This document shows positions 1-64,000 of a stretch of 64,000 nt of DNA, one piece after another; the stretch's first letter is position 1, and every line of letters begins with the position of its first letter. The stretch is from Arthrobacter crystallopoietes. GTDB lineage: Bacteria > Actinomycetota > Actinomycetes > Actinomycetales > Micrococcaceae. The position numbers and the translations under genes were made by a program. The stretch lies in the NCBI RefSeq assembly GCF_002849715.1, contig NZ_CP018863.1, positions 868,001 through 932,000 on the forward strand. Reading direction: 5' to 3'. A model generated the notes under the pieces. It was not told where the DNA came from and did no database searches. It saw nothing but the letters and a program-made list of their open reading frames with translations.

Positions 1-609
1 GCAGAACTAGGTTCCGACGTCGACGCGCTGGCGGAAAAGGTCAGCCCCTCCGGGATGGCGCACCGGCAAGGTCAGAAAGTCCGGGACAAGATGAACCACG
101 TCAAGAGCAGCATCATGGGCGCGGCCGACAACACCACCGGGTCGGCAAAATCCGGAATGCACCAGGCCGGAGAATCCGTTTCCCACACCGCCCAGCACGC
201 CGGCGAAACGGTGCAGAACGCTCCGCATCAGGTCGCCGAGAAGACCCGCGGCAACCCCATGGCGGCCGGCCTCATTGCCTTCGGTGCCGGCATGCTGATT
301 TCCTCGCTGATACCCGCGAGCCAAAAGGAACAGGAAGCGGCAACTGCCTTGAAGGAGAAGGCGAAACCGCTGAAAACCGAGCTCACCGATGCCGCCAAGC
401 AGGTAGCGCAGGACATGAAGGGTCCGGCCCAGGAAGCCATGGAGTCCGTCAAGAGCTCAGCGCAGGATGCTGCCGCCAGGGTGAAGGACGAGAGCGCGGG
501 CGCCGCCGCAGACGTCAAAGAGCGAGCCCAGGATGCTAAGTCCAATGTCCAGGACACTCAGTCAGGCTCCCCGGCCGCCGCCGGCTCTACGCTCCCTACC
601 GGCTTCTAA
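1..609 (+). CDS. DUF3618 domain protein, C-terminal part (5' end cut)
   Basis: The reading frame is open from base 1 (AELGSDVDALAEKVSPSG...) into the frame that has an ATG at 55, so the gene begins outside the window and the ATG is internal. The visible start resembles the DUF3618 motif (usually near the N-terminus, of the form RAELGxTVDAL). One hydrophobic segment follows (MAAGLIAFGAGMLISSLIP, about residues 86-104 of the visible part), then a long Ala/Lys/Glu/Asp-rich helical tail with repeated KxxAQD-like units. Proteins of this type are usually membrane-anchored and act with phage-holin-superfamily and DUF4235 proteins in a cell-envelope stress cluster. No catalytic motif is seen. Only the position of the transmembrane segment and the helical tail is certain. 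Confidence 0.75.
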   Translation, partial: AELGSDVDALAEKVSPSGMAHRQGQKVRDKMNHVKSSIMGAADNTTGSAKSGMHQAGESVSHTAQHAGETVQNAPHQVAEKTRGNPMAAGLIAFGAGMLISSLIPASQKEQEAATALKEKAKPLKTELTDAAKQVAQDMKGPAQEAMESVKSSAQDAAARVKDESAGAAADVKERAQDAKSNVQDTQSGSPAAAGSTLPTGF

Positions 610-621
610 AAGACATCCGGC

Positions 622-666
622 GACCAGTGCGGGCGGCAGGGACATTCCCGGCCGCCCGCACTGGTC
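622..666. terminator. Bidirectional hairpin terminator
   Basis: A perfect 16-bp stem (GACCAGTGCGGGCGGC at 622-637 with its complement at 651-666) encloses a 13-nt loop. It lies between two convergent genes, the DUF3618 protein and the hydroxyacid dehydrogenase, so it can serve both. No U-tract follows on either side. Confidence 0.75.
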
Positions 667-674
667 CGCCGCCG

Positions 675-1667
675 TCAGTGGCTGGAGCTGACGTAGCCGC
701 GTTCCTTGTCCACCAGGTTGGCCAGCGGCTCCCCCGCGGTCCAGCGGGTCAGGTTCTGCAGGAACTGGTCCGCCAGGGCCTCGCGCCAGCCGATCACGTC
801 CCCGCACATGTGCGCCGAAATGTGGACATTCTCCAGCTGCCAGAACGGGTGCCCGGCCGGCAGCGGCTCCTCCTCGAACACGTCCAGCGAAGCGGCAGCA
901 ATCTTCCCCTCGCGCAGCGCCTCGACCAGTGCCGCCTCATCCACCAGCGCGCCACGGCCGACGTTGACCAGATGCGCGCTGGGCTTCATGGCCGCCAGGA
1001 CTTCGGCGTTCATCATGTGGCGGGTCTGCTCGGTCAGCGGCGCGATCAGCACAACATGGTCGGCCCAGCCGATATGCTCGGCCAGATCCGCGCTCGGCAC
1101 TACGGTGCCGAAGTCGCCGTCGTTATCCCTTGCGGTCCTGCCCACGCCGCGGACCTCGATGCCGACGGCGCGCAGCAGCCGGGCGGTGGCGCGGCCGATC
1201 CCGCCGGTGCCCACTACCAGTGCGCGCGAACCGCCGGTCGGGGTGAGCTCGCGGTGCTGCCAGACCGATTCCTGCTGCAGGCGCTTGCTCAGGTGCAGCT
1301 GCTTGTCGTGGGCGAGGATGGACGCCAGCGCGAACTCGGCGATGGGCCGGTCGAACGTGCCGTGGGCGTTGGTGACCAGCACCTCGGAGGCCCGCAGCTC
1401 GTCGAACATCATGGCATCCACCCCGGCCGCCGCCACGTGCACCCACTTCAGCGCATCCGCATTCGGCCAGGCCTCACCCAGCGCGGAGGAGAAGAAGTCC
1501 CAGAGGAACAGCACGTCGGCGCCGCGGGCGGCTTCCGGCAGACCGGCCGCATCGGTAATAACGACGTCGGCACGCGCCTTGATCTCGTCAAGATTGTAGG
1601 GGCGGGGCTGGCCCTCCGCAGCGAGAATGACAACGCGGGGACGGGAGCTGGAATCACGGTAAGTCAC
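675..1667 (-). CDS. D-isomer-specific 2-hydroxyacid dehydrogenase
   Basis: 330 aa. This NAD(P)-dependent enzyme family interconverts a 2-keto acid and a D-2-hydroxyacid. The Rossmann motif is GTGGIGRATA (about residues 153-162). The catalytic triad is visible as R238 in VGRGALVDE, an acidic residue near E267 in FEEEP, and H286 in ISAHMCGD. The best start is GTG at 1667. Its GGAGG sits only one base upstream, which is too close, so the start is uncertain. It is divergent from the aminotransferase operon, with the GntR-type operator between them, so it probably belongs to the same regulon. The substrate cannot be read from sequence. A hydroxylated intermediate of hydroxyectoine breakdown is one possibility. 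Confidence 0.85.
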   Translation of the reverse strand: MTYRDSSSRPRVVILAAEGQPRPYNLDEIKARADVVITDAAGLPEAARGADVLFLWDFFSSALGEAWPNADALKWVHVAAAGVDAMMFDELRASEVLVTNAHGTFDRPIAEFALASILAHDKQLHLSKRLQQESVWQHRELTPTGGSRALVVGTGGIGRATARLLRAVGIEVRGVGRTARDNDGDFGTVVPSADLAEHIGWADHVVLIAPLTEQTRHMMNAEVLAAMKPSAHLVNVGRGALVDEAALVEALREGKIAAASLDVFEEEPLPAGHPFWQLENVHISAHMCGDVIGWREALADQFLQNLTRWTAGEPLANLVDKERGYVSSSH

Positions 1668-1691
1668 GCCTCCACGGTACGCGATGAGAGG

Positions 1692-1703
1692 ATTGTTGAC
1701 AAT
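1692..1703. promoter_or_regulatory. Predicted GntR/FadR-type operator, site 1
   Basis: ATTGTTGACAAT is an inverted repeat (ATTG-N4-CAAT). It sits in the 44-bp gap between the divergent hydroxyacid dehydrogenase and aminotransferase genes. The identical 12-mer overlaps the doeA promoter (7765-7776), and a variant precedes the GntR gene (15784-15795). Assignment to the GntR protein is inference from these three positions. Confidence 0.6.
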
Positions 1704-1711
1704 AAACAGGT

Positions 1712-3016
1712 GTGACCTGCACCATAGGTGGCATGACCTCTCTTAGCCCCGCGCTCAAGCAAGCAACGCCCATCGTCGTCGACCACGCCCTCGGCTCGTG
1801 GATCCATGCCACCGACGGCAAGGACTACCTGGATTTCACTACCGGCATCGGCGTGACCAGCACCGGCCACTGCCACCCGAAGGTTGTGGAAGCGGCGCGC
1901 GAACAGGTCGGCAAGATCATCCACGCCCAGTACACCACCGTGATGCACAAGCCGCTGCTGGCGCTGACCGAGAAGCTCGGCGAAGTCCTCCCCGCGGGGC
2001 TGGACTCCGTGTTCTACGCAAACTCCGGCTCCGAGGCCGTCGAGGCCGCCATCCGCCTGGCCCGCATGGCCACCGGCCGGCCCAACATCGTGGTCTTCCA
2101 GGGCGGCTTCCACGGCCGCACCGTCGCCGCCGCTTCGCTGACCACGGCCGGCACCAAGTTCTCCGCCGGCTTCGCGCCGCTGATGGCCGGCGTCCACATG
2201 TCCGCTTTCCCCTATGCCTACCGCTACGGCTGGGACGAAGCCACCGCCGTCGCCTTCGCGCTGCAGGAACTGGACTACCTGCTGCAGACCCGCACCGCCC
2301 CCAATGACACCGCCGCGTTCCTGATCGAACCGGCGCTGGGCGACGGCGGCTACCTGCCCACTCCCCCGGCCTTCATGGAGGGCCTGCGCGAGCGTGCCGA
2401 CCGGCACGGCATCCAGCTGATCTTCGACGAGGTACAGGCCGGCGTGGGCCGGATGGGCAAGTTCTGGGGCCACCAGTACTCCACCGCCACCCCCGACATC
2501 CTCATCACCGCCAAGGGCATCGCCTCGGGTTTCCCCATCTCCGCCATCGCGGCCTCCACCGAGACCATGTCCAAGGCCTGGCCCGGTTCGCAGGGCGGCA
2601 CCTACGGCGGCAACGCCGTTTCCGCCGCGGCCGGCGTGGCCACGCTGGAGGTAGTGGAGGAGGAGGGCCTGGTGGAGAATTCCCGCATCCGCGGCGAGCA
2701 GCTGCAGGCCGGCCTGAAGGAGATCCAGAACCGCTTCCCGGTGATCGGCAACGTCCGCGGCCTGGGCCTGATGCAGGGCATCGAGTTCACCGCCGAAGAC
2801 GGCACCCCGGACGCCAAGACCGCCGCCGCGGTCCAGCAGGCCACCACCGGGCAGGGCCTGCTGTCCCTGACCTGCGGCCCGGCCGGCAATGTGGTCCGGC
2901 TGATTCCCGCCCTGGTAGTCACCGCCGATGAAATCAGCACCGGACTGGAGCGCTTCGAGGCCGCCGTGGGCGCCGTCGTCGGTGCCGTTCCCGCCGGAGC
3001 AGGAACCGGAGCCTGA
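1712..3016 (+). CDS. Class III aminotransferase (4-aminobutyrate / diaminobutyrate type)
   Basis: 434 aa from GTG 1712 or 427 from ATG 1733; both fit the family and neither has a well-placed ribosome site (AGGTGG abuts the ATG). PLP-dependent omega-aminotransferase. Visible motifs are the cofactor-binding NSGSEAVEAAIRLAR, GGFHGRT, the aspartate in IFDEVQAGVGRMG and the PLP lysine in ITAKGIASG (K268 from the GTG). GabT and L-2,4-diaminobutyrate transaminases share this fold. In an ectoine pathway it would convert diaminobutyrate to aspartate semialdehyde (the DoeD role), and the downstream aldehyde dehydrogenase would then make aspartate. GABA transamination is the alternative. It is first gene of a three-gene operon, 7 nt before the next start. 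Confidence 0.85.
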   Translation: MTCTIGGMTSLSPALKQATPIVVDHALGSWIHATDGKDYLDFTTGIGVTSTGHCHPKVVEAAREQVGKIIHAQYTTVMHKPLLALTEKLGEVLPAGLDSVFYANSGSEAVEAAIRLARMATGRPNIVVFQGGFHGRTVAAASLTTAGTKFSAGFAPLMAGVHMSAFPYAYRYGWDEATAVAFALQELDYLLQTRTAPNDTAAFLIEPALGDGGYLPTPPAFMEGLRERADRHGIQLIFDEVQAGVGRMGKFWGHQYSTATPDILITAKGIASGFPISAIAASTETMSKAWPGSQGGTYGGNAVSAAAGVATLEVVEEEGLVENSRIRGEQLQAGLKEIQNRFPVIGNVRGLGLMQGIEFTAEDGTPDAKTAAAVQQATTGQGLLSLTCGPAGNVVRLIPALVVTADEISTGLERFEAAVGAVVGAVPAGAGTGA

Positions 3017-3023
3017 TCCCCCG

Positions 3024-6000
3024 ATGACCGAAGCAGTTCTTCCCGCAACCGGGCAGGCGGACGCCCGCCTGCCCGGCATCCCGGCGCCGGAGAAGCAGCC
3101 GGCGGTGCTGACGCGCCTCGCCGCGGCCGGCGTGGCCGCGGACAGCTCGCCGCGCCGGCTCGCTGAGTACTCCTACGACGCCTCCAACTACCGCGTGCCT
3201 CCGCTGGCCGTGGTGTTCCCGCGCAGCGTGGAGGACGTCGCCGCCGTCGTCGCCGCATGCCGCGAAACCGGGACGCCGCTGATCGGGCGCGGCGGGGGAA
3301 CCTCGATGGCCGGCAACGCCATCGGCCCCGGCGTGGTGCTGGACTTCTCCCGCCACATGAACCGGATCCACACCATCGACGAGGCCGCTGGTACCGTCGA
3401 CGTCGACCCCGGCATGGTGCTCGCCGTCCTCTCCCGCGAGGTGGAGAAGGCCACGGGCGGCAAACTCACCTTCGCCCCGGACCCGTCGTCGAAAACCCGC
3501 GCCACCGTGGGCGGGGCGCTGGGCAACGATGCCTGTGGAAACCACTCCGTGCGCTACGGACGGACCTCTGATCACGTGGTGGAGCTCGACGTCGTTACTT
3601 CCGACGGCGCCCGGCTCACCGCCACTGCCACCGGGCTTCGCGCCACGGACCCCGCCGACAAGGCCTCCGCCGCACGCGCCGCCGCGCTCACCGGTTCGCT
3701 GCAGGAGCTCGCGCACAGCCATCTGGCCGACTTCCGCATGGAGCTGGGCCGCATCCAGCGCCAGGTCTCCGGCTACCACCTGGCCAACCTGCTGCCGGAA
3801 AACGGCTTCAGCGTGGCCCGGGCGCTGGTCGGCTCCGAGGGCACCTGCGCCATCGTGACCCGCGCACGGATGAAGCTTGTCCCCAAACCGGCGAGCGCGC
3901 TGCTGGTCTGCCTCGGGTATGCCGACGTAGTCGAGGCAGCCCGGGATCTGGAAACAATTCTCGAGTTTTCCCCCGCGGCGGTGGAGGGTATTGACGAGGC
4001 CATCGTCGACACCATGCGCTTCCGCCGCGGTGAAGACGCCGTCCTCGGGCTGCCCGACGGCAAGGCCTGGCTGTATGTGGACCTGGACGGCGATGATCCG
4101 GACGAGGTCGCCGCGGAAGCCGACCGGCTGCTGGCCCGGCTCAAGGAGAACGGCCGCCTCGTCGACGGCCGCGCGGTGCCCGACACCACGGCCCGCGCGT
4201 CGCTCTGGCGTGTCCGCGAGGACGGCGCCGGGCTCTCCTCCCGGCTCTCCACCGGCGGCGAGTCCTGGCCCGGCTGGGAAGATTCCGCCGTCGCGCCCTT
4301 GAAACTGGCCGACTACCTGGCGGACTTCCGCGAATTGCTGGCCGAGTTCGGCCTGCAGGGCGTGATGTACGGGCACTTCGGCGCCGGTTGCATGCACATC
4401 CGCATCACCTACGATCTGCGCACCGAGGAAGGCCGCGAGGTGTTCCGCCGCTTCTCGCGCAGGGCTGCCGAACTGGTGGTCCTGCACCGCGGCTCGCTCT
4501 CCGGCGAGCACGGCGACGGCCGCGCGCGTTCGCAGCTGCTCCCGGTGATGTACTCGCCGCGGATGCTCGACGCATTCAGCGCGTACCGCCGCATCTGGGA
4601 CCCGGCCGGCATCCTCAACCCGGGATCGCTGACGGACCCGGATCCGATCGATGCGCACCTCGCGCTCGAGGGCGTGCCGCAGCGGCAGTGGCGCACCAGT
4701 TTCGACCTGCGTCCGATCGGCAGCGGCGGCGGCTCCACGGCGGAAACCGACAGCCCGTCCGACGCCGGCGGCAGCGGAACGGATCCGTGGGTGCACGCGG
4801 TCCAGGGCTGCATCGGCGTGGGCAAGTGCCGCACCGATTCCGGCGGCGTCATGTGCCCGAGCTACCGCGCCACCCGGGACGAAAAGGACTCCACCCGCGG
4901 CCGCGCCCGCGTCCTGCAGGACATGGTCCGCGGCGCCCGCACCGTCGAGGAAGGCTGGAAGTCCGAAGAGGTCCGCGAAGTGCTGGACCTCTGTCTGTCC
5001 TGCAAGGCCTGCTCCAGCGACTGCCCCGTGGGCGTGGACATGGCCACCTACAAGTCCGAGTTTTTCGATCACTACTATAAGGGGAGGCTGCGCCCGCTCT
5101 CGCACTTCTCGCTCGGCTGGCTGCCGCGCTGGCTCAAGATCACCGGCCGCATCGCGCCGCTGGTCAACGCGGTGCTGGCCACGCCGCTGGGCAAACTGGC
5201 CGCCGCGCTGGGCGGGCTCACCACCCGACGCGCCCTGCCGAAGTTCGCCGGTGCGCTCGACTGGCAGCGCGAAGTCGCCGCGGCCGGCGCCCTTCCCCCG
5301 TGGAATTACGACGGCGGGGCGCGGCGCCGTACGTCCGTTACCGCTGCTTCGGCTGCTTCGGCTACGGATGACCGTCGGGTTGTGGACGAGGATTCCGGCG
5401 TCGTGCTGTTCGTGGATACCTTTACCCGCGGTTTCCGTCCCGAAGTGGCCGGCGCCGCGGCCCGGGTCCTGACCGGCGCCGGGGAACGCACCGAGTGCTC
5501 GGCGGACGCGTGCTGCGGGCTGACCTGGATTTCCACCGGGCAGTTGGATACCGCCAAGAAGCTGCTGGGCAAGGCGGCCGAAGCGCTCGACGACGGCACC
5601 GACCGCCCGATCGTCGTCGTCGAACCCAGCTGTGCCGCGGCCCTGCACAAGGACCTGCCGGAACTGGTGCACACCGAGCAGGCCCGCCGGGTGGCGTCCC
5701 GGGTGCGCAGTTTCGCCGCGCACGTCAACGAGCTGGCCAAAGCCGGTTCGCTGCCTGCACCTGCGAACGATCTGCCGGAGGAAGTGGTGCTGCAGACGCA
5801 CTGCCACGAATACTCCGTCTTCGGCGCCGGCACCCAGCGCCAGGCATTGGCCGCCGTCGGCGTAACCGGAGTAACAGATGCCTCCGGCTGCTGCGGGGTG
5901 GCAGGCAACTTCGGCTTCGAGAAGGAGCACTACGACGTGAGCATGCAGGTCGCCGAGCACTCCCTTGCCCCGGCACTGCGAAACACGGACGCGGACACCG

Positions 6001-6173
6001 TGGTGCTTACCGACGGATTCTCCTGCGCCATGCAGGTCAACCAGCTCGACGAGTCCAGACCCGGGCGCCATCTGGCGCAACTCCTGGACCCCGGCAAGCC
6101 GTCCACCGGCCCCAAGGCCGATTCCACTACCGACCTCGACTCTGAACCAATCGACAAAAAGGACCTCGCATGA
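3024..6173 (+). CDS. GlcD/GlpC-type FAD and Fe-S fusion oxidoreductase
   Basis: 1049 aa. N-terminal FAD_binding_4 domain (roughly residues 50-250, with GRGGGTSMAGNAIG and NDACGNHSVRYGRT), then the FAD-oxidase C domain, then a 2x[4Fe-4S] ferredoxin part (CIGVGKC near 596, CLSCKACSSDCPVG near 657) and two CCG domains (near 829 and 956). The architecture is that of YdiJ and of D-2-hydroxyacid dehydrogenases, which pass electrons to quinone. An open frame extends back to 2928, but the ATG at 3024 follows the stop of the upstream gene and has GGAG at about the right distance. The last codons overlap the aldehyde dehydrogenase start (ATGA). With the 2-hydroxyacid dehydrogenase nearby it suggests a D-2-hydroxyacid intermediate; the substrate is unknown. 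Confidence 0.88.
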   Translation: MTEAVLPATGQADARLPGIPAPEKQPAVLTRLAAAGVAADSSPRRLAEYSYDASNYRVPPLAVVFPRSVEDVAAVVAACRETGTPLIGRGGGTSMAGNAIGPGVVLDFSRHMNRIHTIDEAAGTVDVDPGMVLAVLSREVEKATGGKLTFAPDPSSKTRATVGGALGNDACGNHSVRYGRTSDHVVELDVVTSDGARLTATATGLRATDPADKASAARAAALTGSLQELAHSHLADFRMELGRIQRQVSGYHLANLLPENGFSVARALVGSEGTCAIVTRARMKLVPKPASALLVCLGYADVVEAARDLETILEFSPAAVEGIDEAIVDTMRFRRGEDAVLGLPDGKAWLYVDLDGDDPDEVAAEADRLLARLKENGRLVDGRAVPDTTARASLWRVREDGAGLSSRLSTGGESWPGWEDSAVAPLKLADYLADFRELLAEFGLQGVMYGHFGAGCMHIRITYDLRTEEGREVFRRFSRRAAELVVLHRGSLSGEHGDGRARSQLLPVMYSPRMLDAFSAYRRIWDPAGILNPGSLTDPDPIDAHLALEGVPQRQWRTSFDLRPIGSGGGSTAETDSPSDAGGSGTDPWVHAVQGCIGVGKCRTDSGGVMCPSYRATRDEKDSTRGRARVLQDMVRGARTVEEGWKSEEVREVLDLCLSCKACSSDCPVGVDMATYKSEFFDHYYKGRLRPLSHFSLGWLPRWLKITGRIAPLVNAVLATPLGKLAAALGGLTTRRALPKFAGALDWQREVAAAGALPPWNYDGGARRRTSVTAASAASATDDRRVVDEDSGVVLFVDTFTRGFRPEVAGAAARVLTGAGERTECSADACCGLTWISTGQLDTAKKLLGKAAEALDDGTDRPIVVVEPSCAAALHKDLPELVHTEQARRVASRVRSFAAHVNELAKAGSLPAPANDLPEEVVLQTHCHEYSVFGAGTQRQALAAVGVTGVTDASGCCGVAGNFGFEKEHYDVSMQVAEHSLAPALRNTDADTVVLTDGFSCAMQVNQLDESRPGRHLAQLLDPGKPSTGPKADSTTDLDSEPIDKKDLA

Positions 6174-7681
6174 CCACTGAGACCACTTCCCCCGGCCGCA
6201 CCGCAGGCAACGCGCGCACCTCCCAGCAGGCGCTCGACGCCGTTTCCCGCGTCAGCACGGGCGTATTTATCGACGGCGAATGGACCGAATCCGCCTCCGG
6301 CGCCCGCTTCAACGTTGTCAATCCCGCCACCGAAGAGGTCATTGCTACCGTCGCCGACGGCGGTCCGGAAGATGCCCACCGGGCCATCGAGACCGCCGGC
6401 CGTGTGCAGAAGCAGTGGGCGAAGACCTCCCCGCGCGAGCGCAGCGAAATCCTCCGCCGCGCCTACGACCTGATCATGGCCCGGCAGGACGAACTGGCCC
6501 TGATCATGACCACCGAAATGGGCAAGCCCCTCGCCGAGGCCAAGGGCGAAGTCGCCTACGCCGCCGAATTCTTCCGCTGGTTCTCCGAAGAGGCCGTGCG
6601 GATCGGCGGCGACGTCACCACCACCGGCGACGGCAAGAACCGCATCCTGGTTTCCAAGGAACCGGTGGGCCCCTGCGTGCTGGTTACCCCGTGGAACTTC
6701 CCGCTGGCCATGGGCACCCGCAAGATCGGCCCCGCCATCGCGGCGGGCTGCACGATGGTGTTCAAGCCCGCCAACCTGACCCCGCTGTCATCGCTGGCAC
6801 TGGTGGACATCCTGGTCGAGGCCGGGCTGCCCAAGGGCGTGGTCAACGTTGTCTGCACCACCAAGGCCTCCTCGGTGGTCTCCCCCTGGATGGCCAGCGG
6901 CATTGCCCGCAAGGTCTCCTTCACCGGTTCGACCGAAGTCGGCGTGAAACTGCTGCAGCAGGCCTCCGAGCACGTCATGCGTTCCTCCATGGAGCTCGGC
7001 GGCAACGCACCGTTCATCGTCTTCGAAGACGCGGATCTGGACCGCGCGGTCGAGGGCGCCGTGGCTGCGAAGATGCGCAACATGGGCGAGGCCTGCACCG
7101 CGGCCAACCGGATGTTTGTCCAGCGTTCCGTCGCCGACGAGTTCGCACGCCGGCTCGCGGCACGCCTTGGCGCACTCGAGGTGGGCGACGGCGCAGAGCC
7201 GGGCACCGCCGTCGGGCCCCTGGTCGAAGAGAAGGCTCTGGTCAAGGTCCAGGAACTGGTGGACGACGCGGTAGCCAAGGGCGCCACGGTGGTCTGCGGC
7301 GGCTCCCGGCCCGAACGCCCGGGCTACTTTTACACGCCCACCGTGCTCTCCGACGTCAGCCCGGCCTCGGACCTGATGAGCCAGGAGATTTTCGGCCCGG
7401 TGGCGCCCGTGGTCCCCTTCGACAACGAGGAAGAGGTCACGCAGATGGCCAATGACACCCCCTGGGGTCTGGTGGGCTACGTCTTCACGCAGGACGTGGA
7501 CCGCGGCTTCCGGATGGGCGACGCGCTGGAAGTCGGCATGGTCGGGCTGAACACCGGCATTGTGTCCAATCCGGCGGCTCCGTTCGGCGGTGTGAAGGCC
7601 TCCGGGCTGGGGCGCGAGGGCGGCCGCGTAGGCATCGAGGAGTTCCTCGAATACAAGTACATGGCAGTACCGAAGAGCTGA
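6170..7681 (+). CDS. NAD(P)-dependent aldehyde dehydrogenase, succinate-semialdehyde type
   Basis: 503 aa, normal family length with about 20 extra N-terminal residues. Catalytic C309 lies in MGEACTAANR and the general base E275 in SMELGGNAP. The substrate-pocket and cofactor motifs LVTPWNFPLAMGTRKIGPA, SFTGSTEVG and FGGVKASGLGREGG are typical of GabD-like enzymes. The DoeC aspartate-semialdehyde dehydrogenases of ectoine catabolism belong to this same group. The start ATG overlaps the stop of the FAD/Fe-S gene by 4 nt, so the two are translationally coupled. Placed after an omega-aminotransferase, it should oxidise that enzyme's semialdehyde product, either aspartate semialdehyde or succinate semialdehyde. 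Sequence alone does not separate the two. Confidence 0.87.
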   Translation: MTTETTSPGRTAGNARTSQQALDAVSRVSTGVFIDGEWTESASGARFNVVNPATEEVIATVADGGPEDAHRAIETAGRVQKQWAKTSPRERSEILRRAYDLIMARQDELALIMTTEMGKPLAEAKGEVAYAAEFFRWFSEEAVRIGGDVTTTGDGKNRILVSKEPVGPCVLVTPWNFPLAMGTRKIGPAIAAGCTMVFKPANLTPLSSLALVDILVEAGLPKGVVNVVCTTKASSVVSPWMASGIARKVSFTGSTEVGVKLLQQASEHVMRSSMELGGNAPFIVFEDADLDRAVEGAVAAKMRNMGEACTAANRMFVQRSVADEFARRLAARLGALEVGDGAEPGTAVGPLVEEKALVKVQELVDDAVAKGATVVCGGSRPERPGYFYTPTVLSDVSPASDLMSQEIFGPVAPVVPFDNEEEVTQMANDTPWGLVGYVFTQDVDRGFRMGDALEVGMVGLNTGIVSNPAAPFGGVKASGLGREGGRVGIEEFLEYKYMAVPKS

Positions 7682-7738
7682 TCTTCCCGCAGCTCCGCTT
7701 CGGGGAGTAGCCGGCCGGCGCCAATGGGCCCAAACCCC

Positions 7739-7767
7739 TTGTACCCGGCCGCTACTCCTTGTATATT
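7739..7767 (+). promoter_or_regulatory. Predicted sigma-A promoter of the doeA operon
   Basis: TTGTAC (7739-7744), 17-bp spacer, TATATT (7762-7767). Transcription would start near 7774, so the doeA start codon must lie downstream of that, which excludes the ATG-like start at 7759. Confidence 0.55.
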
Positions 7768-7776
7768 GTTGACAAT
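7765..7776. promoter_or_regulatory. Predicted GntR/FadR-type operator, site 2
   Basis: ATTGTTGACAAT, identical to the site at 1692-1703. It overlaps the -10 hexamer and the predicted start point of the doeA promoter, the geometry expected for a repressor that blocks RNA polymerase. Confidence 0.62.
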
Positions 7777-7824
7777 CTACTAATTACTGTGACGTGGACC
7801 ACCCGCGCTTGCAAGGAGCTTCAG

Positions 7825-9030
7825 TTGAACGTAAACGGCACGGCCCGCATGCTCTTCACCGCCGAAGAGTATGCGGCACGCCTCGCAGCAGTCCGGCTGC
7901 GCATGGCTGAGCAGGGCCTGAGCGCCCTGCTCGTGACTGACCCGGCGAACATCTACTACCTGACGGGCTACAACGCCTGGTCCTTCTACACCCCGCAGTT
8001 GGTCTTCGTGCCGGCCGAGGGCGACATGATCCTCTTCAGCCGGCAGATGGACGCCAGCGGAGCCTTCCGCACCTCATGGCTACCGCCCGAGTGCATCGTC
8101 GGCTACCCGGAGAGCTACGTGCACCGCCCGCACATCCACCCCTTCGATTGGGTAGCCTTCGCCTTGCGCGAGCGCCACCTGATTGCCCCGGCGGCCAAGG
8201 GCTGCGTAGGTCTCGAGATGGACTCGCATTTCTTCGCGCCCAAGGCCTACCGCGCGCTGGTCAACGCCATTCCCGAATGGACGCTGGTGGACTCCTTTGA
8301 GCTGGTCAACTGGGTGCGGTCGATCAAGTCTCCCGCGGAAATCCAGCTGATGCACAAGGCCGCCGTGATCACCAACAACGCCATGGCCGCCGCCGAACAG
8401 GCTATCCGGCCCGGCGCCCGCAAGTGCGATATCGCCGCGGCCATCACCGAGGCGCAGATCCGCGGCACCGAGGAATTCGGCGGCGACTACACGGCGATCG
8501 TGCCGCTGTTGCCCACCGGCGAGTCAGCCGACACCCCGCACCTGACCTGGAGCGAGGACCGGCTGAAGGACGATGAGCCCGTCGTCGTCGAACTTGCCGG
8601 GGCCTATCAGCGCTATCACGTGCCACTGAACCGCACCTTCTCGCTGGGCGAGCCCTCCGCGGAGCTCAGCCGCCTCGCCGATGCCACCGGCGAGGGCCTG
8701 AACGCCATGCTCGACGTCATCCGCGCCGACGTTCCCGTGCGCGAGGTCGCGGCCGTCTGGAACCGCACCATCTTCGAGTATGGCTATGAGAAGGACTCGC
8801 GGCTGGGCTACTCGATCGGCGTCGGCTTCCCGCCGGACTGGGGAGAGCGGACCATCAGCATCCGCAGCGAAGAAGAATCCGTCCTCGCCGAAAACATGAC
8901 CTTCCACCTGATCTGCGGCATGTGGATGGACAACTATGGCTACGGCCTCTCCGAATCCATCCGCGTGACCGCTACCGGGGTGGAGACGTTCACCACCTAC
9001 AAGCGCGGCCTGCTTCCCATCAACAGCTAG
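7825..9030 (+). CDS. doeA: Ectoine hydrolase, DoeA/EutD type (M24 peptidase fold)
   Basis: 401 aa. Opens the ectoine ring to acetyl-diaminobutyrate in the cytoplasm. The N-terminal creatinase-like domain covers about residues 10-160 and the pita-bread catalytic domain 170-395. Family-diagnostic stretches as I recall them from EutD include EFGGDYTAIVPLLPTG, PHLTW, RYHVPLNRT and GFPPDWGERTISIR. The M24 metal ligands are gone: the first Asp is E256 and the second is replaced in HVPLNRT, matching the metal-independent mechanism reported for EutD, where a glutamate near position 255 forms a covalent intermediate. The start chosen is TTG 7825 with AAGGAG six bases upstream; the earlier in-frame start at 7759 lies inside the promoter. 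First gene of a four-gene operon. Confidence 0.85.
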   Translation: MNVNGTARMLFTAEEYAARLAAVRLRMAEQGLSALLVTDPANIYYLTGYNAWSFYTPQLVFVPAEGDMILFSRQMDASGAFRTSWLPPECIVGYPESYVHRPHIHPFDWVAFALRERHLIAPAAKGCVGLEMDSHFFAPKAYRALVNAIPEWTLVDSFELVNWVRSIKSPAEIQLMHKAAVITNNAMAAAEQAIRPGARKCDIAAAITEAQIRGTEEFGGDYTAIVPLLPTGESADTPHLTWSEDRLKDDEPVVVELAGAYQRYHVPLNRTFSLGEPSAELSRLADATGEGLNAMLDVIRADVPVREVAAVWNRTIFEYGYEKDSRLGYSIGVGFPPDWGERTISIRSEEESVLAENMTFHLICGMWMDNYGYGLSESIRVTATGVETFTTYKRGLLPINS

Positions 9031-9041
9031 GAAACTTTCTT

Positions 9042-10286
9042 ATGTCATTCCGGGATCTCCCCCTCGCCGAACGGGCCGGCCACCTCGTCGGATCGGTCAT
9101 CGACTCCAGCACCTCGCTGCTGGCCAAGCAGACACACGACATCGTGCGGTTCGCCATGGGCGCGCCCGCGGAAGAAGCCGTACCGGTGGAGCTGTTCAAC
9201 AGTGTTCCCGCCGCTGTCTACGATGCGTCCTCCTACACCTACGGCGCGACCGAGGGCGAACCGCACCTGCTCGATGCGCTGACCGATTATCTAGCAACGA
9301 CGGCGGACCCCACCGCCCGCGAGCGCATCACCATTACCTCGGGCGGGATGCAAGGCCTGGACCTGGCCTGCAAGATCTTCGTGGACCCGGGCGACCTGGT
9401 GGTGGTGGAAAGCCCCACCTACACCAACGGTTCAGCCACGGCCATGAGCTACGGCGCCGACCTGCTGGAAGTACCGGTCGACGACGATGGCATGATCATC
9501 GACGAGCTGGAAGCCCTGGTGGCCGCCTCGGGACGCACCCCGAAGGCCATCTACACCATTCCGAACTTCCAGAACCCCTCCGGCACCACGCTCTCGCTGC
9601 CCCGCCGCAAGCGGCTGCTGGAGCTCGCCCACAGCTGGAACTCGGTCATCATCGACGACGACCCGTACGGACTGCTGCGCTTCGAGGGCGAAGACCTGCC
9701 CACGTTCAACCAGCTCAGCCCCAACGACCCGCTGATCTTCTCGGTGCGCACTTTCTCGAAGATCCTGGCTCCCGGCCTGCGCGTGGGCTGGGTGGAAACG
9801 GATCCCGAGCTCCAGCGCCTGGTGATCAACGCCAAGCAGGCCATGGACACCTGCACCAACGTTCCGGCCCAGCACCTGGTGGCCGAATTCATCCTGCGCG
9901 GCGGCCTGGACGAGCACCTGAACTGGCTGCGCCGCGAGTACCACAGCCGCAAGGAGGCCATGCTCGCCAGCATCGACCGCCATCTGGGCGACCGGGTGCG
10001 TACTACCAATCCCGACGGCGGCTTCTTCCTCTGGGTCACGCTGCAGGGCGAGGACGCGAAGATCAATTCGCAGCGCCTCTTCGACATCGCACTGGCGGAA
10101 GGCGTGGCCTTCATTCCAGGACCGGCCCTGTCCCCCACCGGACGGTTCACGGACGCTTTCAGGCTTTGCTTCGCTTCCTGCACGCCGGAGCGGATCGAGG
10201 TTGGCATCGAACGCCTCACCAGCGCTTTGGACAAGGCGAGGTCAGAGATGCCCCTCGGTACGGCTGCCTCCTCAGGAGCGCGGTAG
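9042..10286 (+). CDS. PLP-dependent class I/II aminotransferase, LysN-like
   Basis: 414 aa from ATG 9042, 11 nt after doeA; an upstream extension to 8922 would overlap doeA and is rejected. Fold-type I aminotransferase of the 2-aminoadipate (LysN) / MocR catalytic-domain group. The PLP lysine is K240 in FSKILAPGLRVGW; the aspartate-tyrosine pair is in IIDDDPYGLLRFEG, and NFQNPSGTTLS contacts the cofactor. It lacks the N-terminal winged helix of MocR/EnuR regulators, so it is an enzyme and not a regulator. Its position between doeA and the M20 gene suggests it acts on diaminobutyrate, acetyl-diaminobutyrate or aspartate. The exact substrate is unknown. Confidence 0.85.
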   Translation: MSFRDLPLAERAGHLVGSVIDSSTSLLAKQTHDIVRFAMGAPAEEAVPVELFNSVPAAVYDASSYTYGATEGEPHLLDALTDYLATTADPTARERITITSGGMQGLDLACKIFVDPGDLVVVESPTYTNGSATAMSYGADLLEVPVDDDGMIIDELEALVAASGRTPKAIYTIPNFQNPSGTTLSLPRRKRLLELAHSWNSVIIDDDPYGLLRFEGEDLPTFNQLSPNDPLIFSVRTFSKILAPGLRVGWVETDPELQRLVINAKQAMDTCTNVPAQHLVAEFILRGGLDEHLNWLRREYHSRKEAMLASIDRHLGDRVRTTNPDGGFFLWVTLQGEDAKINSQRLFDIALAEGVAFIPGPALSPTGRFTDAFRLCFASCTPERIEVGIERLTSALDKARSEMPLGTAASSGAR

Positions 10287-11576
10287 ATGGCGGCCGCTCT
10301 CGGCGTCAACGCGGACGCCCAGGCGCCCACCCGGGACGAACAGGAAGTCCTCGACCATATCCGGCTGGATGAGATCATCGCCCTGACGGAAAGGCTGGTG
10401 AACGCCGGCGGCGAGAACCCCGGCGGCACCGAACTCGCCACGGCGGCCGTGCTCGAAGCCGAGGCCACGCGCCTAGGCTTCGAGGTGGACATCCAGCCCG
10501 TGGCTCCGGACCGCCCGAATATTCTCTTGACGCTTCTCCCACCGGACAGCAAATCGGCGCTCGGACCGGGCCTGATGTTCCTGGGCCATTCCGATGTCGT
10601 CCCGGCCGGGCCAGGTTGGTCCCGGCCGCCCTTCGAAGCCGTAGTAGCAGACGGCCGCTTGTACGGCCGCGGCTCCACGGATATGAAGGGGGGACTGGCA
10701 GCAGTTGTCGGTGCGATGGACGCATTGAAGCGCTCCGGCGTCGTACTTTCCGGCCCTGTCACCCTGGTCTGCACCGTGGACGAAGAGGATCTCGGCCTGG
10801 GCATCCGTGCCCTGACGTCGGGTGGGCTGCCGCACAGCTACCTCGGATGCGTGGTGGCCGAGCCGACCGACATGGAAACCGTCATCGCCTGCCGCGGCGA
10901 CAGCTACATCGAACTCGAGATCACAGGCAAGCCCGCGCATTCCGGCCGTCCCGCGGATGGGCGGAACGCGATCAGCGCCGCCGCAAGGATCTGCGAGCTG
11001 ATCCGGGCGGACCACGACGCGCTGCAGCAGGATCAGGATCCGCTTCTGGGCAGCGGCACCTGGAATGTTGGGCGCATCGAAGGCGGGGAAGGCACCTCGA
11101 TGGTGGCGCCGTCCTGCCACATGTCCGTGGACCGCAGGCTCATGCCCGACGATGATCCCGAGGACATTCTGGCCAGCTTGCTGCGCAGCATCGGTGAAGC
11201 AGGTATTGATACGGACGGCATCAGCGTAGACGCCGAACTGACTATGCAAATGCCCGGCTTCCGAACTCCGGAGCACCATCCGTTGGTCTCCGCGGCGGTG
11301 AACAGTGTGCTGGCCGCCGGCGGCGAAACCCGCATCAGCGGCTGGACTGCGGCCTGCGACGGCGGCTTCATCGTCAGGGACTACGGCATTCCCGCAATCG
11401 TGCTGGGGCCGGGCGGGTTGAACGACCAGGCCCACCAGATTGATGAGTCCGTAGGGCTGGCCGAACTTACCACAGCCGCACGTACTTTCGCATTGTTGTG
11501 CCTGCGCTTCTTGAGGCATACGGTCAACGACATGCCGGATTCGAAAAATTCGCTCCTAGAAGGAGAACGCCCGTGA
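10287..11576 (+). CDS. M20-family amidohydrolase (ArgE/DapE type), candidate ADABA deacetylase
   Basis: 429 aa. Two-metal hydrolase of the ArgE/DapE/ACY1 group. Ligands and catalytic residues: H101 in FLGHSDVVP, bridging D132 in GRGSTDMKGG, E166-E167 in VDEEDLG, a glutamate in VAEPTD, and a C-terminal His in NDQAHQID. The dimerisation domain carries GKPAHSGRPADGRNA. The ATG follows directly on the stop of the aminotransferase gene, with GGAG nine bases before it. ArgE removes acetyl from an ornithine, so removal of acetyl from N-acetyl-2,4-diaminobutyrate is chemically close. No AstE/AspA-type DoeB is present nearby, so this enzyme is the likely functional replacement (inference). Confidence 0.87.
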   Translation: MAAALGVNADAQAPTRDEQEVLDHIRLDEIIALTERLVNAGGENPGGTELATAAVLEAEATRLGFEVDIQPVAPDRPNILLTLLPPDSKSALGPGLMFLGHSDVVPAGPGWSRPPFEAVVADGRLYGRGSTDMKGGLAAVVGAMDALKRSGVVLSGPVTLVCTVDEEDLGLGIRALTSGGLPHSYLGCVVAEPTDMETVIACRGDSYIELEITGKPAHSGRPADGRNAISAAARICELIRADHDALQQDQDPLLGSGTWNVGRIEGGEGTSMVAPSCHMSVDRRLMPDDDPEDILASLLRSIGEAGIDTDGISVDAELTMQMPGFRTPEHHPLVSAAVNSVLAAGGETRISGWTAACDGGFIVRDYGIPAIVLGPGGLNDQAHQIDESVGLAELTTAARTFALLCLRFLRHTVNDMPDSKNSLLEGERP

Positions 11577-13027
11577 CCCGTTCTGAGCCAATACGAAATG
11601 ATTATCCGGAGCAGCAACTCGCGCCCGGATCCGAGCCAACGACGCCGGAAGCCAAGAAAACGCTCCACCGTGCCATCCTCGGTTCCGCCCTCGGTAACGC
11701 CGTGGAATGGTTCGATTACGGGGTTTACGGCTACCTCACCATTTACATGGCAGTGAACTTCTTCGGTTCCGAAGCCGGCGACGGCGGCCTGGGCGTCACA
11801 CTGACGCTGGCCACCCTGGCGCTGTCCTTCCTGGTCCGGCCGCTCGGCGGTATCATCCTTGGGCCGCTGGGCGACAAGGTGGGCCGGCAGAAGGTCATGG
11901 TCCTGACCGTGCTGATGATGACGCTGGCCACCGGAGCAATCGGCCTGCTGCCTACCTTGAGCACGGTGGGCGTTCTCGCCCCGATCCTGCTGCTCATCTG
12001 CCGCCTGGTGCAAGGCTTTTCCGCCGGCGGCGAGTATGGCGGCGCTGCCGTCTACATGGCCGAATCCGCGCCGGACCGCCGCCGCGGCTTCCTGGGTTCC
12101 TTCCTGGAGTTCGGCACCACCGTGGGCTTCATGCTTGCTGCCGTTGTCTGCACCACGCTGATTACACTGGTGGGCGACCAAGGCATGGAGGACGGCTGGT
12201 GGCGCCTGCCGTTCCTGCTCACCATCCCGCTCGGCCTGACGGCCCTGTGGATCCGGACCCGGCTGGGCGAGGCGCCTGTGTTCTCCGAGGCTTCCGAGCA
12301 CGCCGAGACCACGCGCTCCCCGCTGCGGCACGTGCTGGTCAACAACTGGCGGCAGATCCTGGTGCTGGCCGGTTTCGTTGTCCTGCTGAACGTGGCGTTC
12401 TACCTGATCCTCGGCTACATGCCCACGTACCTCAGCGGCCAGCTCGGACACAGCACGGCGCAAGGCAACTGGATGCTTGTGGCGATCATGGCGCTGATGC
12501 TCGTGGCGATCCCGCCCATGGGCGCGTTGTCCGACCGCATCGGCCGCAAGCCGCTGCTGCTCGTGGCAGCCGGTGGCTACATGCTGCTGTCCGTCCCGTC
12601 GATCATGCTGCTGGGCACACCCAGCCTGCTGCTGCAGTTCCTCGGCCTGGCGGTGCTTGGCATCCTGTTGGTGATTCTGGTTTCGTCTGTCTCCTCGACA
12701 CTGCCGGCGCTGTTTCCGACCTATGTCCGCTACAGCGGCTTCGCCATCGGCTACAACTTCTCCACCGCGTTCTTCGCCGGACCGTCGCAGACCGTGGCCA
12801 ACCAGTTGATCGAGACAACCGGCAACCAGTTGGTTCCGGGCTGGTACATGGCGATCGCAGGACTCATCGGCCTCATCAGCATCCTGTGCATGCGCGAAAC
12901 TTCGCAGGCCACTTTGCGCGGCGAGACGCTTCCTGGGGTACCGGAGTCCGTAGGCGCGCCGAAGCCTATTTATGTTGAGCAGAACCGCGAGGATGCCGAG
13001 GCCCGCCGGGCGAGCTACCAAGCCTAG
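11573..13027 (+). CDS. MFS transporter, metabolite:H+ symporter (ProP-like)
   Basis: 484 aa, about 12 membrane segments. The metabolite:H+ symporter subfamily is marked by GNAVEWFDYGVYGYL in TM1, LVRPLGGIILGPLGDKVGRQ after TM2 and RLVQGFSAGGEYGGAAVYMAE in TM4. ProP, a proton symporter of proline, betaine and ectoine, is a family member. The start is GTG 11573, which overlaps the M20 stop (GTGA) and has AGGAG seven bases upstream; a longer frame from 11498 is rejected. As last gene of the doeA operon it probably imports ectoine or hydroxyectoine. Confidence 0.9.
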   Translation: MTRSEPIRNDYPEQQLAPGSEPTTPEAKKTLHRAILGSALGNAVEWFDYGVYGYLTIYMAVNFFGSEAGDGGLGVTLTLATLALSFLVRPLGGIILGPLGDKVGRQKVMVLTVLMMTLATGAIGLLPTLSTVGVLAPILLLICRLVQGFSAGGEYGGAAVYMAESAPDRRRGFLGSFLEFGTTVGFMLAAVVCTTLITLVGDQGMEDGWWRLPFLLTIPLGLTALWIRTRLGEAPVFSEASEHAETTRSPLRHVLVNNWRQILVLAGFVVLLNVAFYLILGYMPTYLSGQLGHSTAQGNWMLVAIMALMLVAIPPMGALSDRIGRKPLLLVAAGGYMLLSVPSIMLLGTPSLLLQFLGLAVLGILLVILVSSVSSTLPALFPTYVRYSGFAIGYNFSTAFFAGPSQTVANQLIETTGNQLVPGWYMAIAGLIGLISILCMRETSQATLRGETLPGVPESVGAPKPIYVEQNREDAEARRASYQA

Positions 13028-13053
13028 GCGAGTATTCGTTGCGTCCTTGACCT

Positions 13054-13088
13054 CAAAGCGGGGCTCCGGGTTCCGGAGTCCCGCTTTG
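13054..13088. terminator. Hairpin terminator after the doeA operon
   Basis: A 16-bp stem with one G-T pair (13054-13069 with 13073-13088) and a 3-nt loop, between the convergent transporter and HNH genes. Confidence 0.75.
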
Positions 13089-13129
13089 CGTTTGCCGCTG
13101 CTGACCCGAAACACCTCAACGAGAGTGGC

Positions 13130-14803
13130 TCAGGCTGCGCGGTAGTAGAGGAAGTCGATGCGGCCGAGCGCCTGCTCGAAGATTGACACCGGCTCCGGCA
13201 GCTCGCCAGGCTGCTCCTTTGCCGGTGGTGTGCCGGGCAGCGGCGGTGCGGTCGATAGGTAGGTGTGCCCTGTCGGCGTGGTCGTTTCGACGGTGTGCCG
13301 TGGCCCGGGGACGTTTTGGGCGTGCCAGCCCCCTGATTCCTTCGCGAGATTACAGGCCTCACATAGGCCTTGACCATTGATCTCGCTGGTCTCCCCGTTG
13401 TTGCGCCAGGGCACGACGTGGTCGTGGTGGCGGATCGGCGCATCGCACCACGGTGTGCGGCAGAGCTGGTCCCTGGCCTGGATCACCCGCTGCATGCCGG
13501 CCGGCATCAACCGCGCCCGCGAATCCATCCCGAGCAACTGCCCGGTACCCGGCGCCGTGTATAGCCGTCGCACCCACACTTCCACCTCAGCGTCATCGCC
13601 GGAGGCTCTTCGCTTCGGACCGGGAGGCCCGGTCGCCGTGCCGGCTTCTCCTGTAATGCCGGCGTCGCTGTCGCCGGTATCTCCGTTCCCGGCAGCAGTA
13701 TCGATGACCGGTTCCGGTTCGCCAGTTCCTGGCGGACCGGATGCCGTAGCGCCGTCCCCGGTGCCGGGATAGGCTGTGCCAGCACCGCCGTCGTCCTTGG
13801 CAGCACCATTTACCGGGTTGCCGGCGTCGATGGTGTCCGTGCCGGCGCTGCCGTTCACGTTGTCGGTGTCGGTGTCTTCGGTGCGGATCAGGTTCCGGGC
13901 CCACTGGGCGGGGACGATGCCGTACCCGGCCAGGTGCGCCGGTTCGGAATCGCCCTGGAACAGGGTGCGGTCGGTCATGACCAGCTGGACCTCGATCTTT
14001 GCCGGGTTCTCGGCCGGCTGGCCGGTGACGCGTTCGACGAAGATGTCGGCCATCAGCTGCCCCCGGGAGCGTTCATCGCCCTGCGCCTTCAACCGGTCGG
14101 CTTCCCTGGTCAGGGCCGCGAGCACGGCCACACCCTGTGTCACCGGCACCAGGCAGCTCACCTGGACCATGGTATCCGGCGCCGGACGACAGGACACATG
14201 GCGTTCGGTTTCGGCTTTCGCGGCCCGCCGGACCACCGACAACGGATCCAGCCGCAACGCGGCCTGCTTCGCCATCGCCCCGATCTGTTTGTCCCCGCAC
14301 CCTTGCAGCGTCTTCGGATCAGCACACAACTCCCGGTCAACCTTGGCGCGGTCTTCCACGCTCAGGCACGCGGTCTCGCGGACCAGGATGGTCGCCCGCC
14401 ACTCGTTCAGCCGGCCCTCCGCCAACGCCCTATAGCTGTGAGGCATCTCCCGGATCAGCGTGGTCGCCATCCCCAGGTGCTTACCGCCCCGGTTCGGCGA
14501 ATCCTTCCTGGCCAGCCCGATCTCCTTCGCCAGGCCGCGGCCCCGCCGCTCCACCGGGACCCCGGCCGCCGCCCGGGCCTCCCGCCGGGAGGCCACAAAC
14601 GCCTCGGTCTCGCGGGCCTGCCCCGCAGCCGAGGCGGCCTTGAGCTCTTCCAGGGCGGCGATCCGGTCGATCCGTACGCCTTCGGAGACGTCGGGGTCCA
14701 TGTTCGCCAGCTCCAGGATCATTGAGCGGACCAGGGCGGCACCCGGATCACCGGGAACCGGCTTCACCGGATCCATCTCTGCTGGAACGATTGACTCGAA
14801 CAT
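13130..14803 (-). CDS. DUF222 / HNH endonuclease domain protein
   Basis: 557 aa from ATG 14803; a TTG 36 bases further up is less likely. The DUF222 domain fills roughly the first 300 residues. A low-complexity Gly/Asp/Thr-rich linker follows (about residues 320-410). The HNH nuclease is near the C-terminus: CRTPWCDAPIRHHDHVVPW, then CEACNLAKE, giving the zinc-binding cysteines and the H-H-N catalytic core. Such proteins are abundant, variable-copy and often repeat-associated in actinobacteria (REP13E12-like), with unknown biological role. It separates the ectoine transporter from the GntR regulator and is oriented against the operon, so it looks like an insertion into the island. Confidence 0.85.
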   Translation of the reverse strand: MFESIVPAEMDPVKPVPGDPGAALVRSMILELANMDPDVSEGVRIDRIAALEELKAASAAGQARETEAFVASRREARAAAGVPVERRGRGLAKEIGLARKDSPNRGGKHLGMATTLIREMPHSYRALAEGRLNEWRATILVRETACLSVEDRAKVDRELCADPKTLQGCGDKQIGAMAKQAALRLDPLSVVRRAAKAETERHVSCRPAPDTMVQVSCLVPVTQGVAVLAALTREADRLKAQGDERSRGQLMADIFVERVTGQPAENPAKIEVQLVMTDRTLFQGDSEPAHLAGYGIVPAQWARNLIRTEDTDTDNVNGSAGTDTIDAGNPVNGAAKDDGGAGTAYPGTGDGATASGPPGTGEPEPVIDTAAGNGDTGDSDAGITGEAGTATGPPGPKRRASGDDAEVEVWVRRLYTAPGTGQLLGMDSRARLMPAGMQRVIQARDQLCRTPWCDAPIRHHDHVVPWRNNGETSEINGQGLCEACNLAKESGGWHAQNVPGPRHTVETTTPTGHTYLSTAPPLPGTPPAKEQPGELPEPVSIFEQALGRIDFLYYRAA

Positions 14804-14911
14804 ACTTTCGATTCTATCGTGGAGTGATGGAGGACACAACGATTGGAGGCCGGCTGTTGATATCCCTCAGCGCCAGAAGCAGCACGTCTCAGAACCTGGC
14901 CAGGCGAGCAC

Positions 14912-14944
14912 TTAAAGTGGCGCCCCGAAACGAGCGGTTAAAGT
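14912..14944. repeat. TTAAAGT direct repeats in a short AT-richer patch
   Basis: TTAAAGT occurs at 14912-14918 and 14938-14944 within non-coding DNA between the HNH gene and the GntR gene. GGCGCCCCGAAACGAGCGG separates the two copies. The pattern resembles repeated transposase-binding sites at an insertion-sequence end, but no transposase is next to it. It may be a decayed mobile-element end. Confidence 0.25.
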
Positions 14945-14994
14945 CGCGGCGAGAAAGCGCGAGAGTCGCGAACAGACCGCCGTAGTGACGCCAA

Positions 14995-15723
14995 TTAGCC
15001 TGCCACAGCAGCCGTGGAGGCCCCTTCATCAGAGGCGGCCTCTTCGGCAAGCACCATGCTGCGTGAGATTTTCTCCACGGCGTCATCCATGTGCTCGGCC
15101 AGGAGCTTGTGGAACACCGGCACATCCGCGGCTCCGATAGCGGCCGCAATCGCAACATGCTCGGCCAGCCGGGCCTCAGGGGTGTACCCGGTGTCTTCCA
15201 GTGCCGCCATGCACATGCGCGTCTCGGTGATGAGGGTGTTGTGCATCCGCGACAGCCTGATGCTGTGCGCCATCGCCACCAGCAGTTCATGGAACTCGAT
15301 GTCCAGGTCGCTCAGGACCGCGCCCCGCTCCCCTGCGGCAACCGCCTCGGCCATCCGGTCGGTCACTTCGTGCAGGGCCGCAGAGACCTCTTTGTGCCGA
15401 CCCTCCAGTTCAATGATTTTCAGTCCGGCCGCGCGTTCGACGGCGGTGCGCGCCAAATACATATCGACGATATCCGAAGGGCCCAGTTCGGTGACGAAAA
15501 TACCGCGGTTGCGGATGCTGACCAGCAGGCCTTCCTGCGTGAGCCGCTGCATCGCTTCACGGAGGGGACCCCGACTGACCCCCAGGTCGCGGGCCAACTC
15601 CGCCTCCCCCAACTGCTGGCCCGGCTCGAGCTCCCCGTGGCCGATGGCGTACCTAAGCTTCCGGGCGATAATCGCCGGCGTCGACTCCTGGATCAGGGGC
15701 TCGATAAATCTGCTCTTTGCCAT
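14995..15723 (-). CDS. GntR-family (FadR/FCD) transcriptional regulator
   Basis: 242 aa. Winged helix-turn-helix at about residues 15-75 (GQQLGEAELARDLGVSRGPLREAMQRL, then GLLVSIRNRGIFVTEL) and an FCD ligand domain at about 85-215. Metal- or ligand-binding residues typical of FCD are seen in DIEFHELLV and in a downstream HVAI. ATG 15723 has AAGGA five bases upstream. Ectoine clusters of proteobacteria usually use the MocR-type EnuR, so an FCD regulator here would be a different solution. It likely represses the two catabolic operons and itself through the ATTG-N4-CAAT sites; the inducer is unknown. Confidence 0.88.
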   Translation of the reverse strand: MAKSRFIEPLIQESTPAIIARKLRYAIGHGELEPGQQLGEAELARDLGVSRGPLREAMQRLTQEGLLVSIRNRGIFVTELGPSDIVDMYLARTAVERAAGLKIIELEGRHKEVSAALHEVTDRMAEAVAAGERGAVLSDLDIEFHELLVAMAHSIRLSRMHNTLITETRMCMAALEDTGYTPEARLAEHVAIAAAIGAADVPVFHKLLAEHMDDAVEKISRSMVLAEEAASDEGASTAAVAG

Positions 15724-15783
15724 GGCTTCCTTGCTTTCGGCAGTGGATCCTTGGCAGGCGGCGCACGAGCCACCGCCTGTCTC

Positions 15784-15795
15784 ATTGCAGACAAT
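15784..15795. promoter_or_regulatory. Predicted GntR/FadR-type operator, site 3
   Basis: ATTGCAGACAAT, 61 bases before the GntR start codon. It keeps the ATTG-N4-CAAT frame of the sites at 1692 and 7765 and suggests autoregulation. Confidence 0.52.
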
Positions 15796-15948
15796 CTTAC
15801 AACTTAGCAGCAGAAGCGACTACAGTTCGGTGGCCATCACTTTAACAGAAGGTGAAGACGCCTTAAAACCAACAGGGCGGCGGTACAGTACCGCCGCCCC
15901 ATTGGACGATCACGATGATCCGCTGGCACCCCAGCGAGAAAGAACCGG

Positions 15949-17070
15949 CTAGACGCCCGCGAGCTCCCGATTAGCGGAAGCCAGTTCCAGCCCGTGGGCC
16001 TCGGAAACGGAACGGTGCGTGACCTGCCCCGCCGCGACATTCAGGCCCGCGGCGAGTGCCGGGTCCTTGGCCAGCGCAGCTTCCACGCCCAGATCCGCTA
16101 GCGCTACGGCATAGCGGAGCGTGACGTTGGTGAGGGCGTAGGTGGAGGTGTTCGGAACGGCGCCGGGCATATTGGCGACGCAGTAGAACAGCGAATTGTG
16201 GACGCGGAATGTCGGCTCCGCATGGGTGGTCGGGCGGCTGTCTGCGAAGCAGCCGCCCTGGTCGACGGCGATGTCGACGAGAACGCTGCCGGGCTTCATC
16301 TTGGCGACAAGTTCGTTGCTGACAAGCTTCGGCGCCTTGGCGCCGGGAATGAGCACGGAACCAATCACCAGGTCCGACTCAACAACCGCGCGCTCGATCT
16401 CCAGGCTGTTGGAGGCGAGGGTCTTGAGCTTTCCCGCGTACTGGGCGTCGAGCTCGCGCAGGCGGTTGATATTGATGTCGAGAATGGTCACATCGGCCCC
16501 CATGCCCACGGCCATCGCCGCAGCGTTGGTACCCGCGACACCGGCACCGAGCACGGTGACCTTGGCCGGACGGACACCGGGGACGCCGCCAAGCAGGATG
16601 CCGGGGCCACCGGCGGGAACGGTCAGGGACTGCGCACCGACCTGCACCGAGAGGCGTCCGGCCACTTCGCTCATCGGGGCCAGCAGCGGCAGGGCGCCGT
16701 TGGCCGTCTGGACAGTCTCATAGGCAATGGCCGTGACACCGGAGTCCAGCAGCGCGCGGGTCAGTTCCGGCTCGGCGGCCAGATGCAGGTAGGTGAAGAG
16801 CACCAGGCCCTCACGGAAGTGGCGGTACTCGGAGGCGATGGGCTCCTTGACCTTCATGACCATGTCGGCGCGGGCCCACACCTCGTCAGCGGTGTCGACC
16901 AGCTCGGCACCGGCGGCCGTGTACTCTGCGTCGTCGATCCGCGACCCGGCACCTGCGCCGGCTTCGATCAGCACAACATGTCCGCGGCTGCGCAGTTCGT
17001 GTACGCCGGAGGCCGTGATGGCCACACGGAATTCGTTGTTCTTGATTTCCTTGGGAACGCCGATGATCAT
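15949..17070 (-). CDS. ald: Alanine dehydrogenase
   Basis: 373 aa, full length. Reversible NAD-dependent deamination of L-alanine to pyruvate and ammonium. The N-terminus [18 protein letters not shown], the substrate lysine in MVMKVKEP, the catalytic His in [10 protein letters not shown] and the NAD motif [20 protein letters not shown] are all present, as is [17 protein letters not shown] near the C-terminus. It is divergent from a PucR-type regulator, an arrangement like that of ald and its activator AdeR in Bacillus subtilis. It may supply amino groups or dispose of alanine made by the transaminases of the neighbouring island. Confidence 0.95.
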
Positions 17071-17098
17071 CGGGAGCCTCCGTATCTAGGTGTGCGAA

Positions 17099-17114
17099 AT
17101 AGCCAAGAGCGCTA
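17099..17114. promoter_or_regulatory. Inverted repeat upstream of ald
   Basis: ATAGC-N6-GCTAT, centred 36 bases upstream of the ald start codon. Candidate regulator site; function not shown. Confidence 0.35.
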
Positions 17115-17360
17115 TCGAAAAGGTTGAAACTGCGCCGGAACCGGCGATGAGTTAACTGTAGGACCCGATTTACGACGTCGTTCCTTGCCTTCCGCAGCGA
17201 CCTCGCCGCACGCTTCGCCAACAGTGGAGCACCAGGCGGACGCAGCAAACCGCTCCGCCTGCCCGGATCCGCGCCATTGCAGGGAACAGCAGGGCATTCA
17301 AAGGGGCCAGCGCCCGGCAAGCAATGTGACCGCTACCACACTGCCAGCAATGGCGGCAAT

Positions 17361-17395
17361 CGACAAATGTCGCGTCGGCGCGCGCCAAGTGTCGC
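17361..17395. promoter_or_regulatory. Candidate PucR-type binding region
   Basis: CGACAAATGTCG (17361-17372) is a palindrome with 5-bp arms. Its TGTCGC (17368-17373) recurs at 17390-17395, exactly 22 bp or two helical turns on. The region lies 59-93 bases before the regulator's ATG. Confidence 0.4.
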
Positions 17396-17453
17396 CCCCT
17401 GTCTGTCCGGCTTCCCTAGACTGGAGGCAGACCAACCACCACCAGGAGGCCCG

Positions 17454-18677
17454 ATGCAGAGTCCCGATGCCGAACGTGCTGTGGAGGAGATTGCGCAGGC
17501 GCTGGGCCACGGCGTTTCCGTTGAGGATCTCGACGGCGACCTCATCGCCTACAGCAGCCATCAGGCCTCGGCGGACCAGGTGCGGGTGAACTTCCTGCTG
17601 AGCAAGAAGGTGCCGGCCGATGTCAGTGCCTGGCAGCTGAGCCACGGGATTGCGACGGCGGTGCGGCCGGTGGTGGTTCCGGCCAACGCGTCGCTGGGCA
17701 TGCACGGCCGGGTCTGCGTTCCGCTGCTGGTGCGCGGTTTCCGCGTGGGCTACCTGTGGGTGCTGCACGAGCAGGACGAGGAGGCGCCGGACGCGATCCT
17801 CGCGGCGCTGCCCGGGGTCCGCCCGCTGCTGGACCGGCTGGCGGAGCAGCTGCTGGATACCAATACGCCGGAATCGGACGCCCGACGGCGGCGCGAAGCG
17901 GAGTTCCTCGCCGCCTGCGAAGGTGACGCTGCCGCCGTCGAAAGTGTGGCGGGCTGGCCCGAGGTCCAGGGCCGTTCGCCCTGGACGGTGGGCAGCATGA
18001 TGGAGCGGATCGAGGACCCGGACACGGCGCTGGCGGAGCAGGCCGATCCGGAGGCCTCGGTGCTGCTGCAGCGGATTTCGGCGCTGCAGGCCACGGTCGG
18101 GATCAGGCCGGCGTTGTTCAGCGCGGGCACGCAACAGCATGCCGTCATCCTCTTCCGCGATCTGCCGGGCCGGGCCGAGCACGCCGAAATCCTGAAGCGG
18201 TACGGGGCGGAGATTTCGCTGCGCGGCGGGCACCCGGAGCGGCCGGACATGCTGGGCCTGAGCGAGCCGTTCACGGACCTGCGCCGGCTGCCGGAAGCCT
18301 ACGAACAGTCCAAGACCGCGGTGCAGGCGGCTGCCGTGGACCCGCAGATCGGCCCGCTCACGGACTACCGGGATACCGGGGTGTACCAGTTCCTCGCCAC
18401 CGGCAAGGGCGCGCTGCCCGGGCGCTCCGTGCACTTTGCCGACCTGCAGGAGCAGGACCGCAATGCCGAACTGCTACCGGTGCTGGAACTGCTCTTCGAC
18501 ACGGACGGCTCGGTGGCGGACGTGGCCGCCCAGCTGCACCTGCATCGCAGTAGCGTCTACAACCGGTTGGCGCGCGTGCGCTCGATCATCGGCGCGGACC
18601 CGCTCAAGGGCAGGGTACGGCTCGAGCTCCACCTGTCGATGAAGGCGGCGCGCTGGGCTGGCAGGCCGCGGCTGTAA
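17454..18677 (+). CDS. PucR/CdaR-family transcriptional regulator (AdeR-like)
   Basis: 407 aa from ATG 17454, which has AGGAGG four bases upstream; longer frames back to 17277 lack this signal. The N-terminal part (to about residue 150) looks like a ligand-sensing region, the middle like a GGDEF-derived PucR module, and the C-terminus is an HTH_30 domain (GSVADVAAQLHLHRSSVYNRL, then a conserved RLELHLSMKAARW). It is divergent from ald. In Bacillus a PucR-type protein, AdeR, activates ald in response to alanine, so the same role is likely here. Confidence 0.85.
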   Translation: MQSPDAERAVEEIAQALGHGVSVEDLDGDLIAYSSHQASADQVRVNFLLSKKVPADVSAWQLSHGIATAVRPVVVPANASLGMHGRVCVPLLVRGFRVGYLWVLHEQDEEAPDAILAALPGVRPLLDRLAEQLLDTNTPESDARRRREAEFLAACEGDAAAVESVAGWPEVQGRSPWTVGSMMERIEDPDTALAEQADPEASVLLQRISALQATVGIRPALFSAGTQQHAVILFRDLPGRAEHAEILKRYGAEISLRGGHPERPDMLGLSEPFTDLRRLPEAYEQSKTAVQAAAVDPQIGPLTDYRDTGVYQFLATGKGALPGRSVHFADLQEQDRNAELLPVLELLFDTDGSVADVAAQLHLHRSSVYNRLARVRSIIGADPLKGRVRLELHLSMKAARWAGRPRL

Positions 18678-18711
18678 GACCTGGCTTGGGCATGGCAGCA
18701 GCCCCGTGTAA

Positions 18712-18715
18712 CACG
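18712..18715. repeat. Target-site duplication, left copy (CACG)
   Basis: CACG directly left of the IS end; the identical tetramer follows the right end at 20154-20157. Confidence 0.75.
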
Positions 18716-18740
18716 TGAACTGCTCCCCAGAAGTTGGACT
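18716..18740 (+). repeat. IS left inverted repeat (IRL)
   Basis: Starts TGAACTGCTCCCC and pairs with 20129-20153 at 22 of 25 positions. Part of it is also the left arm of the hairpin at 18720-18770. Confidence 0.88.
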
Positions 18741-18770
18741 GATAAATCAGATCCGATTTCTGGGGAGCAG
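18720..18770 (+). promoter_or_regulatory. Hairpin that hides the orfA ribosome site
   Basis: A perfect 13-bp inverted repeat: CTGCTCCCCAGAA (18720-18732) with its complement at 18758-18770. The right arm contains GGGGAG (18762-18767), seven bases before the orfA ATG. The loop carries a further palindrome, CTGATAAATCAG (18739-18750). RNA entering from outside the element would fold and hide the ribosome site; RNA started inside would lack the left arm. Known in principle from other insertion sequences; inferred here. Confidence 0.6.
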
Positions 18771-18774
18771 TTTC

Positions 18775-19263
18775 ATGTACGCAAGCAGTTCATTATCCGA
18801 GGCCCGGCGCGCAGAAGCGGTAGCGTTGTTTGATGCAGGGTATGGGTATAAAGCCGTGGCATCACAGCTGCAGGCAAGCCATAGGGCGATCAAGAATTTG
18901 TATCATCGGTGGCGGATTCGTGGGAGTGGAGCGCTGGTGACCAAGCCGACCAAGAGAACCTTTTCGTTCGAGTTCAAACGCGACATCGTGCGGCGCGTCC
19001 TGGCGGGCGAATCGAAGCTCGGGTTGGCGCAGGAGTTCGATCTGTCCTCGCCCCGGCTCATCGAGAATTGGCTGATCATCTACCGCACCGAGGGTGAAGA
19101 CGGGCTCCGGCCCAAGCCCAAGGGACGCCCACGAGGGACTCCCGCGAGTCCGGAGCGTCAGGAATCCGAGCTGACTAAGCTGCGCCGGGAGAATGAGCGG
19201 TTGCGGGCGGAGAACGCCTACCTGGGAAAATTGCGGGCCTTGAGGGAGCAAGGACGACGGTGA
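18775..19263 (+). CDS. IS3-family transposase OrfA
   Basis: 162 aa from ATG 18775 with GGGGAG seven bases upstream. Two helix-turn-helix segments: ARRAEAVALFDAGYGYKAVA and, after a linker, VLAGESKLGLAQEFDLSSPRLIENW. A C-terminal leucine-zipper-like stretch follows (SELTKLRRENERLRAENAYL), typical of OrfA, which binds the ends and dimerises. The GGA AAA codons near the end form a -1 frameshift site leading into orfB. The stop overlaps the GTG of orfB by 4 nt. Confidence 0.92.
   Translation: MYASSSLSEARRAEAVALFDAGYGYKAVASQLQASHRAIKNLYHRWRIRGSGALVTKPTKRTFSFEFKRDIVRRVLAGESKLGLAQEFDLSSPRLIENWLIIYRTEGEDGLRPKPKGRPRGTPASPERQESELTKLRRENERLRAENAYLGKLRALREQGRR
19224..19230 (+). other. Predicted programmed -1 frameshift site (G GGA AAA)
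   Basis: In the orfA zero frame the bases read G GGA AAA, the X XXY YYZ pattern. A -1 slip there enters the orfB frame, which stays open from 19230 through the orfB GTG at 19260, giving an OrfAB fusion transposase as in other IS3 elements. Confidence 0.7.
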
Positions 19264-20114
19264 AGGTCCAAGCCGTTGTCGCCCTCAAGGCCGCGCACCC
19301 GTTGGACGTGCTGCTCGACGTCGCCGGACTCGCCCGCTCGACCTTCTTCTACCATCAGGGCCGGCTGGCCCTGCCGGATCCGCAGGCCGGGCTGAAGACC
19401 GTGATTCGGGACGCCGTCAAGGAAGCGAAAGGCCGGTACGGCTACCGCCGTATCCATGGCGAACTGGTGAAATCCGGCTGGCAGGTCGCGAAGAAGACCG
19501 TGCTGAAGCTCATGCGCCAGCTGGGCCTTCTCAGCCATGTCCGCCGGCGCCGGCGCTACAACTCATTCAAGGGCGAAGCAGGGCAGATCGCGCCGAACCT
19601 GCTGGACCGTGACTTCGACGCGGAGGAGCCGAACGAGAAATGGGTCACCGACGTGACCGAGTTCCGCGTCGGCGAGTCCAAGGTCTACCTCTCCCCGATA
19701 ATGGACCTCTTCGACCGCTCCATCGTCGCATACACATGGGGAACGTCGCCCGCACTGCAGCTGACGAACACGTCCCTGCAAGAGGCGCTGTCCACGCTCC
19801 GGCCCGGCGAGCATCCGCTGGTCCATTCAGACCAAGGATTCCAGTACCAACACGTCTCCTGGCGGAACCTGCTCGCAGGAGCCGGGGCGACGCAGTCGAT
19901 GTCCCGAAAGGGAACCTGCCTGGACAACGCGGTCATCGAAGGATTCTTCGGCCACCTCAAGGAAGAGATGTTCCACCACACCCGATATACCACCATCGAC
20001 GCGTTCACCGCCGAGCTGGATGACTACATTCACTGGTACAACAACGTCAGGACCCACTCACGACTCGAGGGCTTGAGCCCGGTCGAATACCGGACCCAAG
20101 CCCTCGCAGCATAA
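19260..20114 (+). CDS. IS3-family transposase OrfB (DDE catalytic domain)
   Basis: 284 aa from GTG 19260. HTH_21 region near residues 40-90 (KGRYGYRRIHGEL), then an rve integrase core. The DDE triad is D131 (WVTDVTEF), D191 (VHSDQGFQY) and E227 (DNAVIEGFFGHLKEE), with 35 residues between the second Asp and Glu, as expected for IS3. The C-terminus has the usual YIHWYNNVRTHSRLEGLSP. It is normally made as a fusion with OrfA by frameshifting at 19224. No internal damage is seen. Confidence 0.94.
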   Translation: MKVQAVVALKAAHPLDVLLDVAGLARSTFFYHQGRLALPDPQAGLKTVIRDAVKEAKGRYGYRRIHGELVKSGWQVAKKTVLKLMRQLGLLSHVRRRRRYNSFKGEAGQIAPNLLDRDFDAEEPNEKWVTDVTEFRVGESKVYLSPIMDLFDRSIVAYTWGTSPALQLTNTSLQEALSTLRPGEHPLVHSDQGFQYQHVSWRNLLAGAGATQSMSRKGTCLDNAVIEGFFGHLKEEMFHHTRYTTIDAFTAELDDYIHWYNNVRTHSRLEGLSPVEYRTQALAA

Positions 20115-20128
20115 GGTTTTAGTTTACG

Positions 20129-20153
20129 AGTCCAACTTTCGGGGACCAGTTCA
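20129..20153 (-). repeat. IS right inverted repeat (IRR)
   Basis: Complement begins TGAACTGGTCCCC and matches IRL at 22 of 25 positions; ends in CA. Confidence 0.88.
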
Positions 20154-20157
20154 CACG
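20154..20157. repeat. Target-site duplication, right copy (CACG)
   Basis: Matches 18712-18715. Confidence 0.75.
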
Positions 20158-20172
20158 CGGCCAAACGCCGCG
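20156..20172. terminator. Short hairpin next to the IS, possible former pucR terminator
   Basis: CGCGGC-CAAAC-GCCGCG, a 6-bp stem. Without the IS it would lie about 40 bases after the PucR-type gene. Its first two bases belong to the target duplication. Confidence 0.3.
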
Positions 20173-20271
20173 GGTCCCCTGCAATAAAACGGCCCCACTG
20201 CAATAATCAGACCAGGCTGCCCCGTGCAGCGCACCTGAACCTGACATAGCCGGGCGAACGAGGCGGACTAG

Positions 20272-22545
20272 ATGACAGTGACCCAGAAGACGGCGGACCC
20301 GACGATCAACGAGGCGAGGCTGCACCGGCTCGCCCAGGCCCACGGCGTGGGCACGAAGTTCACAGGGTGGGATGGGCTCCCGTATGACGTGGACCCGGAA
20401 ACCCTGGTCAAGGTGCTGGCCGCGCTCGGCGTTCCGGCCGGGACCGATGAGCAGGTGCGGGCCTCTTTGGCGGACGCGGAGCTGGGGCCGTGGCGGCGGA
20501 TGCTGCCGCCCGCCGTCGTGGTTAAGGACGGAAGCACAAACAACGACGGCGGGGCCGGCGACAGCGAGGAGACGCTTGTTCCGGTCCATGTGCCACACGG
20601 CGCCGAGGTGCGGGTGCGGATCGTGGGCGAGGACGGGCTGGTGCTGCTGCCCGAACAGCGGACCGTTCCGACGCAGCCGCGGATGGTGGACGGCGTGCTG
20701 ACCGACCGGATCATGTTCGCTGTTCCGCCCGAGCTGCCGCTGGGCTGGCACACGCTGGTCGTAGAGACCGGCGGCGGGATCGGCGGCGGGGCGGACAGCG
20801 CGGCGGACGGCGGGACTGGCCGTGGGAAGAACGGCGGGACCGGCAGCGGGACTGAGAGCATCCGCGCTGAAGCCGTCCTGGTGGTGACGCCCGCGCGGCT
20901 GACCACCGCGGATCCGCTGGAACAGCGCCCCGGCTGGGGCCTGGCCACGCAGCTGTACTCGTCGCGGTCCACGCGGTCCTGGGGCATCGGCGACTTCGAG
21001 GATCTGGCGGATCTGGCCGCGATCAGCGGTGCACGCGGTGCGGACTACGTCCTGGTGAACCCGCTGCACGCCGCCGAGCCCGCGCCGCCGGTGCAGCCGT
21101 CCCCGTATTCGCCGTCCACCCGCCGGTTCTTCAACCCGCTCTACCTGCGGATCGAGGCCGTGCCGGAGCTGGCCTACCTGGCCGCGGACCAGCGCGCACG
21201 GATCGATGCCCTCGCGGCAGAGTCCCGCCGGCTGAACGGGCAGGCGGACCGGCTGGACCGGGACACCGTCTACGCGGCGAAGCTGGAAGCCCTGGAGCTG
21301 CTGTACCAGGCGAAGCGGTCGCCGGCGCGGCAGCGCGCCTTCGAGAAGTTCTGCGCCGAGGCTGGCCAGGGGCTGGAGGACTTCGCCCTTTGGTGCGCGC
21401 TGCGCGAGGAGCTGCCCGCGGACCATCCGCTCTGGCATGATCCCGCGGCGGCGCCGGGCACCGCGGTGATGGACGGCAAGAGGAGCGAGCTCGCCGGCCG
21501 GATCGATTTCCACCGCTGGCTGCAGTGGCTCTGCGACGAGCAGCTCGAATCCGCGCAGCGCGCCGCGAAACTGGCCGGCATGCGCCTCGGCGTGGTTCAC
21601 GATCTGGCCGTTGGGGCGGACCTGTCCAGCGCGGACGCGTGGATGCTGCGCGGCTCGCTGGCGCCGGGCGTCAGCGTTGGCGCGCCGCCGGACATGTACA
21701 ACCAGCTGGGGCAGGACTGGTCGCAGCCGCCCTGGCACCCGCGCCGGCTGGCGGAGGCCGGCTACGCGCCGTTCCGGGACATGCTGCGGACCGTGCTCCG
21801 GCATGCCGGCGGCGTCCGGGTGGACCACATCCTGGGCCTCTTCCGGCTCTGGTGGGTGCCGGCCGGCAACGGTCCGGCCCGCGGCGCGTACGTGCAGTAT
21901 GACCACGAGGCGCTGATTGGGATCCTGGCGCTCGAGGCCCAGCGCGCCGGCGCCGTCGTTATCGGCGAGGATCTTGGCACCTTCGAGCCGTGGGTGCGGG
22001 ACTACCTGGCGGAACGGGGCATTCTCGGGACCTCCATTCTTTGGTTCGAGAACGACGACGGCGCTCCCCTACCGCCGGAAAAGTACCGGGTGCACTGCCT
22101 CGCCAGCGTCAACACCCACGACTTGCCGCCGACCGCGGGGTTCCTCGCCGGGGACCACGTGGTGCTGCGCGAATCGCTCGGGCTGCTGGAGCGGCCGGTC
22201 GCCGAGGAGCGGGCCGAGCATGACGCCTCGCTGGCGTCCTTCCTTAAGTTGGCGCGCAGCCGCGGGCTGCTGCCGGCGGACGGGCAGGCCGGCGAAGAGG
22301 AGCAGATCGAGGCGCTGCACCGGCTGCTGGCGCAGTCGCCGTCGGTGTTGCTGGGCGTGGCACTGGTGGACGCGGTCGGCGAGCGCCGGGTGCAGAACCA
22401 GCCCGGCACCACCGCGGAGGTCTACCCGAACTGGCAGGTGCCGCTGGCGGATTCCGCCGGCCGGGCGGTGCTGCTGGACGAGCTGGAGGGCAACGCCAGA
22501 TTCAACCGCCTGCTGGCCGCGGTGGACCAGTCGATGGCCAAGTAG
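20272..22545 (+). CDS. malQ: 4-alpha-glucanotransferase (amylomaltase)
   Basis: 757 aa. GH77 enzyme that transfers 4-alpha-glucan chains in maltodextrin or glycogen metabolism. The catalytic triad is nucleophile D518 (GVRVDHILGLFRLWW), acid/base E566 (VIGEDLGTF) and D617 (NTHDLPPTAGF). The actinobacterial N-terminal extension occupies about residues 1-210. Inside it, residues 167-197 are a Gly/Ser/Asp low-complexity stretch (GGGIGGGADSAADGG...), probably a flexible linker or recent repeat growth. The IS3 element lies just upstream and could alter its expression. Confidence 0.93.
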   Translation: MTVTQKTADPTINEARLHRLAQAHGVGTKFTGWDGLPYDVDPETLVKVLAALGVPAGTDEQVRASLADAELGPWRRMLPPAVVVKDGSTNNDGGAGDSEETLVPVHVPHGAEVRVRIVGEDGLVLLPEQRTVPTQPRMVDGVLTDRIMFAVPPELPLGWHTLVVETGGGIGGGADSAADGGTGRGKNGGTGSGTESIRAEAVLVVTPARLTTADPLEQRPGWGLATQLYSSRSTRSWGIGDFEDLADLAAISGARGADYVLVNPLHAAEPAPPVQPSPYSPSTRRFFNPLYLRIEAVPELAYLAADQRARIDALAAESRRLNGQADRLDRDTVYAAKLEALELLYQAKRSPARQRAFEKFCAEAGQGLEDFALWCALREELPADHPLWHDPAAAPGTAVMDGKRSELAGRIDFHRWLQWLCDEQLESAQRAAKLAGMRLGVVHDLAVGADLSSADAWMLRGSLAPGVSVGAPPDMYNQLGQDWSQPPWHPRRLAEAGYAPFRDMLRTVLRHAGGVRVDHILGLFRLWWVPAGNGPARGAYVQYDHEALIGILALEAQRAGAVVIGEDLGTFEPWVRDYLAERGILGTSILWFENDDGAPLPPEKYRVHCLASVNTHDLPPTAGFLAGDHVVLRESLGLLERPVAEERAEHDASLASFLKLARSRGLLPADGQAGEEEQIEALHRLLAQSPSVLLGVALVDAVGERRVQNQPGTTAEVYPNWQVPLADSAGRAVLLDELEGNARFNRLLAAVDQSMAK

Positions 22546-22560
22546 CAGCGCCAGACAGCG

Positions 22561-24783
22561 TCAGAGCAGCAGCGGCGACACGGCGAAGACCGCGGTGATC
22601 ACGTGCCGTTCGCGCCGGGCCACCTGATGCATGAGGTCCGGCCCGTCCTCGAACGGCACCACGTCCGTCACGAAGTGCTTGCGGATCAGGTCCCCGTGCG
22701 AGCGCAGCAGCTTGATCGTCTCGGCGGACAGCCGCCCGCGGTCCCACTGCGCGGACAGGCCGCGGGGCGTCCGGCCGATCTGGGCGCAGCGCAGGCTCAG
22801 CCCGTTGTGGTGGAACTCCTCGCCCAGGCGCACCGCGTCCGCACCTTGGGTGTAGAAGGCCAGGTCGATCACCGTGCCCTGCGGCCGGACTGCGCGCAGG
22901 GCCGCGTGAAGCGCTTCGGCGCGGCCGCGGCATTGGAAGACGACGTCGGCGCCGCGGTCTCCGGGGCCGTGCCGCCAGCGGGTTTTGAGCAGCCTGCCCG
23001 GATCGTCGTCGAGGTCCACAGCGAGGAAGCCCAGCTCCTCGGCCAGCTGCCGGCGGCGGGGATCGGCGTCCGCCACCGCCACTTCACGCGCCCCCAAGGA
23101 CGAGGCGAACAGCGCAGTCATCAGGCCGATCGGCCCGGCTCCGGTGACCAGGACAAGACGCCCCTCGACGCCGTCCTGCAGCCCGCGGACCATGCCGCCG
23201 GTGGCATCCGCGGCCGCGTGCAGGAGCCCGTTGGCGCAGATCGGCCCGAAGTGCGCGACGAAAACGCCCAGCAGCGGATCCAGCTGCGCGGGCAGCGGCA
23301 CCAGATGCTCGGCCAGGGGGTCGGCCACATGCGCGGTGGCGTGCCCGTAGGCCGAGGCGAGCACGTCCCCCTCGGCGAACGCGTCGGTGCGGGACCGCAC
23401 CACTTTCGCCACCTCCATGTACCCGAGCCGGCGCACCGGATACCCCGTGCCGGGCGAGCCGGGCAGGAAGAGGCTCAGCTCGGGATGCAGCCGTGAACTC
23501 AGCCCGGGGTGATTGCCCTTGACGAAGGCCAGCTCCGTGCCCGCCGAGAGCCCGGTGGCCAGGGTCTCCAGCAGGACGCCGCCGTCAGGCACCTCAGGAA
23601 GCTCCTCGTCGACAATCTCGACGCTTCCGGCAGCAGAAACAACCAAATTACGACGCCGGTTCGCCGCCGTCAGGGACCGCGGATCCGTTGCTTTGCCGGC
23701 GGCGGGCAGGTCGGTAAGCAGTATTGCCGAAGGCCGGACTGGTGCCGGCTCCGCCCCCAGATCTGGCCTCCGTTCCGTCAGCGGGTCCGGCTGGAGCTTC
23801 ACCGGCGCCCCGGTCCGCGCGGATTCGGCGATGGCGCACGCCAGCCGGTGGCTGCGGAGGGCTTCGGCATACGGCACCCGGGTGGATTCGCGTTCACCGC
23901 GCACCGCCTCGATGAATTCCCGGTCCACGGCGATCCGCGGGTCTTCGCCGCACTTCATGTCCGTCCGGACCGAGCCGTCGAAGCTGCTCAGGCCCTCTTC
24001 GGACAGCTCCAGGTACAGCCCGCGGCTGACCGTGTGGAGGGACGCCCGGTGTTTGGCGGCCAGCACGGAGGTAGCAGCCAGCGTTGCCACGGTTCCGGAG
24101 GCAAACCGCACGGTCGCCGCGGTGGCGTCGTCGACCTCTTCGTAGTCCTCGCGCGGGCCTGTCACTTCATCGGTAGGCGCGGTTTCTTCCAGCGCGCGGC
24201 GGAGTCCGGCGGCGTAGACTTCCACGGCCTCGCCGAGCAGGAAGCGTGCGGTGTCCAGCACGTGGGTGAGCTGCTCGACCACCTGCCCGCCGGAGCGGTC
24301 CATCCGGCCCCACCATGGCACGGGCGGACGCTTGTCCAGCCAGTAGCCGTTGGCCAGCAGCGGCGGGGCGTCCGCCAGCAGCTTCCGGGCGTGCTCAACA
24401 GAGTCCATGCAGCGCCAGTGGTAGCCGGTTCCGGTCACCACCCCGCTCTCTTCCACCAAGGCACCGATTTCCTCGGCCACGTCCCGGCCAAGCCCCACCG
24501 GCTTTTCCACAAACAACGGCAGGCCTCTGGACAGCGCCGCGCGTTCCCCGGGACCATGGGCGAAAGGAGGTACACAGACGTACACCGCGTCCACTTCGAC
24601 GGCATCGAGCGCTGCTTCGGGGCTGGTGAAGGCAGGCAGATTGAGCTCGCCTGCCAGCGCCTGGGCCGCGGGCTCGTGGGCGTCGGTAATGCTGGCGAGC
24701 CTGACACCGGGCAGCGAGTTCAGGACGCCGGCATGGCGGCGCCCCACCGATCCCGCGCCGATCAAGGCGATGCTGGTGGTCAT
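22561..24783 (-). CDS. Fusion of Gfo/Idh/MocA dehydrogenase and zinc-type alcohol dehydrogenase
   Basis: 740 aa. Residues 1 to about 340 form a Gfo/Idh/MocA oxidoreductase (IALIGAGSVGRRHAGVL at the N-terminus, FVEKPVGLGRD near 95, and YHWRC). After a linker, residues 375-735 form a medium-chain dehydrogenase (GTGYPVRRLGYMEV, then the NAD motif LVTGAGPIGLMTALFASSLGA). The usual GHE and four-cysteine zinc motifs are not evident in the second half. The order resembles bi-domain proteins seen in envelope-sugar clusters. The stop of a glycosyltransferase gene is downstream in the same operon (ATGA overlap at 24780-24783), so a joint role in making a sugar compound is likely. Confidence 0.82.
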   Translation of the reverse strand: MTTSIALIGAGSVGRRHAGVLNSLPGVRLASITDAHEPAAQALAGELNLPAFTSPEAALDAVEVDAVYVCVPPFAHGPGERAALSRGLPLFVEKPVGLGRDVAEEIGALVEESGVVTGTGYHWRCMDSVEHARKLLADAPPLLANGYWLDKRPPVPWWGRMDRSGGQVVEQLTHVLDTARFLLGEAVEVYAAGLRRALEETAPTDEVTGPREDYEEVDDATAATVRFASGTVATLAATSVLAAKHRASLHTVSRGLYLELSEEGLSSFDGSVRTDMKCGEDPRIAVDREFIEAVRGERESTRVPYAEALRSHRLACAIAESARTGAPVKLQPDPLTERRPDLGAEPAPVRPSAILLTDLPAAGKATDPRSLTAANRRRNLVVSAAGSVEIVDEELPEVPDGGVLLETLATGLSAGTELAFVKGNHPGLSSRLHPELSLFLPGSPGTGYPVRRLGYMEVAKVVRSRTDAFAEGDVLASAYGHATAHVADPLAEHLVPLPAQLDPLLGVFVAHFGPICANGLLHAAADATGGMVRGLQDGVEGRLVLVTGAGPIGLMTALFASSLGAREVAVADADPRRRQLAEELGFLAVDLDDDPGRLLKTRWRHGPGDRGADVVFQCRGRAEALHAALRAVRPQGTVIDLAFYTQGADAVRLGEEFHHNGLSLRCAQIGRTPRGLSAQWDRGRLSAETIKLLRSHGDLIRKHFVTDVVPFEDGPDLMHQVARRERHVITAVFAVSPLLL

Positions 24784-25907
24784 GCGGCCTCCCGGATGAG
24801 CTTCTCGTACAGTTCGAGGTAGTGCGCGGCCATGGCCTGCGGCGTCCAGTCCGCGGCGGCGGCGCGGCAGTCCTGCGGATCGATGCCGTCCAGCTTCTGC
24901 AGGTACTGGGCGAGGTCCGGCTCGCCGGCGGCCAGGTAGCCGGTGCGGCCGTGGTCTACCAGCGAAGGCAGCACGCCCAGCGGCGTGCCGACCACCGGCA
25001 CGCCCCGGGAGAGCGCCTCCACCACTCCCGTTGCCCCGGGTTCGGCCCAGCGGTTCGGCGCCAGCAGCACCCGGGCCGAGCGCAGCACCCGCTCCTTCGC
25101 CTCGCCGGCCACGCCGCCGATCCAGCGGGCGCGGCAGCCGTCCAGCAGCGGACGGACTTCGGTGAGGAGGTACTTCACGTCGGGGTGGGCGGCAAGGGCG
25201 TTGTCCCCCTCGGCGAGCCGGCGGTCCAGTTCCTGCGGGTCGTTGATGCCGGCCACCGGACCGGCCAGGACCAGCGGAATGCCGGCCGCCGCGCAGATCC
25301 GCACGGCGGTGTCCTGGCCCTTGTCGCGGGTGATCCGGGCGAGCAGCAGCGCGTGGTCGCCCGGCTCCACCTGGACCTCCAGTGCCGGGGCCGGGGCCAG
25401 CGGGACCACGCCGATCGCCTGGCGCTGCAGCTGCTCGGGAGCGCGCTCCAGCTGGGACTGCGAGACGGCAGCGAACCGCACCCGGCCACGCCCGTTGAAC
25501 GTGGAATAGAACGCGGCGTGTTTGGCCAGGTCCCAGTGCAACGTCTGCAGGACCGGCGGCGCCGAGACGCCCATCGCGGCGAAGATGGCCGGCCCCACCA
25601 CCTCAAGGTGGTCGTGCACGAGATCCCAGCTGCCGCCGTCGTACATTGCATTCACCAACGCATGCATGTGCGCGTGGGCAATGCCGGAGACCTGGTTGTA
25701 CGGCATCGCGATGGAGCGGAACTGCGGCTCGTCCAACGGCCGCAGGTAGTCATCGGCCTCAATGGAACTCGGCCCCACGGTGGCAAGGGTGACATGGACG
25801 CCGGCGCGGCGCAGCTCCGGGATCAGCGTGGCCAGGACGGTTTCGATCCCGCCGTAGCCCTCCGGCGGAACCGGGAGCCAGGGGCCGGCATTGACCAGGA
25901 TCCGCAT
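24780..25907 (-). CDS. Glycosyltransferase family 4
   Basis: 375 aa, GT-B fold. The N-terminus has MRILVNAGPWLPVPPEGYGGIE, close to the usual GGxE loop. The C-terminal domain carries the donor-site motif of the family, VLLAPNRWAEPGATGVVEALSRGVPVVG, with the E-x7-E spacing. Donor and acceptor cannot be read. Next to gpgS (3 nt) and the MocA-MDR fusion (overlap), it fits synthesis of a glucosylglycerate-linked product or another cytoplasmic glycoside. Confidence 0.87.
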   Translation of the reverse strand: MRILVNAGPWLPVPPEGYGGIETVLATLIPELRRAGVHVTLATVGPSSIEADDYLRPLDEPQFRSIAMPYNQVSGIAHAHMHALVNAMYDGGSWDLVHDHLEVVGPAIFAAMGVSAPPVLQTLHWDLAKHAAFYSTFNGRGRVRFAAVSQSQLERAPEQLQRQAIGVVPLAPAPALEVQVEPGDHALLLARITRDKGQDTAVRICAAAGIPLVLAGPVAGINDPQELDRRLAEGDNALAAHPDVKYLLTEVRPLLDGCRARWIGGVAGEAKERVLRSARVLLAPNRWAEPGATGVVEALSRGVPVVGTPLGVLPSLVDHGRTGYLAAGEPDLAQYLQKLDGIDPQDCRAAAADWTPQAMAAHYLELYEKLIREAA

Positions 25908-25910
25908 GGC

Positions 25911-26882
25911 CTAGCTGGCCTTGCCCGCGGTCAGCAGGTAGTCGGGAATCTCGATCATGGGCGGACGTTCGGAGATTTCGATCTCGCAGGTTTCCTCGAT
26001 GAACCGGTCGCCCTCGCGCAGGAACTGGGTCAGCGGCGCCGACGCCGGCGCGGCCGCTACGAGCCCGCTGCGGAACAGCCGGGACTGGACGGTCAGCTGC
26101 ACCTGCATCGCCATCTTGGACAGGTCCGCATCCGTGGCATTCCGGTGGCAGCGCACGCCCAGGTCCACCTGCGCCATGCCCTCCAGCCCCACTGCTTCGA
26201 GCACGTCGATCAGCATGCCGATCTCCACGCCGTAGCCCGAAACGAACGGGATGCGCTCGAGCAGGGACCGGCGGGCCGCGTACTCACCCGCGAGCGGCTG
26301 CACTATCCCGGCGAGCTCGGGCCAGAAGAGGTTGAGCAGCGGCCGGGCCACAAGCTCGGTCACGCGGCCGCCGCCGGCGGGCATTACGGTGACCCCGTTG
26401 TTCAGCGGGCGGTCGTAGCAGCTCTTGACGAAGTGGACGCGCGGTTCGCTCAGCAACGGCCCCAGCATTCCGACGGCGAACTGCGGGTCGAACTCATGCA
26501 GGTCCGCGTCGATGAAAACCACGATGTCCCCGGTAGCCACCGTGAGGGATTTCCACAACGCCTCGCCTTTGCCCGGGACGTTGCCCAGCTTCGGCAGGAT
26601 GTGCTCCTGGCGGGCAACCTTGGCGCCGGCAGCGGCTGCGACGGCGGACGTGGCATCCGTGGAGTTGGAGTCGATGACGATGATTTCATCCAGCAGCGGC
26701 ACGGCATCAACCAGCCGGGTGCGCAGCGCCGAAACGATCTGCCCCACCGTGGCCGCTTCGTTCTTGGCGGGCAGGACTACGCTCACCTTCTGGCCGTCTT
26801 TTTGGGCTGCCAGTTGCTCCGCCGCATACCGGGAGCCCTGGTAGCTTCCGCTGGCAAACCACCGCCGCAGGTCTTCGCGCAT
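25911..26882 (-). CDS. gpgS: Glucosyl-3-phosphoglycerate synthase
   Basis: 323 aa. GT81/GT2-like enzyme that joins glucose from a nucleotide donor to 3-phosphoglycerate, the first step to glucosylglycerate, a compatible solute and precursor of methylglucose lipopolysaccharides. Visible: SVVLPAKNEAATVGQIV, the donor motif IIVIDSNSTDAT, the metal-binding FIDADLHEF, and GLAGEYAARR-like acceptor region reading VQPLAGEYAARRSLLERIPF. This matches the mycobacterial GpgS pattern. It is divergent from a histidine phosphatase that would remove the phosphate. Confidence 0.9.
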   Translation of the reverse strand: MREDLRRWFASGSYQGSRYAAEQLAAQKDGQKVSVVLPAKNEAATVGQIVSALRTRLVDAVPLLDEIIVIDSNSTDATSAVAAAAGAKVARQEHILPKLGNVPGKGEALWKSLTVATGDIVVFIDADLHEFDPQFAVGMLGPLLSEPRVHFVKSCYDRPLNNGVTVMPAGGGRVTELVARPLLNLFWPELAGIVQPLAGEYAARRSLLERIPFVSGYGVEIGMLIDVLEAVGLEGMAQVDLGVRCHRNATDADLSKMAMQVQLTVQSRLFRSGLVAAAPASAPLTQFLREGDRFIEETCEIEISERPPMIEIPDYLLTAGKAS

Positions 26883-27093
26883 GCCGATCTCTTTTCGTGC
26901 TGAGGCCGGATTCCCCGTCCCGGCTGTCGATAGGATCTAGACGAAGCCTACGTTTCTGTCCTGCCCCTGTGAATACTTTGAAAGGAGATGGCAGCTCCTT
27001 CGACGGACGTCCCGGAGGGGAGCCGGATGGAGTTCGCTCACCTCAGGACGGCGGTTCGGCGCCCCGGCGCAACGGCACCAGAAGGAGAAATTG
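26883..27093 (+). promoter_or_regulatory. gpgS/gpgP divergent region with a possibly structured leader
   Basis: 211 bp. On the plus strand about 100 bases before gpgP contain GAG-TTCG-CTC (27031-27040), a UUCG tetraloop hairpin, and GGAG-N7-CTCC near the left. This suggests a structured 5' leader but fits no riboswitch class I know. Promoter elements could not be fixed. Confidence 0.3.
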
Positions 27094-27777
27094 ATGCAGA
27101 ACGCCCATCCGTCCCCGCGGCGGCAGCGGCCCCGGCTGGTGCTGTGGCGCCACGGGCAGACCGAGTGGAATGTGCTGGAGAAAGCCCAGGGTCAGGCGGA
27201 TGTGCCTTTGGACGACACGGGCCGCATCCAGGCGAAGCAGGCGGCGGCGATGCTGGCAACCTTCGACCCGGCCTTCATCTGGTCCAGCGACCTGCAGCGT
27301 GCCCGCGACACGGCGCAGGAACTGGCCGCGCTGACCGGCCGGGACCTTGAGCTGGACGCCCGGCTCCGGGAGTACCACGTGGGCATCCGGCAGGGAACAA
27401 CCTTCGCCGAGTTCCAGTCGAAGCACCCGGATATCTACGAAAAGTTCTTCTCCGAAGAGAACTACCGCGTCCCGGGCGCCGAGCTCCCCTCGGAGGTCAA
27501 TGAGCGGATGAAGGCTGTCATCGATGAAGCTGCCGCCGCAGTGAACGACGGCGAGACGGGTGTCCTGGTTGGCCATGGCGCTGCCCTGCGCAGCGGCCTG
27601 CTGGCGTTCTTCGAAGCACCGCCCCATCTGCGCGAAATGTTCGCCGGTATGGCCAACTGCGCCTGGACCGTATTGGAAAAGCATGCCGAGCGCGGCTGGC
27701 AGATCATCGACTACAACGCGCAGACTCTGCCGCACGCTTCCAGCGTGCTGGCCGATGAAATGCCGGTGGAGCATTGA
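27094..27777 (+). CDS. gpgP: Glucosyl-3-phosphoglycerate phosphatase (histidine phosphatase)
   Basis: 227 aa from ATG 27094, with GGAG six bases upstream; TTG 27091 is an alternative. Histidine-phosphatase superfamily: the phospho-accepting RHG in LVLWRHGQTEWNVL, second Arg in SSDLQRARDTA, acid in REYHVGIRQG and second His in VLVGHGAALRSG. In mycobacteria the GpgP enzyme (Rv2419c) is of this family. The divergent pairing with gpgS supports dephosphorylation of glucosyl-3-phosphoglycerate. A general phosphoglycerate-mutase-like role is the fallback. Confidence 0.82.
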   Translation: MQNAHPSPRRQRPRLVLWRHGQTEWNVLEKAQGQADVPLDDTGRIQAKQAAAMLATFDPAFIWSSDLQRARDTAQELAALTGRDLELDARLREYHVGIRQGTTFAEFQSKHPDIYEKFFSEENYRVPGAELPSEVNERMKAVIDEAAAAVNDGETGVLVGHGAALRSGLLAFFEAPPHLREMFAGMANCAWTVLEKHAERGWQIIDYNAQTLPHASSVLADEMPVEH

Positions 27778-28016
27778 GCCGACCGGTGCCCGCCGGTACA
27801 GCCTGAACGCCGGCAGGTCCGGGACCCGGGCGGGAGGTTTTGGTCACACCTGTCCCCTGTTCGCCCCGGGGATTGGTGACGGTTAGAAAAATGCCGGATG
27901 AACACTTGGTACGCTGGATGTAGCCAGCCGGGCTCTCCGGCGAGGTATCCCAGCCACTCGACGAGGCCCCGTCGTCGTTATCTTCCGTTCGCATCCCGTA
28001 GGAGACACCGCACTCA

Positions 28017-28649
28017 ATGCAAAGTCTGGCAGTAGAAACTCAGCAGGAACAGCTCTGGAACCGTCGCTACGATGAGAACGTCGCCGACGTCAACCAGCTG
28101 TGCGACTCCCTGAAGGAACTCAAGCCGGGCAGCGAAGTTCCCTACATCGATCCGATGCACGACACGGACCAGTGCCGGATCATCAGCCTCTTCTCCAGCC
28201 CCACGCCCGACACCGGCTCCGGCTTCATCTCGGCCGGGGACCACGACGCCGTGACACGCCTGCTCGGCGTCCAGTGGCAGGTCGGCCTGCGGCCCGAGTA
28301 CGTCATGCCGTGGAATGCCTACCCGTGGCTGGTGCCCGGCGCCGAAGGCAAGCTCACCCCGGCCCAGATTGCCGAAGGCGTCAAGCCGCTGCTGCGCTTC
28401 CTGGCGCTCGTGCCCCGGGCTTCGGCGCTGGTGGCCCACGGCACCGAAGCGCAGAAGCTGGCCAATCTTTTCCTCAAGACCGAGAACCGGATGATCTACC
28501 GCCGCGGCTTCAAGACCTATAAGGTCCGCGCCCTCAGCGGCCGCCCGTTTGCCGGCTCGCCCGAGAAGCAGCAGCAGTGGCTTGACGACATGCAGGCTGC
28601 CTACGGCGACGCCATGGCGCGCACCGGGCTTCCCCGCCGCGGCCAGTAA
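28017..28649 (+). CDS. Uracil-DNA-glycosylase-like protein, copy 1
   Basis: 210 aa. The sequence LFSSPTPDTGSGFIS followed by VMPWNAYPW resembles the uracil-DNA glycosylase superfamily, in which a glycine-rich loop is followed by a WNxxPW uracil-pocket motif. ASALVAHGTEAQKLA would be the strand and turn before the second loop. In this copy the usual NDD of the superfamily reads DHD (SAGDHDA), so the pocket may differ from copy 2. Activity cannot be judged. A GGAG lies 13 bases before the ATG. The next gene is a diverged paralog in the same orientation. Confidence 0.6.
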   Translation: MQSLAVETQQEQLWNRRYDENVADVNQLCDSLKELKPGSEVPYIDPMHDTDQCRIISLFSSPTPDTGSGFISAGDHDAVTRLLGVQWQVGLRPEYVMPWNAYPWLVPGAEGKLTPAQIAEGVKPLLRFLALVPRASALVAHGTEAQKLANLFLKTENRMIYRRGFKTYKVRALSGRPFAGSPEKQQQWLDDMQAAYGDAMARTGLPRRGQ

Positions 28650-28795
28650 CCTCGGCCGCTCCGCAGAGGGGCGCTGACCGGGCCCGCCGAACGGTAGTAG
28701 GCTGAGAAGCAGGAGATGGACGGTCGTCCCCCGCGGGACGGCCGCCGTCGGAGAGCAACAGCTGCTCATCGTAGATCCGGCACAAAGGAATTCTG

Positions 28796-29434
28796 ATGCG
28801 ACGCATGGCAGACCCGGCATACCGAGAACAACAATGGAGCAGGCGGTTCGACCCGAATATCGCCGAAGTGAACCAACTGTGCGAGTCCCTCGTGGAGCGC
28901 AAGCCCGGCAGCGAAGTACCCTTCGTTGACCCGGTGCATGATGTGGACGAGTGCCGGATCGTGAGCCTGTTCGCCAGTCCCGGACCCGGCACCGGCTCCC
29001 GCTTCATCTCTACGGAGAACGACGACGAGACGGCCGCCCGGACGCTGGAAGTCTATGAGGCCGTTGGTCTTCGTCCCGAGCACGTCATGCCGTGGAACGC
29101 GTACCCCTGGTTCGTCTTCGACGAGCAGGACGGCAAGCTCACCGCCGCGCAGATTTCCGAAGGACTCAAGCCGCTGCTGAAGTTCCTGCGGCTGGTCCCG
29201 CGGGCCTCGGCACTGGTCGCCCATGGCGGCGAGGCCCAGAAGCTGGCCGACCTGCTGCTGAAATCGAAAATTCCGGACATTCAGAAGCGCGGCTTCAAGA
29301 CCTACAAGGTCCGTGCGCTCGGCGGCCGGGCTTTTGCGGGTAAGCCCGCGGACCAGCAGAAGTGGCTCGACGAAGTCCATGCGGCCTATGCCGACGCGAT
29401 GGCCAGGGCCGGACTGCTCCGGACCAGCCGTTAG
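28796..29434 (+). CDS. Uracil-DNA-glycosylase-like protein, copy 2
   Basis: 212 aa, paralog of the preceding gene along its whole length, sharing VNQLC, KPGSEVP, CRI-SLF-SP, VMPWNAYPW, PRASALVAHG and RGFKTYKVRAL. It keeps the more canonical SPGPGTGSRFISTENDDETA. ATG 28796 has AAGGA six bases upstream. It is separated from copy 1 by 146 bp, long enough for its own promoter. Role: probable base-excision repair or related nucleotide-binding function. Function is not proven for either copy. Confidence 0.62.
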   Translation: MRRMADPAYREQQWSRRFDPNIAEVNQLCESLVERKPGSEVPFVDPVHDVDECRIVSLFASPGPGTGSRFISTENDDETAARTLEVYEAVGLRPEHVMPWNAYPWFVFDEQDGKLTAAQISEGLKPLLKFLRLVPRASALVAHGGEAQKLADLLLKSKIPDIQKRGFKTYKVRALGGRAFAGKPADQQKWLDEVHAAYADAMARAGLLRTSR

Positions 29435-29473
29435 GCCGGCTGCGCCCCCACCCCTCTCCGGGAGGAACGACTC

Positions 29474-31162
29474 CTAGGGCAGCCGGCGGTCCTCGGCGTG
29501 CAGCACCCGCAGCCAGCGGTAGCCGTAACCGCCAAGCGGCAGTTCGCACGTCCCGCCGTCGGCCAGTTCCACGTCGTCGTCGCCGAGCAGGTCCAGCAGC
29601 CCGGAACCCACAAACTTGTCCGCAGGTTCCTCCTCCGTGGCCAGATCGATGGTCACGGTCGCCGGTTCCGGGCTCAGGTTGTGGACCAGCACAAGGCTGG
29701 CCGTTTCCCACGTGCAGCGATGGGCTAGCACCGATGTGGCGGGTTGCTGCAGCAACTCGAACCGGCCCCACCCCAGCTCCGGACATTCCCGATACCGCCG
29801 GATCAGCGTAGCCATGAAGTTCCACAGTGAGTCCGGGTCACGTTTGGCCTGGGCCGCGTTGACCAACTGCGGGCCGCAACCGCCGTCTACCAGGGGCGAC
29901 ACGAGTTCCCCGGGCGGCGCGGTGGAGAAGCCGGCATTCTCACCGTCCGTCCACTGCATCGGGGTCCGGACTGCCAGCCGGCCCTCGGCCTCCAGATCCT
30001 CGCCCATCCCGATCTCCTCGCCGTAGTACAGCACCGGCGTGCCGGGCAGCGAGAACAGCAGCGAGTACACCATCTTGATGTGGCGCGGATCCCCGCCCAG
30101 CATCGGCGGCAGCCGGCGTTTGAGCCCCCGCCCGTAAAGCTGCATCCGCTCTTCGGGCCCGAACGCCGCGAAGACCTCCTGGCGTTCCTCCTCGGAGAGT
30201 TTGTCCAGCGTCAGCTCATCGTGGTTCCGGACGAACGTGGCCCACTGGTTATCCGGGTTGATGGCCGGGCGCTTGGCCAGCGTCTCTGCCAGCGGCCGCG
30301 CGTCCTGCCGCGCCAGCGCAAGGTACATCTTCTGCATGGCCATGAAGTCGAACATCACATTGAGCTCGTCGCCTTCACTGCCGCCGAAGAACGCCGTCTG
30401 CTCCTTGTACGGCAGGTTGACTTCGCCGAGCAGGATCCCCTCTCCGGAGCGCCGGTTCAGGAAGCGGCGCAGGTCCCGCAGGAATTCGTGCGGATCCGGC
30501 AGTTCCTCCGGCTCTTCGCCGGTGGTCTCGAGGAAGAACGGCACAGCATCAACCCGGAAGCCATTGATTCCGAGCTCCAGCCAGAACCCCATGGCCTTGG
30601 CAATCTGGTCCCGGACCGCGGGATTGGTGACATTCAGATCCGGCTGGTGCTTGTAGAAGCGGTGCAGGTACCACTCCCCCGTGGTTTCCTCCTTGGTCCA
30701 GATGGAGTCCTCCTGATCCGGAAACACCACCTGCTTGGAGGTGGGCGGCGGCGGATCGGAACGCCACACGTAGTAGTCCCGGTACGGGCTGTCCGTGGAT
30801 TGCTTGGCGGACTGGAACCACGGATGCTGGTCCGACGTGTGGTTGACGATCAGATCGGCGATGACCCGCATCCCGCGGTCCCGGGCGGTGCGCAGGAACT
30901 CCACCAGGTCCCCGTGGTCGCCCAGCCGCCGGTCCACGCCATAGAAGTCCGTGACGTCGTACCCGTCGTCGCGGTCCGGCGTGGGGTAGAACGGCATCAG
31001 CCAGATGCAGGTGACGCCGAGGTCCGCCAGATAGTCCACGCGCTCGGCGAGTCCGGCGAAGTCGCCGATGCCGTCGCCGTCGCTGTCAAAGTAGGTTTCG
31101 ATATCCAGGCAATAGACGACGGCGGTCTTCCACCACAGGTCCGATGTGTCCGTGATTCTCAC
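29474..31162 (-). CDS. GH13 alpha-amylase family enzyme (trehalose-synthase-like)
   Basis: 562 aa from GTG 31162 with GGAAG upstream; the frame runs back to 31540 but that part overlaps the next gene. TIM-barrel GH13 enzyme: nucleophile D205 (GFRVDAVPFF), acid/base E247 (LLGEVNLP), transition-state D315 (VRNHDELTL). The start WWKTAVVYCLDIETYFDSDGDGIGDF and the region IWLMPFYPTPDRDDGYDV resemble TreS and related maltose/trehalose enzymes. No signal peptide, so cytoplasmic. It follows an LLM flavoenzyme gene by 34 nt in one operon. Substrate unproven: maltose-trehalose isomerisation, glucosidase or sucrose-type activity are open. Confidence 0.83.
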   Translation of the reverse strand: MRITDTSDLWWKTAVVYCLDIETYFDSDGDGIGDFAGLAERVDYLADLGVTCIWLMPFYPTPDRDDGYDVTDFYGVDRRLGDHGDLVEFLRTARDRGMRVIADLIVNHTSDQHPWFQSAKQSTDSPYRDYYVWRSDPPPPTSKQVVFPDQEDSIWTKEETTGEWYLHRFYKHQPDLNVTNPAVRDQIAKAMGFWLELGINGFRVDAVPFFLETTGEEPEELPDPHEFLRDLRRFLNRRSGEGILLGEVNLPYKEQTAFFGGSEGDELNVMFDFMAMQKMYLALARQDARPLAETLAKRPAINPDNQWATFVRNHDELTLDKLSEEERQEVFAAFGPEERMQLYGRGLKRRLPPMLGGDPRHIKMVYSLLFSLPGTPVLYYGEEIGMGEDLEAEGRLAVRTPMQWTDGENAGFSTAPPGELVSPLVDGGCGPQLVNAAQAKRDPDSLWNFMATLIRRYRECPELGWGRFELLQQPATSVLAHRCTWETASLVLVHNLSPEPATVTIDLATEEEPADKFVGSGLLDLLGDDDVELADGGTCELPLGGYGYRWLRVLHAEDRRLP

Positions 31163-31196
31163 GCCAGCTTCCTCTCTTCGTCCTGCGCATGCGGTC

Positions 31197-32153
31197 TCAG
31201 CGCAGCTGCGGAAGCACCTTTTCGGCGAACGCGTTGATGAACGGCTCCTGCTCCTGGCCGACGAAGTGCAGGTACAACTCGTCGAACCCCAGCTCCAGGT
31301 ATTCCTGCAGCCACTCAACGTGCCGGCTGGTGTCGGCCGAAACGTTGACCGACTGCCGCAACTGGTCTTCGCCCACATGCTCGCTGACTGCGTCGAAATG
31401 CCTGGCCGTCGCCAGGTCCGCGGCGACGTGCGGCGGGAAGACGTTGGTCCGCCACTGGTCCAGGCCGATTTCCACGGCGGCTTCCTCCGATGGCGCCCAG
31501 GACAGGTGTACCTGCAGCGCGGCCTTGCCGCGGCCGCCATTGTCCCGGTAGGCCGCCAGGACCTTCTCCAGCTGGGTCGGCGGCTGATTGACCGTGATCA
31601 GGCCGTCCGCCCAGGCCGCCGCGCGGCGGGCGGTTTCGACGCTGATGGCCGGGGCGATCAGCTCGGGTTTGGGCTCGGGCACCTCCCAGATCCGGGCGTG
31701 TTCCACGGTGACCAGGCCGCGGTGGGTGACTTCCTCGCCATCATGCAGCCGGCGGATCACCTCCACCGACTCCTCGAGCCGCTGCTGGCGCACATCCTTG
31801 GACGGCCACACGTCACCGGTGATGTGCTCGTTGGTGTTCTCGCCGCTGCCCGGAGCCAGCCAGAACCGCCCGGGAAACATGACCGCCAGGGTGGCGGAGG
31901 CGTGCGCGATGATCGCGGGATGGTAGCGCTGGCCGGGTGCCGTGACCACGCCGAAGCGCAACCCGGTGGATGCGAGCGCCGCGCCGAGCCAGGACCAGGC
32001 GAAGCCGGAGTGCCCCTGCCGGGCGGACCACGGTTCAATATGGTCCGAGCACATGGCCGCGTCAAACCCGGCAGCCTCGGCGAGCTGGACATCGGTCAAC
32101 AGCCGCGCCGGACTGATCTGTTCATGGGACGCATGGAATCCGATCACAGGCAC
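31197..32153 (-). CDS. LLM-class flavin-dependent oxidoreductase (TIGR03885-like)
   Basis: 318 aa luciferase-like monooxygenase fold. The N-terminus MPVIGFHASHEQISPARLL and the region FAWSWLGAALASTGLRFGVV, then FWLAPGSGENTNEHITGD, fit the group named probable non-F420 flavinoid oxidoreductases. FMN is the expected cofactor and the substrate is unknown. It is upstream of and probably cotranscribed with a GH13 enzyme, a pairing I recall from other actinobacteria but cannot verify here. It is divergent from the coiled-coil protein gene. Confidence 0.8.
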   Translation of the reverse strand: MPVIGFHASHEQISPARLLTDVQLAEAAGFDAAMCSDHIEPWSARQGHSGFAWSWLGAALASTGLRFGVVTAPGQRYHPAIIAHASATLAVMFPGRFWLAPGSGENTNEHITGDVWPSKDVRQQRLEESVEVIRRLHDGEEVTHRGLVTVEHARIWEVPEPKPELIAPAISVETARRAAAWADGLITVNQPPTQLEKVLAAYRDNGGRGKAALQVHLSWAPSEEAAVEIGLDQWRTNVFPPHVAADLATARHFDAVSEHVGEDQLRQSVNVSADTSRHVEWLQEYLELGFDELYLHFVGQEQEPFINAFAEKVLPQLR

Positions 32154-32239
32154 CCTCCATGCTTACCCGGCGCTAACGGTGTTGTCGAGGGCTACAGTGG
32201 CATTGTGGAGGACAACACCGGCACCGGACACGCCCGCCC

Positions 32240-33187
32240 ATGAGCCAGGAAGCCGCGGACACGGATCTGGCGGGCATCGCCGTCGAACTTTATGCCCTCC
32301 TGCCCAAGGACTTCACGGCCGCCCGCAACGAGCGGGCCAAGGAGCTGGGCAAGACCGACAAGGAGCTGTCCAAGCAGGTCCGGGGCCTGCCGAAGCCGTC
32401 CACCGCGGCCTGGCTGGTCAACATGCTGGCCGCGCACCGGCGCGACGAGATCGACGGCATTATCGGGCTCGGGGCGGCCATGCGGGAAGCGCAGGACGAG
32501 CTGGATCCGCAGCAGTTGCGCGAGCTGAGCGACCAGCGGCACCGGTTGCTGGCCGCGATCGCGAAACAGGGCCGGAAGCTGGCGAAAGAGCTCGGGCATC
32601 CGGTCAGCGAAACCATCGCCGCGGATGTGGAGCAGACGCTGCGTGCGGCCATGGCGGATCCGGCTGCGGCGGCTGCGGTGGCCAGCGGCCTGCTGACCGA
32701 TTCGCTGTCCTCGAACGGGCTGGATCCGGTGGAACTGGACGGCAAGGTGGCGGTCCCCGAGGCCATCGGCGAGGCTCCTCCAACGGCGCCGAAGACCAAA
32801 CAGAAACCGGTGGATGAGCTGGCCAAGCGCCGCACCGAACGGGCCGCCCGGACGGACCGGGAGAAGCAGCGCCGGGCCGAAGAAGCCGAACGGCGCCGCC
32901 AAAAGGCCCAGGCCGATGTGGACAAGGCTGCCCGCCGGCTGGCCGAGACGGAAGCCGGCGAACAGGAGGCCGAAGCCGAGGTGGAACAGATCTCCGTCAA
33001 GCGGGATGAGCTCGCCGCGGAACTGGCGGAGTTGAAAAGCCGGACCCGCACACTGGAGCGGAGCATCACGGCGGTGGACACGGAAGCCGCGGCCGCAGAA
33101 GACCGGCTCGAGGAGGCCACGCGCTCCGCCGCGGAGGCGCGGCGCGGGCTGCAGCGCGCCCGGAAGGCGCTGGAGGATCAGGACTAG
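32240..33187 (+). CDS. Hypothetical coiled-coil protein
   Basis: 315 aa, not recognised beyond an actinobacterial hypothetical. The N-terminal half is helical and has YALLPKDFTAARNERAKELG and PSTAAWLVNML. The C-terminal half from about residue 170 is a long charged heptad-rich coiled coil (RAARTDREKQRRAEEAERRR and on), ending at KALEDQD. No signal peptide, membrane segment or catalytic motif. Possibly a DNA- or protein-binding structural factor; this is a guess from shape only. Confidence 0.7.
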   Translation: MSQEAADTDLAGIAVELYALLPKDFTAARNERAKELGKTDKELSKQVRGLPKPSTAAWLVNMLAAHRRDEIDGIIGLGAAMREAQDELDPQQLRELSDQRHRLLAAIAKQGRKLAKELGHPVSETIAADVEQTLRAAMADPAAAAAVASGLLTDSLSSNGLDPVELDGKVAVPEAIGEAPPTAPKTKQKPVDELAKRRTERAARTDREKQRRAEEAERRRQKAQADVDKAARRLAETEAGEQEAEAEVEQISVKRDELAAELAELKSRTRTLERSITAVDTEAAAAEDRLEEATRSAAEARRGLQRARKALEDQD

Positions 33188-33258
33188 GGGTCGACCGGAA
33201 CGCAGACAGTAAGTATGCTTATAACCTTCCCTGCAAGCTGTCTTTCCAGGAGTTCACA

Positions 33259-33858
33259 ATGTCAGGAAATCTCATTGCCCGGTCCGTCCACGATCTGACC
33301 GCAGGCGCCTGGTTCGGCGGCTCCCCGATGGGGGCCATCGGACTGAACGGCGCCGCCGCGCAGGCAAAGGACCCCAGAGAACGTGCCCGGCTGTCCAGCC
33401 TGGGCTGGAAGAAATGGGCTCCCGTCCAGGCTGGAGCCTTCGGCGCACACCTGCTCTCCGGCATTCCGCTCGTCCTGAAGAACGCGGACCGGCTGGGCAG
33501 CCAGCACGGCGTCGTCCGGCTCTCCGTCTACAAGGCCATCGTGACGCTGACCGGCGCCGGCGTGACCGCGTACGCGGGCCTGCTGGGCCGGAAGGTCGAA
33601 AAACTCTCGCAGGAAGGTGCCGAAGGAGCCACCGAACCCAGCCCGATGGCGTCGGAAGAGCTGGCGCAGGCACAACGGCAGCTGAAGATCCTGCAGTGGA
33701 CCGTTCCGGTTTTCGCCGGCTGGGTCATGGTGCTCGGCGCCAAGGAAGGCGAGATGCAGCGGCCGCAAAACGTCGCGATGGGCCTGCGGAAGAATCTTTC
33801 CCGCCCCGAGCTGGCCCGGCTGCTGCAGGAGTGGAAGGAGCGCTCCCGGCTGATGTAG
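33259..33858 (+). CDS. Hypothetical membrane protein
   Basis: 199 aa. Three to four hydrophobic stretches can be seen: near residues 54-70 (AGAFGAHLLSGIPLVL), 94-112 (AIVTLTGAGVTAYAGLLG) and 146-160 (WTVPVFAGWVMVLGA). The N-terminus has a Gly/Ala-rich stretch (GAWFGGSPMGAIGLNG). AGGAG lies nine bases before the ATG. No family is recognised. It may be expressed from its own promoter, since it is 71 bases after the coiled-coil gene. Confidence 0.7.
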   Translation: MSGNLIARSVHDLTAGAWFGGSPMGAIGLNGAAAQAKDPRERARLSSLGWKKWAPVQAGAFGAHLLSGIPLVLKNADRLGSQHGVVRLSVYKAIVTLTGAGVTAYAGLLGRKVEKLSQEGAEGATEPSPMASEELAQAQRQLKILQWTVPVFAGWVMVLGAKEGEMQRPQNVAMGLRKNLSRPELARLLQEWKERSRLM

Positions 33859-33868
33859 CCTGCGCTGA

Positions 33869-33908
33869 AGCCGGAGCCCGGGCCGGCGCGGCCCGGGCCT
33901 CTCCGGCT
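33869..33908. terminator. Hairpin terminator
   Basis: Outer arms AGCCGGAG/CTCCGGCT (33869-33876, 33901-33908) and inner arms CCCGGGCC/GGCCCGGG, between the membrane protein gene and the convergent DUF1508 gene. Confidence 0.7.
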
Positions 33909-34127
33909 CTAGCTGGCCGCCGCCTCCGCCAAGGCCGGCACCTCGGCCAGGACAGATCTGTCCTTGATCCGCGAAGTAGCGGCGTACTCGCGCGTCGCGT
34001 TGATTGCTGCCACGACGGCAGACTTCTCCGCGTAAGCCTCCGAGACTGCTATGACCATGTTCTTGGCCCCGAGCAGCCGGAAACGGTACTGCTTGTTGCG
34101 GTCCTTGAAAATTTCAAACAATCGCAT
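33909..34127 (-). CDS. DUF1508 (YegP-like) small protein
   Basis: 72 aa from ATG 34127. The pattern MRLFEIFKDRNKQYRFRLLGAKNMVIAVSEAYAEKSAVVAAINATRE has the typical YegP form: F-x-K-D-x-x-x-x-(Y/F)-R-(F/W)-R-L, then G-x-x-x-S-x-x-Y. The frame is open to 34241 but the domain begins at this methionine. GGGAG is very close to it, so the start is not certain. Function of the family is unknown. Confidence 0.7.
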   Translation of the reverse strand: MRLFEIFKDRNKQYRFRLLGAKNMVIAVSEAYAEKSAVVAAINATREYAATSRIKDRSVLAEVPALAEAAAS

Positions 34128-34275
34128 TCTCCCAGAATCGTGGGGCGCCTTGCTCTCCGTTGAGCGGTCGAAGCTGTTCCCCAATCCAGAAGCATAGGCG
34201 CCCAAATCCGTACTGCCGAGTAGGAAAGTAACCTGCGTCACAGATAATCAGGAAATCCCAAGAACGACGCCGGCA

Positions 34276-37062
34276 CTAACCTTCCTCGGTTTCGGCCCGG
34301 TAGCGGGCGGCCAGTTCACTGCGGGAACTGATGCCCAGCTTCGAATAGATGCGCGTCAGGTGGTACTGGACCGTCTTGGCCGCGATGAACAGCTCCAGTC
34401 CGGTCTCCTTATTGGTCCGCCCCTCCGCCACCAGCCGGGCCACGGCGATTTCCTGCGCGGTCAGGACGGAGAAGTCCAGCGCGCCCCGGCGGCCCGTGCT
34501 CTGCAGTCCGCTCGCCTGGATCTCGCGGTCGCAGCGCTCCACGTAGACGCTGGCGCCGAGGGCCAGATAAAGGTCCCGGGCCCGGGCCAGGACGTCGGCT
34601 GCCTCCCGGCGCTGGCCGGCCCGGCGCAGCATTTGTCCATATGCGAAGTTTCCGCGCGCCCGGACGTACGGCGTCGGCAGGTCCTTGATGCCGGCGAGGC
34701 TTGTTTCGAACACCTTGCGGGCTTCATCGAGCCTGCCCTCGGCGCCGAGAATCCGGCCCCGGGGCACCGCCAGGCGGGCCAGCACAGTACGGTGGCCGCG
34801 CTGGGCCGCCAGCTCTTCATGCGGCACGAGGAAGTCCGCCGCTTCCGCCATCCGGTCAGTCATCACCAAGGCGTTGGCGTAGACATCGTGCCACGGCCAG
34901 AACCCGGGCTCGTCCATCCCGTTGTCGCGGTCCAACTGCAGCAGCGGCCCCAGGGCACGCAGCACGCCGTCGTAATCCGCAGCGGCTTCGGCCACGAAGG
35001 CGGCGGCCATCGCGGCGGGCAACTGCATGATGGCGTAGCTGTCCGCCGGCGCCCTGGCCGCGTCCCGATGGAGTGCGCTCTTGGCCGTCTCTCCCCGCAG
35101 GGCATGGATCTGGGCTGCGGTCAGGTGGAGCAGCGGCCGGGCCAGCTGGATCTGCAGGCGTTCCTGCTGGAGCAGCCCCCGCTCTACCGTGCGCAGCGCT
35201 TCGTCCCAGTCCCCGAGCTCGAACTCCGCCCGGGCCAGCCAGCCTTGGGCCCATTGCGCGATCCGGCCTGACCCCAGATGGTATTCGGTGGGGACAGCCG
35301 CGGCGAGCTGGTCGCGGGCCAGATAATGCTCGTCCTGCGCCAGGAGCAGCCAACCGCGGCCCAGTTGCACCCGCTGGCGCTGGGCCCCAAGGGCCTTCAG
35401 TGACGGAAACTTCCCGTACTGGGCGTGCGCTTCCTCGATGCGGCCGAGCCCGGCCAAGCCCAGGCCCATGATGGAGCGGGATTCGATAAAGGCGGGCGAA
35501 TCTTCGGGCGCCAGTTCGATGGCGCGCTGGGCCCAGAGCACCAGGTCGGCTCCGTTTTGCGCGGCCAAGGCATGCAGGACGCGGCGCTGGCAGATCATCG
35601 CCGCGGTATCCGGCGACGATGCCGGATTGCACTGCTGCCAGGCCTTGTCCAGCTGCATGTCCGCTTCGGTTTCCCTGCCGCGCAGGACGGCCAGGTAGCC
35701 CAGTACGGCTTCTTTCAAAGGTCCGGGCCGGAAACCCGCGACCTGCTGTGCATAGGCGCTGGCCCTGGGCAGGTCGCCGGCGGCGACGAGGGCGTCGAGT
35801 GCCTGGAGCAGACGCTGCTGCCGGCCGGTGGCGTCGGGCCAGACATAACTGGCGCGCAGCAGGGCAGCGGCCGCGGACAACCACGCGCCGCGCTCTGCCT
35901 GGTGCGCGGCGTATGCATCGAGCTGCCTGGCCAGACCGGTGTCCGGCAACGCCGCGGCGGCAGCCAGGTGGAACAGCTGCTCGCCTTCATCGTCTCCCAT
36001 CGACGAAGCGGAGCGGTGCAGCGCAGCCCGCTGGGTGGCGGTCAGGGAAGCATAGACGGCGGCCCGGACCAAAGGATAGGGGAAGTTCAGCACTTGCAGA
36101 TCGGCGCCGATCTTCAACAGTCCCAGCGCACGGGCCTCGTCCAGGGCAGCGAGCGGATCCTCGACGCTGTCCGTTCCGGCAGCGTTGGCCAAGGCAACGG
36201 CGTCGGCGAGCAGGCAGCCGGATTCCAGCACCGCAGCGGCCTGCACCAACGCACGGGTCGCAGCGCCGGCACCGGCCAACGCGGTTTCGACTTCGTCTCT
36301 CAGGCGCAGCGGCGCAGGCAGATGCTCGTGCCACTCGTTCCAGTAGTCGTCCGGCTGTTCCTGCAGCAGTTGGAGGAGATAGCCCGGATTGCCGCCGGCA
36401 TGCGCGCAAAGCCGCAAGGCCATCGGCGCGGGAAGTTCCAGCGCCCGGACCGACCAGGCGAGCGAAACGACGTGTTCGGGGACCAGCGGACGCAGCCGCA
36501 GTTTTTGCACGGCAGCCGAACCGGCGAATTCGCGGAAACCCGCCGGCAGCTGCCACCACTGGTCGTCACGCACCGCCAGCAGGACCAGCACGCGTTCGGC
36601 AGCCAGGCGGCGCAGGGCGAAGACCAGCGCGCGCAGGGAGAATTCGTCGGCCCACTGCGCATCGTCGATCCAGACCACGAGCGGCGGTTGATCGGCGTCC
36701 GCACCGTGGGAGGCAGCGTCGGCGCAGGCTGAGCGGAGCCGTGCCAGCAGCAACTGCCCGGCCTCCGCGAAATCAGCGGGAACGGCGGCGGGTGCCGTCG
36801 TGCCGCCGTCGTAACCTCGCAGCAACTGGGCCAGGACGCTTCCGTCCAGGCTTGTTTCCCAGCGGGAGCCTGCTGCCCGCAGCACCGTGCCGGAATCCGG
36901 CCGGGACAGAAAGTGCTCCACCAGGCTGGACTTCCCCATGCCCGCAGCGCCGTGGACGATGGCTACCTGCGGGTCGGCGGAACTGGCGGCGCCGGCCATT
37001 GCTGCCAGCGCCGCCAGTTCCGCGGATCGCCCCGCCAGGGGTTCGGTTTTGGTCTCAGTCAT
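34276..37062 (-). CDS. LuxR-family (LAL) ATPase regulator, likely of the ben operon
   Basis: 928 aa from ATG 37062, which overlaps the stop of the permease gene by 8 nt; a TTG three codons earlier is possible. Large LAL protein: Walker A HGAAGMGKSSLVEHF near residue 40, Walker B PLVVWIDDAQWAD near 130, a TPR-like helical middle, and a C-terminal LuxR HTH (LTAQEIAVARLVAEGRTNKE, then VQYHLTRIYSKLGISSR). In Corynebacterium glutamicum the benzoate cluster regulator BenR is also a LuxR-type ATP-binding protein. Position as last gene of benABC-benK supports the same job: activation by benzoate or its product. Not proven. Confidence 0.85.
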   Translation of the reverse strand: MTETKTEPLAGRSAELAALAAMAGAASSADPQVAIVHGAAGMGKSSLVEHFLSRPDSGTVLRAAGSRWETSLDGSVLAQLLRGYDGGTTAPAAVPADFAEAGQLLLARLRSACADAASHGADADQPPLVVWIDDAQWADEFSLRALVFALRRLAAERVLVLLAVRDDQWWQLPAGFREFAGSAAVQKLRLRPLVPEHVVSLAWSVRALELPAPMALRLCAHAGGNPGYLLQLLQEQPDDYWNEWHEHLPAPLRLRDEVETALAGAGAATRALVQAAAVLESGCLLADAVALANAAGTDSVEDPLAALDEARALGLLKIGADLQVLNFPYPLVRAAVYASLTATQRAALHRSASSMGDDEGEQLFHLAAAAALPDTGLARQLDAYAAHQAERGAWLSAAAALLRASYVWPDATGRQQRLLQALDALVAAGDLPRASAYAQQVAGFRPGPLKEAVLGYLAVLRGRETEADMQLDKAWQQCNPASSPDTAAMICQRRVLHALAAQNGADLVLWAQRAIELAPEDSPAFIESRSIMGLGLAGLGRIEEAHAQYGKFPSLKALGAQRQRVQLGRGWLLLAQDEHYLARDQLAAAVPTEYHLGSGRIAQWAQGWLARAEFELGDWDEALRTVERGLLQQERLQIQLARPLLHLTAAQIHALRGETAKSALHRDAARAPADSYAIMQLPAAMAAAFVAEAAADYDGVLRALGPLLQLDRDNGMDEPGFWPWHDVYANALVMTDRMAEAADFLVPHEELAAQRGHRTVLARLAVPRGRILGAEGRLDEARKVFETSLAGIKDLPTPYVRARGNFAYGQMLRRAGQRREAADVLARARDLYLALGASVYVERCDREIQASGLQSTGRRGALDFSVLTAQEIAVARLVAEGRTNKETGLELFIAAKTVQYHLTRIYSKLGISSRSELAARYRAETEEG

Positions 37063-38449
37063 TCCCGACAATGTTAGCTGCCGTGGCCATCACGGGTGCC
37101 GGACGGTCCTCGGCCAGGCCGGAGCTTTCCTCGGTGACCGGACGCTTGGGCAGGAACAGGGTCACCAGCGCTCCGGCCAGCGCGACCCCGGCGAAGACGT
37201 AGAACGCCGTCGCGGTCTGCACTCCGGCAGCGATCAGGAAACCGCCGAGCAACGGGCCGAAGATGCCGCCGAGGCGGCCGAAGCCGGCACACCAGGCCAC
37301 GCCCGCGGCGCGCACCGAGGTGGCGTAGTAGTTCGAGACCAGGCCGTAGATCAGCACCTGGGTGCCCAATGTACCGACGCCGGCGATGGCAATGGCGGTC
37401 AGCAGCACTGGCAGCGGGAAGCCGAAGGTCAGCAGGACCAGCGACACGGCGGCCAGCGCGAAAGTTGTCGACACAATCCGCTTGGCACCGAACTTATCCG
37501 CAGACCGGGAGGCGATCAGCCCGCCGACCACGGCACCGGCGTTAAGCGTCACGAGGAACATCAGCGAGTAGTTCTTGTCGTACCCGTACTGGCTCATGAT
37601 TTCCGGCAGCCAGGTGTTGAGTCCGTAGGTCAGCAGCAGCCCGGAGAAGCTCATGATGCCTAGGAACGCGGTGGGAACTGCGTAGCGCCGGCTGGCGAGA
37701 CCGGCGAAACCGGCCTTCTGCTTCGGGGCGGATGCCGCGGCTGCGGTCTCCGTCGGTGCGGGAGCTGCGAGCAGCGGAATGCCGGTCTTCACCGAGAGCA
37801 GTTCCGCTTCGTGCTGGCGGCCGCGGGCCTGCAGCCAGCGGGGCGACTCGGGCAGTTTGAACAGGGCCACCGGGAGCAGGAACACGATGGGCAGGGCGCC
37901 GATCATGAACAATCCGCGCCAGTCGAGGATGCCATTGAAGACGATGGCAAGCACCGAGGCCAAGGTGGCGCCGGCCGGAACGCCCGAGTAGACGATGGCG
38001 TTGTAGAAATTCTTCTTACCGGCCGGGGCGAACTCGGCCACGACTGCTCCCGCCGTCGCCACCAGGGCCCCAACGCCGATGCCGGTGAGAAAGCGCAGGA
38101 TGCCGAAGGCGAAGACGCTGGTGGCCATGGAGGTCAGTGCCATGCCGATGGAGAACCAGGCGATATTGATCAGCATGACTTTGCGGCGGCCCAGGAAGTC
38201 GCCGACGGCGCCGACCACGAGGGCACCGACCATGACACCCACCAGGGCATAACTGCCCAAGGCACCGGCCTGGGCCGCATTGAGCGGGCCGAGCTGGCTG
38301 GGATCGTCGAGGAGGCTGGAGACCACGGTGCCGTACACCACCAGATCGTAGCCGTCGAAGACCAGTGCGAGGGCGGCGATCAGCACCACCCAGCGCACTG
38401 TTTTGCGGCCGCGCGCTGCTGTCGCGGCGGATTCGGTAAGAACGCTCAT
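37055..38449 (-). CDS. benK: MFS aromatic-acid:H+ symporter, BenK-like
   Basis: 464 aa from ATG 38449, with AAAGGAG eight bases upstream; the longer frame to 38620 is rejected. About 12 membrane segments. The aromatic acid:H+ symporter motif is visible: VFDGYDLVVYGTVV in TM1 and GDFLGRRKVMLIN after TM2. A second half begins near residue 240, after a loop of Ala-rich low complexity. Located between benC and the LAL regulator gene, it should import benzoate. BenE, the other benzoate carrier, is encoded 3.5 kb upstream. Confidence 0.88.
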   Translation of the reverse strand: MSVLTESAATAARGRKTVRWVVLIAALALVFDGYDLVVYGTVVSSLLDDPSQLGPLNAAQAGALGSYALVGVMVGALVVGAVGDFLGRRKVMLINIAWFSIGMALTSMATSVFAFGILRFLTGIGVGALVATAGAVVAEFAPAGKKNFYNAIVYSGVPAGATLASVLAIVFNGILDWRGLFMIGALPIVFLLPVALFKLPESPRWLQARGRQHEAELLSVKTGIPLLAAPAPTETAAAASAPKQKAGFAGLASRRYAVPTAFLGIMSFSGLLLTYGLNTWLPEIMSQYGYDKNYSLMFLVTLNAGAVVGGLIASRSADKFGAKRIVSTTFALAAVSLVLLTFGFPLPVLLTAIAIAGVGTLGTQVLIYGLVSNYYATSVRAAGVAWCAGFGRLGGIFGPLLGGFLIAAGVQTATAFYVFAGVALAGALVTLFLPKRPVTEESSGLAEDRPAPVMATAANIVGND

Positions 38450-38468
38450 GTACAGACTCCTTTGTCCG

Positions 38469-38491
38469 GCGGCCTGTTTAGGGCAGGCCGC
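38469..38491. other. Intercistronic hairpin between benC and benK
   Basis: GCGGCCTG (38469-38476) pairs with CAGGCCGC (38484-38491) over a 7-nt loop. A stable RNA stem here could set relative levels of the dioxygenase and permease parts of the operon. Confidence 0.4.
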
Positions 38492-38606
38492 GATAGGGAT
38501 TCGTGTCGGAAGGGACTGCGCGGCCGTCGATGGCCTGCAGGATTTAGCCGCGGGGAGCGGCCGGCAGGAAACTAGCTCTCGAAGCGGCCGGGGGAAATCA
38601 TGGCGT

Positions 38607-39698
38607 TCACCGGTTGTCACCGGAGACTTCGGTGTGGCCGGGCTGGCCTTCGTGTTCCTCTCCCGTCTCCTTGACGGAGCTGGTGGAGCCGACGGCGAAG
38701 CGCTCGTAGTAGAAGTTTTCCGGTACTATGCCTTGGCCGTCCCAGTACTTGCGCACGGCGTCGACCATGGCTGGCGGTCCGCAGAGGTAGACGTCCACGT
38801 CGCCGCCGTTGAGCTGCTCCTCGGCGATGTGCTGCGTGACGTAGCCCTTCTTCTCCGCGGCGCTGTCCGGATCGGCCACGCAGTAATCGAACGTGAACTC
38901 CTTGATCCGCTCCGCGAAGTACTCCAGTTTGTCCAGCTCCACCAGGTCCTTATCGAAGGTCACGCCGTAGACCAGATGGATCGGGTGCAGCGGATGGCCC
39001 TGTTCGGTGGTGTCGAGCTTTTCCAGCATGGCCAGCAGCGGTGCGATGCCGGTGCCGCCGGCGAGCATCAGGGTGGGGCGTTTGATGTCGCGCAGGAAGA
39101 AGCTGCCCATCGGGCCCGTCAGTTCCAGCACGTCACCCGTCTGTGCGCGGTCCTTCAGGTAGCCGGTCATGGCACCGTCCGGGGCCGTGCGGACCAGGAA
39201 CTTCAGCTGTACGGAGCCGGGCCCGCTGCTGAAGGAGTAGGACCGGACCGCGTCCGTCCCCGGAACCGCCACGTTCATGTACTGGCCCGGGAGAAAGGAC
39301 AGCTCGTCGCGGTTCTCGATGTCCAGTGTGAAACCGGCGGTGTTGTCCGCGAACCAGTGCAGGTCCGCGATCTTCGCCTGGAAGGTCTGGGCTCCGGTTT
39401 TCGCCATTTCTGCCGTGCCGGAAATCTGCAGCACCAGGTCCGATTCCGGGACCATCTGGCACGGCAGACAGAAGCCCTTGTCCGCTTCGTCCTCGGTGAG
39501 CGCTTCGTCGATGTACTCGCCGGCGTCGTAATTACCCGACTCGCAGAAAGCCTTGCAGGTACCGCACGCGCCGTCGCGGCAGTCGAAGGGGATGTTGATG
39601 CGCGCCTTGTAGGCGGCGTCGGCCACCGTTTCATAGGTGTTGCACTTGATGAACCGGGTCAGGCCGTCTTCGAAAGTGAGGGCAACTTGATAGGACAT
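38607..39698 (-). CDS. benC: Benzoate 1,2-dioxygenase, reductase component
   Basis: 363 aa. Passes electrons from NADH to the oxygenase. N-terminal plant-type [2Fe-2S] ferredoxin domain with CRDGACGTCKAFCESG and the fourth cysteine in FCLPCQM, then a ferredoxin-reductase FAD domain (RSYSFSSGPG), then an NAD domain (LMLAGGTGIAPLLAMLEKL) and a C-terminal VYLCGPPAMVD. The tail is about 20 residues longer than usual and rich in Glu and Gly. An 88-nt gap with a stem-loop separates it from benB. Confidence 0.94.
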   Translation of the reverse strand: MSYQVALTFEDGLTRFIKCNTYETVADAAYKARINIPFDCRDGACGTCKAFCESGNYDAGEYIDEALTEDEADKGFCLPCQMVPESDLVLQISGTAEMAKTGAQTFQAKIADLHWFADNTAGFTLDIENRDELSFLPGQYMNVAVPGTDAVRSYSFSSGPGSVQLKFLVRTAPDGAMTGYLKDRAQTGDVLELTGPMGSFFLRDIKRPTLMLAGGTGIAPLLAMLEKLDTTEQGHPLHPIHLVYGVTFDKDLVELDKLEYFAERIKEFTFDYCVADPDSAAEKKGYVTQHIAEEQLNGGDVDVYLCGPPAMVDAVRKYWDGQGIVPENFYYERFAVGSTSSVKETGEEHEGQPGHTEVSGDNR

Positions 39699-39749
39699 GG
39701 GGAACTCGTTTCCATCGGGACCGGGGCTGTCTGGGGGAGCGGTGCCTTC

Positions 39750-39780
39750 GGCTGCCGGACGGGTATCCGGTCCGGCAGCC
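39750..39780. other. Intercistronic hairpin between benB and benC
   Basis: A perfect 11-bp stem, GGCTGCCGGAC with its complement at 39770-39780, and a 9-nt loop. No U-tract. It may act as a partial terminator or protect the benAB part of the mRNA. Confidence 0.45.
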
Positions 39781-39786
39781 GCTCGA

Positions 39787-40305
39787 TCAGATGTGGTAGA
39801 CGTCCACGACGTGGTGGATGTAGTCGTTCTTCAGGACAACCTTCTTCTTCATGATGACCGGCTGGGTACCGGAGAAATCGAGTGTGTAGAAGGAGGTGCC
39901 GAAGTAGGTGTCCACGTTGTTGTAGCGGTAGTACAGCGTGAACCAGTTGAAGCGCACGTCCACGGTGTCACCGCGCTGCTCGACCACCTCGACGTTGGTG
40001 ATGTTGTGGCCGGTGCGCGGCTCGGGGAGGCTGGTGGCGCTGGAGCGGTCGGTGCGGATCCGGAAGACCCGGTCCTCGATGCCGCCGCGGTTGGAGTAGT
40101 AGATCAGCGAGATCTCGCGCTGCGGGTCCTCGGTGAGCTCGCCGTTGTCGTCCCAGGCGGGCATCCAGAACTCGGCCGATGGGTGGTAGCAGTCGATCCA
40201 CTTTTCGAATTCGCGGTCGTCCAGGAACCGTGCCTCGCGGTAGAGGAACTGCTGGATGTCCTCAAGCGCGACGGCGGTGGCGGGCTGTTCAGCGGTTGCA
40301 GTCAT
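39787..40305 (-). CDS. benB: Benzoate 1,2-dioxygenase, small (beta) subunit
   Basis: 172 aa, normal length. SnoaL-like cone fold; structural partner of BenA in an alpha3-beta3 hexamer. QFLYREARFLDDREFEKWIDCYHPSAEFWMPAW and the C-terminal TLDFSGTQPVIMKKKVVLKND are typical. It lies 12 nt after benA. Confidence 0.94.
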   Translation of the reverse strand: MTATAEQPATAVALEDIQQFLYREARFLDDREFEKWIDCYHPSAEFWMPAWDDNGELTEDPQREISLIYYSNRGGIEDRVFRIRTDRSSATSLPEPRTGHNITNVEVVEQRGDTVDVRFNWFTLYYRYNNVDTYFGTSFYTLDFSGTQPVIMKKKVVLKNDYIHHVVDVYHI

Positions 40306-40317
40306 CGTCGATGCTCC

Positions 40318-41682
40318 TTAAGCGTTGTTCTTCTCGGCGGCTTCGGCCTCGACCGCGGCACGCATGCTTTGCAGCCAGTAGCCGTGCTGCACGGGGTAGA
40401 GGCCTTCGTCTTCAGTCTTCGCGCCGCTGGAAAGCGGGTTCAGGCCGATCTTCTTCGCCTGCTCGTCCGGACCGTTCAGCTGGTGGGTTACCCCACGGCT
40501 GAGGTCGTTCCACTTCGCCGTGCCGGCGAGGTAGGTCTTCTGGCAGGAGCGGAACTCTTCCAGGTCATCCGGAGTGGCCATGCCGGAGGCGTTGAAGAAA
40601 TCCTCGTACTGCCGGATCCGGTTTGCCCGGGCCGCGTCGGACTCGCCCTTCGGGGCGATGCAGTAAATGGTCACTTCGGTCTGGTCCACCGAGATGGGCC
40701 GGAAGTGGCGGATCTGCGAGGAGAACTGGTCCATGATGTAGACATTCGGGTAGAGGCACAGGTTGCGCGAGGCGCCGACCATGAACTCTGCCTTCTCAGC
40801 ACCGAACTCCTGCGCGAGCTCTTCGCGCCGCTCGTACAGCGGGCGGTCTTCGGGATTGCCCCACCACATCCACAGCAGCAGGTGGCCATGGTCGAAGGAG
40901 TAGTAGCCGCCGCCCTGCTTGCCCCAGGTACCGGCATCCATCGCCTTCGTCTCGTTGCTGGACTCGCCCGCGGTCCGGCGGGCAGTCGTCGCCGCGTAGT
41001 TCCAGTGCGTGGCGGAGACGTGGTAGCCGTCGGCGCCGTTCTCGGCCTGGACCTTCCAGTTCCCGTCATAGGTGTAGGTGGAGGCACCGCGCAGCACCTC
41101 GAGGCCGTCCGGGGACTGGTCCACGATCATGTCCATGATCTTGGTGCTGTCACCGAGGTGCTCCTCGAGCGGCTTGACGTCTTCCTTGAGCGAGCCGAAC
41201 AGGAAACCGCGGTAGGACTCGAAGCGGGCGACCTTGGTCAGGTCGTGCGAGCCCTCTTTGTTGAACTGCTCGGGGTAGCCGGCGTCGCGGGAGTCCTTGA
41301 CCTTGAGCAGCTTGCCCTTGTTGTTGAACGTCCAGCCGTGGAACGGGCAGGTGAAGTTGTTCCGGTTATCCGTCTTGCGCCGGCACAGCATCGCGCCGCG
41401 GTGGCTGCAGGCGTTGACCAGGCAGTTCAGCTCGCCGTCCTTGGACCGGGAAATGACCACCGGAGTCCGGCCGATGTAGGTGGTGAAGTAATCGCCGACG
41501 TTCGGGATCTGGCTCTCGTGTGCCAGGTACACCCAGTTACCCTCGAAGATGTGCTTCATCTCAAGTTCGAAGATCTCCTCGTCCGTGAAGATGCTCCGCT
41601 TCGCCCGGTGGATCCCGTTCTCGTGATCCTCGATCAGGGCGTCCTCAAGGTGGGTGCGGATGCTGTCCAAGGTTTCGGTCAT
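40318..41682 (-). CDS. benA: Benzoate 1,2-dioxygenase, large (alpha) subunit
   Basis: 454 aa from ATG 41682 with GGAG six bases upstream; a start at 41697 lacks this. Converts benzoate to a cis-1,2-dihydrodiol carboxylate. Rieske centre near residues 92-115 (CSHRGAMLC, then CPFHGWTFN). The mononuclear iron site is built around [16 protein letters not shown], with the third, acidic ligand further on. First gene of benABC-benK-regulator. The dihydrodiol product needs BenD, which is not in this window. Confidence 0.94.
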
Positions 41683-41793
41683 GGTCACTCCATTCAACGT
41701 TGGGCGTCGTTGCCCGGCGGGCCACTTGGCAGCCGGTCCAAATCAGATATTCCACCCTCGCAGTACTGTGACCTGCGTCGCACCAGACATTTG

Positions 41794-41826
41794 CCTAGTC
41801 GCGGCTAGGGGGTCCAGCAAGACCCC
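41794..41826 (-). promoter_or_regulatory. Two inverted repeats upstream of benA, candidate regulator site
   Basis: CCTAG-N6-CTAGG (41794-41809) and GGGGTC-N6-GACCCC (41809-41826), 112-144 bases before the benA start. The minus strand reads ACTAGGCAAATGTC, close to CCTAGGCAATTGTC on the plus strand near benE (43260-43273). Confidence 0.45.
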
Positions 41827-41916
41827 TGGCGTCCTAAAACCACCCTCGATTGTCTGAATTCTTTTCCCCCGGAATTTCGCGGAAAACCGGCCGAATTTCC
41901 GTACCGGAAAGACAAC

Positions 41917-41945
41917 GGACCCCGGCTGCCGAAGCTTCCGGGGCC
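41917..41945 (-). terminator. Hairpin terminator after benE
   Basis: GGACCCCGG (41917-41925) pairs with CCGGGGCCC-type bases at 41938-41945 with one mismatch, 22-50 bases past the benE stop. Confidence 0.5.
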
Positions 41946-41966
41946 CGCACAATGTGAGTCCAGGCG

Positions 41967-43184
41967 TTAGACCTTGGCGCGTCTGCGCAGGACCAGATAG
42001 GACACGGTGCCGGCCAGGCATCCCCAGAACGGCGACACGATGCCCCACGGCGCAATGCCCGACGCCGTCACCACCAGGGTGATCAGTGCAGCTTCCAGGA
42101 CAGCCGGGGAGGCGTGGTCCGCCGTCACGGTGTCCTTGAAGGATCCTTGCAGCGCACCGATCAGGGCCACGCCGGCCAGGGCGGTGAGCATCTCCCCCGG
42201 GATCACCGCAAACAGCGCCACGATGGCCGTGCTGAAGGTGCCGAATGCCAGATAGAACAAGCCGCAGAAAACCCCGGCGATGTAGCGGCGCCGCGGGTCA
42301 GGGTGCGCCTCCGGACCGGCGCAGATCCCGGCCGTGATGGCGGCGAGGTTGATGGCGTGCGAGCCGAACGGGGCGAACAGCACTGACGCCACGCCGGACG
42401 CACCCAGCAGCAGCTTGTCGTTCGGCTCGTAACCGCTGGCGTGCATCATGGCCAGCCCCGGCCCGTTCTGTCCGGCCATGGTGACAATCAGCAGCGGTAT
42501 GGAAATGCCCATGATCGCCGTCGCATTGAACGTGGGCATGGTCCACAGCGGACCGGCCAGCGAGAGGGACAGCTGCGGTGCTGCAAGCTCGCCGGTGGAG
42601 ATGGCCAGCACGACGCCGGCAAACAGCGCCACGAAAACCGCATACCGCGGCAGGAACCGTTTGCCCGCGAGATAGGCAAGAACCAGGCCGCCGGCCACCA
42701 GCGGGGAGGCAATCACGGCCGAGGCCGCATTGACCACGAAGGGCAGCAGCACGCCGGCCAGGACACCCGCGAGGATGGGTTTCGGCACCGCGGCCAGCAG
42801 CTTGCCGAAGAGCCCGGTGACGCCGAGGACGGTCCCCAGGATGCCGGCGACAATGTACGCGCCGATGGCATCGGAGTAGGAGTAGTCCCCCAGCGCCGTC
42901 AGCAGCAGCGCGGCCCCGGGAACGGACCAGGCCACCATCACCGGCTGCCGGGTGAACAGGCTCAGCACCGTGCACACCAGTCCGCTGGCAATGGAAACCG
43001 CCCACACCCACGAGATGGTCTGCTCGGGAGTCAGCCCCGCGCTTTTGGCCGCTTCGAGCACCACCAGCAGTGGCCCGGCATAGGAGACGGCCACGGCGAT
43101 CAGCCCGGCCAGGACAGCCGAGAGCGACATCGCGGAGCGGTGGGTCAGGCGGGAAGAATCAGTCTTTGTGTTTGCCAGCGCCAT
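41967..43184 (-). CDS. benE: Benzoate/H+ symporter, BenE family
   Basis: 405 aa from ATG 43184; the longer open frame to 43268 has no sign of coding. About 12 membrane segments. Family marks include SWVWAVSIASGLVCTVLSLFTRQPVMVAWSVPGAA-type TM3-TM4 region (in parts), VPKPILAGVLAGVLLPF, and GSHAINLAAITAGICAGPEAHPD. Gene is separated from benA by 284 bases with its own terminator, so it is an independent unit. No clear ribosome site precedes the ATG. Confidence 0.93.
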   Translation of the reverse strand: MALANTKTDSSRLTHRSAMSLSAVLAGLIAVAVSYAGPLLVVLEAAKSAGLTPEQTISWVWAVSIASGLVCTVLSLFTRQPVMVAWSVPGAALLLTALGDYSYSDAIGAYIVAGILGTVLGVTGLFGKLLAAVPKPILAGVLAGVLLPFVVNAASAVIASPLVAGGLVLAYLAGKRFLPRYAVFVALFAGVVLAISTGELAAPQLSLSLAGPLWTMPTFNATAIMGISIPLLIVTMAGQNGPGLAMMHASGYEPNDKLLLGASGVASVLFAPFGSHAINLAAITAGICAGPEAHPDPRRRYIAGVFCGLFYLAFGTFSTAIVALFAVIPGEMLTALAGVALIGALQGSFKDTVTADHASPAVLEAALITLVVTASGIAPWGIVSPFWGCLAGTVSYLVLRRRAKV

Positions 43185-43260
43185 AATGTTGCAGACACTA
43201 TCCGACGGTTGTGGCGTGGCCAACAACTGCCCGGCCGATCCCGCGCATCCGCGTAACAAC

Positions 43261-43277
43261 CTAGGCAATTGTCCTAG
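43261..43277. promoter_or_regulatory. Inverted repeat upstream of benE, candidate regulator site
   Basis: CTAGGCAATTGTCCTAG, near-palindromic (CTAGG-N7-CCTAG), 77-93 bases before the benE start. Shares CTAGGCAA-T-GTC with the benA upstream region. Confidence 0.45.
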
Positions 43278-43291
43278 CCAACCCGGACATT

Positions 43292-43319
43292 ACGACGGCG
43301 GCGGCGCACCCGCCGTCGT
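43292..43319 (-). terminator. Hairpin terminator of the rbs operon
   Basis: ACGACGGCGG (43292-43301) pairs with CCGCCGTCGT (43310-43319) over an 8-nt loop, just past the rbsD stop. Confidence 0.65.
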
Positions 43320-43340
43320 TGGTTTCAGTAGGCGCCGTCC

Positions 43341-43721
43341 CTAGAACGGGACGCCGCAGCGCAGCACCACGTTGGCATAGGGCGTGGCTTCCCCGGTACG
43401 AATGATCAGGGCCGCCTGCGGGAGCACGGCCTTCAGTTCCTCGTGGCTTATCAAGACGGGCTGCAGGCCGCGTTGCTGAAGCCAACCCAGCACCTCGGGA
43501 CCGGTTTCGGCCGCTGCGGTGCTTGCCTCGACTTCGAGCTCTGCCAGCACCGCGTCCAGGACCTCGGTGAACCGGGGAACGCCCTGTACGAGCGCGAGGT
43601 CGACCACGGGCCCGGCGGCCGGCAGGGGCAGCCCGCAGTCCGCGATAACCACCAGATGCCCGTGGCCCAGCCGGGACAACCCGGCGTTGAGCGCCGGATT
43701 CAGGATGCCTGTCTTTTTCAC
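43341..43721 (-). CDS. rbsD: D-ribose pyranase
   Basis: 126 aa. Interconverts pyranose and furanose ribose so that the kinase can act. KKTGILNPALNAGLSRLGHGHLVVIADCGLPLP carries catalytic H20 and D28. The C-terminal NVVLRCGVPF is typical. Start overlaps the rbsK stop by 4 nt. Last gene of the operon. Confidence 0.95.
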   Translation of the reverse strand: MKKTGILNPALNAGLSRLGHGHLVVIADCGLPLPAAGPVVDLALVQGVPRFTEVLDAVLAELEVEASTAAAETGPEVLGWLQQRGLQPVLISHEELKAVLPQAALIIRTGEATPYANVVLRCGVPF

Positions 43722-44674
43722 AGCTGCTCCGCTTCTTCGGGTTCAATGCCTTGCCTGATCGCCGGCAGCTCATCGGCCAGCGTCGGATACGAAGGCTGCG
43801 CACCAGCTGCCTGTACCGCGAAGGCCCCGACGCGGGCGGCGAAACGGGCGGCTTCCACAAGGTCCTCGCCGCGGGACAGGGCCGCGGCAAGGGCTCCGGT
43901 GAATGCATCGCCGGCCCCCGTCGTATCCACAGCCCGAACCTTTGGCGCCGGTACAACGGTGACGGAAGCGCCGCCGTCGTCCGTGGTTTCTCCGACCAAG
44001 GCACCCGCGGCGCCCACGGTCATGACGACGGACCGCACGCCCGCGTCGAGGAGCCCGCGGACCAGGTCCTCGTGGGCAGTGCCTGCGGGCCGCACGGCCA
44101 AACCGGACAGCGCGAGCTCCGCTTCGTGTTCGTTGACCACCAGCGGATCGGCGGCGCGGACAACCGCTGGATCCAGCTCAACCACAGGGGCCAGGTTCAG
44201 CATGACCCGCCCGGTGGCGAGCGCGGCCGCGGCCTCGATGCCGTCCCGGGGAATCTCGCCCTGCAGCAGCACTATCTCCGCCGAGGCGATCAGCTCGCGC
44301 TGGCTTTCAACGGCGGCCCGGCCCATGGTTCCGTTGGCACCGGGGATCACCACAATGGTGTTTTCGCCGTGGCGGTCCACCTCCACCAGGGCCACGCCCG
44401 TGGAGCCGTCCGGATGCACCAGGCCAGTGAGGTTCACGCCAGCGGCGCGGAGACCGGAGAGGGCGATGTCCGCATAGGCGTCATTGCCCACGGCGCCCAC
44501 CAGCGCCGTTGCCGCTCCCAGCTGGGCCGCGGCAACGGCCTGGTTGGCACCCTTACCGCCGGGCAGAACTGCCATCGAGTCGCCCAGCAGCGTTTCGCCG
44601 GGGTTCGGATGGCGGTCAAGGCGGATCAGCAGATCCGCATTGATGGATCCCACGACGACGGTCAGGCCGCTCAC
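43718..44674 (-). CDS. rbsK: Ribokinase
   Basis: 318 aa PfkB-family sugar kinase that phosphorylates D-ribose at O5. N-terminal PGGKGANQAVAAAQLGA (sugar binding) and C-terminal VDTTGAGDAFTGALAAAL, with the catalytic Asp in GAGD. Start overlaps the rbsB stop (ATGA), and its stop overlaps rbsD. Confidence 0.94.
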   Translation of the reverse strand: MSGLTVVVGSINADLLIRLDRHPNPGETLLGDSMAVLPGGKGANQAVAAAQLGAATALVGAVGNDAYADIALSGLRAAGVNLTGLVHPDGSTGVALVEVDRHGENTIVVIPGANGTMGRAAVESQRELIASAEIVLLQGEIPRDGIEAAAALATGRVMLNLAPVVELDPAVVRAADPLVVNEHEAELALSGLAVRPAGTAHEDLVRGLLDAGVRSVVMTVGAAGALVGETTDDGGASVTVVPAPKVRAVDTTGAGDAFTGALAAALSRGEDLVEAARFAARVGAFAVQAAGAQPSYPTLADELPAIRQGIEPEEAEQL

Positions 44675-45612
44675 TTGATGAATTCCTCCACATTTTCCTC
44701 GGTCACGGTGGTTACCGGGACCGGCACGTTGGACTCGACGGTTTCGCCAGCCAGCAGCTGCGCCATCAGTTCCACGGAGCGCTTGCCCAGCTCGGAGGGC
44801 TGCTGCGCGATCGTCGCGGTCATGGTGCCGGCCTGGATCGCAGCGAGGGCGTCTTCGGTGCCGTCGAAGCCGACCACCTTGACGTCCGTGCCGGCCCTGT
44901 CGCCCAGCGCCTGGATGGCGCCGAGGGCCATCTCGTCATTTTCCGCGAAGATGCCGGTGACGTCGGAGTTGGCCTGGAGCAGGTTGGTGGCGACGTCGAG
45001 TGCCTGGGCGCGGTCGAAGTTGGCGGTCTGCTTGGCCACCACTTCGATGTCCGGGTAGGCCTTGATGCCCTCTTCGAAACCGGCGCCGCGGTCGCGGCTG
45101 GCGGACGTGCCGGCCACGCCCTGCAGCACGATCACTTTGCCCTTCTCGCCCATGGCCTTGGCCAGCTCGTCCGCGGCCTGCTTGCCGCCGGCGACGTTGT
45201 CGCTGGAGACCAGGGAGGCGATTTCGGCGTCGTTGACCGCGCGGTCAACCGCGATGACGGGGATGTTGTTTTCCAGCAGCGGGCTGACCGCGGCGGCGGC
45301 CGAGTCCGAGTCCACCGGGTTGATAATGACGCCCTGCACGCCGCTGGTCGCGGCGGTGGCCAGCTGGTTGGTCTGGGTGGCCGAATCGTTCTGCGCGTCG
45401 ACCACTTCCAGTGTCAGGCCCGCGGCCTCGGCGGCCTCGGTGGCGCCGTCGCGCAGGTCCACGAAGAACGGGTTGTTGAGGGTGGAAACGGCCAGCGTGA
45501 CCTTGTCACCGGAGGCGCCCTCTTCGCCTCGGTTGCAGCCGGTGGCTCCCAGCGCCACGGTCAGGCCCAGGGCCAGCACGGCGGTGCTGCGCTTGAAAGA
45601 CGTGAACTTCAT
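44671..45612 (-). CDS. rbsB: Ribose ABC transporter, substrate-binding lipoprotein
   Basis: 313 aa. Signal peptide MKFTSFKRSTAVLALGL... ending in the lipobox GATGC, so it is a membrane-anchored lipoprotein as expected for a Gram-positive. Periplasmic-binding fold of type I with QNDSATQTNQLATAATSGVQ and VIAVDRAVNDAEIASLVSSDN. The cognate permease and ATPase are encoded upstream. Confidence 0.94.
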   Translation of the reverse strand: MKFTSFKRSTAVLALGLTVALGATGCNRGEEGASGDKVTLAVSTLNNPFFVDLRDGATEAAEAAGLTLEVVDAQNDSATQTNQLATAATSGVQGVIINPVDSDSAAAAVSPLLENNIPVIAVDRAVNDAEIASLVSSDNVAGGKQAADELAKAMGEKGKVIVLQGVAGTSASRDRGAGFEEGIKAYPDIEVVAKQTANFDRAQALDVATNLLQANSDVTGIFAENDEMALGAIQALGDRAGTDVKVVGFDGTEDALAAIQAGTMTATIAQQPSELGKRSVELMAQLLAGETVESNVPVPVTTVTEENVEEFIK

Positions 45613-45655
45613 TGTTTTGGATCCTTCTCTAGTGATTGTTCGGGTTGTTCGGGTG

Positions 45656-46627
45656 TCAGTGTGTGGTGTTCTTGCGGCGCAGCACGTCGATCCCCACGGC
45701 CAGCGCGATGACCAGGCCGATCACCACCTGCTGCCAGAACGAGGACACGTTGAGCAGGTTCAGGCCGTTGCGGATGACCACCAGGACCAGGGCGCCCACG
45801 AGCGTGCCGGAGATCCGGCCCACGCCGCCGGCCAGGGAGGCACCGCCAATAACGACGGCGGCAATCGCGTCCAGTTCGTAGCCCACCGCAGCCTGCGGCT
45901 GGGCCGAGTCCAGCCGGCCGGAGAGCAGCATGCCGGCCAGGCCGGCGAACAGGCCGGAGAGGGCGAAGACGATGACCAGCACCTTCTGGACCGGGATGCC
46001 GGAGAGCCGCGCGGCTTCGGTGTTGCCGCCGACCGCGTACATGTAGCGGCCGATCACGGTGCGGTTGAGCAGAAACGCGGCAACCAGGCCGGCAACCACC
46101 AGCACCACAATGGGCATCGGAATCGGCCCGAGGTTGCCGCCCAGGAACGAGACCTGGTCCGCGGTCCGCACGGGCCGGCCGTCCGAAACCACCAGCGTCA
46201 GTCCTCGGGCCACGCTGAGCATGGCCAACGTGGCGATGAAGGACGGCAGCCGGCCGTAGGCAGTGGCCAGGCCGCTTGCTGCGCCGCAGGCCGCTCCGGT
46301 CAGGAGCCCGCCCAGCAGCGCAACCCAGCCGTTCAGACCGGCGGTGGTAAACATCGAGGCGGAGACCATCGCGGACAGCGCCGCCACCGATCCCACCGAG
46401 AGGTCGATCCCGGCGGCCACGATCACGAAGGTCATGCCGAACGCCAGCACGGCAATGGTGGAAGCCTGGATGCCGATATTGAGCATATTCCCGGGGGTGA
46501 GGAAGTCCGGCGTCGCAATGAACAGCGCCAGGCAGAGCACCAACAGCCCGACCAGCGCACCGTTGTTCGCCAGGAACTTCTTGATGTCCAAGCCTTGGCG
46601 CTTCTCGGCCTTCACAGCAGTAGTCAT
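45656..46627 (-). CDS. rbsC: Ribose ABC transporter, permease
   Basis: 323 aa, 8-10 membrane segments, BPD_transp_2 family. GIDLSVGSVAALSAMVSAS and RISGTLVGALVLVVIRNGLNLLN are the characteristic ribose/xylose permease regions. It lies 12 nt after rbsA and 43 nt before rbsB. Confidence 0.95.
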   Translation of the reverse strand: MTTAVKAEKRQGLDIKKFLANNGALVGLLVLCLALFIATPDFLTPGNMLNIGIQASTIAVLAFGMTFVIVAAGIDLSVGSVAALSAMVSASMFTTAGLNGWVALLGGLLTGAACGAASGLATAYGRLPSFIATLAMLSVARGLTLVVSDGRPVRTADQVSFLGGNLGPIPMPIVVLVVAGLVAAFLLNRTVIGRYMYAVGGNTEAARLSGIPVQKVLVIVFALSGLFAGLAGMLLSGRLDSAQPQAAVGYELDAIAAVVIGGASLAGGVGRISGTLVGALVLVVIRNGLNLLNVSSFWQQVVIGLVIALAVGIDVLRRKNTTH

Positions 46628-46639
46628 GTTCTTAGTCCC

Positions 46640-48157
46640 TTAACTCTTGTCTTCCAAGTCCCGCACCACGTCACGGACGGCCAGCGTCATGACCTTGTCC
46701 TGCGTGGCGTCTTCTGCTGCCAGTTCGCCGGAGAGATGCCCTCCGCTCATCACCAGGATCCTGTCGCTCATCCCGAGCACTTCCGGCAGTTCGCTGGAGA
46801 CCATCAGCACGGCGCCGCCGGCAGCGGTCACCGAGTTGATCAGTTCGTAGATTTCCACCTTGGCGCCGACATCGACGCCCCGGGTTGGTTCGTCGAGCAG
46901 GAGCACTCTGGCGCCGGCCGCGATCCAGCGGCCGAACACCGCCTTTTGCTGGTTGCCGCCGGAGAGCGAACGCACCGTCTGGTCCAGCCCGCTCATCCGG
47001 ATGCGCAGTTTTCCAGCCACGTCCTGCGCCTTGTCCCGCTGGCCCTTGAAGTCCACCAGGCCGGCCCTGGCTGTGCTGGCCAGCGTGGCATAGCCGATGT
47101 TCTCGTTGACGGAGGCATCCAGCACCAGACCCTGGACTTTGCGGTCTTCGGGCACATGCCCCAGTCCCGCCTTGATCCCGGCGCCGATGTTATGCCGCGG
47201 GATTTTCCGGCCCCTGATGGTGACGGTGCCCGAGTCATAGGGGTCCACCCCCGCGACGGCGCGGACTACTTCCGTGCGGCCGGCGCCCACCAGTCCGGCA
47301 AGGCCCACCACCTCGCCGGCGTGCACGGTGAAGCTCATGTTGTTGACCAGGCCCTTGATGGACAGCCCCTCCACCTCCAGCAACGGCTCGGACGGTCCGG
47401 TGTACTCGCGGCGGCGTGGAAACTGCTGGCTGATGTCGCGGCCCACCATAAGGCGGACGAGTTCCGGCTCGGGGGTGTCCGCAGGTACTTCGGCCACGAA
47501 CTTGCCGTCGCGCAGCACGGAGACGGAATCGCCCACTTCGGCGATCTCGTCGAGATGGTGGCTGATGAACACCATGCCCACGCCGCGCTCGCGCAGATCG
47601 TGCACCACGCTGAACAGCGCGGCGATCTCGCGGCGGGTGAGGGCCGCCGTCGGTTCGTCCAGAATCAGCATGCGGGCATCGAGGCTGAGGGCTTTGGCGA
47701 TCTCCACCAATTGCTGCCGGGCGATGCCCAGCTCCCCCACCGGGTGGTCGAGATCGATGTCCAGGCCGATCAGGTCCAGGGCCGCGCGCGCCTGCTTGCG
47801 CAGCGCAGAGCGGTCCACCATGCCGAATCTCTTCGGGAACCGGCCCATCATGATGTTCTCTGCCACGGACATGCTGGGCACGAGGTTCAGTTCCTGGTGG
47901 ATGGTGGCGATGCCGGCCGCTTCCGATGCATTGGTGTCGCGGAACCTGACCGGCTCGCCGTCGAGCAGGATCCGTCCGCCGTCGGGCTGGTAAACACCGG
48001 CCATCATTTTGATCAGCGTGGATTTGCCGGCACCGTTTTCGCCGAGCAGCACCTGGACCTTGCCCGGGTGGACACTGACGGTCACCTCGTCGATGACCTG
48101 CACAGGCCCGAAGGATTTGCTGATTTTTTCCAGCGTCAGAATCGGCTGTCCGTTCAT
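46640..48157 (-). CDS. rbsA: Ribose ABC transporter, double ATPase
   Basis: 505 aa with two ABC domains. The first has Walker A GENGAGKSTLIKMM, Walker B MLILDEPTAALT and switch FISHHLDEI. The second has a degenerate P-loop (GLVGAGRTEVVRAV) but a good signature LSGGNQQKAVFGRWI and LLLDEPTRGVDVGAK, as is usual for sugar ABC ATPases of this class. ATG overlaps the rbsR stop. Confidence 0.96.
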   Translation of the reverse strand: MNGQPILTLEKISKSFGPVQVIDEVTVSVHPGKVQVLLGENGAGKSTLIKMMAGVYQPDGGRILLDGEPVRFRDTNASEAAGIATIHQELNLVPSMSVAENIMMGRFPKRFGMVDRSALRKQARAALDLIGLDIDLDHPVGELGIARQQLVEIAKALSLDARMLILDEPTAALTRREIAALFSVVHDLRERGVGMVFISHHLDEIAEVGDSVSVLRDGKFVAEVPADTPEPELVRLMVGRDISQQFPRRREYTGPSEPLLEVEGLSIKGLVNNMSFTVHAGEVVGLAGLVGAGRTEVVRAVAGVDPYDSGTVTIRGRKIPRHNIGAGIKAGLGHVPEDRKVQGLVLDASVNENIGYATLASTARAGLVDFKGQRDKAQDVAGKLRIRMSGLDQTVRSLSGGNQQKAVFGRWIAAGARVLLLDEPTRGVDVGAKVEIYELINSVTAAGGAVLMVSSELPEVLGMSDRILVMSGGHLSGELAAEDATQDKVMTLAVRDVVRDLEDKS

Positions 48158-49170
48158 CGGTTGACTCCAGTCTTTGCAGGTCCGGTTGATTTGCGCACCA
48201 TCAGGCGGGTCGGCAAGACCACCGGCTCCGGCCTTTGTCCGGCGATAACTTCGTGCAGCAACCGGACGGCCGTGCGGCCCATCTCGTCGGCATCCTGCGC
48301 GATCAGGGTCAGTGCCGGACGCATGATGGCGAAGGCGTCAATGTCGTCGTAGCCAACCAGGGACAGGTCCTCGCCGATGCGAATGCCCAGTTCCTGGCAG
48401 ACCCTGACGGCCCCCATGGTCATCAGACCGTCCGCGGCGATCAAGGCGGTGGGCGCGTTGGTGAGTTCGAGGAGCTGCCGGGCACCCGCGGCACCGCTGC
48501 CCGCCTGGAAGTCGCCGAACACCACCAGTTCCGGATCCCGCTCCAGTCCGCAGTCCAAGGTCGCAGCCTGGAATGCGGCGAAGCGTTCCCTGCCGGTGGA
48601 GGCGGACCGCGGCCCGGAAATATAACCGATCCTGCGATGCCCCAGCGTCGCCAAGTGCTGTACGGCCTCGCCCATGCCGCTGGAATTATCTGCAGTCACG
48701 CTGGGCAGATCGATATCGTCGATCACCCGGTCCACGAACACCGCCGGCAGACCGCTCGACGCCAGCATTTCCACATTGGCGTTGTCTCCGCCCTGCGGCA
48801 CTAGGATCAGCCCGTCCACGCGCTGCGCCAGCAGCACGTCCAGGTAGCGGTTCTGCTGTTCGACGCTCTCATTGGCGTTGGCCAGCAGGGTGATCAGGCC
48901 AAGTTCAAGCGCCTGCTGCTCCGCGGCATGGGCGAGGTCGGCGAAGAAGGGGTTCCGGACGTCGGAGATCAGCAGGCCGATGGTGCTGGTGCGGGTGGAG
49001 CGCAGCGAGCGTGCCTGTGCGTTCGGGCGGAAGCCGAGTTCGGCGACAGCCTGCTCCACGCGTTCGCGTGACAGTACGGAAGTTGCCGGATGGCCGGACA
49101 GAACGCGGGAAGCCGTGGCGGGGGAAACCCCCGCACGGGCCGCGACATCGCGGATCGTTACACCCCGCAC
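48154..49170 (-). CDS. rbsR: LacI-family ribose operon repressor
   Basis: 338 aa from GTG 49170, with AGGAG seven bases upstream. N-terminal helix-turn-helix VTIRDVAARAGVSPATASRVLSGH, hinge helix, and ribose-binding-protein-like effector domain from residue 60 (TIGLLISDVRNPFFADL). First gene of the operon, so it probably regulates its own transcription through the double palindrome at 49231-49264. Confidence 0.93.
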   Translation of the reverse strand: MRGVTIRDVAARAGVSPATASRVLSGHPATSVLSRERVEQAVAELGFRPNAQARSLRSTRTSTIGLLISDVRNPFFADLAHAAEQQALELGLITLLANANESVEQQNRYLDVLLAQRVDGLILVPQGGDNANVEMLASSGLPAVFVDRVIDDIDLPSVTADNSSGMGEAVQHLATLGHRRIGYISGPRSASTGRERFAAFQAATLDCGLERDPELVVFGDFQAGSGAAGARQLLELTNAPTALIAADGLMTMGAVRVCQELGIRIGEDLSLVGYDDIDAFAIMRPALTLIAQDADEMGRTAVRLLHEVIAGQRPEPVVLPTRLMVRKSTGPAKTGVNR

Positions 49171-49230
49171 ACCAGCTCCTTTACTTGCCTGTCCACGGAA
49201 ATTCGGCTACCACTTGCCCCACCCACCTGC

Positions 49231-49264
49231 TCGTGGAATCGATTCCATGAAATCGTTTCCACGA
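49231..49264. promoter_or_regulatory. Double LacI-type operator before rbsR
   Basis: TGGAATCGATTCCA (49234-49247) is a perfect palindrome. It abuts TGAAATCGTTTCCA (49248-49261), an imperfect one. Outer arms TCGTGGAA (49231-49238) and TTCCACGA (49257-49264) are also complementary. It lies 61-94 bases upstream of the rbsR start. Confidence 0.75.
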
Positions 49265-49428
49265 GTATGAAACAGGTCACCATCCGGTGTCAACCCCGTC
49301 ACTTGCGGGGTCGGCCTCTTCACGTTTGCGACGACCGTCAGGCGCCGGAGCCTCCTCGGCCGGAGAAAGGCGTGGAACACTGGTAGCGGGAGTCAGGCGA
49401 GGAAGCATTTTCAGCTAACGGAGGCGCC

Positions 49429-51079
49429 ATGCTGTTCGACACGCTCTTCATCAACGGGGTCATCTACACCCATGATCCGTCCCGCCCCCGCGCCAATGCC
49501 ATTGGCGTCAATGCCGGCCGGATTATCAGCCTCGACGACGAGCTGCCGGCCACGCACTTCCGCAAGGTTTACGACCTCGGCGGTGCCGCCGTCGTTCCCG
49601 GTTTCAATGATGCCCATTGCCACCTGTCCATGGTGGGGCTGGCCGAATTGCAGGTGGACCTGCGTCCGTCCGTTTGCCCGACGATGGAGGACCTGCTCGC
49701 CGCCGTTGGTACTGCCTGCGCCGATGCTCCCGAGGGCGCCTGGATCCAGGGTGCCGGCTACAACCAGAATTATCTGGACGGCCAGCACCCCACTGCGGAG
49801 CAGCTTGACGCCGTCAGCAACGGCCACCCGGTCTGGCTGATCCACAACTCCCGCCATATGGGCGTGGCCAACACGGCCGCTTTCGAAGCCGCCGGCTTCA
49901 GCGGACGCCGGGGAGCACAAGCACCCGACGGCGGTGCCGTACCGGTCGATGCTGACGGCCGTGCCGTCGGGCTGCTGCAGGAAACCGCGCGGGCACTGGT
50001 CACGGACCACATCCCCATCCCGAGCGTCGACGACGTCGCCGCGATGGTCGACGCCGGCAGCCGCAAGGTGCTGCCGCTCGGCGTCACCAGCATCACCGAG
50101 CCGGGCCTCGGCGCTCCCGCACACATCGGCCATAGCCCCACCGACATCGCCGGTTACCAAACCGCGCGCGACGCCGGAAAGCTGGGCGTGCGCCACCGTG
50201 ATGCCCTACCTGACCACGCTGCACCCCTTGGACGATTCAGATGAAACAGGCGCTCCGTGGGGTCTCGATCTGGGCATCCGCAGCGGTCTGGGCGACGAAT
50301 GGCTGCGGATCGGGCCCACCAAGATCCTCTCCGACGGCTCGCTGATCGGCCGCAGCGCCTTCATGAGCCGCGACTACGCCCTCGACTCCCCCGACGAAAA
50401 CGGCAACCGAGGGCTGCTGCAGTTCCCGCAGGAGATGCTGCGGCAACGCATTATCGGTGCCCACTGCGCGGGCTGGCAAGTGGCCACCCATGCCATCGGC
50501 GACGCCGCCCTGGACGTGGTGATGGACATCTTCGCGGAAGCCCAGCAGCTCTTTCCCCGCCAGGACGCCAGGCACCGCATCGAGCACGTGTCGGTTGCCA
50601 GCGACGCGCAGATCCGCCGGATCAAGGACCTGGGCCTGATCCCGGTGCCGCAGGGCCGGTTCGTCTTCGAACTGGGCGACGGCGCGGCCCAGGCGATGGG
50701 ACCGGAGCGGGTCAAGCTCACCTACCGGGTCAAGGGCCTGCTTGATGCCGGGCTGGAGATTCCGGCGAGCACGGACGCCCCTGTCGTAGAAGTGAACCCG
50801 ATCCTGAACATCCACGACATGGTCAACCGCAAGACGGCTTCCGGCGCAGACTTCGTCCCCACCGAGCGGATCACAGTGGCACAGGCGGTCCATGCCTACA
50901 CCGTGGGCAGCGCCTATGCCGTCCACGAAGACCAGTACAAGGGCACTCTGGCACACGGCAAGCTCGCCGATTTCGTCGCCCTCTCCGAAGACCTGTACGA
51001 GGTCGCCCCGGAAAACATCAAGGACGTCGCCGTCACCGCCACTGTGGTCGGCGGCGCAGTGGTCCATGGTGAACTGTGA
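49429..51079 (+). pseudogene. YtcJ-type amidohydrolase, broken by a frameshift near 50191
   Basis: Starts at ATG 49429 with GGAGG upstream. Frame 1 runs to a stop at 50244 and has the N-terminal amidohydrolase (GGAAVVPGFNDAHCHL, with the HxH metal motif as HCH), ending in GKLGVRHRDALPDHAAP. The frame one base further carries the rest to 51079: ATVMPYLTTLHPLDDSDETG, the metal His-Asp region in ATHAIGDAALD and HRIEHVS, and IPASTDAPV. Joined at about 50191 they give one normal protein of about 550 aa. The junction GTGCGCCACCG looks like GTGCGCGCCACCG with two bases lost. Metal-dependent amide hydrolase; substrate unknown. Real mutation or sequencing error cannot be told apart. Confidence 0.85.
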
Positions 51080-51204
51080 GAATCTGTGTGTCACCCGCCA
51101 CGACCCGGCTTCCGATGCCCACGCTAAATCCGTAAACTCGGACGTTCAGGCGGCTGATGCCGTCCCGCCCTCTTCCACGTCATCACCAACCAGCAGGAGA
51201 ACAC

Positions 51205-52581
51205 ATGACTCTTTATGCCGTCACCAACCCGGCCACCGGTGAAACCGTCAAGGAGTACCCCACGGCTACCGACGTCGAAATCCAGACAGCCTTGGAGCGC
51301 ACGGACAACGCCTTCCGGCGGTGGACCCGGAGCCCGCTGGAGGAGCGCGTAAAGCTGCTCAACCGCGTTGCCGAGCTCTATGAGGAGCGCCGCGACGAGC
51401 TCGCCGCCATCATCACCCGCGAAATGGGCAAGCCCATCCGCCAGGCCGGCTTCGAGGTCGACATCGTCGCATCGATCTACCGCTACTACGCCGAGAACGG
51501 ACCCAAGTTCCTGGCGGACGAAGAGCTCGACGTCGTTGCGGGCGGCAAGGCTGTGGTCCGCAGGGAAGGCCTCGGCGTACTGCTGGGGATCATGCCCTGG
51601 AACTACCCGTACTACCAGGTGGCCCGCTTCGCCGCGCCGAACCTGATGAACGGCAACACCATCCTGCTCAAGCACGCACCCCAGTGCCCGGAATCCGCCC
51701 TGGCCATGGAGCAGATCTTCAAGGACGCCGGCGCACCCGAGGGTTCCTACGTCAACATCTTCGCCACCAACGAGCAGGTCGGCAACATCATCGCCGACCC
51801 ACGCGTCCAGGGTGTCTCGCTCACCGGTTCCGAACGCGCCGGCGCTGCCGTGGCCGAAATCGCCGGCCGCAACCTGAAGAAGGTCGTGCTGGAGCTCGGC
51901 GGTTCCGATCCGTTCCTGCTACTGGATACCAAGGATCTGGACAAGTCCGTCAAGACCGCTGTCTTCGGCCGCATGACGAACGGCGGCCAGGCCTGCAACG
52001 CGTCAAAGCGCTTCGTCGTGCTGGAGGACATCTACGACGAGTTCGTGGAGAAGTTCAGCAGCGCCCTCGCTGCCATCACCCCCGGTGATCCGACCAATCC
52101 CAAGACCTACCTAGGCCCGCTGTCCTCACAGGCCGCGGCCGACAACCTCGCCAAGCAGGTGGACTCCGCGGTCGCCGAAGGTGCCGTGGTTCGCACCGGC
52201 GGCGGGAAGGTCAGCGACGATTCGGCCTTCTTCCAGCCGACTGTGCTGACCGATGTCACCCCCGACATGGCAGCCTTCCGCGAGGAACTCTTCGGGCCGG
52301 TCGCCATGGTCTTCAAGGCGTCCTCCGAGGACGAAGCCATCCGGCTGGCCAACGATACGCCCTTCGGCCTCGGCGCCTCGATCCATACGAACGACGCCGA
52401 AAAGGCCCAACGCATCGCCGAGCAGATCGAGGCCGGAATGGTCTACATCAACGAACCGGGCGGCACCGCGGCGGAACTGCCGTTCGGTGGTGTCAAGCGC
52501 TCCGGCGTCGGCCGTGAACTGGGCAAGTACGGCATGGACGAGTTCATCAACAAGAAGCTGGTCCGTACCTCGGGCCGGTAG
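51205..52581 (+). CDS. NAD-dependent succinate-semialdehyde-type aldehyde dehydrogenase
   Basis: 458 aa from ATG 51205 with AGGAG five bases upstream. Catalytic Cys in [13 protein letters not shown] and Glu in [37 protein letters not shown] and the C-terminal [16 protein letters not shown] place it in the short GabD1-like group, distinct from the longer enzyme at 6170-7681. No aminotransferase is beside it, and the gene before it is a broken amidohydrolase. Substrate unknown. Confidence 0.88.
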
Positions 52582-52613
52582 AACGCGTCCTGCGGCTCAG
52601 GCTGCACAACGGC

Positions 52614-52649
52614 GAAGTGGCGGGAACCATTGCGGCTTCCCGCCACTTC
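52614..52649. terminator. Hairpin terminator after the aldehyde dehydrogenase gene
   Basis: A perfect 13-bp stem, GAAGTGGCGGGAA (52614-52626) with its complement at 52637-52649, and a 10-nt loop, 33 bases past the stop. Confidence 0.75.
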
Positions 52650-52738
52650 ACTGCATACCCGAGGGCTGCGGCCGGTATGCCTAGGTGAAGTTGAACTGTC
52701 AAGGTTTGACGGTTCCGTACATGTGATTCCCTTAGTGC

Positions 52739-53377
52739 ATGGCTACGCCGACCGGTAATCATCGTCCGTACGTACTCGTACATATGGCCGTTTCGCTCGA
52801 TGGCTCTTTTTCCGGGTTCCAACCGGACGTCTCTCAGTTCTATTCATTGGCGGCCGAGTGGCAAGAGGATGCCACGCTCGTGGGAGCCGACACGATATTG
52901 GCTCAGGAGAACGAGTTGGCGGGTGCCGACCTGCCGGGCCCGAAAGAGGGCGGTCCTGTACTTGCCGTTGTGGATAGCGGGTGTCGGGTAAGCGCCTGGA
53001 ATGCACTCCGCGACGTTGGCCATTGGTCGCGCGTGATTGCTTTGAGGGGCAATGTCCCCAGTCCGACACACGGAGTGGAAGAAATCGTCACCGGCGGCCA
53101 ACAAGTCGATCTTGCAGCCGCATTGGCTGAGCTGCGGAGCCAGCACGCTGTGCAGAGGCTCCGCGTAGATAGCGGCGGCAACTTAGTTGGTGCCCTGATG
53201 GCCGGAGGCCTCGTCGACGAAACCAGTTTGCTCGTGCATCCCGCCCTCGTCGCTGATAGCCATCGTCGTCCTTGGTGGGGTGGAGGGCATGCAGTGCCTA
53301 CGTTCCAATTAACCGACCTTGAGGCGCGGGCGATCGGCGACGATATTGTTCAACTGCGGTATCGGCTCGTCTGGTGA
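52739..53377 (+). CDS. RibD C-terminal / dihydrofolate-reductase-like protein
   Basis: 212 aa. The opening YVLVHMAVSLDGSFSG fits the reductase domain of RibD and related enzymes, with EDATLVGADTILAQENEL, LAVVDSGCRVSAW, and RVDSGGNLVGALMAGGLVDE at the usual positions. NADPH-dependent reduction of a pyrimidine or similar substrate is expected, but single-domain members of this family are often of unknown function. Codon use is less G/C-ended than in neighbours, so it may be recently acquired. Flanked by a terminator on the left and a long hairpin on the right. Confidence 0.75.
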   Translation: MATPTGNHRPYVLVHMAVSLDGSFSGFQPDVSQFYSLAAEWQEDATLVGADTILAQENELAGADLPGPKEGGPVLAVVDSGCRVSAWNALRDVGHWSRVIALRGNVPSPTHGVEEIVTGGQQVDLAAALAELRSQHAVQRLRVDSGGNLVGALMAGGLVDETSLLVHPALVADSHRRPWWGGGHAVPTFQLTDLEARAIGDDIVQLRYRLVW

Positions 53378-53437
53378 AGATGTGAGCTGTTCCTGTTGCA
53401 AGCGGAGCGCTCTGATGAGGTAACGCGAGCGCAAACT

Positions 53438-53476
53438 GGGCCGGTCAACGGGCATCACTTAGCCGGTGACCGGCCC
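53438..53476. terminator. Hairpin terminator after the RibD-like gene
   Basis: GGGCCGGTCA (53438-53447) pairs with TGACCGGCCC (53467-53476) over a 19-nt loop, between convergent genes. Confidence 0.55.
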
Positions 53477-53558
53477 CTGCCATTTCGCGTAGGCCTTTGA
53501 TCCTAGCTTCAGCATCCGAAACTGCGCGCGGACTACCCCTGTGCAGAGAGCCTAGGCA

Positions 53559-54368
53559 CTAGGCGCTCGCGCGGTCGATCGAGGAGCCAAGCGCCCGGGA
53601 GATCGCGTCCGCGGCGGCCACTGCCTGCGGCGCAAACTGCTCGATTGTGGAGCCGGGGTACTCAAGCTCAAGCGATGAGATCGACAGGCCATACATCACT
53701 CGTCCGAGGTGATCCCGGATCGGAGCTGAGACGCACACCGTGCCGCGCTCATTCTCACCGAGATCCAGCGCGTAACCGCGTTGACGCACGTTAGCGAGCT
53801 CTGTGCGCAACTGTTCGGGATCGGTGATGGTCTTGTCGGTGCGGGGCGGCAGGCCTACCTCGGCTACCAACTGGGCCACCTGCTCAGACGTCCAGCTCGC
53901 GAGCACAACCTTTCCCATGCCGGAGCAGTGCATCGGCATCGGTAACCCCACGCGCGAAGCCATCCGATAGGGCTTCGAAGAGTCCTTGCGGATGACGTAC
54001 ACCATCTCGAAACCGTTCACGACGCCGACGTGAACCGTGCAGTCGACTTCGCGTACGAGCTTCTCGACGATCGGCTCCGCGATGAAGGAGATATCGAGCC
54101 GGGAGATGGCCCGGCCAGCAATGCCGAGGAGACGGGAGCCGGGGTGATAACCGCGATCGCTATCGCCGGTGATGAACTTCAACTCCGCCAACGTCGCGAG
54201 AATACGGTGCACAGTCGCCTTGGGCAGCCCGGTCTCTTCGACGATGTCAGTGAAACGGTCGTAGAGAATCGCGGCCTCGAGCACCCGCAACGTTTTCTCA
54301 CTCGCGCCCATAGATGGCGCCGGGCTCGTGTCAAGCTCCTTGGGTTCCCCGGTCATGATCCGCATCAT
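53559..54368 (-). CDS. IclR-family regulator, KdgR-like
   Basis: 269 aa. N-terminal winged HTH at about residues 20-75 (TLRVLEAAILYDRFTDIVEE, TGLPKATVHRILATL) and C-terminal effector domain from about 90, with HCSGMGKVVLASW and GYALDLGENERGTVCVSAPI. ATG overlaps the kduI stop by 4 nt; internal Met residues are alternatives. As last gene of dctPQM-kduI it is coexpressed with what it controls. Uronate-pathway IclR proteins such as KdgR repress until 2-keto-3-deoxygluconate binds. Its likely site is 58173-58185. Confidence 0.87.
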   Translation of the reverse strand: MMRIMTGEPKELDTSPAPSMGASEKTLRVLEAAILYDRFTDIVEETGLPKATVHRILATLAELKFITGDSDRGYHPGSRLLGIAGRAISRLDISFIAEPIVEKLVREVDCTVHVGVVNGFEMVYVIRKDSSKPYRMASRVGLPMPMHCSGMGKVVLASWTSEQVAQLVAEVGLPPRTDKTITDPEQLRTELANVRQRGYALDLGENERGTVCVSAPIRDHLGRVMYGLSISSLELEYPGSTIEQFAPQAVAAADAISRALGSSIDRASA

Positions 54369-55198
54369 CTCATGTCGGCAATCGCGACGCCATCCATGTC
54401 ATCGAAGGCCTGGTTCTCGCCGGCCATCGCCCACACGAACGAGTAATTCGACGTTCCGACACCCGAGTGGATTGACCACGACGGCGAAAGCACCAGTCCC
54501 CCATCACCGACAAGCATGTGACGGGTCTCGGACGGTTCGCCCATGAGGTGAACGACGCGGGCCTCCTCGGGTACATCGAAGTAGACGTAAAACTCGGTGC
54601 GGCGGTCGTGAGTATGCGCGGGCATCGTATTCCACATGCTGCCGGCGTGCAGTTGCGTGACGCCCATGACCACTTGGCAGCTGCGCACGCCGTCTTCGTG
54701 AATGTACTGGTTGATCGTCCGGCGATTCGAGGTCAGCGGATCGCCGAGCTCTCGGACCGTGCCCTGGCCGGGTTCGACGAGCGCCGTCGGGCAGGTGGCA
54801 TGCGCGGGCGCCGAGAAGCCGTAGAAACGAGCAGGCGTCGCGGCATCGTCGGACTCGAAGGAAACGTCCTTCACGCCGCGGCCCAAGTACAGGCACGCGC
54901 CATTGGCCATCACATGGCGCTCACCATCGGCACGGACGGCACCCGCCCCTCCAATATTGACGATGCCGATCTCGCGGTGATCGAGGAACTGCTCACTACG
55001 GATCTCCGGCACTGCCTCGAGTGCGAGCGGCGCGTCAGTCGGCATAGCGCCGACGGCGACCACGCGATCGTAGTGGGTGACGATGGTGCGCACAGCGCCA
55101 GGAATAAAGAGATCCTCGACGAGATAGCGGTCGCGCAACTGCTGCTGCGTGACCCCGGGAATTTGCTCGGGCGAAGTGGGGCCGTAAACGGCGGTCAT
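54365..55198 (-). CDS. kduI: 5-dehydro-4-deoxy-D-glucuronate isomerase
   Basis: 277 aa from ATG 55198 with AAGGA six bases upstream; an earlier frame to 55306 is not coding. Zinc-dependent isomerase of the pathway from unsaturated uronates to KDG. The metal site is visible in TMPAHTHDRRTEFYVYF (two His and Glu) and a later His in WSIHSGVG. The IHEDGVRSCQVVMGVTQL region is typical. Positioned between the TRAP transporter and the regulator. Confidence 0.92.
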   Translation of the reverse strand: MTAVYGPTSPEQIPGVTQQQLRDRYLVEDLFIPGAVRTIVTHYDRVVAVGAMPTDAPLALEAVPEIRSEQFLDHREIGIVNIGGAGAVRADGERHVMANGACLYLGRGVKDVSFESDDAATPARFYGFSAPAHATCPTALVEPGQGTVRELGDPLTSNRRTINQYIHEDGVRSCQVVMGVTQLHAGSMWNTMPAHTHDRRTEFYVYFDVPEEARVVHLMGEPSETRHMLVGDGGLVLSPSWSIHSGVGTSNYSFVWAMAGENQAFDDMDGVAIADMR

Positions 55199-55220
55199 GG
55201 TTTTTCCTTCCATTGGGGAG

Positions 55221-56528
55221 TCAGAGCAGGCCCATGAGGCCAGGGAGCCACAGGGAAAGCTGTGGGACGAAGACGATGACGAACAGCAGCGCGATGAGCA
55301 CGACAAGGAACGGCATCAATTTGGCGATAACCGGCTCAAGCTTGACCTTCGCCACCTGGGTTCCGACGAATAGCACGGGCGCCGACGGCGGCGAGATCAC
55401 TGCGATCGAGAGATTGAAGACCATCACGATTCCGAAGTGCACCGGGTCGATCCCGTAAGAGACCGCGATCGGCAGGAAGATCGGAGTGAAAATCAGGATC
55501 GCCGGCGTCGGGTCAAGCGGGATACCGATCAACAGCAGAACAAGCATCATGATCAGCAGCACGACGATCTTCGAGTCAGTCCACCCGAACAGCGACTCGG
55601 CGATCAACTGCGGCAGCCGGGCGTAGGTCATCACATAGGACATGATCGTCGACACCGCGATCAGGAAGATAACGATCGCGCTGGTACGGCAGGCGTCGAA
55701 CAGGACTCGCGGCAGGTCCTTGACCGAGATGGTGCGGTAGAAAAACGAGAGCAGCAGCGAGTAGATCACGGCCACGGCCGAGCCCTCCGTCGGGGTGAAG
55801 AAGCCAGCGACAATGCCCCCGATCGCTACCACGATCAAGCCGAGCGACGGAACAGCGCGCGCGAACGTAGCCAGGAAGACCGGGAACTTGGGCCATGGCT
55901 CGCCCCGCAGCTCGGGGTGCCGGCGAGCGTAGACCAACCCGACAACCGCGCATACGAGAGCCCAGAGGATCCCGGGAATGTAACCCGCGACAAACAGCGC
56001 GCCAAGTGACGTGCCGCCAGCAGCGAGAGAGTAGACGATAAGCGTGTTGCTCGGCGGGATCAGCATTCCGGCCGGTGCCGAAGCGATATTCGCCGCCGCA
56101 CTGAAGGCGCGGTCATAGCCCGCCTTCCGCTGCATCGGAGACATCGTAGAGCCGATGGCGGCGGCGCTGGCGACGGCGGAACCAGAAACGGAGCCGAAGA
56201 TTGCGTTTGCGATGACGTTCGTCTGCACGAGTGGCGCGGGCGTACGGCCTACGAGCACTCGTGCGAGATTGATGAGCCGCTCTGCAATACCGCCGTTATT
56301 CATTATCACGCCAGCCAGAATGAAGAACGGGATGGCGAGCAACGCGAACGAGTCAGCACCGCCGATCATCTGTTGCGCGGAAGTGATGGCGCCTCGCTCA
56401 AAATCTACGATCAGCAGCATACACAGGGCCGACGGCAGGGCGATCGCTATTGAGACAGGGGCGCCAATCGCGAGCAGCAAAGCTAGGCCGCCGATAAGGA
56501 TGACGCTGATGGTACTGGGCTCAATCAC
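55221..56528 (-). CDS. TRAP transporter, large permease (DctM)
   Basis: 435 aa from GTG 56528, which overlaps the DctQ stop (GTGA); the upstream frame is not coding. About 12 membrane segments with the DctM marks LLAIGAPVSIAIALPS, NIASAPAGMLIPPSNTLIVYS and GIPLDPTPAILIFTPIFLPI. Moves the uronate bound by DctP, driven by the Na+ or H+ gradient. Confidence 0.92.
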   Translation of the reverse strand: MIEPSTISVILIGGLALLLAIGAPVSIAIALPSALCMLLIVDFERGAITSAQQMIGGADSFALLAIPFFILAGVIMNNGGIAERLINLARVLVGRTPAPLVQTNVIANAIFGSVSGSAVASAAAIGSTMSPMQRKAGYDRAFSAAANIASAPAGMLIPPSNTLIVYSLAAGGTSLGALFVAGYIPGILWALVCAVVGLVYARRHPELRGEPWPKFPVFLATFARAVPSLGLIVVAIGGIVAGFFTPTEGSAVAVIYSLLLSFFYRTISVKDLPRVLFDACRTSAIVIFLIAVSTIMSYVMTYARLPQLIAESLFGWTDSKIVVLLIMMLVLLLIGIPLDPTPAILIFTPIFLPIAVSYGIDPVHFGIVMVFNLSIAVISPPSAPVLFVGTQVAKVKLEPVIAKLMPFLVVLIALLFVIVFVPQLSLWLPGLMGLL

Positions 56529-57058
56529 AGCGATGCCGCCTCGAGGTCCTCGTCGTGATCCACATGGCCGGCATAACGGCCAGAGAAGGTCCCAACGATA
56601 TGGATGGTCAGGTAAATGGTCAACAGCACGCCGGAGATCGGCAAAGCCAGGTAGAGCTGGCCCTGTGTGAGGGGCAGCAGCGGATTCTGCTGCCCCCACG
56701 CGAGGGCGGACTGCTGGAAGCCACCAAATACCATCACGTACAGCACGAACGCGAGCGTTGTGAGGTAGGCGATGATGTCTGCGACTCGTTGGAGCGATAC
56801 GGGCAGTCGTGCCACCAGGAAGTCCATGATGACGTCAGCCTTCTCACCGACCGCGATGGCGATTCCGATCAGGCTGACCCACACGAATGTGTGTCGCGCT
56901 GCTTCCTCGGACCACGCGCTTGGCTGTCCGAGCACCAGGCGGGTGAAGACCTGCCAGGCCACGAGCAGCACCAGCAGCGCGAAGAGGGTGACACAGGTTG
57001 CTCGGAGCGTGCCATCGAGCCATGCCCGTGCAGTCTTCATGAGCTTCGCTGTTGCCAT
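56525..57058 (-). CDS. TRAP transporter, small permease (DctQ)
   Basis: 177 aa with four predicted membrane segments (LFALLVLLVAWQVFTRLVL first). AWSEEAARHTFVWVSLIGIAIA is the DctQ signature. It overlaps DctP by one base (TAATG) and DctM by 4. Confidence 0.9.
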   Translation of the reverse strand: MATAKLMKTARAWLDGTLRATCVTLFALLVLLVAWQVFTRLVLGQPSAWSEEAARHTFVWVSLIGIAIAVGEKADVIMDFLVARLPVSLQRVADIIAYLTTLAFVLYVMVFGGFQQSALAWGQQNPLLPLTQGQLYLALPISGVLLTIYLTIHIVGTFSGRYAGHVDHDEDLEAASL

Positions 57059-58065
57059 TAGCTGCGCGCCGCCTCGATGGCGTCGTAAACCGTCTGTGCG
57101 ACCTCGGACGTGACGAGCTCTTCATGCAGCGGGCGTGTCGCCTCACGGAACACCTCGGTGTCGACCTCGCTGAACTTCGCACCAGCTTCCTCGGCTGCGG
57201 CGGCTGCCTCCTCGACAGCGGCACCGAACAGCTCGAGTTCGGTGTCGACCGACGCCGTCAGCAGCTCCTCGAAGATGGCGCGGTCCTCCTCGGAGATGCC
57301 GTCCCAGACGGTCGGGCTCGTGACCAGGTAGTCGGGCATCATCAGATGCTCAGTGCGCGAGTAGTAGGGCGCAATCTCGTCGTGCGACAGCGTGGAGTAG
57401 ATAAGCTCGTTGTTCTCTGCGCCGTCAAGCACGCCTGACTGGATTGCGGTGTAGACCTCACCCTGTGCCATTGGGGAACCGACGCCACCCATAAGTCCCA
57501 TCATGCGTACGTTCGTATCCGAACCGATAACTCGGATCTTCTGACCCGAGAGGTCGGCAGGCGTCTCAACCGGGCCAACGCTTGAGTACACGTTGCGGAC
57601 ACCACCGTGATACGCGGAGAGCACGTGGATATTGTCGTCCACCAGCGTGTCGTACAGGCCGCCTACGACCTCTGGGTCGTTGAGCACGCTCATCTGGTGC
57701 TCGGGCGACTCGTAAAGGTAGGGCAGGTTCACGACCGAGAAATCCGATTCGAAGTTCTCCAGCAAACTGCCGGCCACGACGGCAAAGTCGATGGTGCCCG
57801 ACTGCACCTGCTCTATGGTGGCCGCTTGGTCACCGAGCGTCTCATCGGCATAGAGCTCAAGCGCATACCGCCCGTCGGTCTGGGTCTTGAGCTCATCCGA
57901 GAGCTGCAACAGCGCCTGAGCCTGCGGGTGGTTGATGTCCTGGTTGAATGCAACGCGGAGGACGGTCTCACCGCCGCCGTCTTCCGCGGAGGCGGAGCAC
58001 GAGGCAAGTGCCATCGTAGTGATTGCGGCTGCGCTCAGTACGCCCAGAATCCTTTTTCCCTGCAT
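57058..58065 (-). CDS. TRAP transporter, substrate-binding lipoprotein (DctP)
   Basis: 335 aa. Signal sequence MQGKRILGVLSAAAITTMA... with lipobox LASC, so attached to the outer membrane face of the cell. DctP fold: GGETVLRVAFNQDINHPQ, LGDQAATIEQVQSGTIDFAV and GQKIRVIGSDTNVRMM, the last containing the carboxylate-binding arginine of this family. GAGGAG seven bases before the ATG. First gene of the leftward operon, 151 bases from the divergent dehydrogenase. Confidence 0.92.
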   Translation of the reverse strand: MQGKRILGVLSAAAITTMALASCSASAEDGGGETVLRVAFNQDINHPQAQALLQLSDELKTQTDGRYALELYADETLGDQAATIEQVQSGTIDFAVVAGSLLENFESDFSVVNLPYLYESPEHQMSVLNDPEVVGGLYDTLVDDNIHVLSAYHGGVRNVYSSVGPVETPADLSGQKIRVIGSDTNVRMMGLMGGVGSPMAQGEVYTAIQSGVLDGAENNELIYSTLSHDEIAPYYSRTEHLMMPDYLVTSPTVWDGISEEDRAIFEELLTASVDTELELFGAAVEEAAAAAEEAGAKFSEVDTEVFREATRPLHEELVTSEVAQTVYDAIEAARS

Positions 58066-58172
58066 GAATTTCTCCTCGTCGAGTCATTTGATCGATGTGA
58101 TTTGCACCACCGGCGCGATCGAAGACTACTATAACCAGATAGAACACAGTTGCGCCAGACGGAACTTATGAC

Positions 58173-58185
58173 GGAACATGGTTCC
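58173..58185. promoter_or_regulatory. Predicted IclR (KdgR-like) operator
   Basis: GGAAC-ATG-GTTCC is a perfect palindrome, 31 bases before the dehydrogenase ATG and 107 bases from dctP. A further GGAAC half-site is at 58161-58165. It resembles IclR-type boxes and lies between the two uronate operons. Confidence 0.6.
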
Positions 58186-58216
58186 ATCATCACTACACCG
58201 ACCCGAAGAAGGAGAG

Positions 58217-59245
58217 ATGGCATTGCGAGCAGCTAGATACATCGGCGATCAGAGGATCGAGGTGGGCAACGTTGAAGCCAAACCGCCTGCAGCCGGGGAG
58301 GTCACCATCCGAGTGGCTTACAACGGAATCTGCGGCACCGACCTGCACATCGTGCAGGGCCACATGGATACACGCGTTGCCCTACCGGCAGTGATCGGCC
58401 ACGAGATGAGCGGCATCATCAGTGCGATCGGCCCAAAAGTGGAATCGCTGGCACCGGGCCAGCCAGTCACTGTGATGCCCCTGCGTTGGTGCGGGGAGTG
58501 CGCCTCCTGCCGCGCCGGCCACCAGCACATCTGCCAGCATCTTGACTTCGTCGGTATCGACTCGCCCGGCGCACTGCAGGAGCAGTGGACGGTGCCTGCC
58601 TCCCTCGTGGTTCCATTGCCCGAGGGCGTCTCCCTTGAGCATGCGGCGCTCGTCGAGCCGCTCGCAGTAGCGGTGCACGACGTGCGGCGCTCGCGGCTCG
58701 CGGCGGGCGAGACCGTCGTCGTAATCGGTGGCGGGCCCATCGGCCAGCTCATCGCCATCGTGGCCCGTGCCGCAGGCGCAGAGGTAATCCTGGCGGAGCC
58801 CGACGCCGACCGTCGCGCGTTCGCCGCGCAGTGCGCAATCGTCGTCGATCCCATCGAAGGCGACCTCGCCGCCGTCGTCGATGAACACACCGGCGGCGCC
58901 GGGGCCGATGTCGTGTTCGAGGTCGCAGGCACCCGCGGCACCGCGCTTGACGCCACTCGGCACGCTCGCACCCGCGGGCGCGTGGTATTCGTCGCGATCC
59001 ACCCCGAACCGGTGCCCGTCGATCTCCATCGCATCTTCTGGCGCGAACTCGAGGTGCTTGGCGCCCGTGTTTACGAGCGCGAGGACTTCGTGCGCGCCAT
59101 CGAACTGCTCGCCTCCGGCGTGGTACCGGCAGACGCGCTCATCACGCGCATCGTCCCGCTTGACGACACCTCGGAAGCGTTCGAGGCACTGCTCGCAGCG
59201 TCCGCTATGAAGATTCTTGTCGACGTGCAGGGGGTGCGCGCGTGA
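58217..59245 (+). CDS. Zinc-dependent medium-chain alcohol dehydrogenase
   Basis: 342 aa from ATG 58217; AAGGAG is only two bases away, so a nearby TTG (58223) cannot be excluded. Catalytic zinc residues in GICGTDLH and GHEMSG, structural zinc cysteines in CGECASCRAGHQHIC, and an NAD motif VVVIGGGPIGQLIA. Resembles sorbitol/idonate/threonine-type dehydrogenases. In this island it may oxidise an alternative hexonate (such as L-idonate or a 2-keto acid alcohol) feeding KduI or KduD; the true substrate is open. First gene of the rightward operon. Confidence 0.85.
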   Translation: MALRAARYIGDQRIEVGNVEAKPPAAGEVTIRVAYNGICGTDLHIVQGHMDTRVALPAVIGHEMSGIISAIGPKVESLAPGQPVTVMPLRWCGECASCRAGHQHICQHLDFVGIDSPGALQEQWTVPASLVVPLPEGVSLEHAALVEPLAVAVHDVRRSRLAAGETVVVIGGGPIGQLIAIVARAAGAEVILAEPDADRRAFAAQCAIVVDPIEGDLAAVVDEHTGGAGADVVFEVAGTRGTALDATRHARTRGRVVFVAIHPEPVPVDLHRIFWRELEVLGARVYEREDFVRAIELLASGVVPADALITRIVPLDDTSEAFEALLAASAMKILVDVQGVRA

Positions 59246-59997
59246 GTATCTCATTTGACCTGACCGGTACGACGGCCGTGGTCACCGGCGCCCGCAGAGG
59301 CATCGGCTTCGCCATGGCTGAGGGGCTCGCAATGGCCGGCGCCGACATCATTGCGGCATCCGCCAGCCAGGAGGCCGACGGGGGTGCGATCGGTGCGCGA
59401 GTACGCGAACTCGGACGCACTTTTGAGGGATATGCCGTCGATTTCCGCGACCGCGATGCCGTCGCCGCCTTCGGGTCGGCTGTTCAGGATCGTGCTGACA
59501 TCCTGGTGAACAACGCCGGCACCATCCGCCGATCGCCCGCGGCCGAGCATCCGCTCGAATGGTGGGACGAGGTGCTCGATGTGAACCTGCGCAACCAGTT
59601 CGTCCTCACGCAGGCCGTTGCGGCCGGGATGCTTGAGCGCGGCTACGGTCGCATTGTCTTCACAGCGAGCCTGTTAAGTTTTCAGGGCGGCATCACCGTG
59701 CCGGGGTACACCGCGGCGAAGTCGGGCATTGCCGGTCTTGTGAAGGCGCTCAGCAATGAATGGTCCGCGCGGGGCGTCACGGTGAATGCGATCGCACCGG
59801 GCTACATTGCCACCGACAACACCGCTGCCCTGCGCGCCGATGAGGACCGCTCGCAAGCCATCCTCGATCGCATCCCAGCCGGACGCTGGGGCAGTGCCGA
59901 GGATCTGCAGGGTGCGACGGTCTTCCTCGCCAGCCCATCGGCCGCCTACGTCACCGGCGTCACGCTGCCGGTCGACGGCGGATGGATGGCACGATGA
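59242..59997 (+). CDS. kduD: 2-deoxy-D-gluconate 3-dehydrogenase type SDR (KduD)
   Basis: 251 aa short-chain dehydrogenase from GTG 59242, overlapping the preceding stop (GTGA). TGARRGIGFAMAEGLA (NAD), NNAGTIRRSPA, catalytic Ser in FTASLLSF, and YTAAKSG with Tyr and Lys. Reduces 5-keto-4-deoxyuronate (DKII) to KDG. SDR paralogs have near-identical marks, so the assignment rests on kduI, eda and kdgK next to it. Confidence 0.87.
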   Translation: MSISFDLTGTTAVVTGARRGIGFAMAEGLAMAGADIIAASASQEADGGAIGARVRELGRTFEGYAVDFRDRDAVAAFGSAVQDRADILVNNAGTIRRSPAAEHPLEWWDEVLDVNLRNQFVLTQAVAAGMLERGYGRIVFTASLLSFQGGITVPGYTAAKSGIAGLVKALSNEWSARGVTVNAIAPGYIATDNTAALRADEDRSQAILDRIPAGRWGSAEDLQGATVFLASPSAAYVTGVTLPVDGGWMAR

Positions 59998-60623
59998 TGC
60001 GCGAGCTAAGCGGCGTTGTCCCGCTTGCAACCGTCGACGACGACGCGGCCGCCGATGTGATCGCCGACGGCCTCGTCGCCGGCGGGCTGCCGGTGCTTGA
60101 GGTCGCGCTGCGCAACCCTTACGGCATGGCGGCGATCGAGCGCATTGCCGCGCGAGGTGACGTTCTTGTCGGCGCCGGCACCGTCCTCGATCGCGAGCAA
60201 TTGCGCCGTGCACTCGACGTCGGCGCAGCATTTGTCGTCGCTCCGGGTCTTGACGAGGAGATCGTGGAAGCCGCGCTCACCGCGGGTGTGCCGGTGCTGC
60301 CCGGGGTAATGACACCAAGTGACATACAACGCGGCATCCGCCTCGGACTTGAACGGCTCAAGCTCTTCCCCGCCGGCGCCGCTGGCGGGCTCACCCTCAT
60401 CAACGCGCTGGCCCCGGTCTTTCCAGGCGTGCGCTTTATGCCCAGCGGCGGAGTGAGCACCGCGAATCTCGGCGAGTACCTGGCGCATCCGGCCGTCTTC
60501 GCGGCGAGTGGCTCGTGGATCGCTGCGCCCGCGCGTATCGCGGCAGGCGCCGAAGCAGTCGCTGAAGCAGCGCGGGAGGCGGTCGCGGTTCGAGCCGAGG
60601 CAGGCCAGGGGGCAGGGCGATGA
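59994..60623 (+). CDS. eda: 2-dehydro-3-deoxy-phosphogluconate aldolase
   Basis: 209 aa from ATG 59994, overlapping kduD (ATGA). Class I aldolase that splits KDPG into pyruvate and glyceraldehyde-3-phosphate. The Schiff-base lysine is K123 in RLKLFPAG, the glutamate base E36 in LEVALRN, and the phosphate-binding loops are GAGTVLD and PSGGV. Confidence 0.92.
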   Translation: MMRELSGVVPLATVDDDAAADVIADGLVAGGLPVLEVALRNPYGMAAIERIAARGDVLVGAGTVLDREQLRRALDVGAAFVVAPGLDEEIVEAALTAGVPVLPGVMTPSDIQRGIRLGLERLKLFPAGAAGGLTLINALAPVFPGVRFMPSGGVSTANLGEYLAHPAVFAASGSWIAAPARIAAGAEAVAEAAREAVAVRAEAGQGAGR

Positions 60624-61561
60624 GCGTCGTCGCGCTCGGTGAGTCGCTGGGGCTGCTTGTCGCCGGCCGCATCGGCAGGCTTGAGCTCGTGCCTACGATG
60701 GATCTGGGCTTCGGCGGTGCCGAGAGTAACGTCGCGATTGGCTTGGCACGCCTAGGCGTGCCCGTGACCTGGATGAGTCGCCTCGGTGACGACGCGCTCG
60801 GTCGCCTCATCGAGCGCCAGCTTCGGGCCGAGGGTGTCAGCGCCGCGACGACCCTCGATCCGACGGCGCCTACCGCCCTCATGCTGAAGGAGCGTCCGGC
60901 GGCGGGCTCCAGCGCCGTCTCGTACTATCGTGCAGGCAGCGCAGGCTCTCGTCTCGCGCCGGAGCACCTCGACGTCGCCCGCATTCGGGAGGCCCGTATC
61001 CTGCACATCACCGGCATCACGGCCGCGCTTGGTGCTGGGCCGCGCGCCGCGTTGGACGCCGCGATCGACGCAGCCAAGGATAGCGGCACTATCGTCTCAT
61101 TCGATGTGAACCACCGCTCGCGGTTGTGGAGCCATGCAACGGCAGCCTTCGCATACCGCGAGATCGCGGCCCGCGCCGATGTCGTCTTCGCCGGCGATGA
61201 TGAGGCAGAACTGCTCACCGGCGAGCGCGAGCCGGCCGCGCAGGCGGCGGCGATTATCGAACTGGGCCCAACGCAGGCGATCGTGAAGCTCGGAGCTGAG
61301 GGCGCATATGCGCTTGCCGATGGCCAGGCCGTGGAACAGTTGGCATTTCCCGTGCACGCTGTCGACACAGTCGGCGCCGGGGACGCGTTCGTCGCTGGCT
61401 ACCTGGCTGAGCTCCTCGCGGGCGCCTCGCTAACTGAGCGTCTGCGCACGGCCGCTGCCTGCGGCGCGATCGCCTGCACGGCGCCTGGCGACTGGGAAGC
61501 GGCCGCTGACCGTGCCGCGATCGAGCGCCTGCTCGGAGCCGGCGACCCCGTGCAACGCTGA
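60620..61561 (+). CDS. kdgK: 2-keto-3-deoxygluconate kinase
   Basis: 313 aa PfkB kinase overlapping eda by 4 nt (ATGA). N-terminal FGGAESNVAIGLARLG for substrate and C-terminal DTVGAGDAFVAGYLAELL with the catalytic Asp; FDVNHRSRLWSH is the KDG-kinase-like middle motif. Makes KDPG for Eda. Last gene before a strong terminator. The ribokinase at 43718 is of the same family but does not share the DVNHR motif in this form. Confidence 0.91.
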   Translation: MSVVALGESLGLLVAGRIGRLELVPTMDLGFGGAESNVAIGLARLGVPVTWMSRLGDDALGRLIERQLRAEGVSAATTLDPTAPTALMLKERPAAGSSAVSYYRAGSAGSRLAPEHLDVARIREARILHITGITAALGAGPRAALDAAIDAAKDSGTIVSFDVNHRSRLWSHATAAFAYREIAARADVVFAGDDEAELLTGEREPAAQAAAIIELGPTQAIVKLGAEGAYALADGQAVEQLAFPVHAVDTVGAGDAFVAGYLAELLAGASLTERLRTAAACGAIACTAPGDWEAAADRAAIERLLGAGDPVQR

Positions 61562-61689
61562 CGCCCGGATGCCAGGGGCGGCGCTACGGCCCCAGACCGA
61601 AGATGATGAACCGATCCGGATGAACCAGGGTGCCAGCCACGCGGGCAGTCCAGGCCGGAAGGATAACTGAAGGAGCCTTCGGGCCTAAG

Positions 61690-61728
61690 CACAGAGGGGC
61701 GGAGCACACTGCATCCGGCCCCTCTGTG
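61690..61728 (+). terminator. Hairpin terminator of the adh-kduD-eda-kdgK operon
   Basis: CACAGAGGGGC (61690-61700) pairs with GCCCCTCTGTG (61718-61728) over a 17-nt loop, 130 bases past the kdgK stop. The DNA in between holds no visible gene. Confidence 0.6.
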
Positions 61729-61794
61729 GTCTGGTCTCAGTCTTGGAACGGCTCGGACGGCTACTACGTCCTAAAGTCTCCGGATGGCCCACCT

Positions 61795-62181
61795 CTAGAG
61801 CGCTTCGTCCACTGGCACATTGGCCTGATACTCTCGCCCCTCGGCCTCGCTAAACGCTGTCATTAGGTGCCCTTTTTCCAGTCCCAGTACCGTGCTTAAG
61901 GGGAAGTGGCCGGTAATAGTATTCCCTGAATGCTCAACACCGCTGAGGTCAAAGTTCTCCTCGGTGCCGTCGTGGCTGAAGCAGTAGAACGAGACGGCTT
62001 CGCCGTTGATGAACTCGATTCCCATTCTGCGTTGGTGGGAATGGTCCGGGGTGGCAGCCACGAGGCCGACCACATAGGGCCCCGACCCGGGGATGTTGCC
62101 GTCTATATCGAATTTCGCTACCAACGTGGATTCCTTGGCTGCGATGGATACGTGCTTAAGAAGTGCGTTGTGGGAACTCAT
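61795..62181 (-). CDS. Hypothetical protein
   Basis: 128 aa, not recognised. No membrane segment. A Gly/Pro-rich turn (IPGSGPYVVGLVAATPD) and a mostly beta-strand-like pattern follow (MGIEFINGEAVSFYCFSHDG), suggesting a small soluble beta-rich domain. It lies 48 bases after a FAD monooxygenase gene in the same orientation and could be a partner. Codon bias is weaker than in neighbours. Confidence 0.55.
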   Translation of the reverse strand: MSSHNALLKHVSIAAKESTLVAKFDIDGNIPGSGPYVVGLVAATPDHSHQRRMGIEFINGEAVSFYCFSHDGTEENFDLSGVEHSGNTITGHFPLSTVLGLEKGHLMTAFSEAEGREYQANVPVDEAL

Positions 62182-62229
62182 GGCTCCATCCTGCTTTCTG
62201 CACTCGTATTCGTCTACCCTTCTCGGTGC

Positions 62230-63735
62230 CTATGCCACGATAGGCGCACCGAACCAGGTGGTGAGAGCGTCGGGGAGCCCCGGGTCAGTCGGCTCTCCCA
62301 CCCAGGCGACGTGCCCATCGGGCCGAATCAACACCGCGGTGGGTGCAGGAACCGCCCCGATTGCGGGAAGCTCCCAGCCACCGGCATATTCCGCGTCGAC
62401 CAGCTGGACCCGGTCTGCCCATAACGTGATGTCGAAGCGGCCGGGCTCGCCGAGGTTGAGGAGCACGGGCTTCGCCCGGTGCAGCAGGGTGAACAAGCGG
62501 AGCGGACCGTCGGTGGTGGCCAGGTCAAGATCGGGCATGCGGCGCCCGAGCAGGGGATGCCCCTCGCCGAGGTCATAGTGGACGTCCAGGCCTGACATCA
62601 TGGCCCCGAACCGCTTCCGCGGCTCGTCCATGCTCAGCAGCTCGGAGACTGTGTCGCGCAAGGCAGCAGTGCGCTCGTCGGGACGGCGGAGCGCGACTTG
62701 CGCCATGGAGTTCCGCAGCACGCGGGCAGCAACCGGATGCCGCTCAGCGTGGTAGGTATCAAGCAGGCTCTCTGGTGATGTTCCGTTGACGACCTGAGCC
62801 AGCTTCCAGCCCAGATTCACCGCATCCTGCATGCCCGTGTTGAGGCCTTGTCCGCCGTCCGGGGCGTGCACGTGCGCGGCGTCGCCGGCCAGCAGGACCC
62901 GCCTGTCCCGGTAGGCTGCGGCCTGCCGTGCCATGTCGGTGAACCTGGAGATCCACGTGGGATTGTGGACCCCGTAGTCCGTCCCGTAAACGGCGATGAG
63001 CGCCTCGCTGAGATCACGCAACGTGGGTTCTGCCGTGTTTCCCACGTTTGCCTCAGTCACCATGACCTGCATAGGCCCGCCATCCAGGAAGACCACCGCG
63101 CCGTCGCGAATTTCGTACTTCAACTTGCCGAGGGCATGGAGGCCGAGTGCATCGCGGCGAATGCCTAGCTCCGGCTCCTCGGCCATCTCGACCTCGGCGA
63201 TCAGGTTGCTGACGGTCGGATCACTGCCGGGGAACTCGATGCCGGCCGCCTTACGAACCAGGCTTCGCCCGCCGTCGCAGCCGACAAGGTACTCCGCCCG
63301 CAGCTGCCCGCCGTTGGCCAACTTGATGTCGACGCCGGTGCCGCCCTGAGCGAAACCGGTCACCTCGCGCCCGCGATAGATTGGCACGTCCAGTTCGTTG
63401 ACCCAGCCGGCCAGGATGCGCTCGATGTGGATCTGCCACAGCCCGAGCCCATAGTTGTGCCGGGTGGGGAAGTCGCTGATATCCAAATGGGTGCCGCCAA
63501 ACCCGGCGACCTGCGCCACCTGCCCCTCCGACAGGAACCGATCGGCTATCCCACGCTGGTCCAAGACCTCGATAGTGCGCGAGTGCAAGCCACCTGCGCG
63601 GGCGCCGTCAAGGTCTTGGCTGGGACGCCGCTCGACGATGGCCACATCAACCGCTGCCAACGCCAACTCACTCGCCAGCATCAGCCCCGTGGGACCTCCT
63701 CCGGCGATCACCACCGCATGCTCGGTCATCGACAC
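62230..63735 (-). CDS. FAD-dependent aromatic-ring monooxygenase (PheA/TfdB-like)
   Basis: 501 aa from GTG 63735, or 499 from ATG 63729. Class A flavoprotein hydroxylase: FAD motif VVIAGGGPTGLMLASELAL, the DG motif LVGCDGGRSLVRKAAGIEF, and the GD motif VLLAGDAAHVHAPDGGQGLNTG. A C-terminal thioredoxin-like domain is shorter than in phenol hydroxylases. The group includes polyketide and rifampicin hydroxylases. Substrate unknown; no aromatic pathway gene lies beside it. Confidence 0.88.
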   Translation of the reverse strand: MSMTEHAVVIAGGGPTGLMLASELALAAVDVAIVERRPSQDLDGARAGGLHSRTIEVLDQRGIADRFLSEGQVAQVAGFGGTHLDISDFPTRHNYGLGLWQIHIERILAGWVNELDVPIYRGREVTGFAQGGTGVDIKLANGGQLRAEYLVGCDGGRSLVRKAAGIEFPGSDPTVSNLIAEVEMAEEPELGIRRDALGLHALGKLKYEIRDGAVVFLDGGPMQVMVTEANVGNTAEPTLRDLSEALIAVYGTDYGVHNPTWISRFTDMARQAAAYRDRRVLLAGDAAHVHAPDGGQGLNTGMQDAVNLGWKLAQVVNGTSPESLLDTYHAERHPVAARVLRNSMAQVALRRPDERTAALRDTVSELLSMDEPRKRFGAMMSGLDVHYDLGEGHPLLGRRMPDLDLATTDGPLRLFTLLHRAKPVLLNLGEPGRFDITLWADRVQLVDAEYAGGWELPAIGAVPAPTAVLIRPDGHVAWVGEPTDPGLPDALTTWFGAPIVA

Positions 63736-63783
63736 CCTGCTACCCCATTCCCTGAGTTCCCGCGTTTGCCGATTATCCGGCCG

Positions 63784-63812
63784 GGCCGGGGGCTTGCCGC
63801 AAGCCCCCGGCC
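63784..63812 (-). terminator. Hairpin terminator after the penicillin-binding protein gene
   Basis: A perfect 12-bp stem (GGCCGGGGGCTT at 63784-63795 with its complement at 63801-63812) and a 5-nt loop, 46 bases past the stop in leftward direction. Confidence 0.75.
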
Positions 63813-63857
63813 GGGATATAGATTGGAAATAGGAAGGAACGGGTTACTTGGACTCGG

Positions 63858-64000
63858 TCAGGGTCCGTCAGGTAGCCGGACTTTCCTCTCGCCCTTGAGT
63901 GCGCCCTCCATGGTGTCTTGCCAGACCGGGCCAGCCACTTCCGAACCGGTCAGGTCCCGATAGGTGTTGCCGTAGGCCTCCACCCGGGTCAGCGGATACT
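63858..64000 (-). CDS. Probable penicillin-binding protein, C-terminal end (5' part cut)
   Basis: 47 codons reading leftward to a TGA at 63858-63860 (YPLTRVEAYGNTYRDLTGSE and on). The pattern GSEVAGPVWQDTMEGALKG resembles the end of class A penicillin-binding proteins, where a G-x-x-x-P-x-W-x-x-x-M segment closes the transpeptidase domain. Too short for certainty. Confidence 0.5.
   Translation of the reverse strand, partial: YPLTRVEAYGNTYRDLTGSEVAGPVWQDTMEGALKGERKVRLPDGP

Follow-up and report, generated by a model that had tools for sequence, protein, structure and literature searches.

How might an actinobacterium degrade ectoine from an island that holds a DoeA-like hydrolase and neither an AstE-type DoeB deacetylase nor an EnuR regulator over the curated cut-off? 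We analysed a stretch of 64,000 nucleotides of Arthrobacter crystallopoietes (NZ_CP018863.1, positions 868,001 to 932,000; hereafter the window), in which all genes named in an earlier note were found where that note had placed them, between 675 and 17070. Ectoine, a widespread compatible solute, serves as a nutrient in soils and seas; according to the accessible part of PMC13188858, its catabolism has been validated experimentally in a few Proteobacteria only.

Based on gene content, co-occurrence, a common box and Ehu linkage, all computed here, the island is very probably a GntR/FCD-controlled regulon for uptake and catabolism of ectoine (maybe also hydroxyectoine) that employs an M20 enzyme and no AstE-type DoeB. 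Each catalytic step is predicted. Ectoine would be imported by the ProP-like MFS transporter in the window, a task that would fall to an Ehu ABC transporter in a number of relatives. The M24 protein would open the ring to N-acetyl-2,4-diaminobutyrate, presumably the alpha isomer as in known DoeA. The ArgE/DapE-type M20 enzyme would then take off the acetyl group, replacing AstE-type DoeB, and the GabT/GabD-like AT3 and ALDH, with AT1, 2HADH and FADFeS, would convert diaminobutyrate to a C4 acid. Repression by the GntR/FCD protein would act via ATTGTNNACAAT boxes 5' of AT3/2HADH, M24 and, more weakly, its own gene. No bench tests in these organisms were found in the literature searched. The features are as follows:

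675..1667 (-), D-2-hydroxyacid dehydrogenase 2HADH, divergent from AT3 (PF02826, 1.6e-52)
1692..1703 (.), predicted operator 1, ATTGTTGACAAT, 8 bases 5' of the AT3 start codon, between 2HADH and AT3
1712..3016 (+), class III aminotransferase AT3, GabT/DoeD-like (PF00202, 3.8e-112)
3024..6173 (+), FADFeS, FAD + 4Fe-4S D-2-hydroxyacid dehydrogenase, YdiJ-like (PF01565, PF02913, PF13183)
6170..7681 (+), aldehyde dehydrogenase ALDH, GabD/DoeC-like (SSADH TIGR01780, 590.6 bits, cut-off 646)
7765..7776 (.), predicted operator 2, ATTGTTGACAAT, 5' of M24
7825..9030 (+), predicted M24-family ectoine hydrolase, DoeA/EutD-like (TIGR02993, 396 bits, cut-off 613)
9042..10286 (+), AT1, LysN/aminoadipate-type aminotransferase, no HTH domain (PF00155)
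10287..11576 (+), M20 ArgE/DapE-type deacylase, proposed N-acetyl-diaminobutyrate deacetylase (TIGR01910, 216.6 bits, cut-off 217.6)
11573..13027 (+), ProP-like MFS transporter, proposed importer (PRK10642 ProP, 413 bits, cut-off 544)
14995..15723 (-), GntR/FCD regulator (PF00392, PF07729)
15784..15795 (.), operator-like site, ATTGCAGACAAT, one mismatch, before gntR
15949..17070 (-), alanine dehydrogenase, possible amino-group recycler, weak membership (TIGR00518, 572.9 bits, cut-off 391.9)

Four start positions represent choices, namely those of FADFeS (3024; longest frame from 2928), M24 (TTG at 7825; from 7759), AT1 (9042; from 8922) and the ProP-like transporter (11573; from 11498). The same gene set was seen again in relatives in various arrangements and is therefore no chance neighbourhood. 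Alanine dehydrogenase, which lacks a separate operator in the window, lay close to M24 in 11/48 GntR-type and 6/7 SDR-type loci.

The regulator and its predicted operator

The window has exactly two copies of the palindrome ATTGTNNACAAT, one 5' of the AT3 operon and one 5' of the M24 operon, and the window gntR gene is preceded by a box-like site with one mismatch only. In relatives, boxes were counted within one mismatch and with no identity threshold, in samples of 51 family-type loci and 13 other named loci. Among the family loci, the box was present 5' of AT3 in 27/28, the single miss being a 32% paralogue, and 5' of 2HADH in 25/28, mostly as the same divergent site. It also preceded 32/49 M24 matches (28 exact; absent from 17), 22/33 gntR matches (8 exact) and two of four ehuB genes. 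The other named loci carried it at AT3 (9/9), ehuB (2/2), 2HADH (3/7), gntR (3/9) and M24 (2/13, absent from 11); it was absent 5' of ehuB in L080 and L117. Operon-internal genes lacked it, with counts of 0/40 for both AT1 and M20 in family relatives, and 0/51 for AT1, 0/53 for M20 and 0/46 for ALDH in family and other loci together. Five scrambled palindromes used as a control gave zero or one match per gene group.

Inverted-repeat sites thus stand before the target operons and before the regulator's own gene, as expected of a GntR/FCD operator, and binding is predicted. The GntR/FCD protein is the likely binder at these boxes, and likely acts as a repressor. In line with the earlier note, which had proposed a GntR/FCD regulator instead of EnuR, no protein in the genome exceeded the curated cut-off of the EnuR model NF052286 (best match 161.3 bits vs 480); AT1 scored 128.3 bits and has no HTH. 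As defined in Arthrobacter, Gordonia, Glaciibacter and Homoserinimonas, the regulon with its predicted operator narrows testing down to a small number of genes.

Downstream enzymes and the predicted C4 product

The best-matching solved relatives of AT3 are GABA aminotransferases, the nearest one of ALDH is the SSADH 3jz4, and those of AT1 are PH0207 and aminoadipate and kynurenine/aminoadipate aminotransferases. FADFeS scored 428.5 bits against the D-2-hydroxyglutarate dehydrogenase YdiJ model (cut-off 1350). The earlier note missed that FADFeS, 2HADH and the LysN-like aminotransferase AT1 belong to the set. AT1 was present in 57/62 M24-bearing family genomes and 0/5 M24-lacking controls, and 2HADH orthologues (>=63% identity) in 48/62 M24-bearing vs 5/333 M24-lacking family genomes. 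Because these three enzymes accompany the set and are dispensable for a route to aspartate, the earlier claim of such a route is, as stated, unsupported; their presence suggests a possible exit through D-malate instead.

The chances are about even that the island encodes the standard aspartate route with its deacetylase swapped, in which M24, M20, AT3 (as DoeD) and ALDH (as DoeC) would lead to aspartate, AT1 would make oxaloacetate from it, and 2HADH with FADFeS would form an accessory NADH/D-2-hydroxyglutarate shuttle. AT3 and ALDH are of the GabT/GabD kind, to which DoeD and DoeC belong too according to the accessible part of PMC5320631, and the 2HADH-FADFeS pair occurs in three M24-lacking genomes (G423, G432 and G545), indicating that it can live on its own. 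However, the box was directly 5' of none of the five 2HADH and none of the 12 FADFeS genes read in M24-lacking genomes, and only the 2HADH count fairly contrasts with the 25/28 above, because FADFeS mostly follows AT3. In addition, AT1, 2HADH and FADFeS orthologues are jointly absent in G476, G527 and G542, which is unexpected for a generic shuttle.

A route that avoids aspartate is a tentative alternative that uses every gene of the set once. AT1 would deaminate diaminobutyrate, or its gamma-acetyl form, at the alpha carbon, 2HADH would reduce the resulting 2-oxo acid to D-4-amino-2-hydroxybutyrate, AT3 and ALDH would convert the gamma-amino terminus to a carboxylate, giving D-malate, and FADFeS would oxidise D-malate to oxaloacetate. 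In agreement with this, orthologues of 2HADH and FADFeS occur together in 46 of the 57 AT1-bearing family genomes. In one further genome (G652), 2HADH is present and FADFeS unclear; the remaining ten lack the two, and their AT1 is from a divergent clade. In seven of these ten, those whose loci were read, an SDR stands in, as expected of a sister branch in which the SDR replaces the reductase and FADFeS is lost, being superfluous because the SDR would give L-malate. Against the D-malate route, the substrates of all five enzymes are predicted only, the co-occurrence counts come from related, non-independent genomes, and the locus of Brevibacterium rongguiense (L230) contains AT1 but gave no match to 2HADH, FADFeS or SDR. 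Moreover, the M24-lacking genomes G401 and G787 hold AT3-FADFeS and a GntR gene with one-mismatch boxes, in G787 also 5' of AT3 and together with an ehuA-like gene, and the lower block therefore occurs without M24 too. Whether the product is aspartate or malate is now a directly testable question.

The predicted M24 hydrolase and Ehu linkage in relatives

Residues 31-418 of the window M24 align with solved DoeA (6twj/6twk) at 343 bits, a homology over the whole length, and the next other solved protein matched at 72 bits. The protein is thus DoeA-like, and ectoine ring hydrolysis is predicted. At 396.1 bits, it did not reach the curated TIGR02993 equivalog cut-off of 613, so that the earlier note's "clear DoeA" was too strong a wording from sequence only; the M24 proteins of Priestia (530.8) and Natrialba (470.6) also remained below this cut-off. 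Close relatives of the window M24 are annotated by NCBI as Xaa-Pro dipeptidase or M24 metallopeptidase. A comparison of DoeA-diagnostic residues was not decisive (16/35 in the window M24, and the same in a Bradyrhizobium M24 from a non-ectoine-looking cluster).

Relatives of the window M24 at 63-75% identity adjoin ABC transporters, which were over the NCBI Ehu ectoine-transporter cut-offs in all four loci tested. All four Ehu subunits exceeded their NCBIfam equivalog cut-offs in L080 (ehuBCDA-M24, M24 75% identical), in L097, where they adjoin M24-AT1-M20, and in Glaciibacter superstes (L210), where ehuBCDA comes after the genes AT3-FADFeS-ALDH-GntR-M24-AT1-M20-2HADH, all in one co-directional run. 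In Homoserinimonas (L220), which has the gene order of L210, all three subunits scanned did so. Most loci have no Ehu genes close to M24 (ehuB present in 4/48, ehuA in 8/48), and the window itself has none, its linked transporter being the ProP-like MFS protein below the PRK10642 cut-off. Because of the Ehu linkage over curated cut-offs and the shared operator, ectoine is supported as the substrate class. It is accordingly unlikely that the substrate of M24 is a different small cyclic or N-acyl compound and that the island does not serve ectoine, even though M24 lies below the DoeA cut-off and M24/M20 pairs occur with other transporters in Bradyrhizobium (L123) and Agrobacterium (L125). In 26 Brevibacterium loci with M24 (60-63%), neither M20 nor AT1 was found close by, and no box was found 5' of M24.

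The M20 enzyme and related ectoine clusters

Profile scans of the island revealed no AstE-type DoeB, and no AstE/AspA-fold deacetylase was near M24 in the 48 GntR-type and seven SDR-type loci. The earlier note's "no AstE-type DoeB" thus stood for the island; genome-wide, it overlooked a sub-threshold homologue, the one match to TIGR02994 (G000:C1:2708713; 241.9 bits, cut-off 402.7; 38% identical to S. meliloti DoeB), while a PF04952 search of the genome gave no match. DoeB exceeded the cut-off in 0/76 M24-bearing genomes, with weaker matches in 20, and 51/62 M24-bearing family genomes were without any match. According to the note, a DoeB homologue elsewhere in the genome that is coexpressed on ectoine would count against its reading; this applies by half, a divergent homologue being present. 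It is very improbable that this homologue, despite its DoeB score and identity, is the true deacetylase and M20 has another role: its relatives occur in only 11/62 genomes, no box was found in its 20 kb or in ten related loci (3.2-4.0 kb each), and it is surrounded by genes for a Rieske-like oxygenase, a ferredoxin reductase and an ABC transporter of amino-acid type that did not reach the Ehu cut-offs.

M20 orthologues were present in 59/62 M24-bearing family genomes and 0/5 M24-lacking controls, which supports the proposal of an M20 enzyme in place of AstE-type DoeB. Its putative metal-ligand motifs align with solved ArgE (7rsf). The DoeB2 model NF038260 (M20D; cut-off 550) was not among the best 25 of 51 families for the window M20, the last of which scored 68 bits, and DoeB2 lies on the opposite side of the deepest split in the M20 tree.

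An M20 enzyme as DoeB is known in principle, from DoeB2 in NCBIfam and from putative Gram-positive clusters without EutE published in April 2026 (PMC13188858, accessible part); the window M20 is another lineage. The doeBDAC clusters with DoeA_2 (NF038259) and DoeB_2 occur in Methylotuvimicrobium, in Tsukamurella, noted in 2020 (PMC7192451, accessible part), and in L035, an actinobacterium of the same order as the window's host with DoeB2 over cut-off. In common with the window type, they have an M20-family deacetylase within ectoine clusters of actinobacteria, with AT3 and ALDH adjoining, but their M24 is of another branch (30-33% identical), their M20 is on the M20D amidohydrolase side, and L035, L036 and L038 gave no AT1, 2HADH or FADFeS matches. 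The Bacillota clusters pucR-eutBCD-atf-abgB-thrA-adh described in the accessible part of PMC13188858 (Priestia L120, Neobacillus/Bacillus L250-L256) likewise have no EutE, an M20 enzyme, an MFS transporter and an M24 46-48% identical. They differ in having PucR instead of GntR, an M20 (Priestia) again on the M20D side, and EutB/EutC, a cystathionine-gamma-synthase-like protein and homoserine dehydrogenase where the window has AT1/2HADH/FADFeS.

The proteobacterial ehuABCD-eutABCDE/doe clusters of S. meliloti, R. pomeroyi and H. elongata share with the window type a DoeA-family M24 hydrolase, a class III aminotransferase, a semialdehyde-type dehydrogenase and, in some relatives, Ehu. Unlike them, the window type has M20 and GntR/FCD and no AstE-type DoeB or over-cut-off EnuR, adds AT1, 2HADH and FADFeS, and had EutB/EutC near M24 in 0/48 GntR-type and 0/7 SDR-type loci.

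Another Actinomycetota group (f16/f39, L025-L034) is an independent case of M20 beside DoeA, with an ArgE/DapE-side M20 adjoining in 9/10 loci and no over-cut-off DoeB. Its M24, 54-65% identical to S. meliloti DoeA (57-65% in nine loci, 54% in the tenth), is of the proteobacterial branch, its M20 lineage does not join the window M20 in the tree, and several loci carry EutB/EutC-like genes, unlike the window type. At least two sides of the M20 family would have supplied enzymes for the deacetylase step. In L027, the one locus of this group scanned, DoeA over cut-off (633.5 vs 613) is followed by an acetylornithine-deacetylase-type M20 (356 vs 297.7), with putative ehuBCDA-like genes 5' and eutB/eutC-like genes divergent.

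The island and its M24 hydrolase

The genes listed in the earlier note were found at the island (675..17070) of the window, which belongs to a genome of 5.03 Mb.

Genes of the island, from left to right
2HADH, minus strand: D-2-hydroxyacid dehydrogenase, leftmost island gene
AT3, plus strand: class III aminotransferase, after 2HADH
FADFeS, plus strand: large FAD and 4Fe-4S dehydrogenase of YdiJ type, after AT3
ALDH, plus strand: SSADH-like aldehyde dehydrogenase, after FADFeS
M24, plus strand: DoeA/EutD-like hydrolase, after ALDH
AT1, plus strand: LysN-like aminotransferase, HTH absent, after M24
M20, plus strand: ArgE/DapE-like deacylase, after AT1
MFS, plus strand: ProP-like transporter, after M20
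13130-14839, minus strand: HNH-endonuclease protein, with MFS to its left and gntR to its right
gntR, minus strand: GntR/FCD regulator, right of the HNH gene
Alanine dehydrogenase, minus strand: after gntR

Among the loci compared, only the closest relatives, L070 and L071 (the same loci as L198 and L199), have a match to the HNH gene (72-78%), which was perhaps inserted into the island recently. At the right island edge, a pair of IS3-family transposase genes (18715-20114) immediately follows a PucR gene.

M24 had been called a clear DoeA, which its curated score does not bear out (396 bits, cut-off 613), but which homology very nearly does. The solved DoeA aligned with it end to end at 343 bits, compared to 72 bits for the next other solved protein, and identity to S. 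meliloti DoeA was 42%. The closest named M24s are those of Arthrobacter sp. VKM Ac-2550 and SF27 (97%), and a Priestia M24 that is 48% identical to the window's lies beside eutB and a cyclodeaminase with 49% identity to S. meliloti EutC. A tree built from 79 M24s placed the window's M24 in a clade of 52 rows (100/99), one of three branches within a 69-row group (93/93). Of the other two branches, one contains the proteobacterial-type DoeAs plus two long rows, and the other Priestia and Natrialba. A DoeA residue signature was dropped as an ectoine test, as it separates DoeA branches and not ectoine from non-ectoine enzymes; it was not relied on because three of its eight 'paralogue' rows (L035, L036, and L038) come from doeBDAC-type clusters, and a profile scan of L035 and L036 identified both M24s as DoeA_2. 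The window's genome also holds two near-identical M24 paralogues about 144 kb apart (G000:C1:2,334,749 and 2,478,766; L002 and L003).

Relatives standing beside genes of the ectoine ABC importer Ehu point to ectoine as the likely substrate of M24. Locus L080 has the order ehuBCDA-M24, with EhuB/C/D/A scoring 201/211/217/350 bits (cut-offs 191/197/205/345), and in L097 all four subunits exceeded the cut-offs next to M24-AT1-M20. In Glaciibacter superstes (L210), a co-directional run of AT3, FADFeS, ALDH, GntR, M24, AT1, M20, and 2HADH continues into ehuBCDA, with ends touching or overlapping between most neighbours and four of four Ehu subunits above cut-off. Homoserinimonas sp. OAct 916 (L220) shares this order, and the three Ehu subunits scanned there all passed. 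Because ehuB was present in only 4/48 and ehuA in 8/48 GntR-type loci (loci of up to 20 kb), most loci, including the window, must import otherwise or from elsewhere in the genome. Genes for EutA/arylmalonate-decarboxylase-like racemases flank the Ehu genes in L210 (14605-15375 and 18822-19682) and likewise in L205, L083, L086, and L090; the three scanned scored 77-99 bits against EutA (cut-off 318), and eutB and eutC were not found at these five loci.

The deacetylase position

DoeB, the AstE-type N-acetyl-diaminobutyrate deacetylase (TIGR02994), reached its cut-off in none of the 76 genomes with an M24 of this superfamily (62 from the window's family and 14 others). Weaker matches occurred in 20/76, of which 11 lay within the family at 213-250 bits. 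The claim that an AstE-type DoeB is lacking thus holds at the cut-off but needs qualification, as the window's own genome carries a sub-threshold homologue (242 bits) 1.8 Mb from the island. The genes around it include those for a ferredoxin reductase, a Rieske-like oxygenase, and an amino-acid-type ABC transporter that scores below the Ehu cut-offs, and its locus has no copy of the palindromic box described below. This second catabolic cluster around a DoeB-like AstE/AspA protein (L022, G000:C1:2,704,000-2,717,500) also holds an Lrp regulator and an M20D amidohydrolase, and perhaps serves another N-acyl or N-methyl amino acid. PF04952 was dropped as a test of DoeB absence after giving zero matches where TIGR02994 gave one.

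M20 was present in 59/62 M24-bearing family genomes (absent in G618, G652, and G681) and in 0/5 M24-lacking controls. In a second actinobacterial group (L025-L034), an M20 adjoins a DoeA-branch M24 in 9/10 loci (exception L033). In L027, the locus scanned from this group, the M24 exceeded the DoeA cut-off and the M20 that of acetylornithine deacetylase, with ehuBCDA-like genes upstream and eutB/eutC-like genes divergent. Most of the ten loci have Ehu-like genes, and several have divergent eutB/eutC-like and cystathionine-gamma-synthase-like genes. Gene content suggests an ectoine/hydroxyectoine-type cluster with M20 at the DoeB position, which lends independent support to M20 as the deacetylase. 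An ArgE-type enzyme would be chemically apt, since N-alpha-acetyl-diaminobutyrate is acetylornithine minus one CH2. In the M20 tree, the ArgE/DapE side holds both the clade of the window's enzyme (23 rows, 100/99) and the L025-L034 group, also named f16/f39 (9 rows, 100/100); the M20D side holds the enzymes of Priestia and the doeBDAC clusters. The tree left the first two clades unjoined and thus gave no support to a common descent of their M20s.

M20 enzymes acting as DoeB are already known, namely as DoeB2 (M20D-type) in NCBIfam, which exceeded its cut-off together with DoeA_2 in L035, a locus from the taxonomic order to which the window belongs. A doeB mutant of Mm. alcaliphilum identified N-alpha-acetyl-diaminobutyrate as the DoeB substrate in that organism; this DoeB is 22% identical to that of Halomonas, and a doeBDAC cluster was noted in Tsukamurella (PMC7192451). 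We infer that the Mm. alcaliphilum enzyme is a DoeB2. Putative Gram-positive clusters with an abgB amidohydrolase, called provisional, have been described, those of the Bacillaceae examined being without eutE; the main text of that source does not contain the words Arthrobacter or Micrococcaceae (PMC13188858). Ectoine consumers had earlier been placed in Proteobacteria only (PMC5924519).

A palindrome upstream of the operons

During a start-codon check, ATTGTTGACAAT was spotted upstream of AT3 as well as M24 in the window. The palindrome ATTGTNNACAAT (the box) has two exact copies in the 64 kb, before AT3 and before M24, and two further copies with one mismatch, before gntR and within ALDH; at up to one mismatch, shuffles gave a mean of 0.31 and never reached four. 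The alanine dehydrogenase lacks a separate box in the window and was a weak candidate for core membership.

Boxes with up to one mismatch were counted in 51 family-type and 13 other named loci, taking every match without an identity threshold; thresholds would drop, among other rows, two of ehuB and three of 2HADH, nearly all of the dropped rows being boxless. Genes were counted by tblastn, since custom gene calling missed some (e.g. M24 in L024). In the family-type loci, the box preceded AT3 in 27/28 (the sole miss being a 32% paralogue) and 2HADH in 25/28, counts that are not independent because both genes mostly share one divergent site. It also preceded M24 in 32/49 (exact in 28), gntR in 22/33 (exact in 8), and ehuB in 2/4 (absent at L080 and L117), and was found before none of the AT1 (0/40), M20 (0/40), and ALDH (0/37) genes. 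The other named loci carried it before AT3 (9/9), ehuB (2/2), 2HADH (3/7; L210 and L220 have this gene at the end of the M24 run), gntR (3/9), and M24 (2/13). Five scrambled palindromes gave 0 or 1 match per gene group. In M24-lacking family genomes with an orthologue, no box lay directly upstream of 2HADH (0/5) or FADFeS (0/12; one further FADFeS sits at a contig end). The GntR protein is the predicted box binder, given its presence and its own weaker box.

Genomes G401 (L276) and G787 (L286) have AT3-FADFeS and a GntR gene with a one-mismatch box upstream, and no M24 match; in G787, such a box also precedes AT3, and an ehuA-like gene (54%) lies nearby. The lower block can therefore exist without M24, and is here perhaps fed by another ring-opening enzyme or a remnant.

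Candidate lower pathway

By sequence, the relatives of AT1 are alpha-aminotransferases, those of AT3 GABA aminotransferases, those of ALDH succinate-semialdehyde dehydrogenases, and those of FADFeS D-lactate and D-2-hydroxyglutarate dehydrogenases. For a route to aspartate, AT3 and ALDH suffice. A route using each enzyme once would start with alpha-transamination and reduction to D-4-amino-2-hydroxybutyrate, followed by gamma-transamination and two oxidations, the first giving D-malate and the second oxaloacetate; D-malate would likewise be the end product if AT3 acted first. We put this D-malate route forward as a tentative and rather doubtful hypothesis. AT1 had also been considered as a remnant of EnuR, the proteobacterial regulator (27% identity in a 301-residue alignment with EnuR of S. 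meliloti), which was rejected as aminoadipate-type enzymes score higher and AT1 is conserved as an operon member; it is better read as a putative enzyme.

The family set comprised 395 genomes, 62 with and 333 without M24. With orthologues of 2HADH defined by an identity of at least 63%, 48/62 M24-bearing versus 5/333 M24-lacking genomes have one; FADFeS orthologues were found in at least 48/62 versus at least 14/333 (Fisher tests, p < 1e-35, related genomes not being independent). A generic NADH/2-hydroxyglutarate shuttle formed by 2HADH and FADFeS is a possible alternative to the D-malate route. AT1 was present in 57/62 M24-bearing genomes and 0/5 controls, and at least 46 of these 57 have both 2HADH and FADFeS. 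G652 has 2HADH and a doubtful FADFeS, with one match in the genome (E 5.8e-129) and none in its 20 kb locus. Ten of the 57 have neither among the matches listed, and their AT1 is divergent (56-59%). All seven loci read from these ten (G573, G622, and G680 left out) carry an operon M24-AT1-M20-MFS-SDR; the AT3 and ALDH found at the same locus are different ones, 6/7 loci have alanine dehydrogenase, and the box before M24 was exact in 0/7 and one-mismatch in 1/7. The absence of FADFeS from these SDR-type loci fits an SDR giving the L form, since L-malate needs no D-2-hydroxyacid oxidase.

Five M24-bearing genomes are without AT1: the sister genomes G476, G527, and G542, which also have no 2HADH and, among the matches listed, no FADFeS (their congener G454 carries AT1, 2HADH, and FADFeS); G681, which kept FADFeS alone; and G707 (79% complete), with both 2HADH and FADFeS. 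In named actinomycete loci (L198-L249, some repeating the family set), AT1 lay near M24 in 22/52, and 19 of these 22 had 2HADH or FADFeS (exceptions L201, the cut L204, and L230); among the 30 loci without AT1, 2HADH occurred in one (L229, 52%) and FADFeS in none. In 26 Brevibacterium loci (from L221-L249), M24 shares 60-63% identity with that of the window, and no M20, AT1, or box was found near it (box before M24, 0/26). In the two loci read, its neighbours are a class III aminotransferase and an AsnC-type gene.

Literature searches, which included few subscription papers, yielded among the papers listed no account of this cluster for Arthrobacter, Micrococcaceae, Gordonia, or Brevibacterium, and searches on D-malate and 4-amino-2-hydroxybutyrate likewise found nothing on it. 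Within that coverage, the ArgE/DapE-type M20 at the DoeB position, the predicted GntR/FCD operator joining import and hydrolysis to the lower pathway, and the block of AT1, reductase, and FADFeS appear to be new.

A Natrialba magadii plasmid (L121) groups a class III aminotransferase, M20, a DoeA-like M24, and glutamate dehydrogenase with a FAD/Fe-S dehydrogenase, a D-2-hydroxyacid dehydrogenase, and an EutB-like dehydratase in a haloarchaeal neighbourhood; identity to the window's proteins is 31-46% for M24, M20, FADFeS, and 2HADH. On a Bradyrhizobium plasmid (L123), two M24s and an M20 cluster with a gamma-glutamyltransferase and a racemase, and this M24/M20 pair probably acts on a different substrate.
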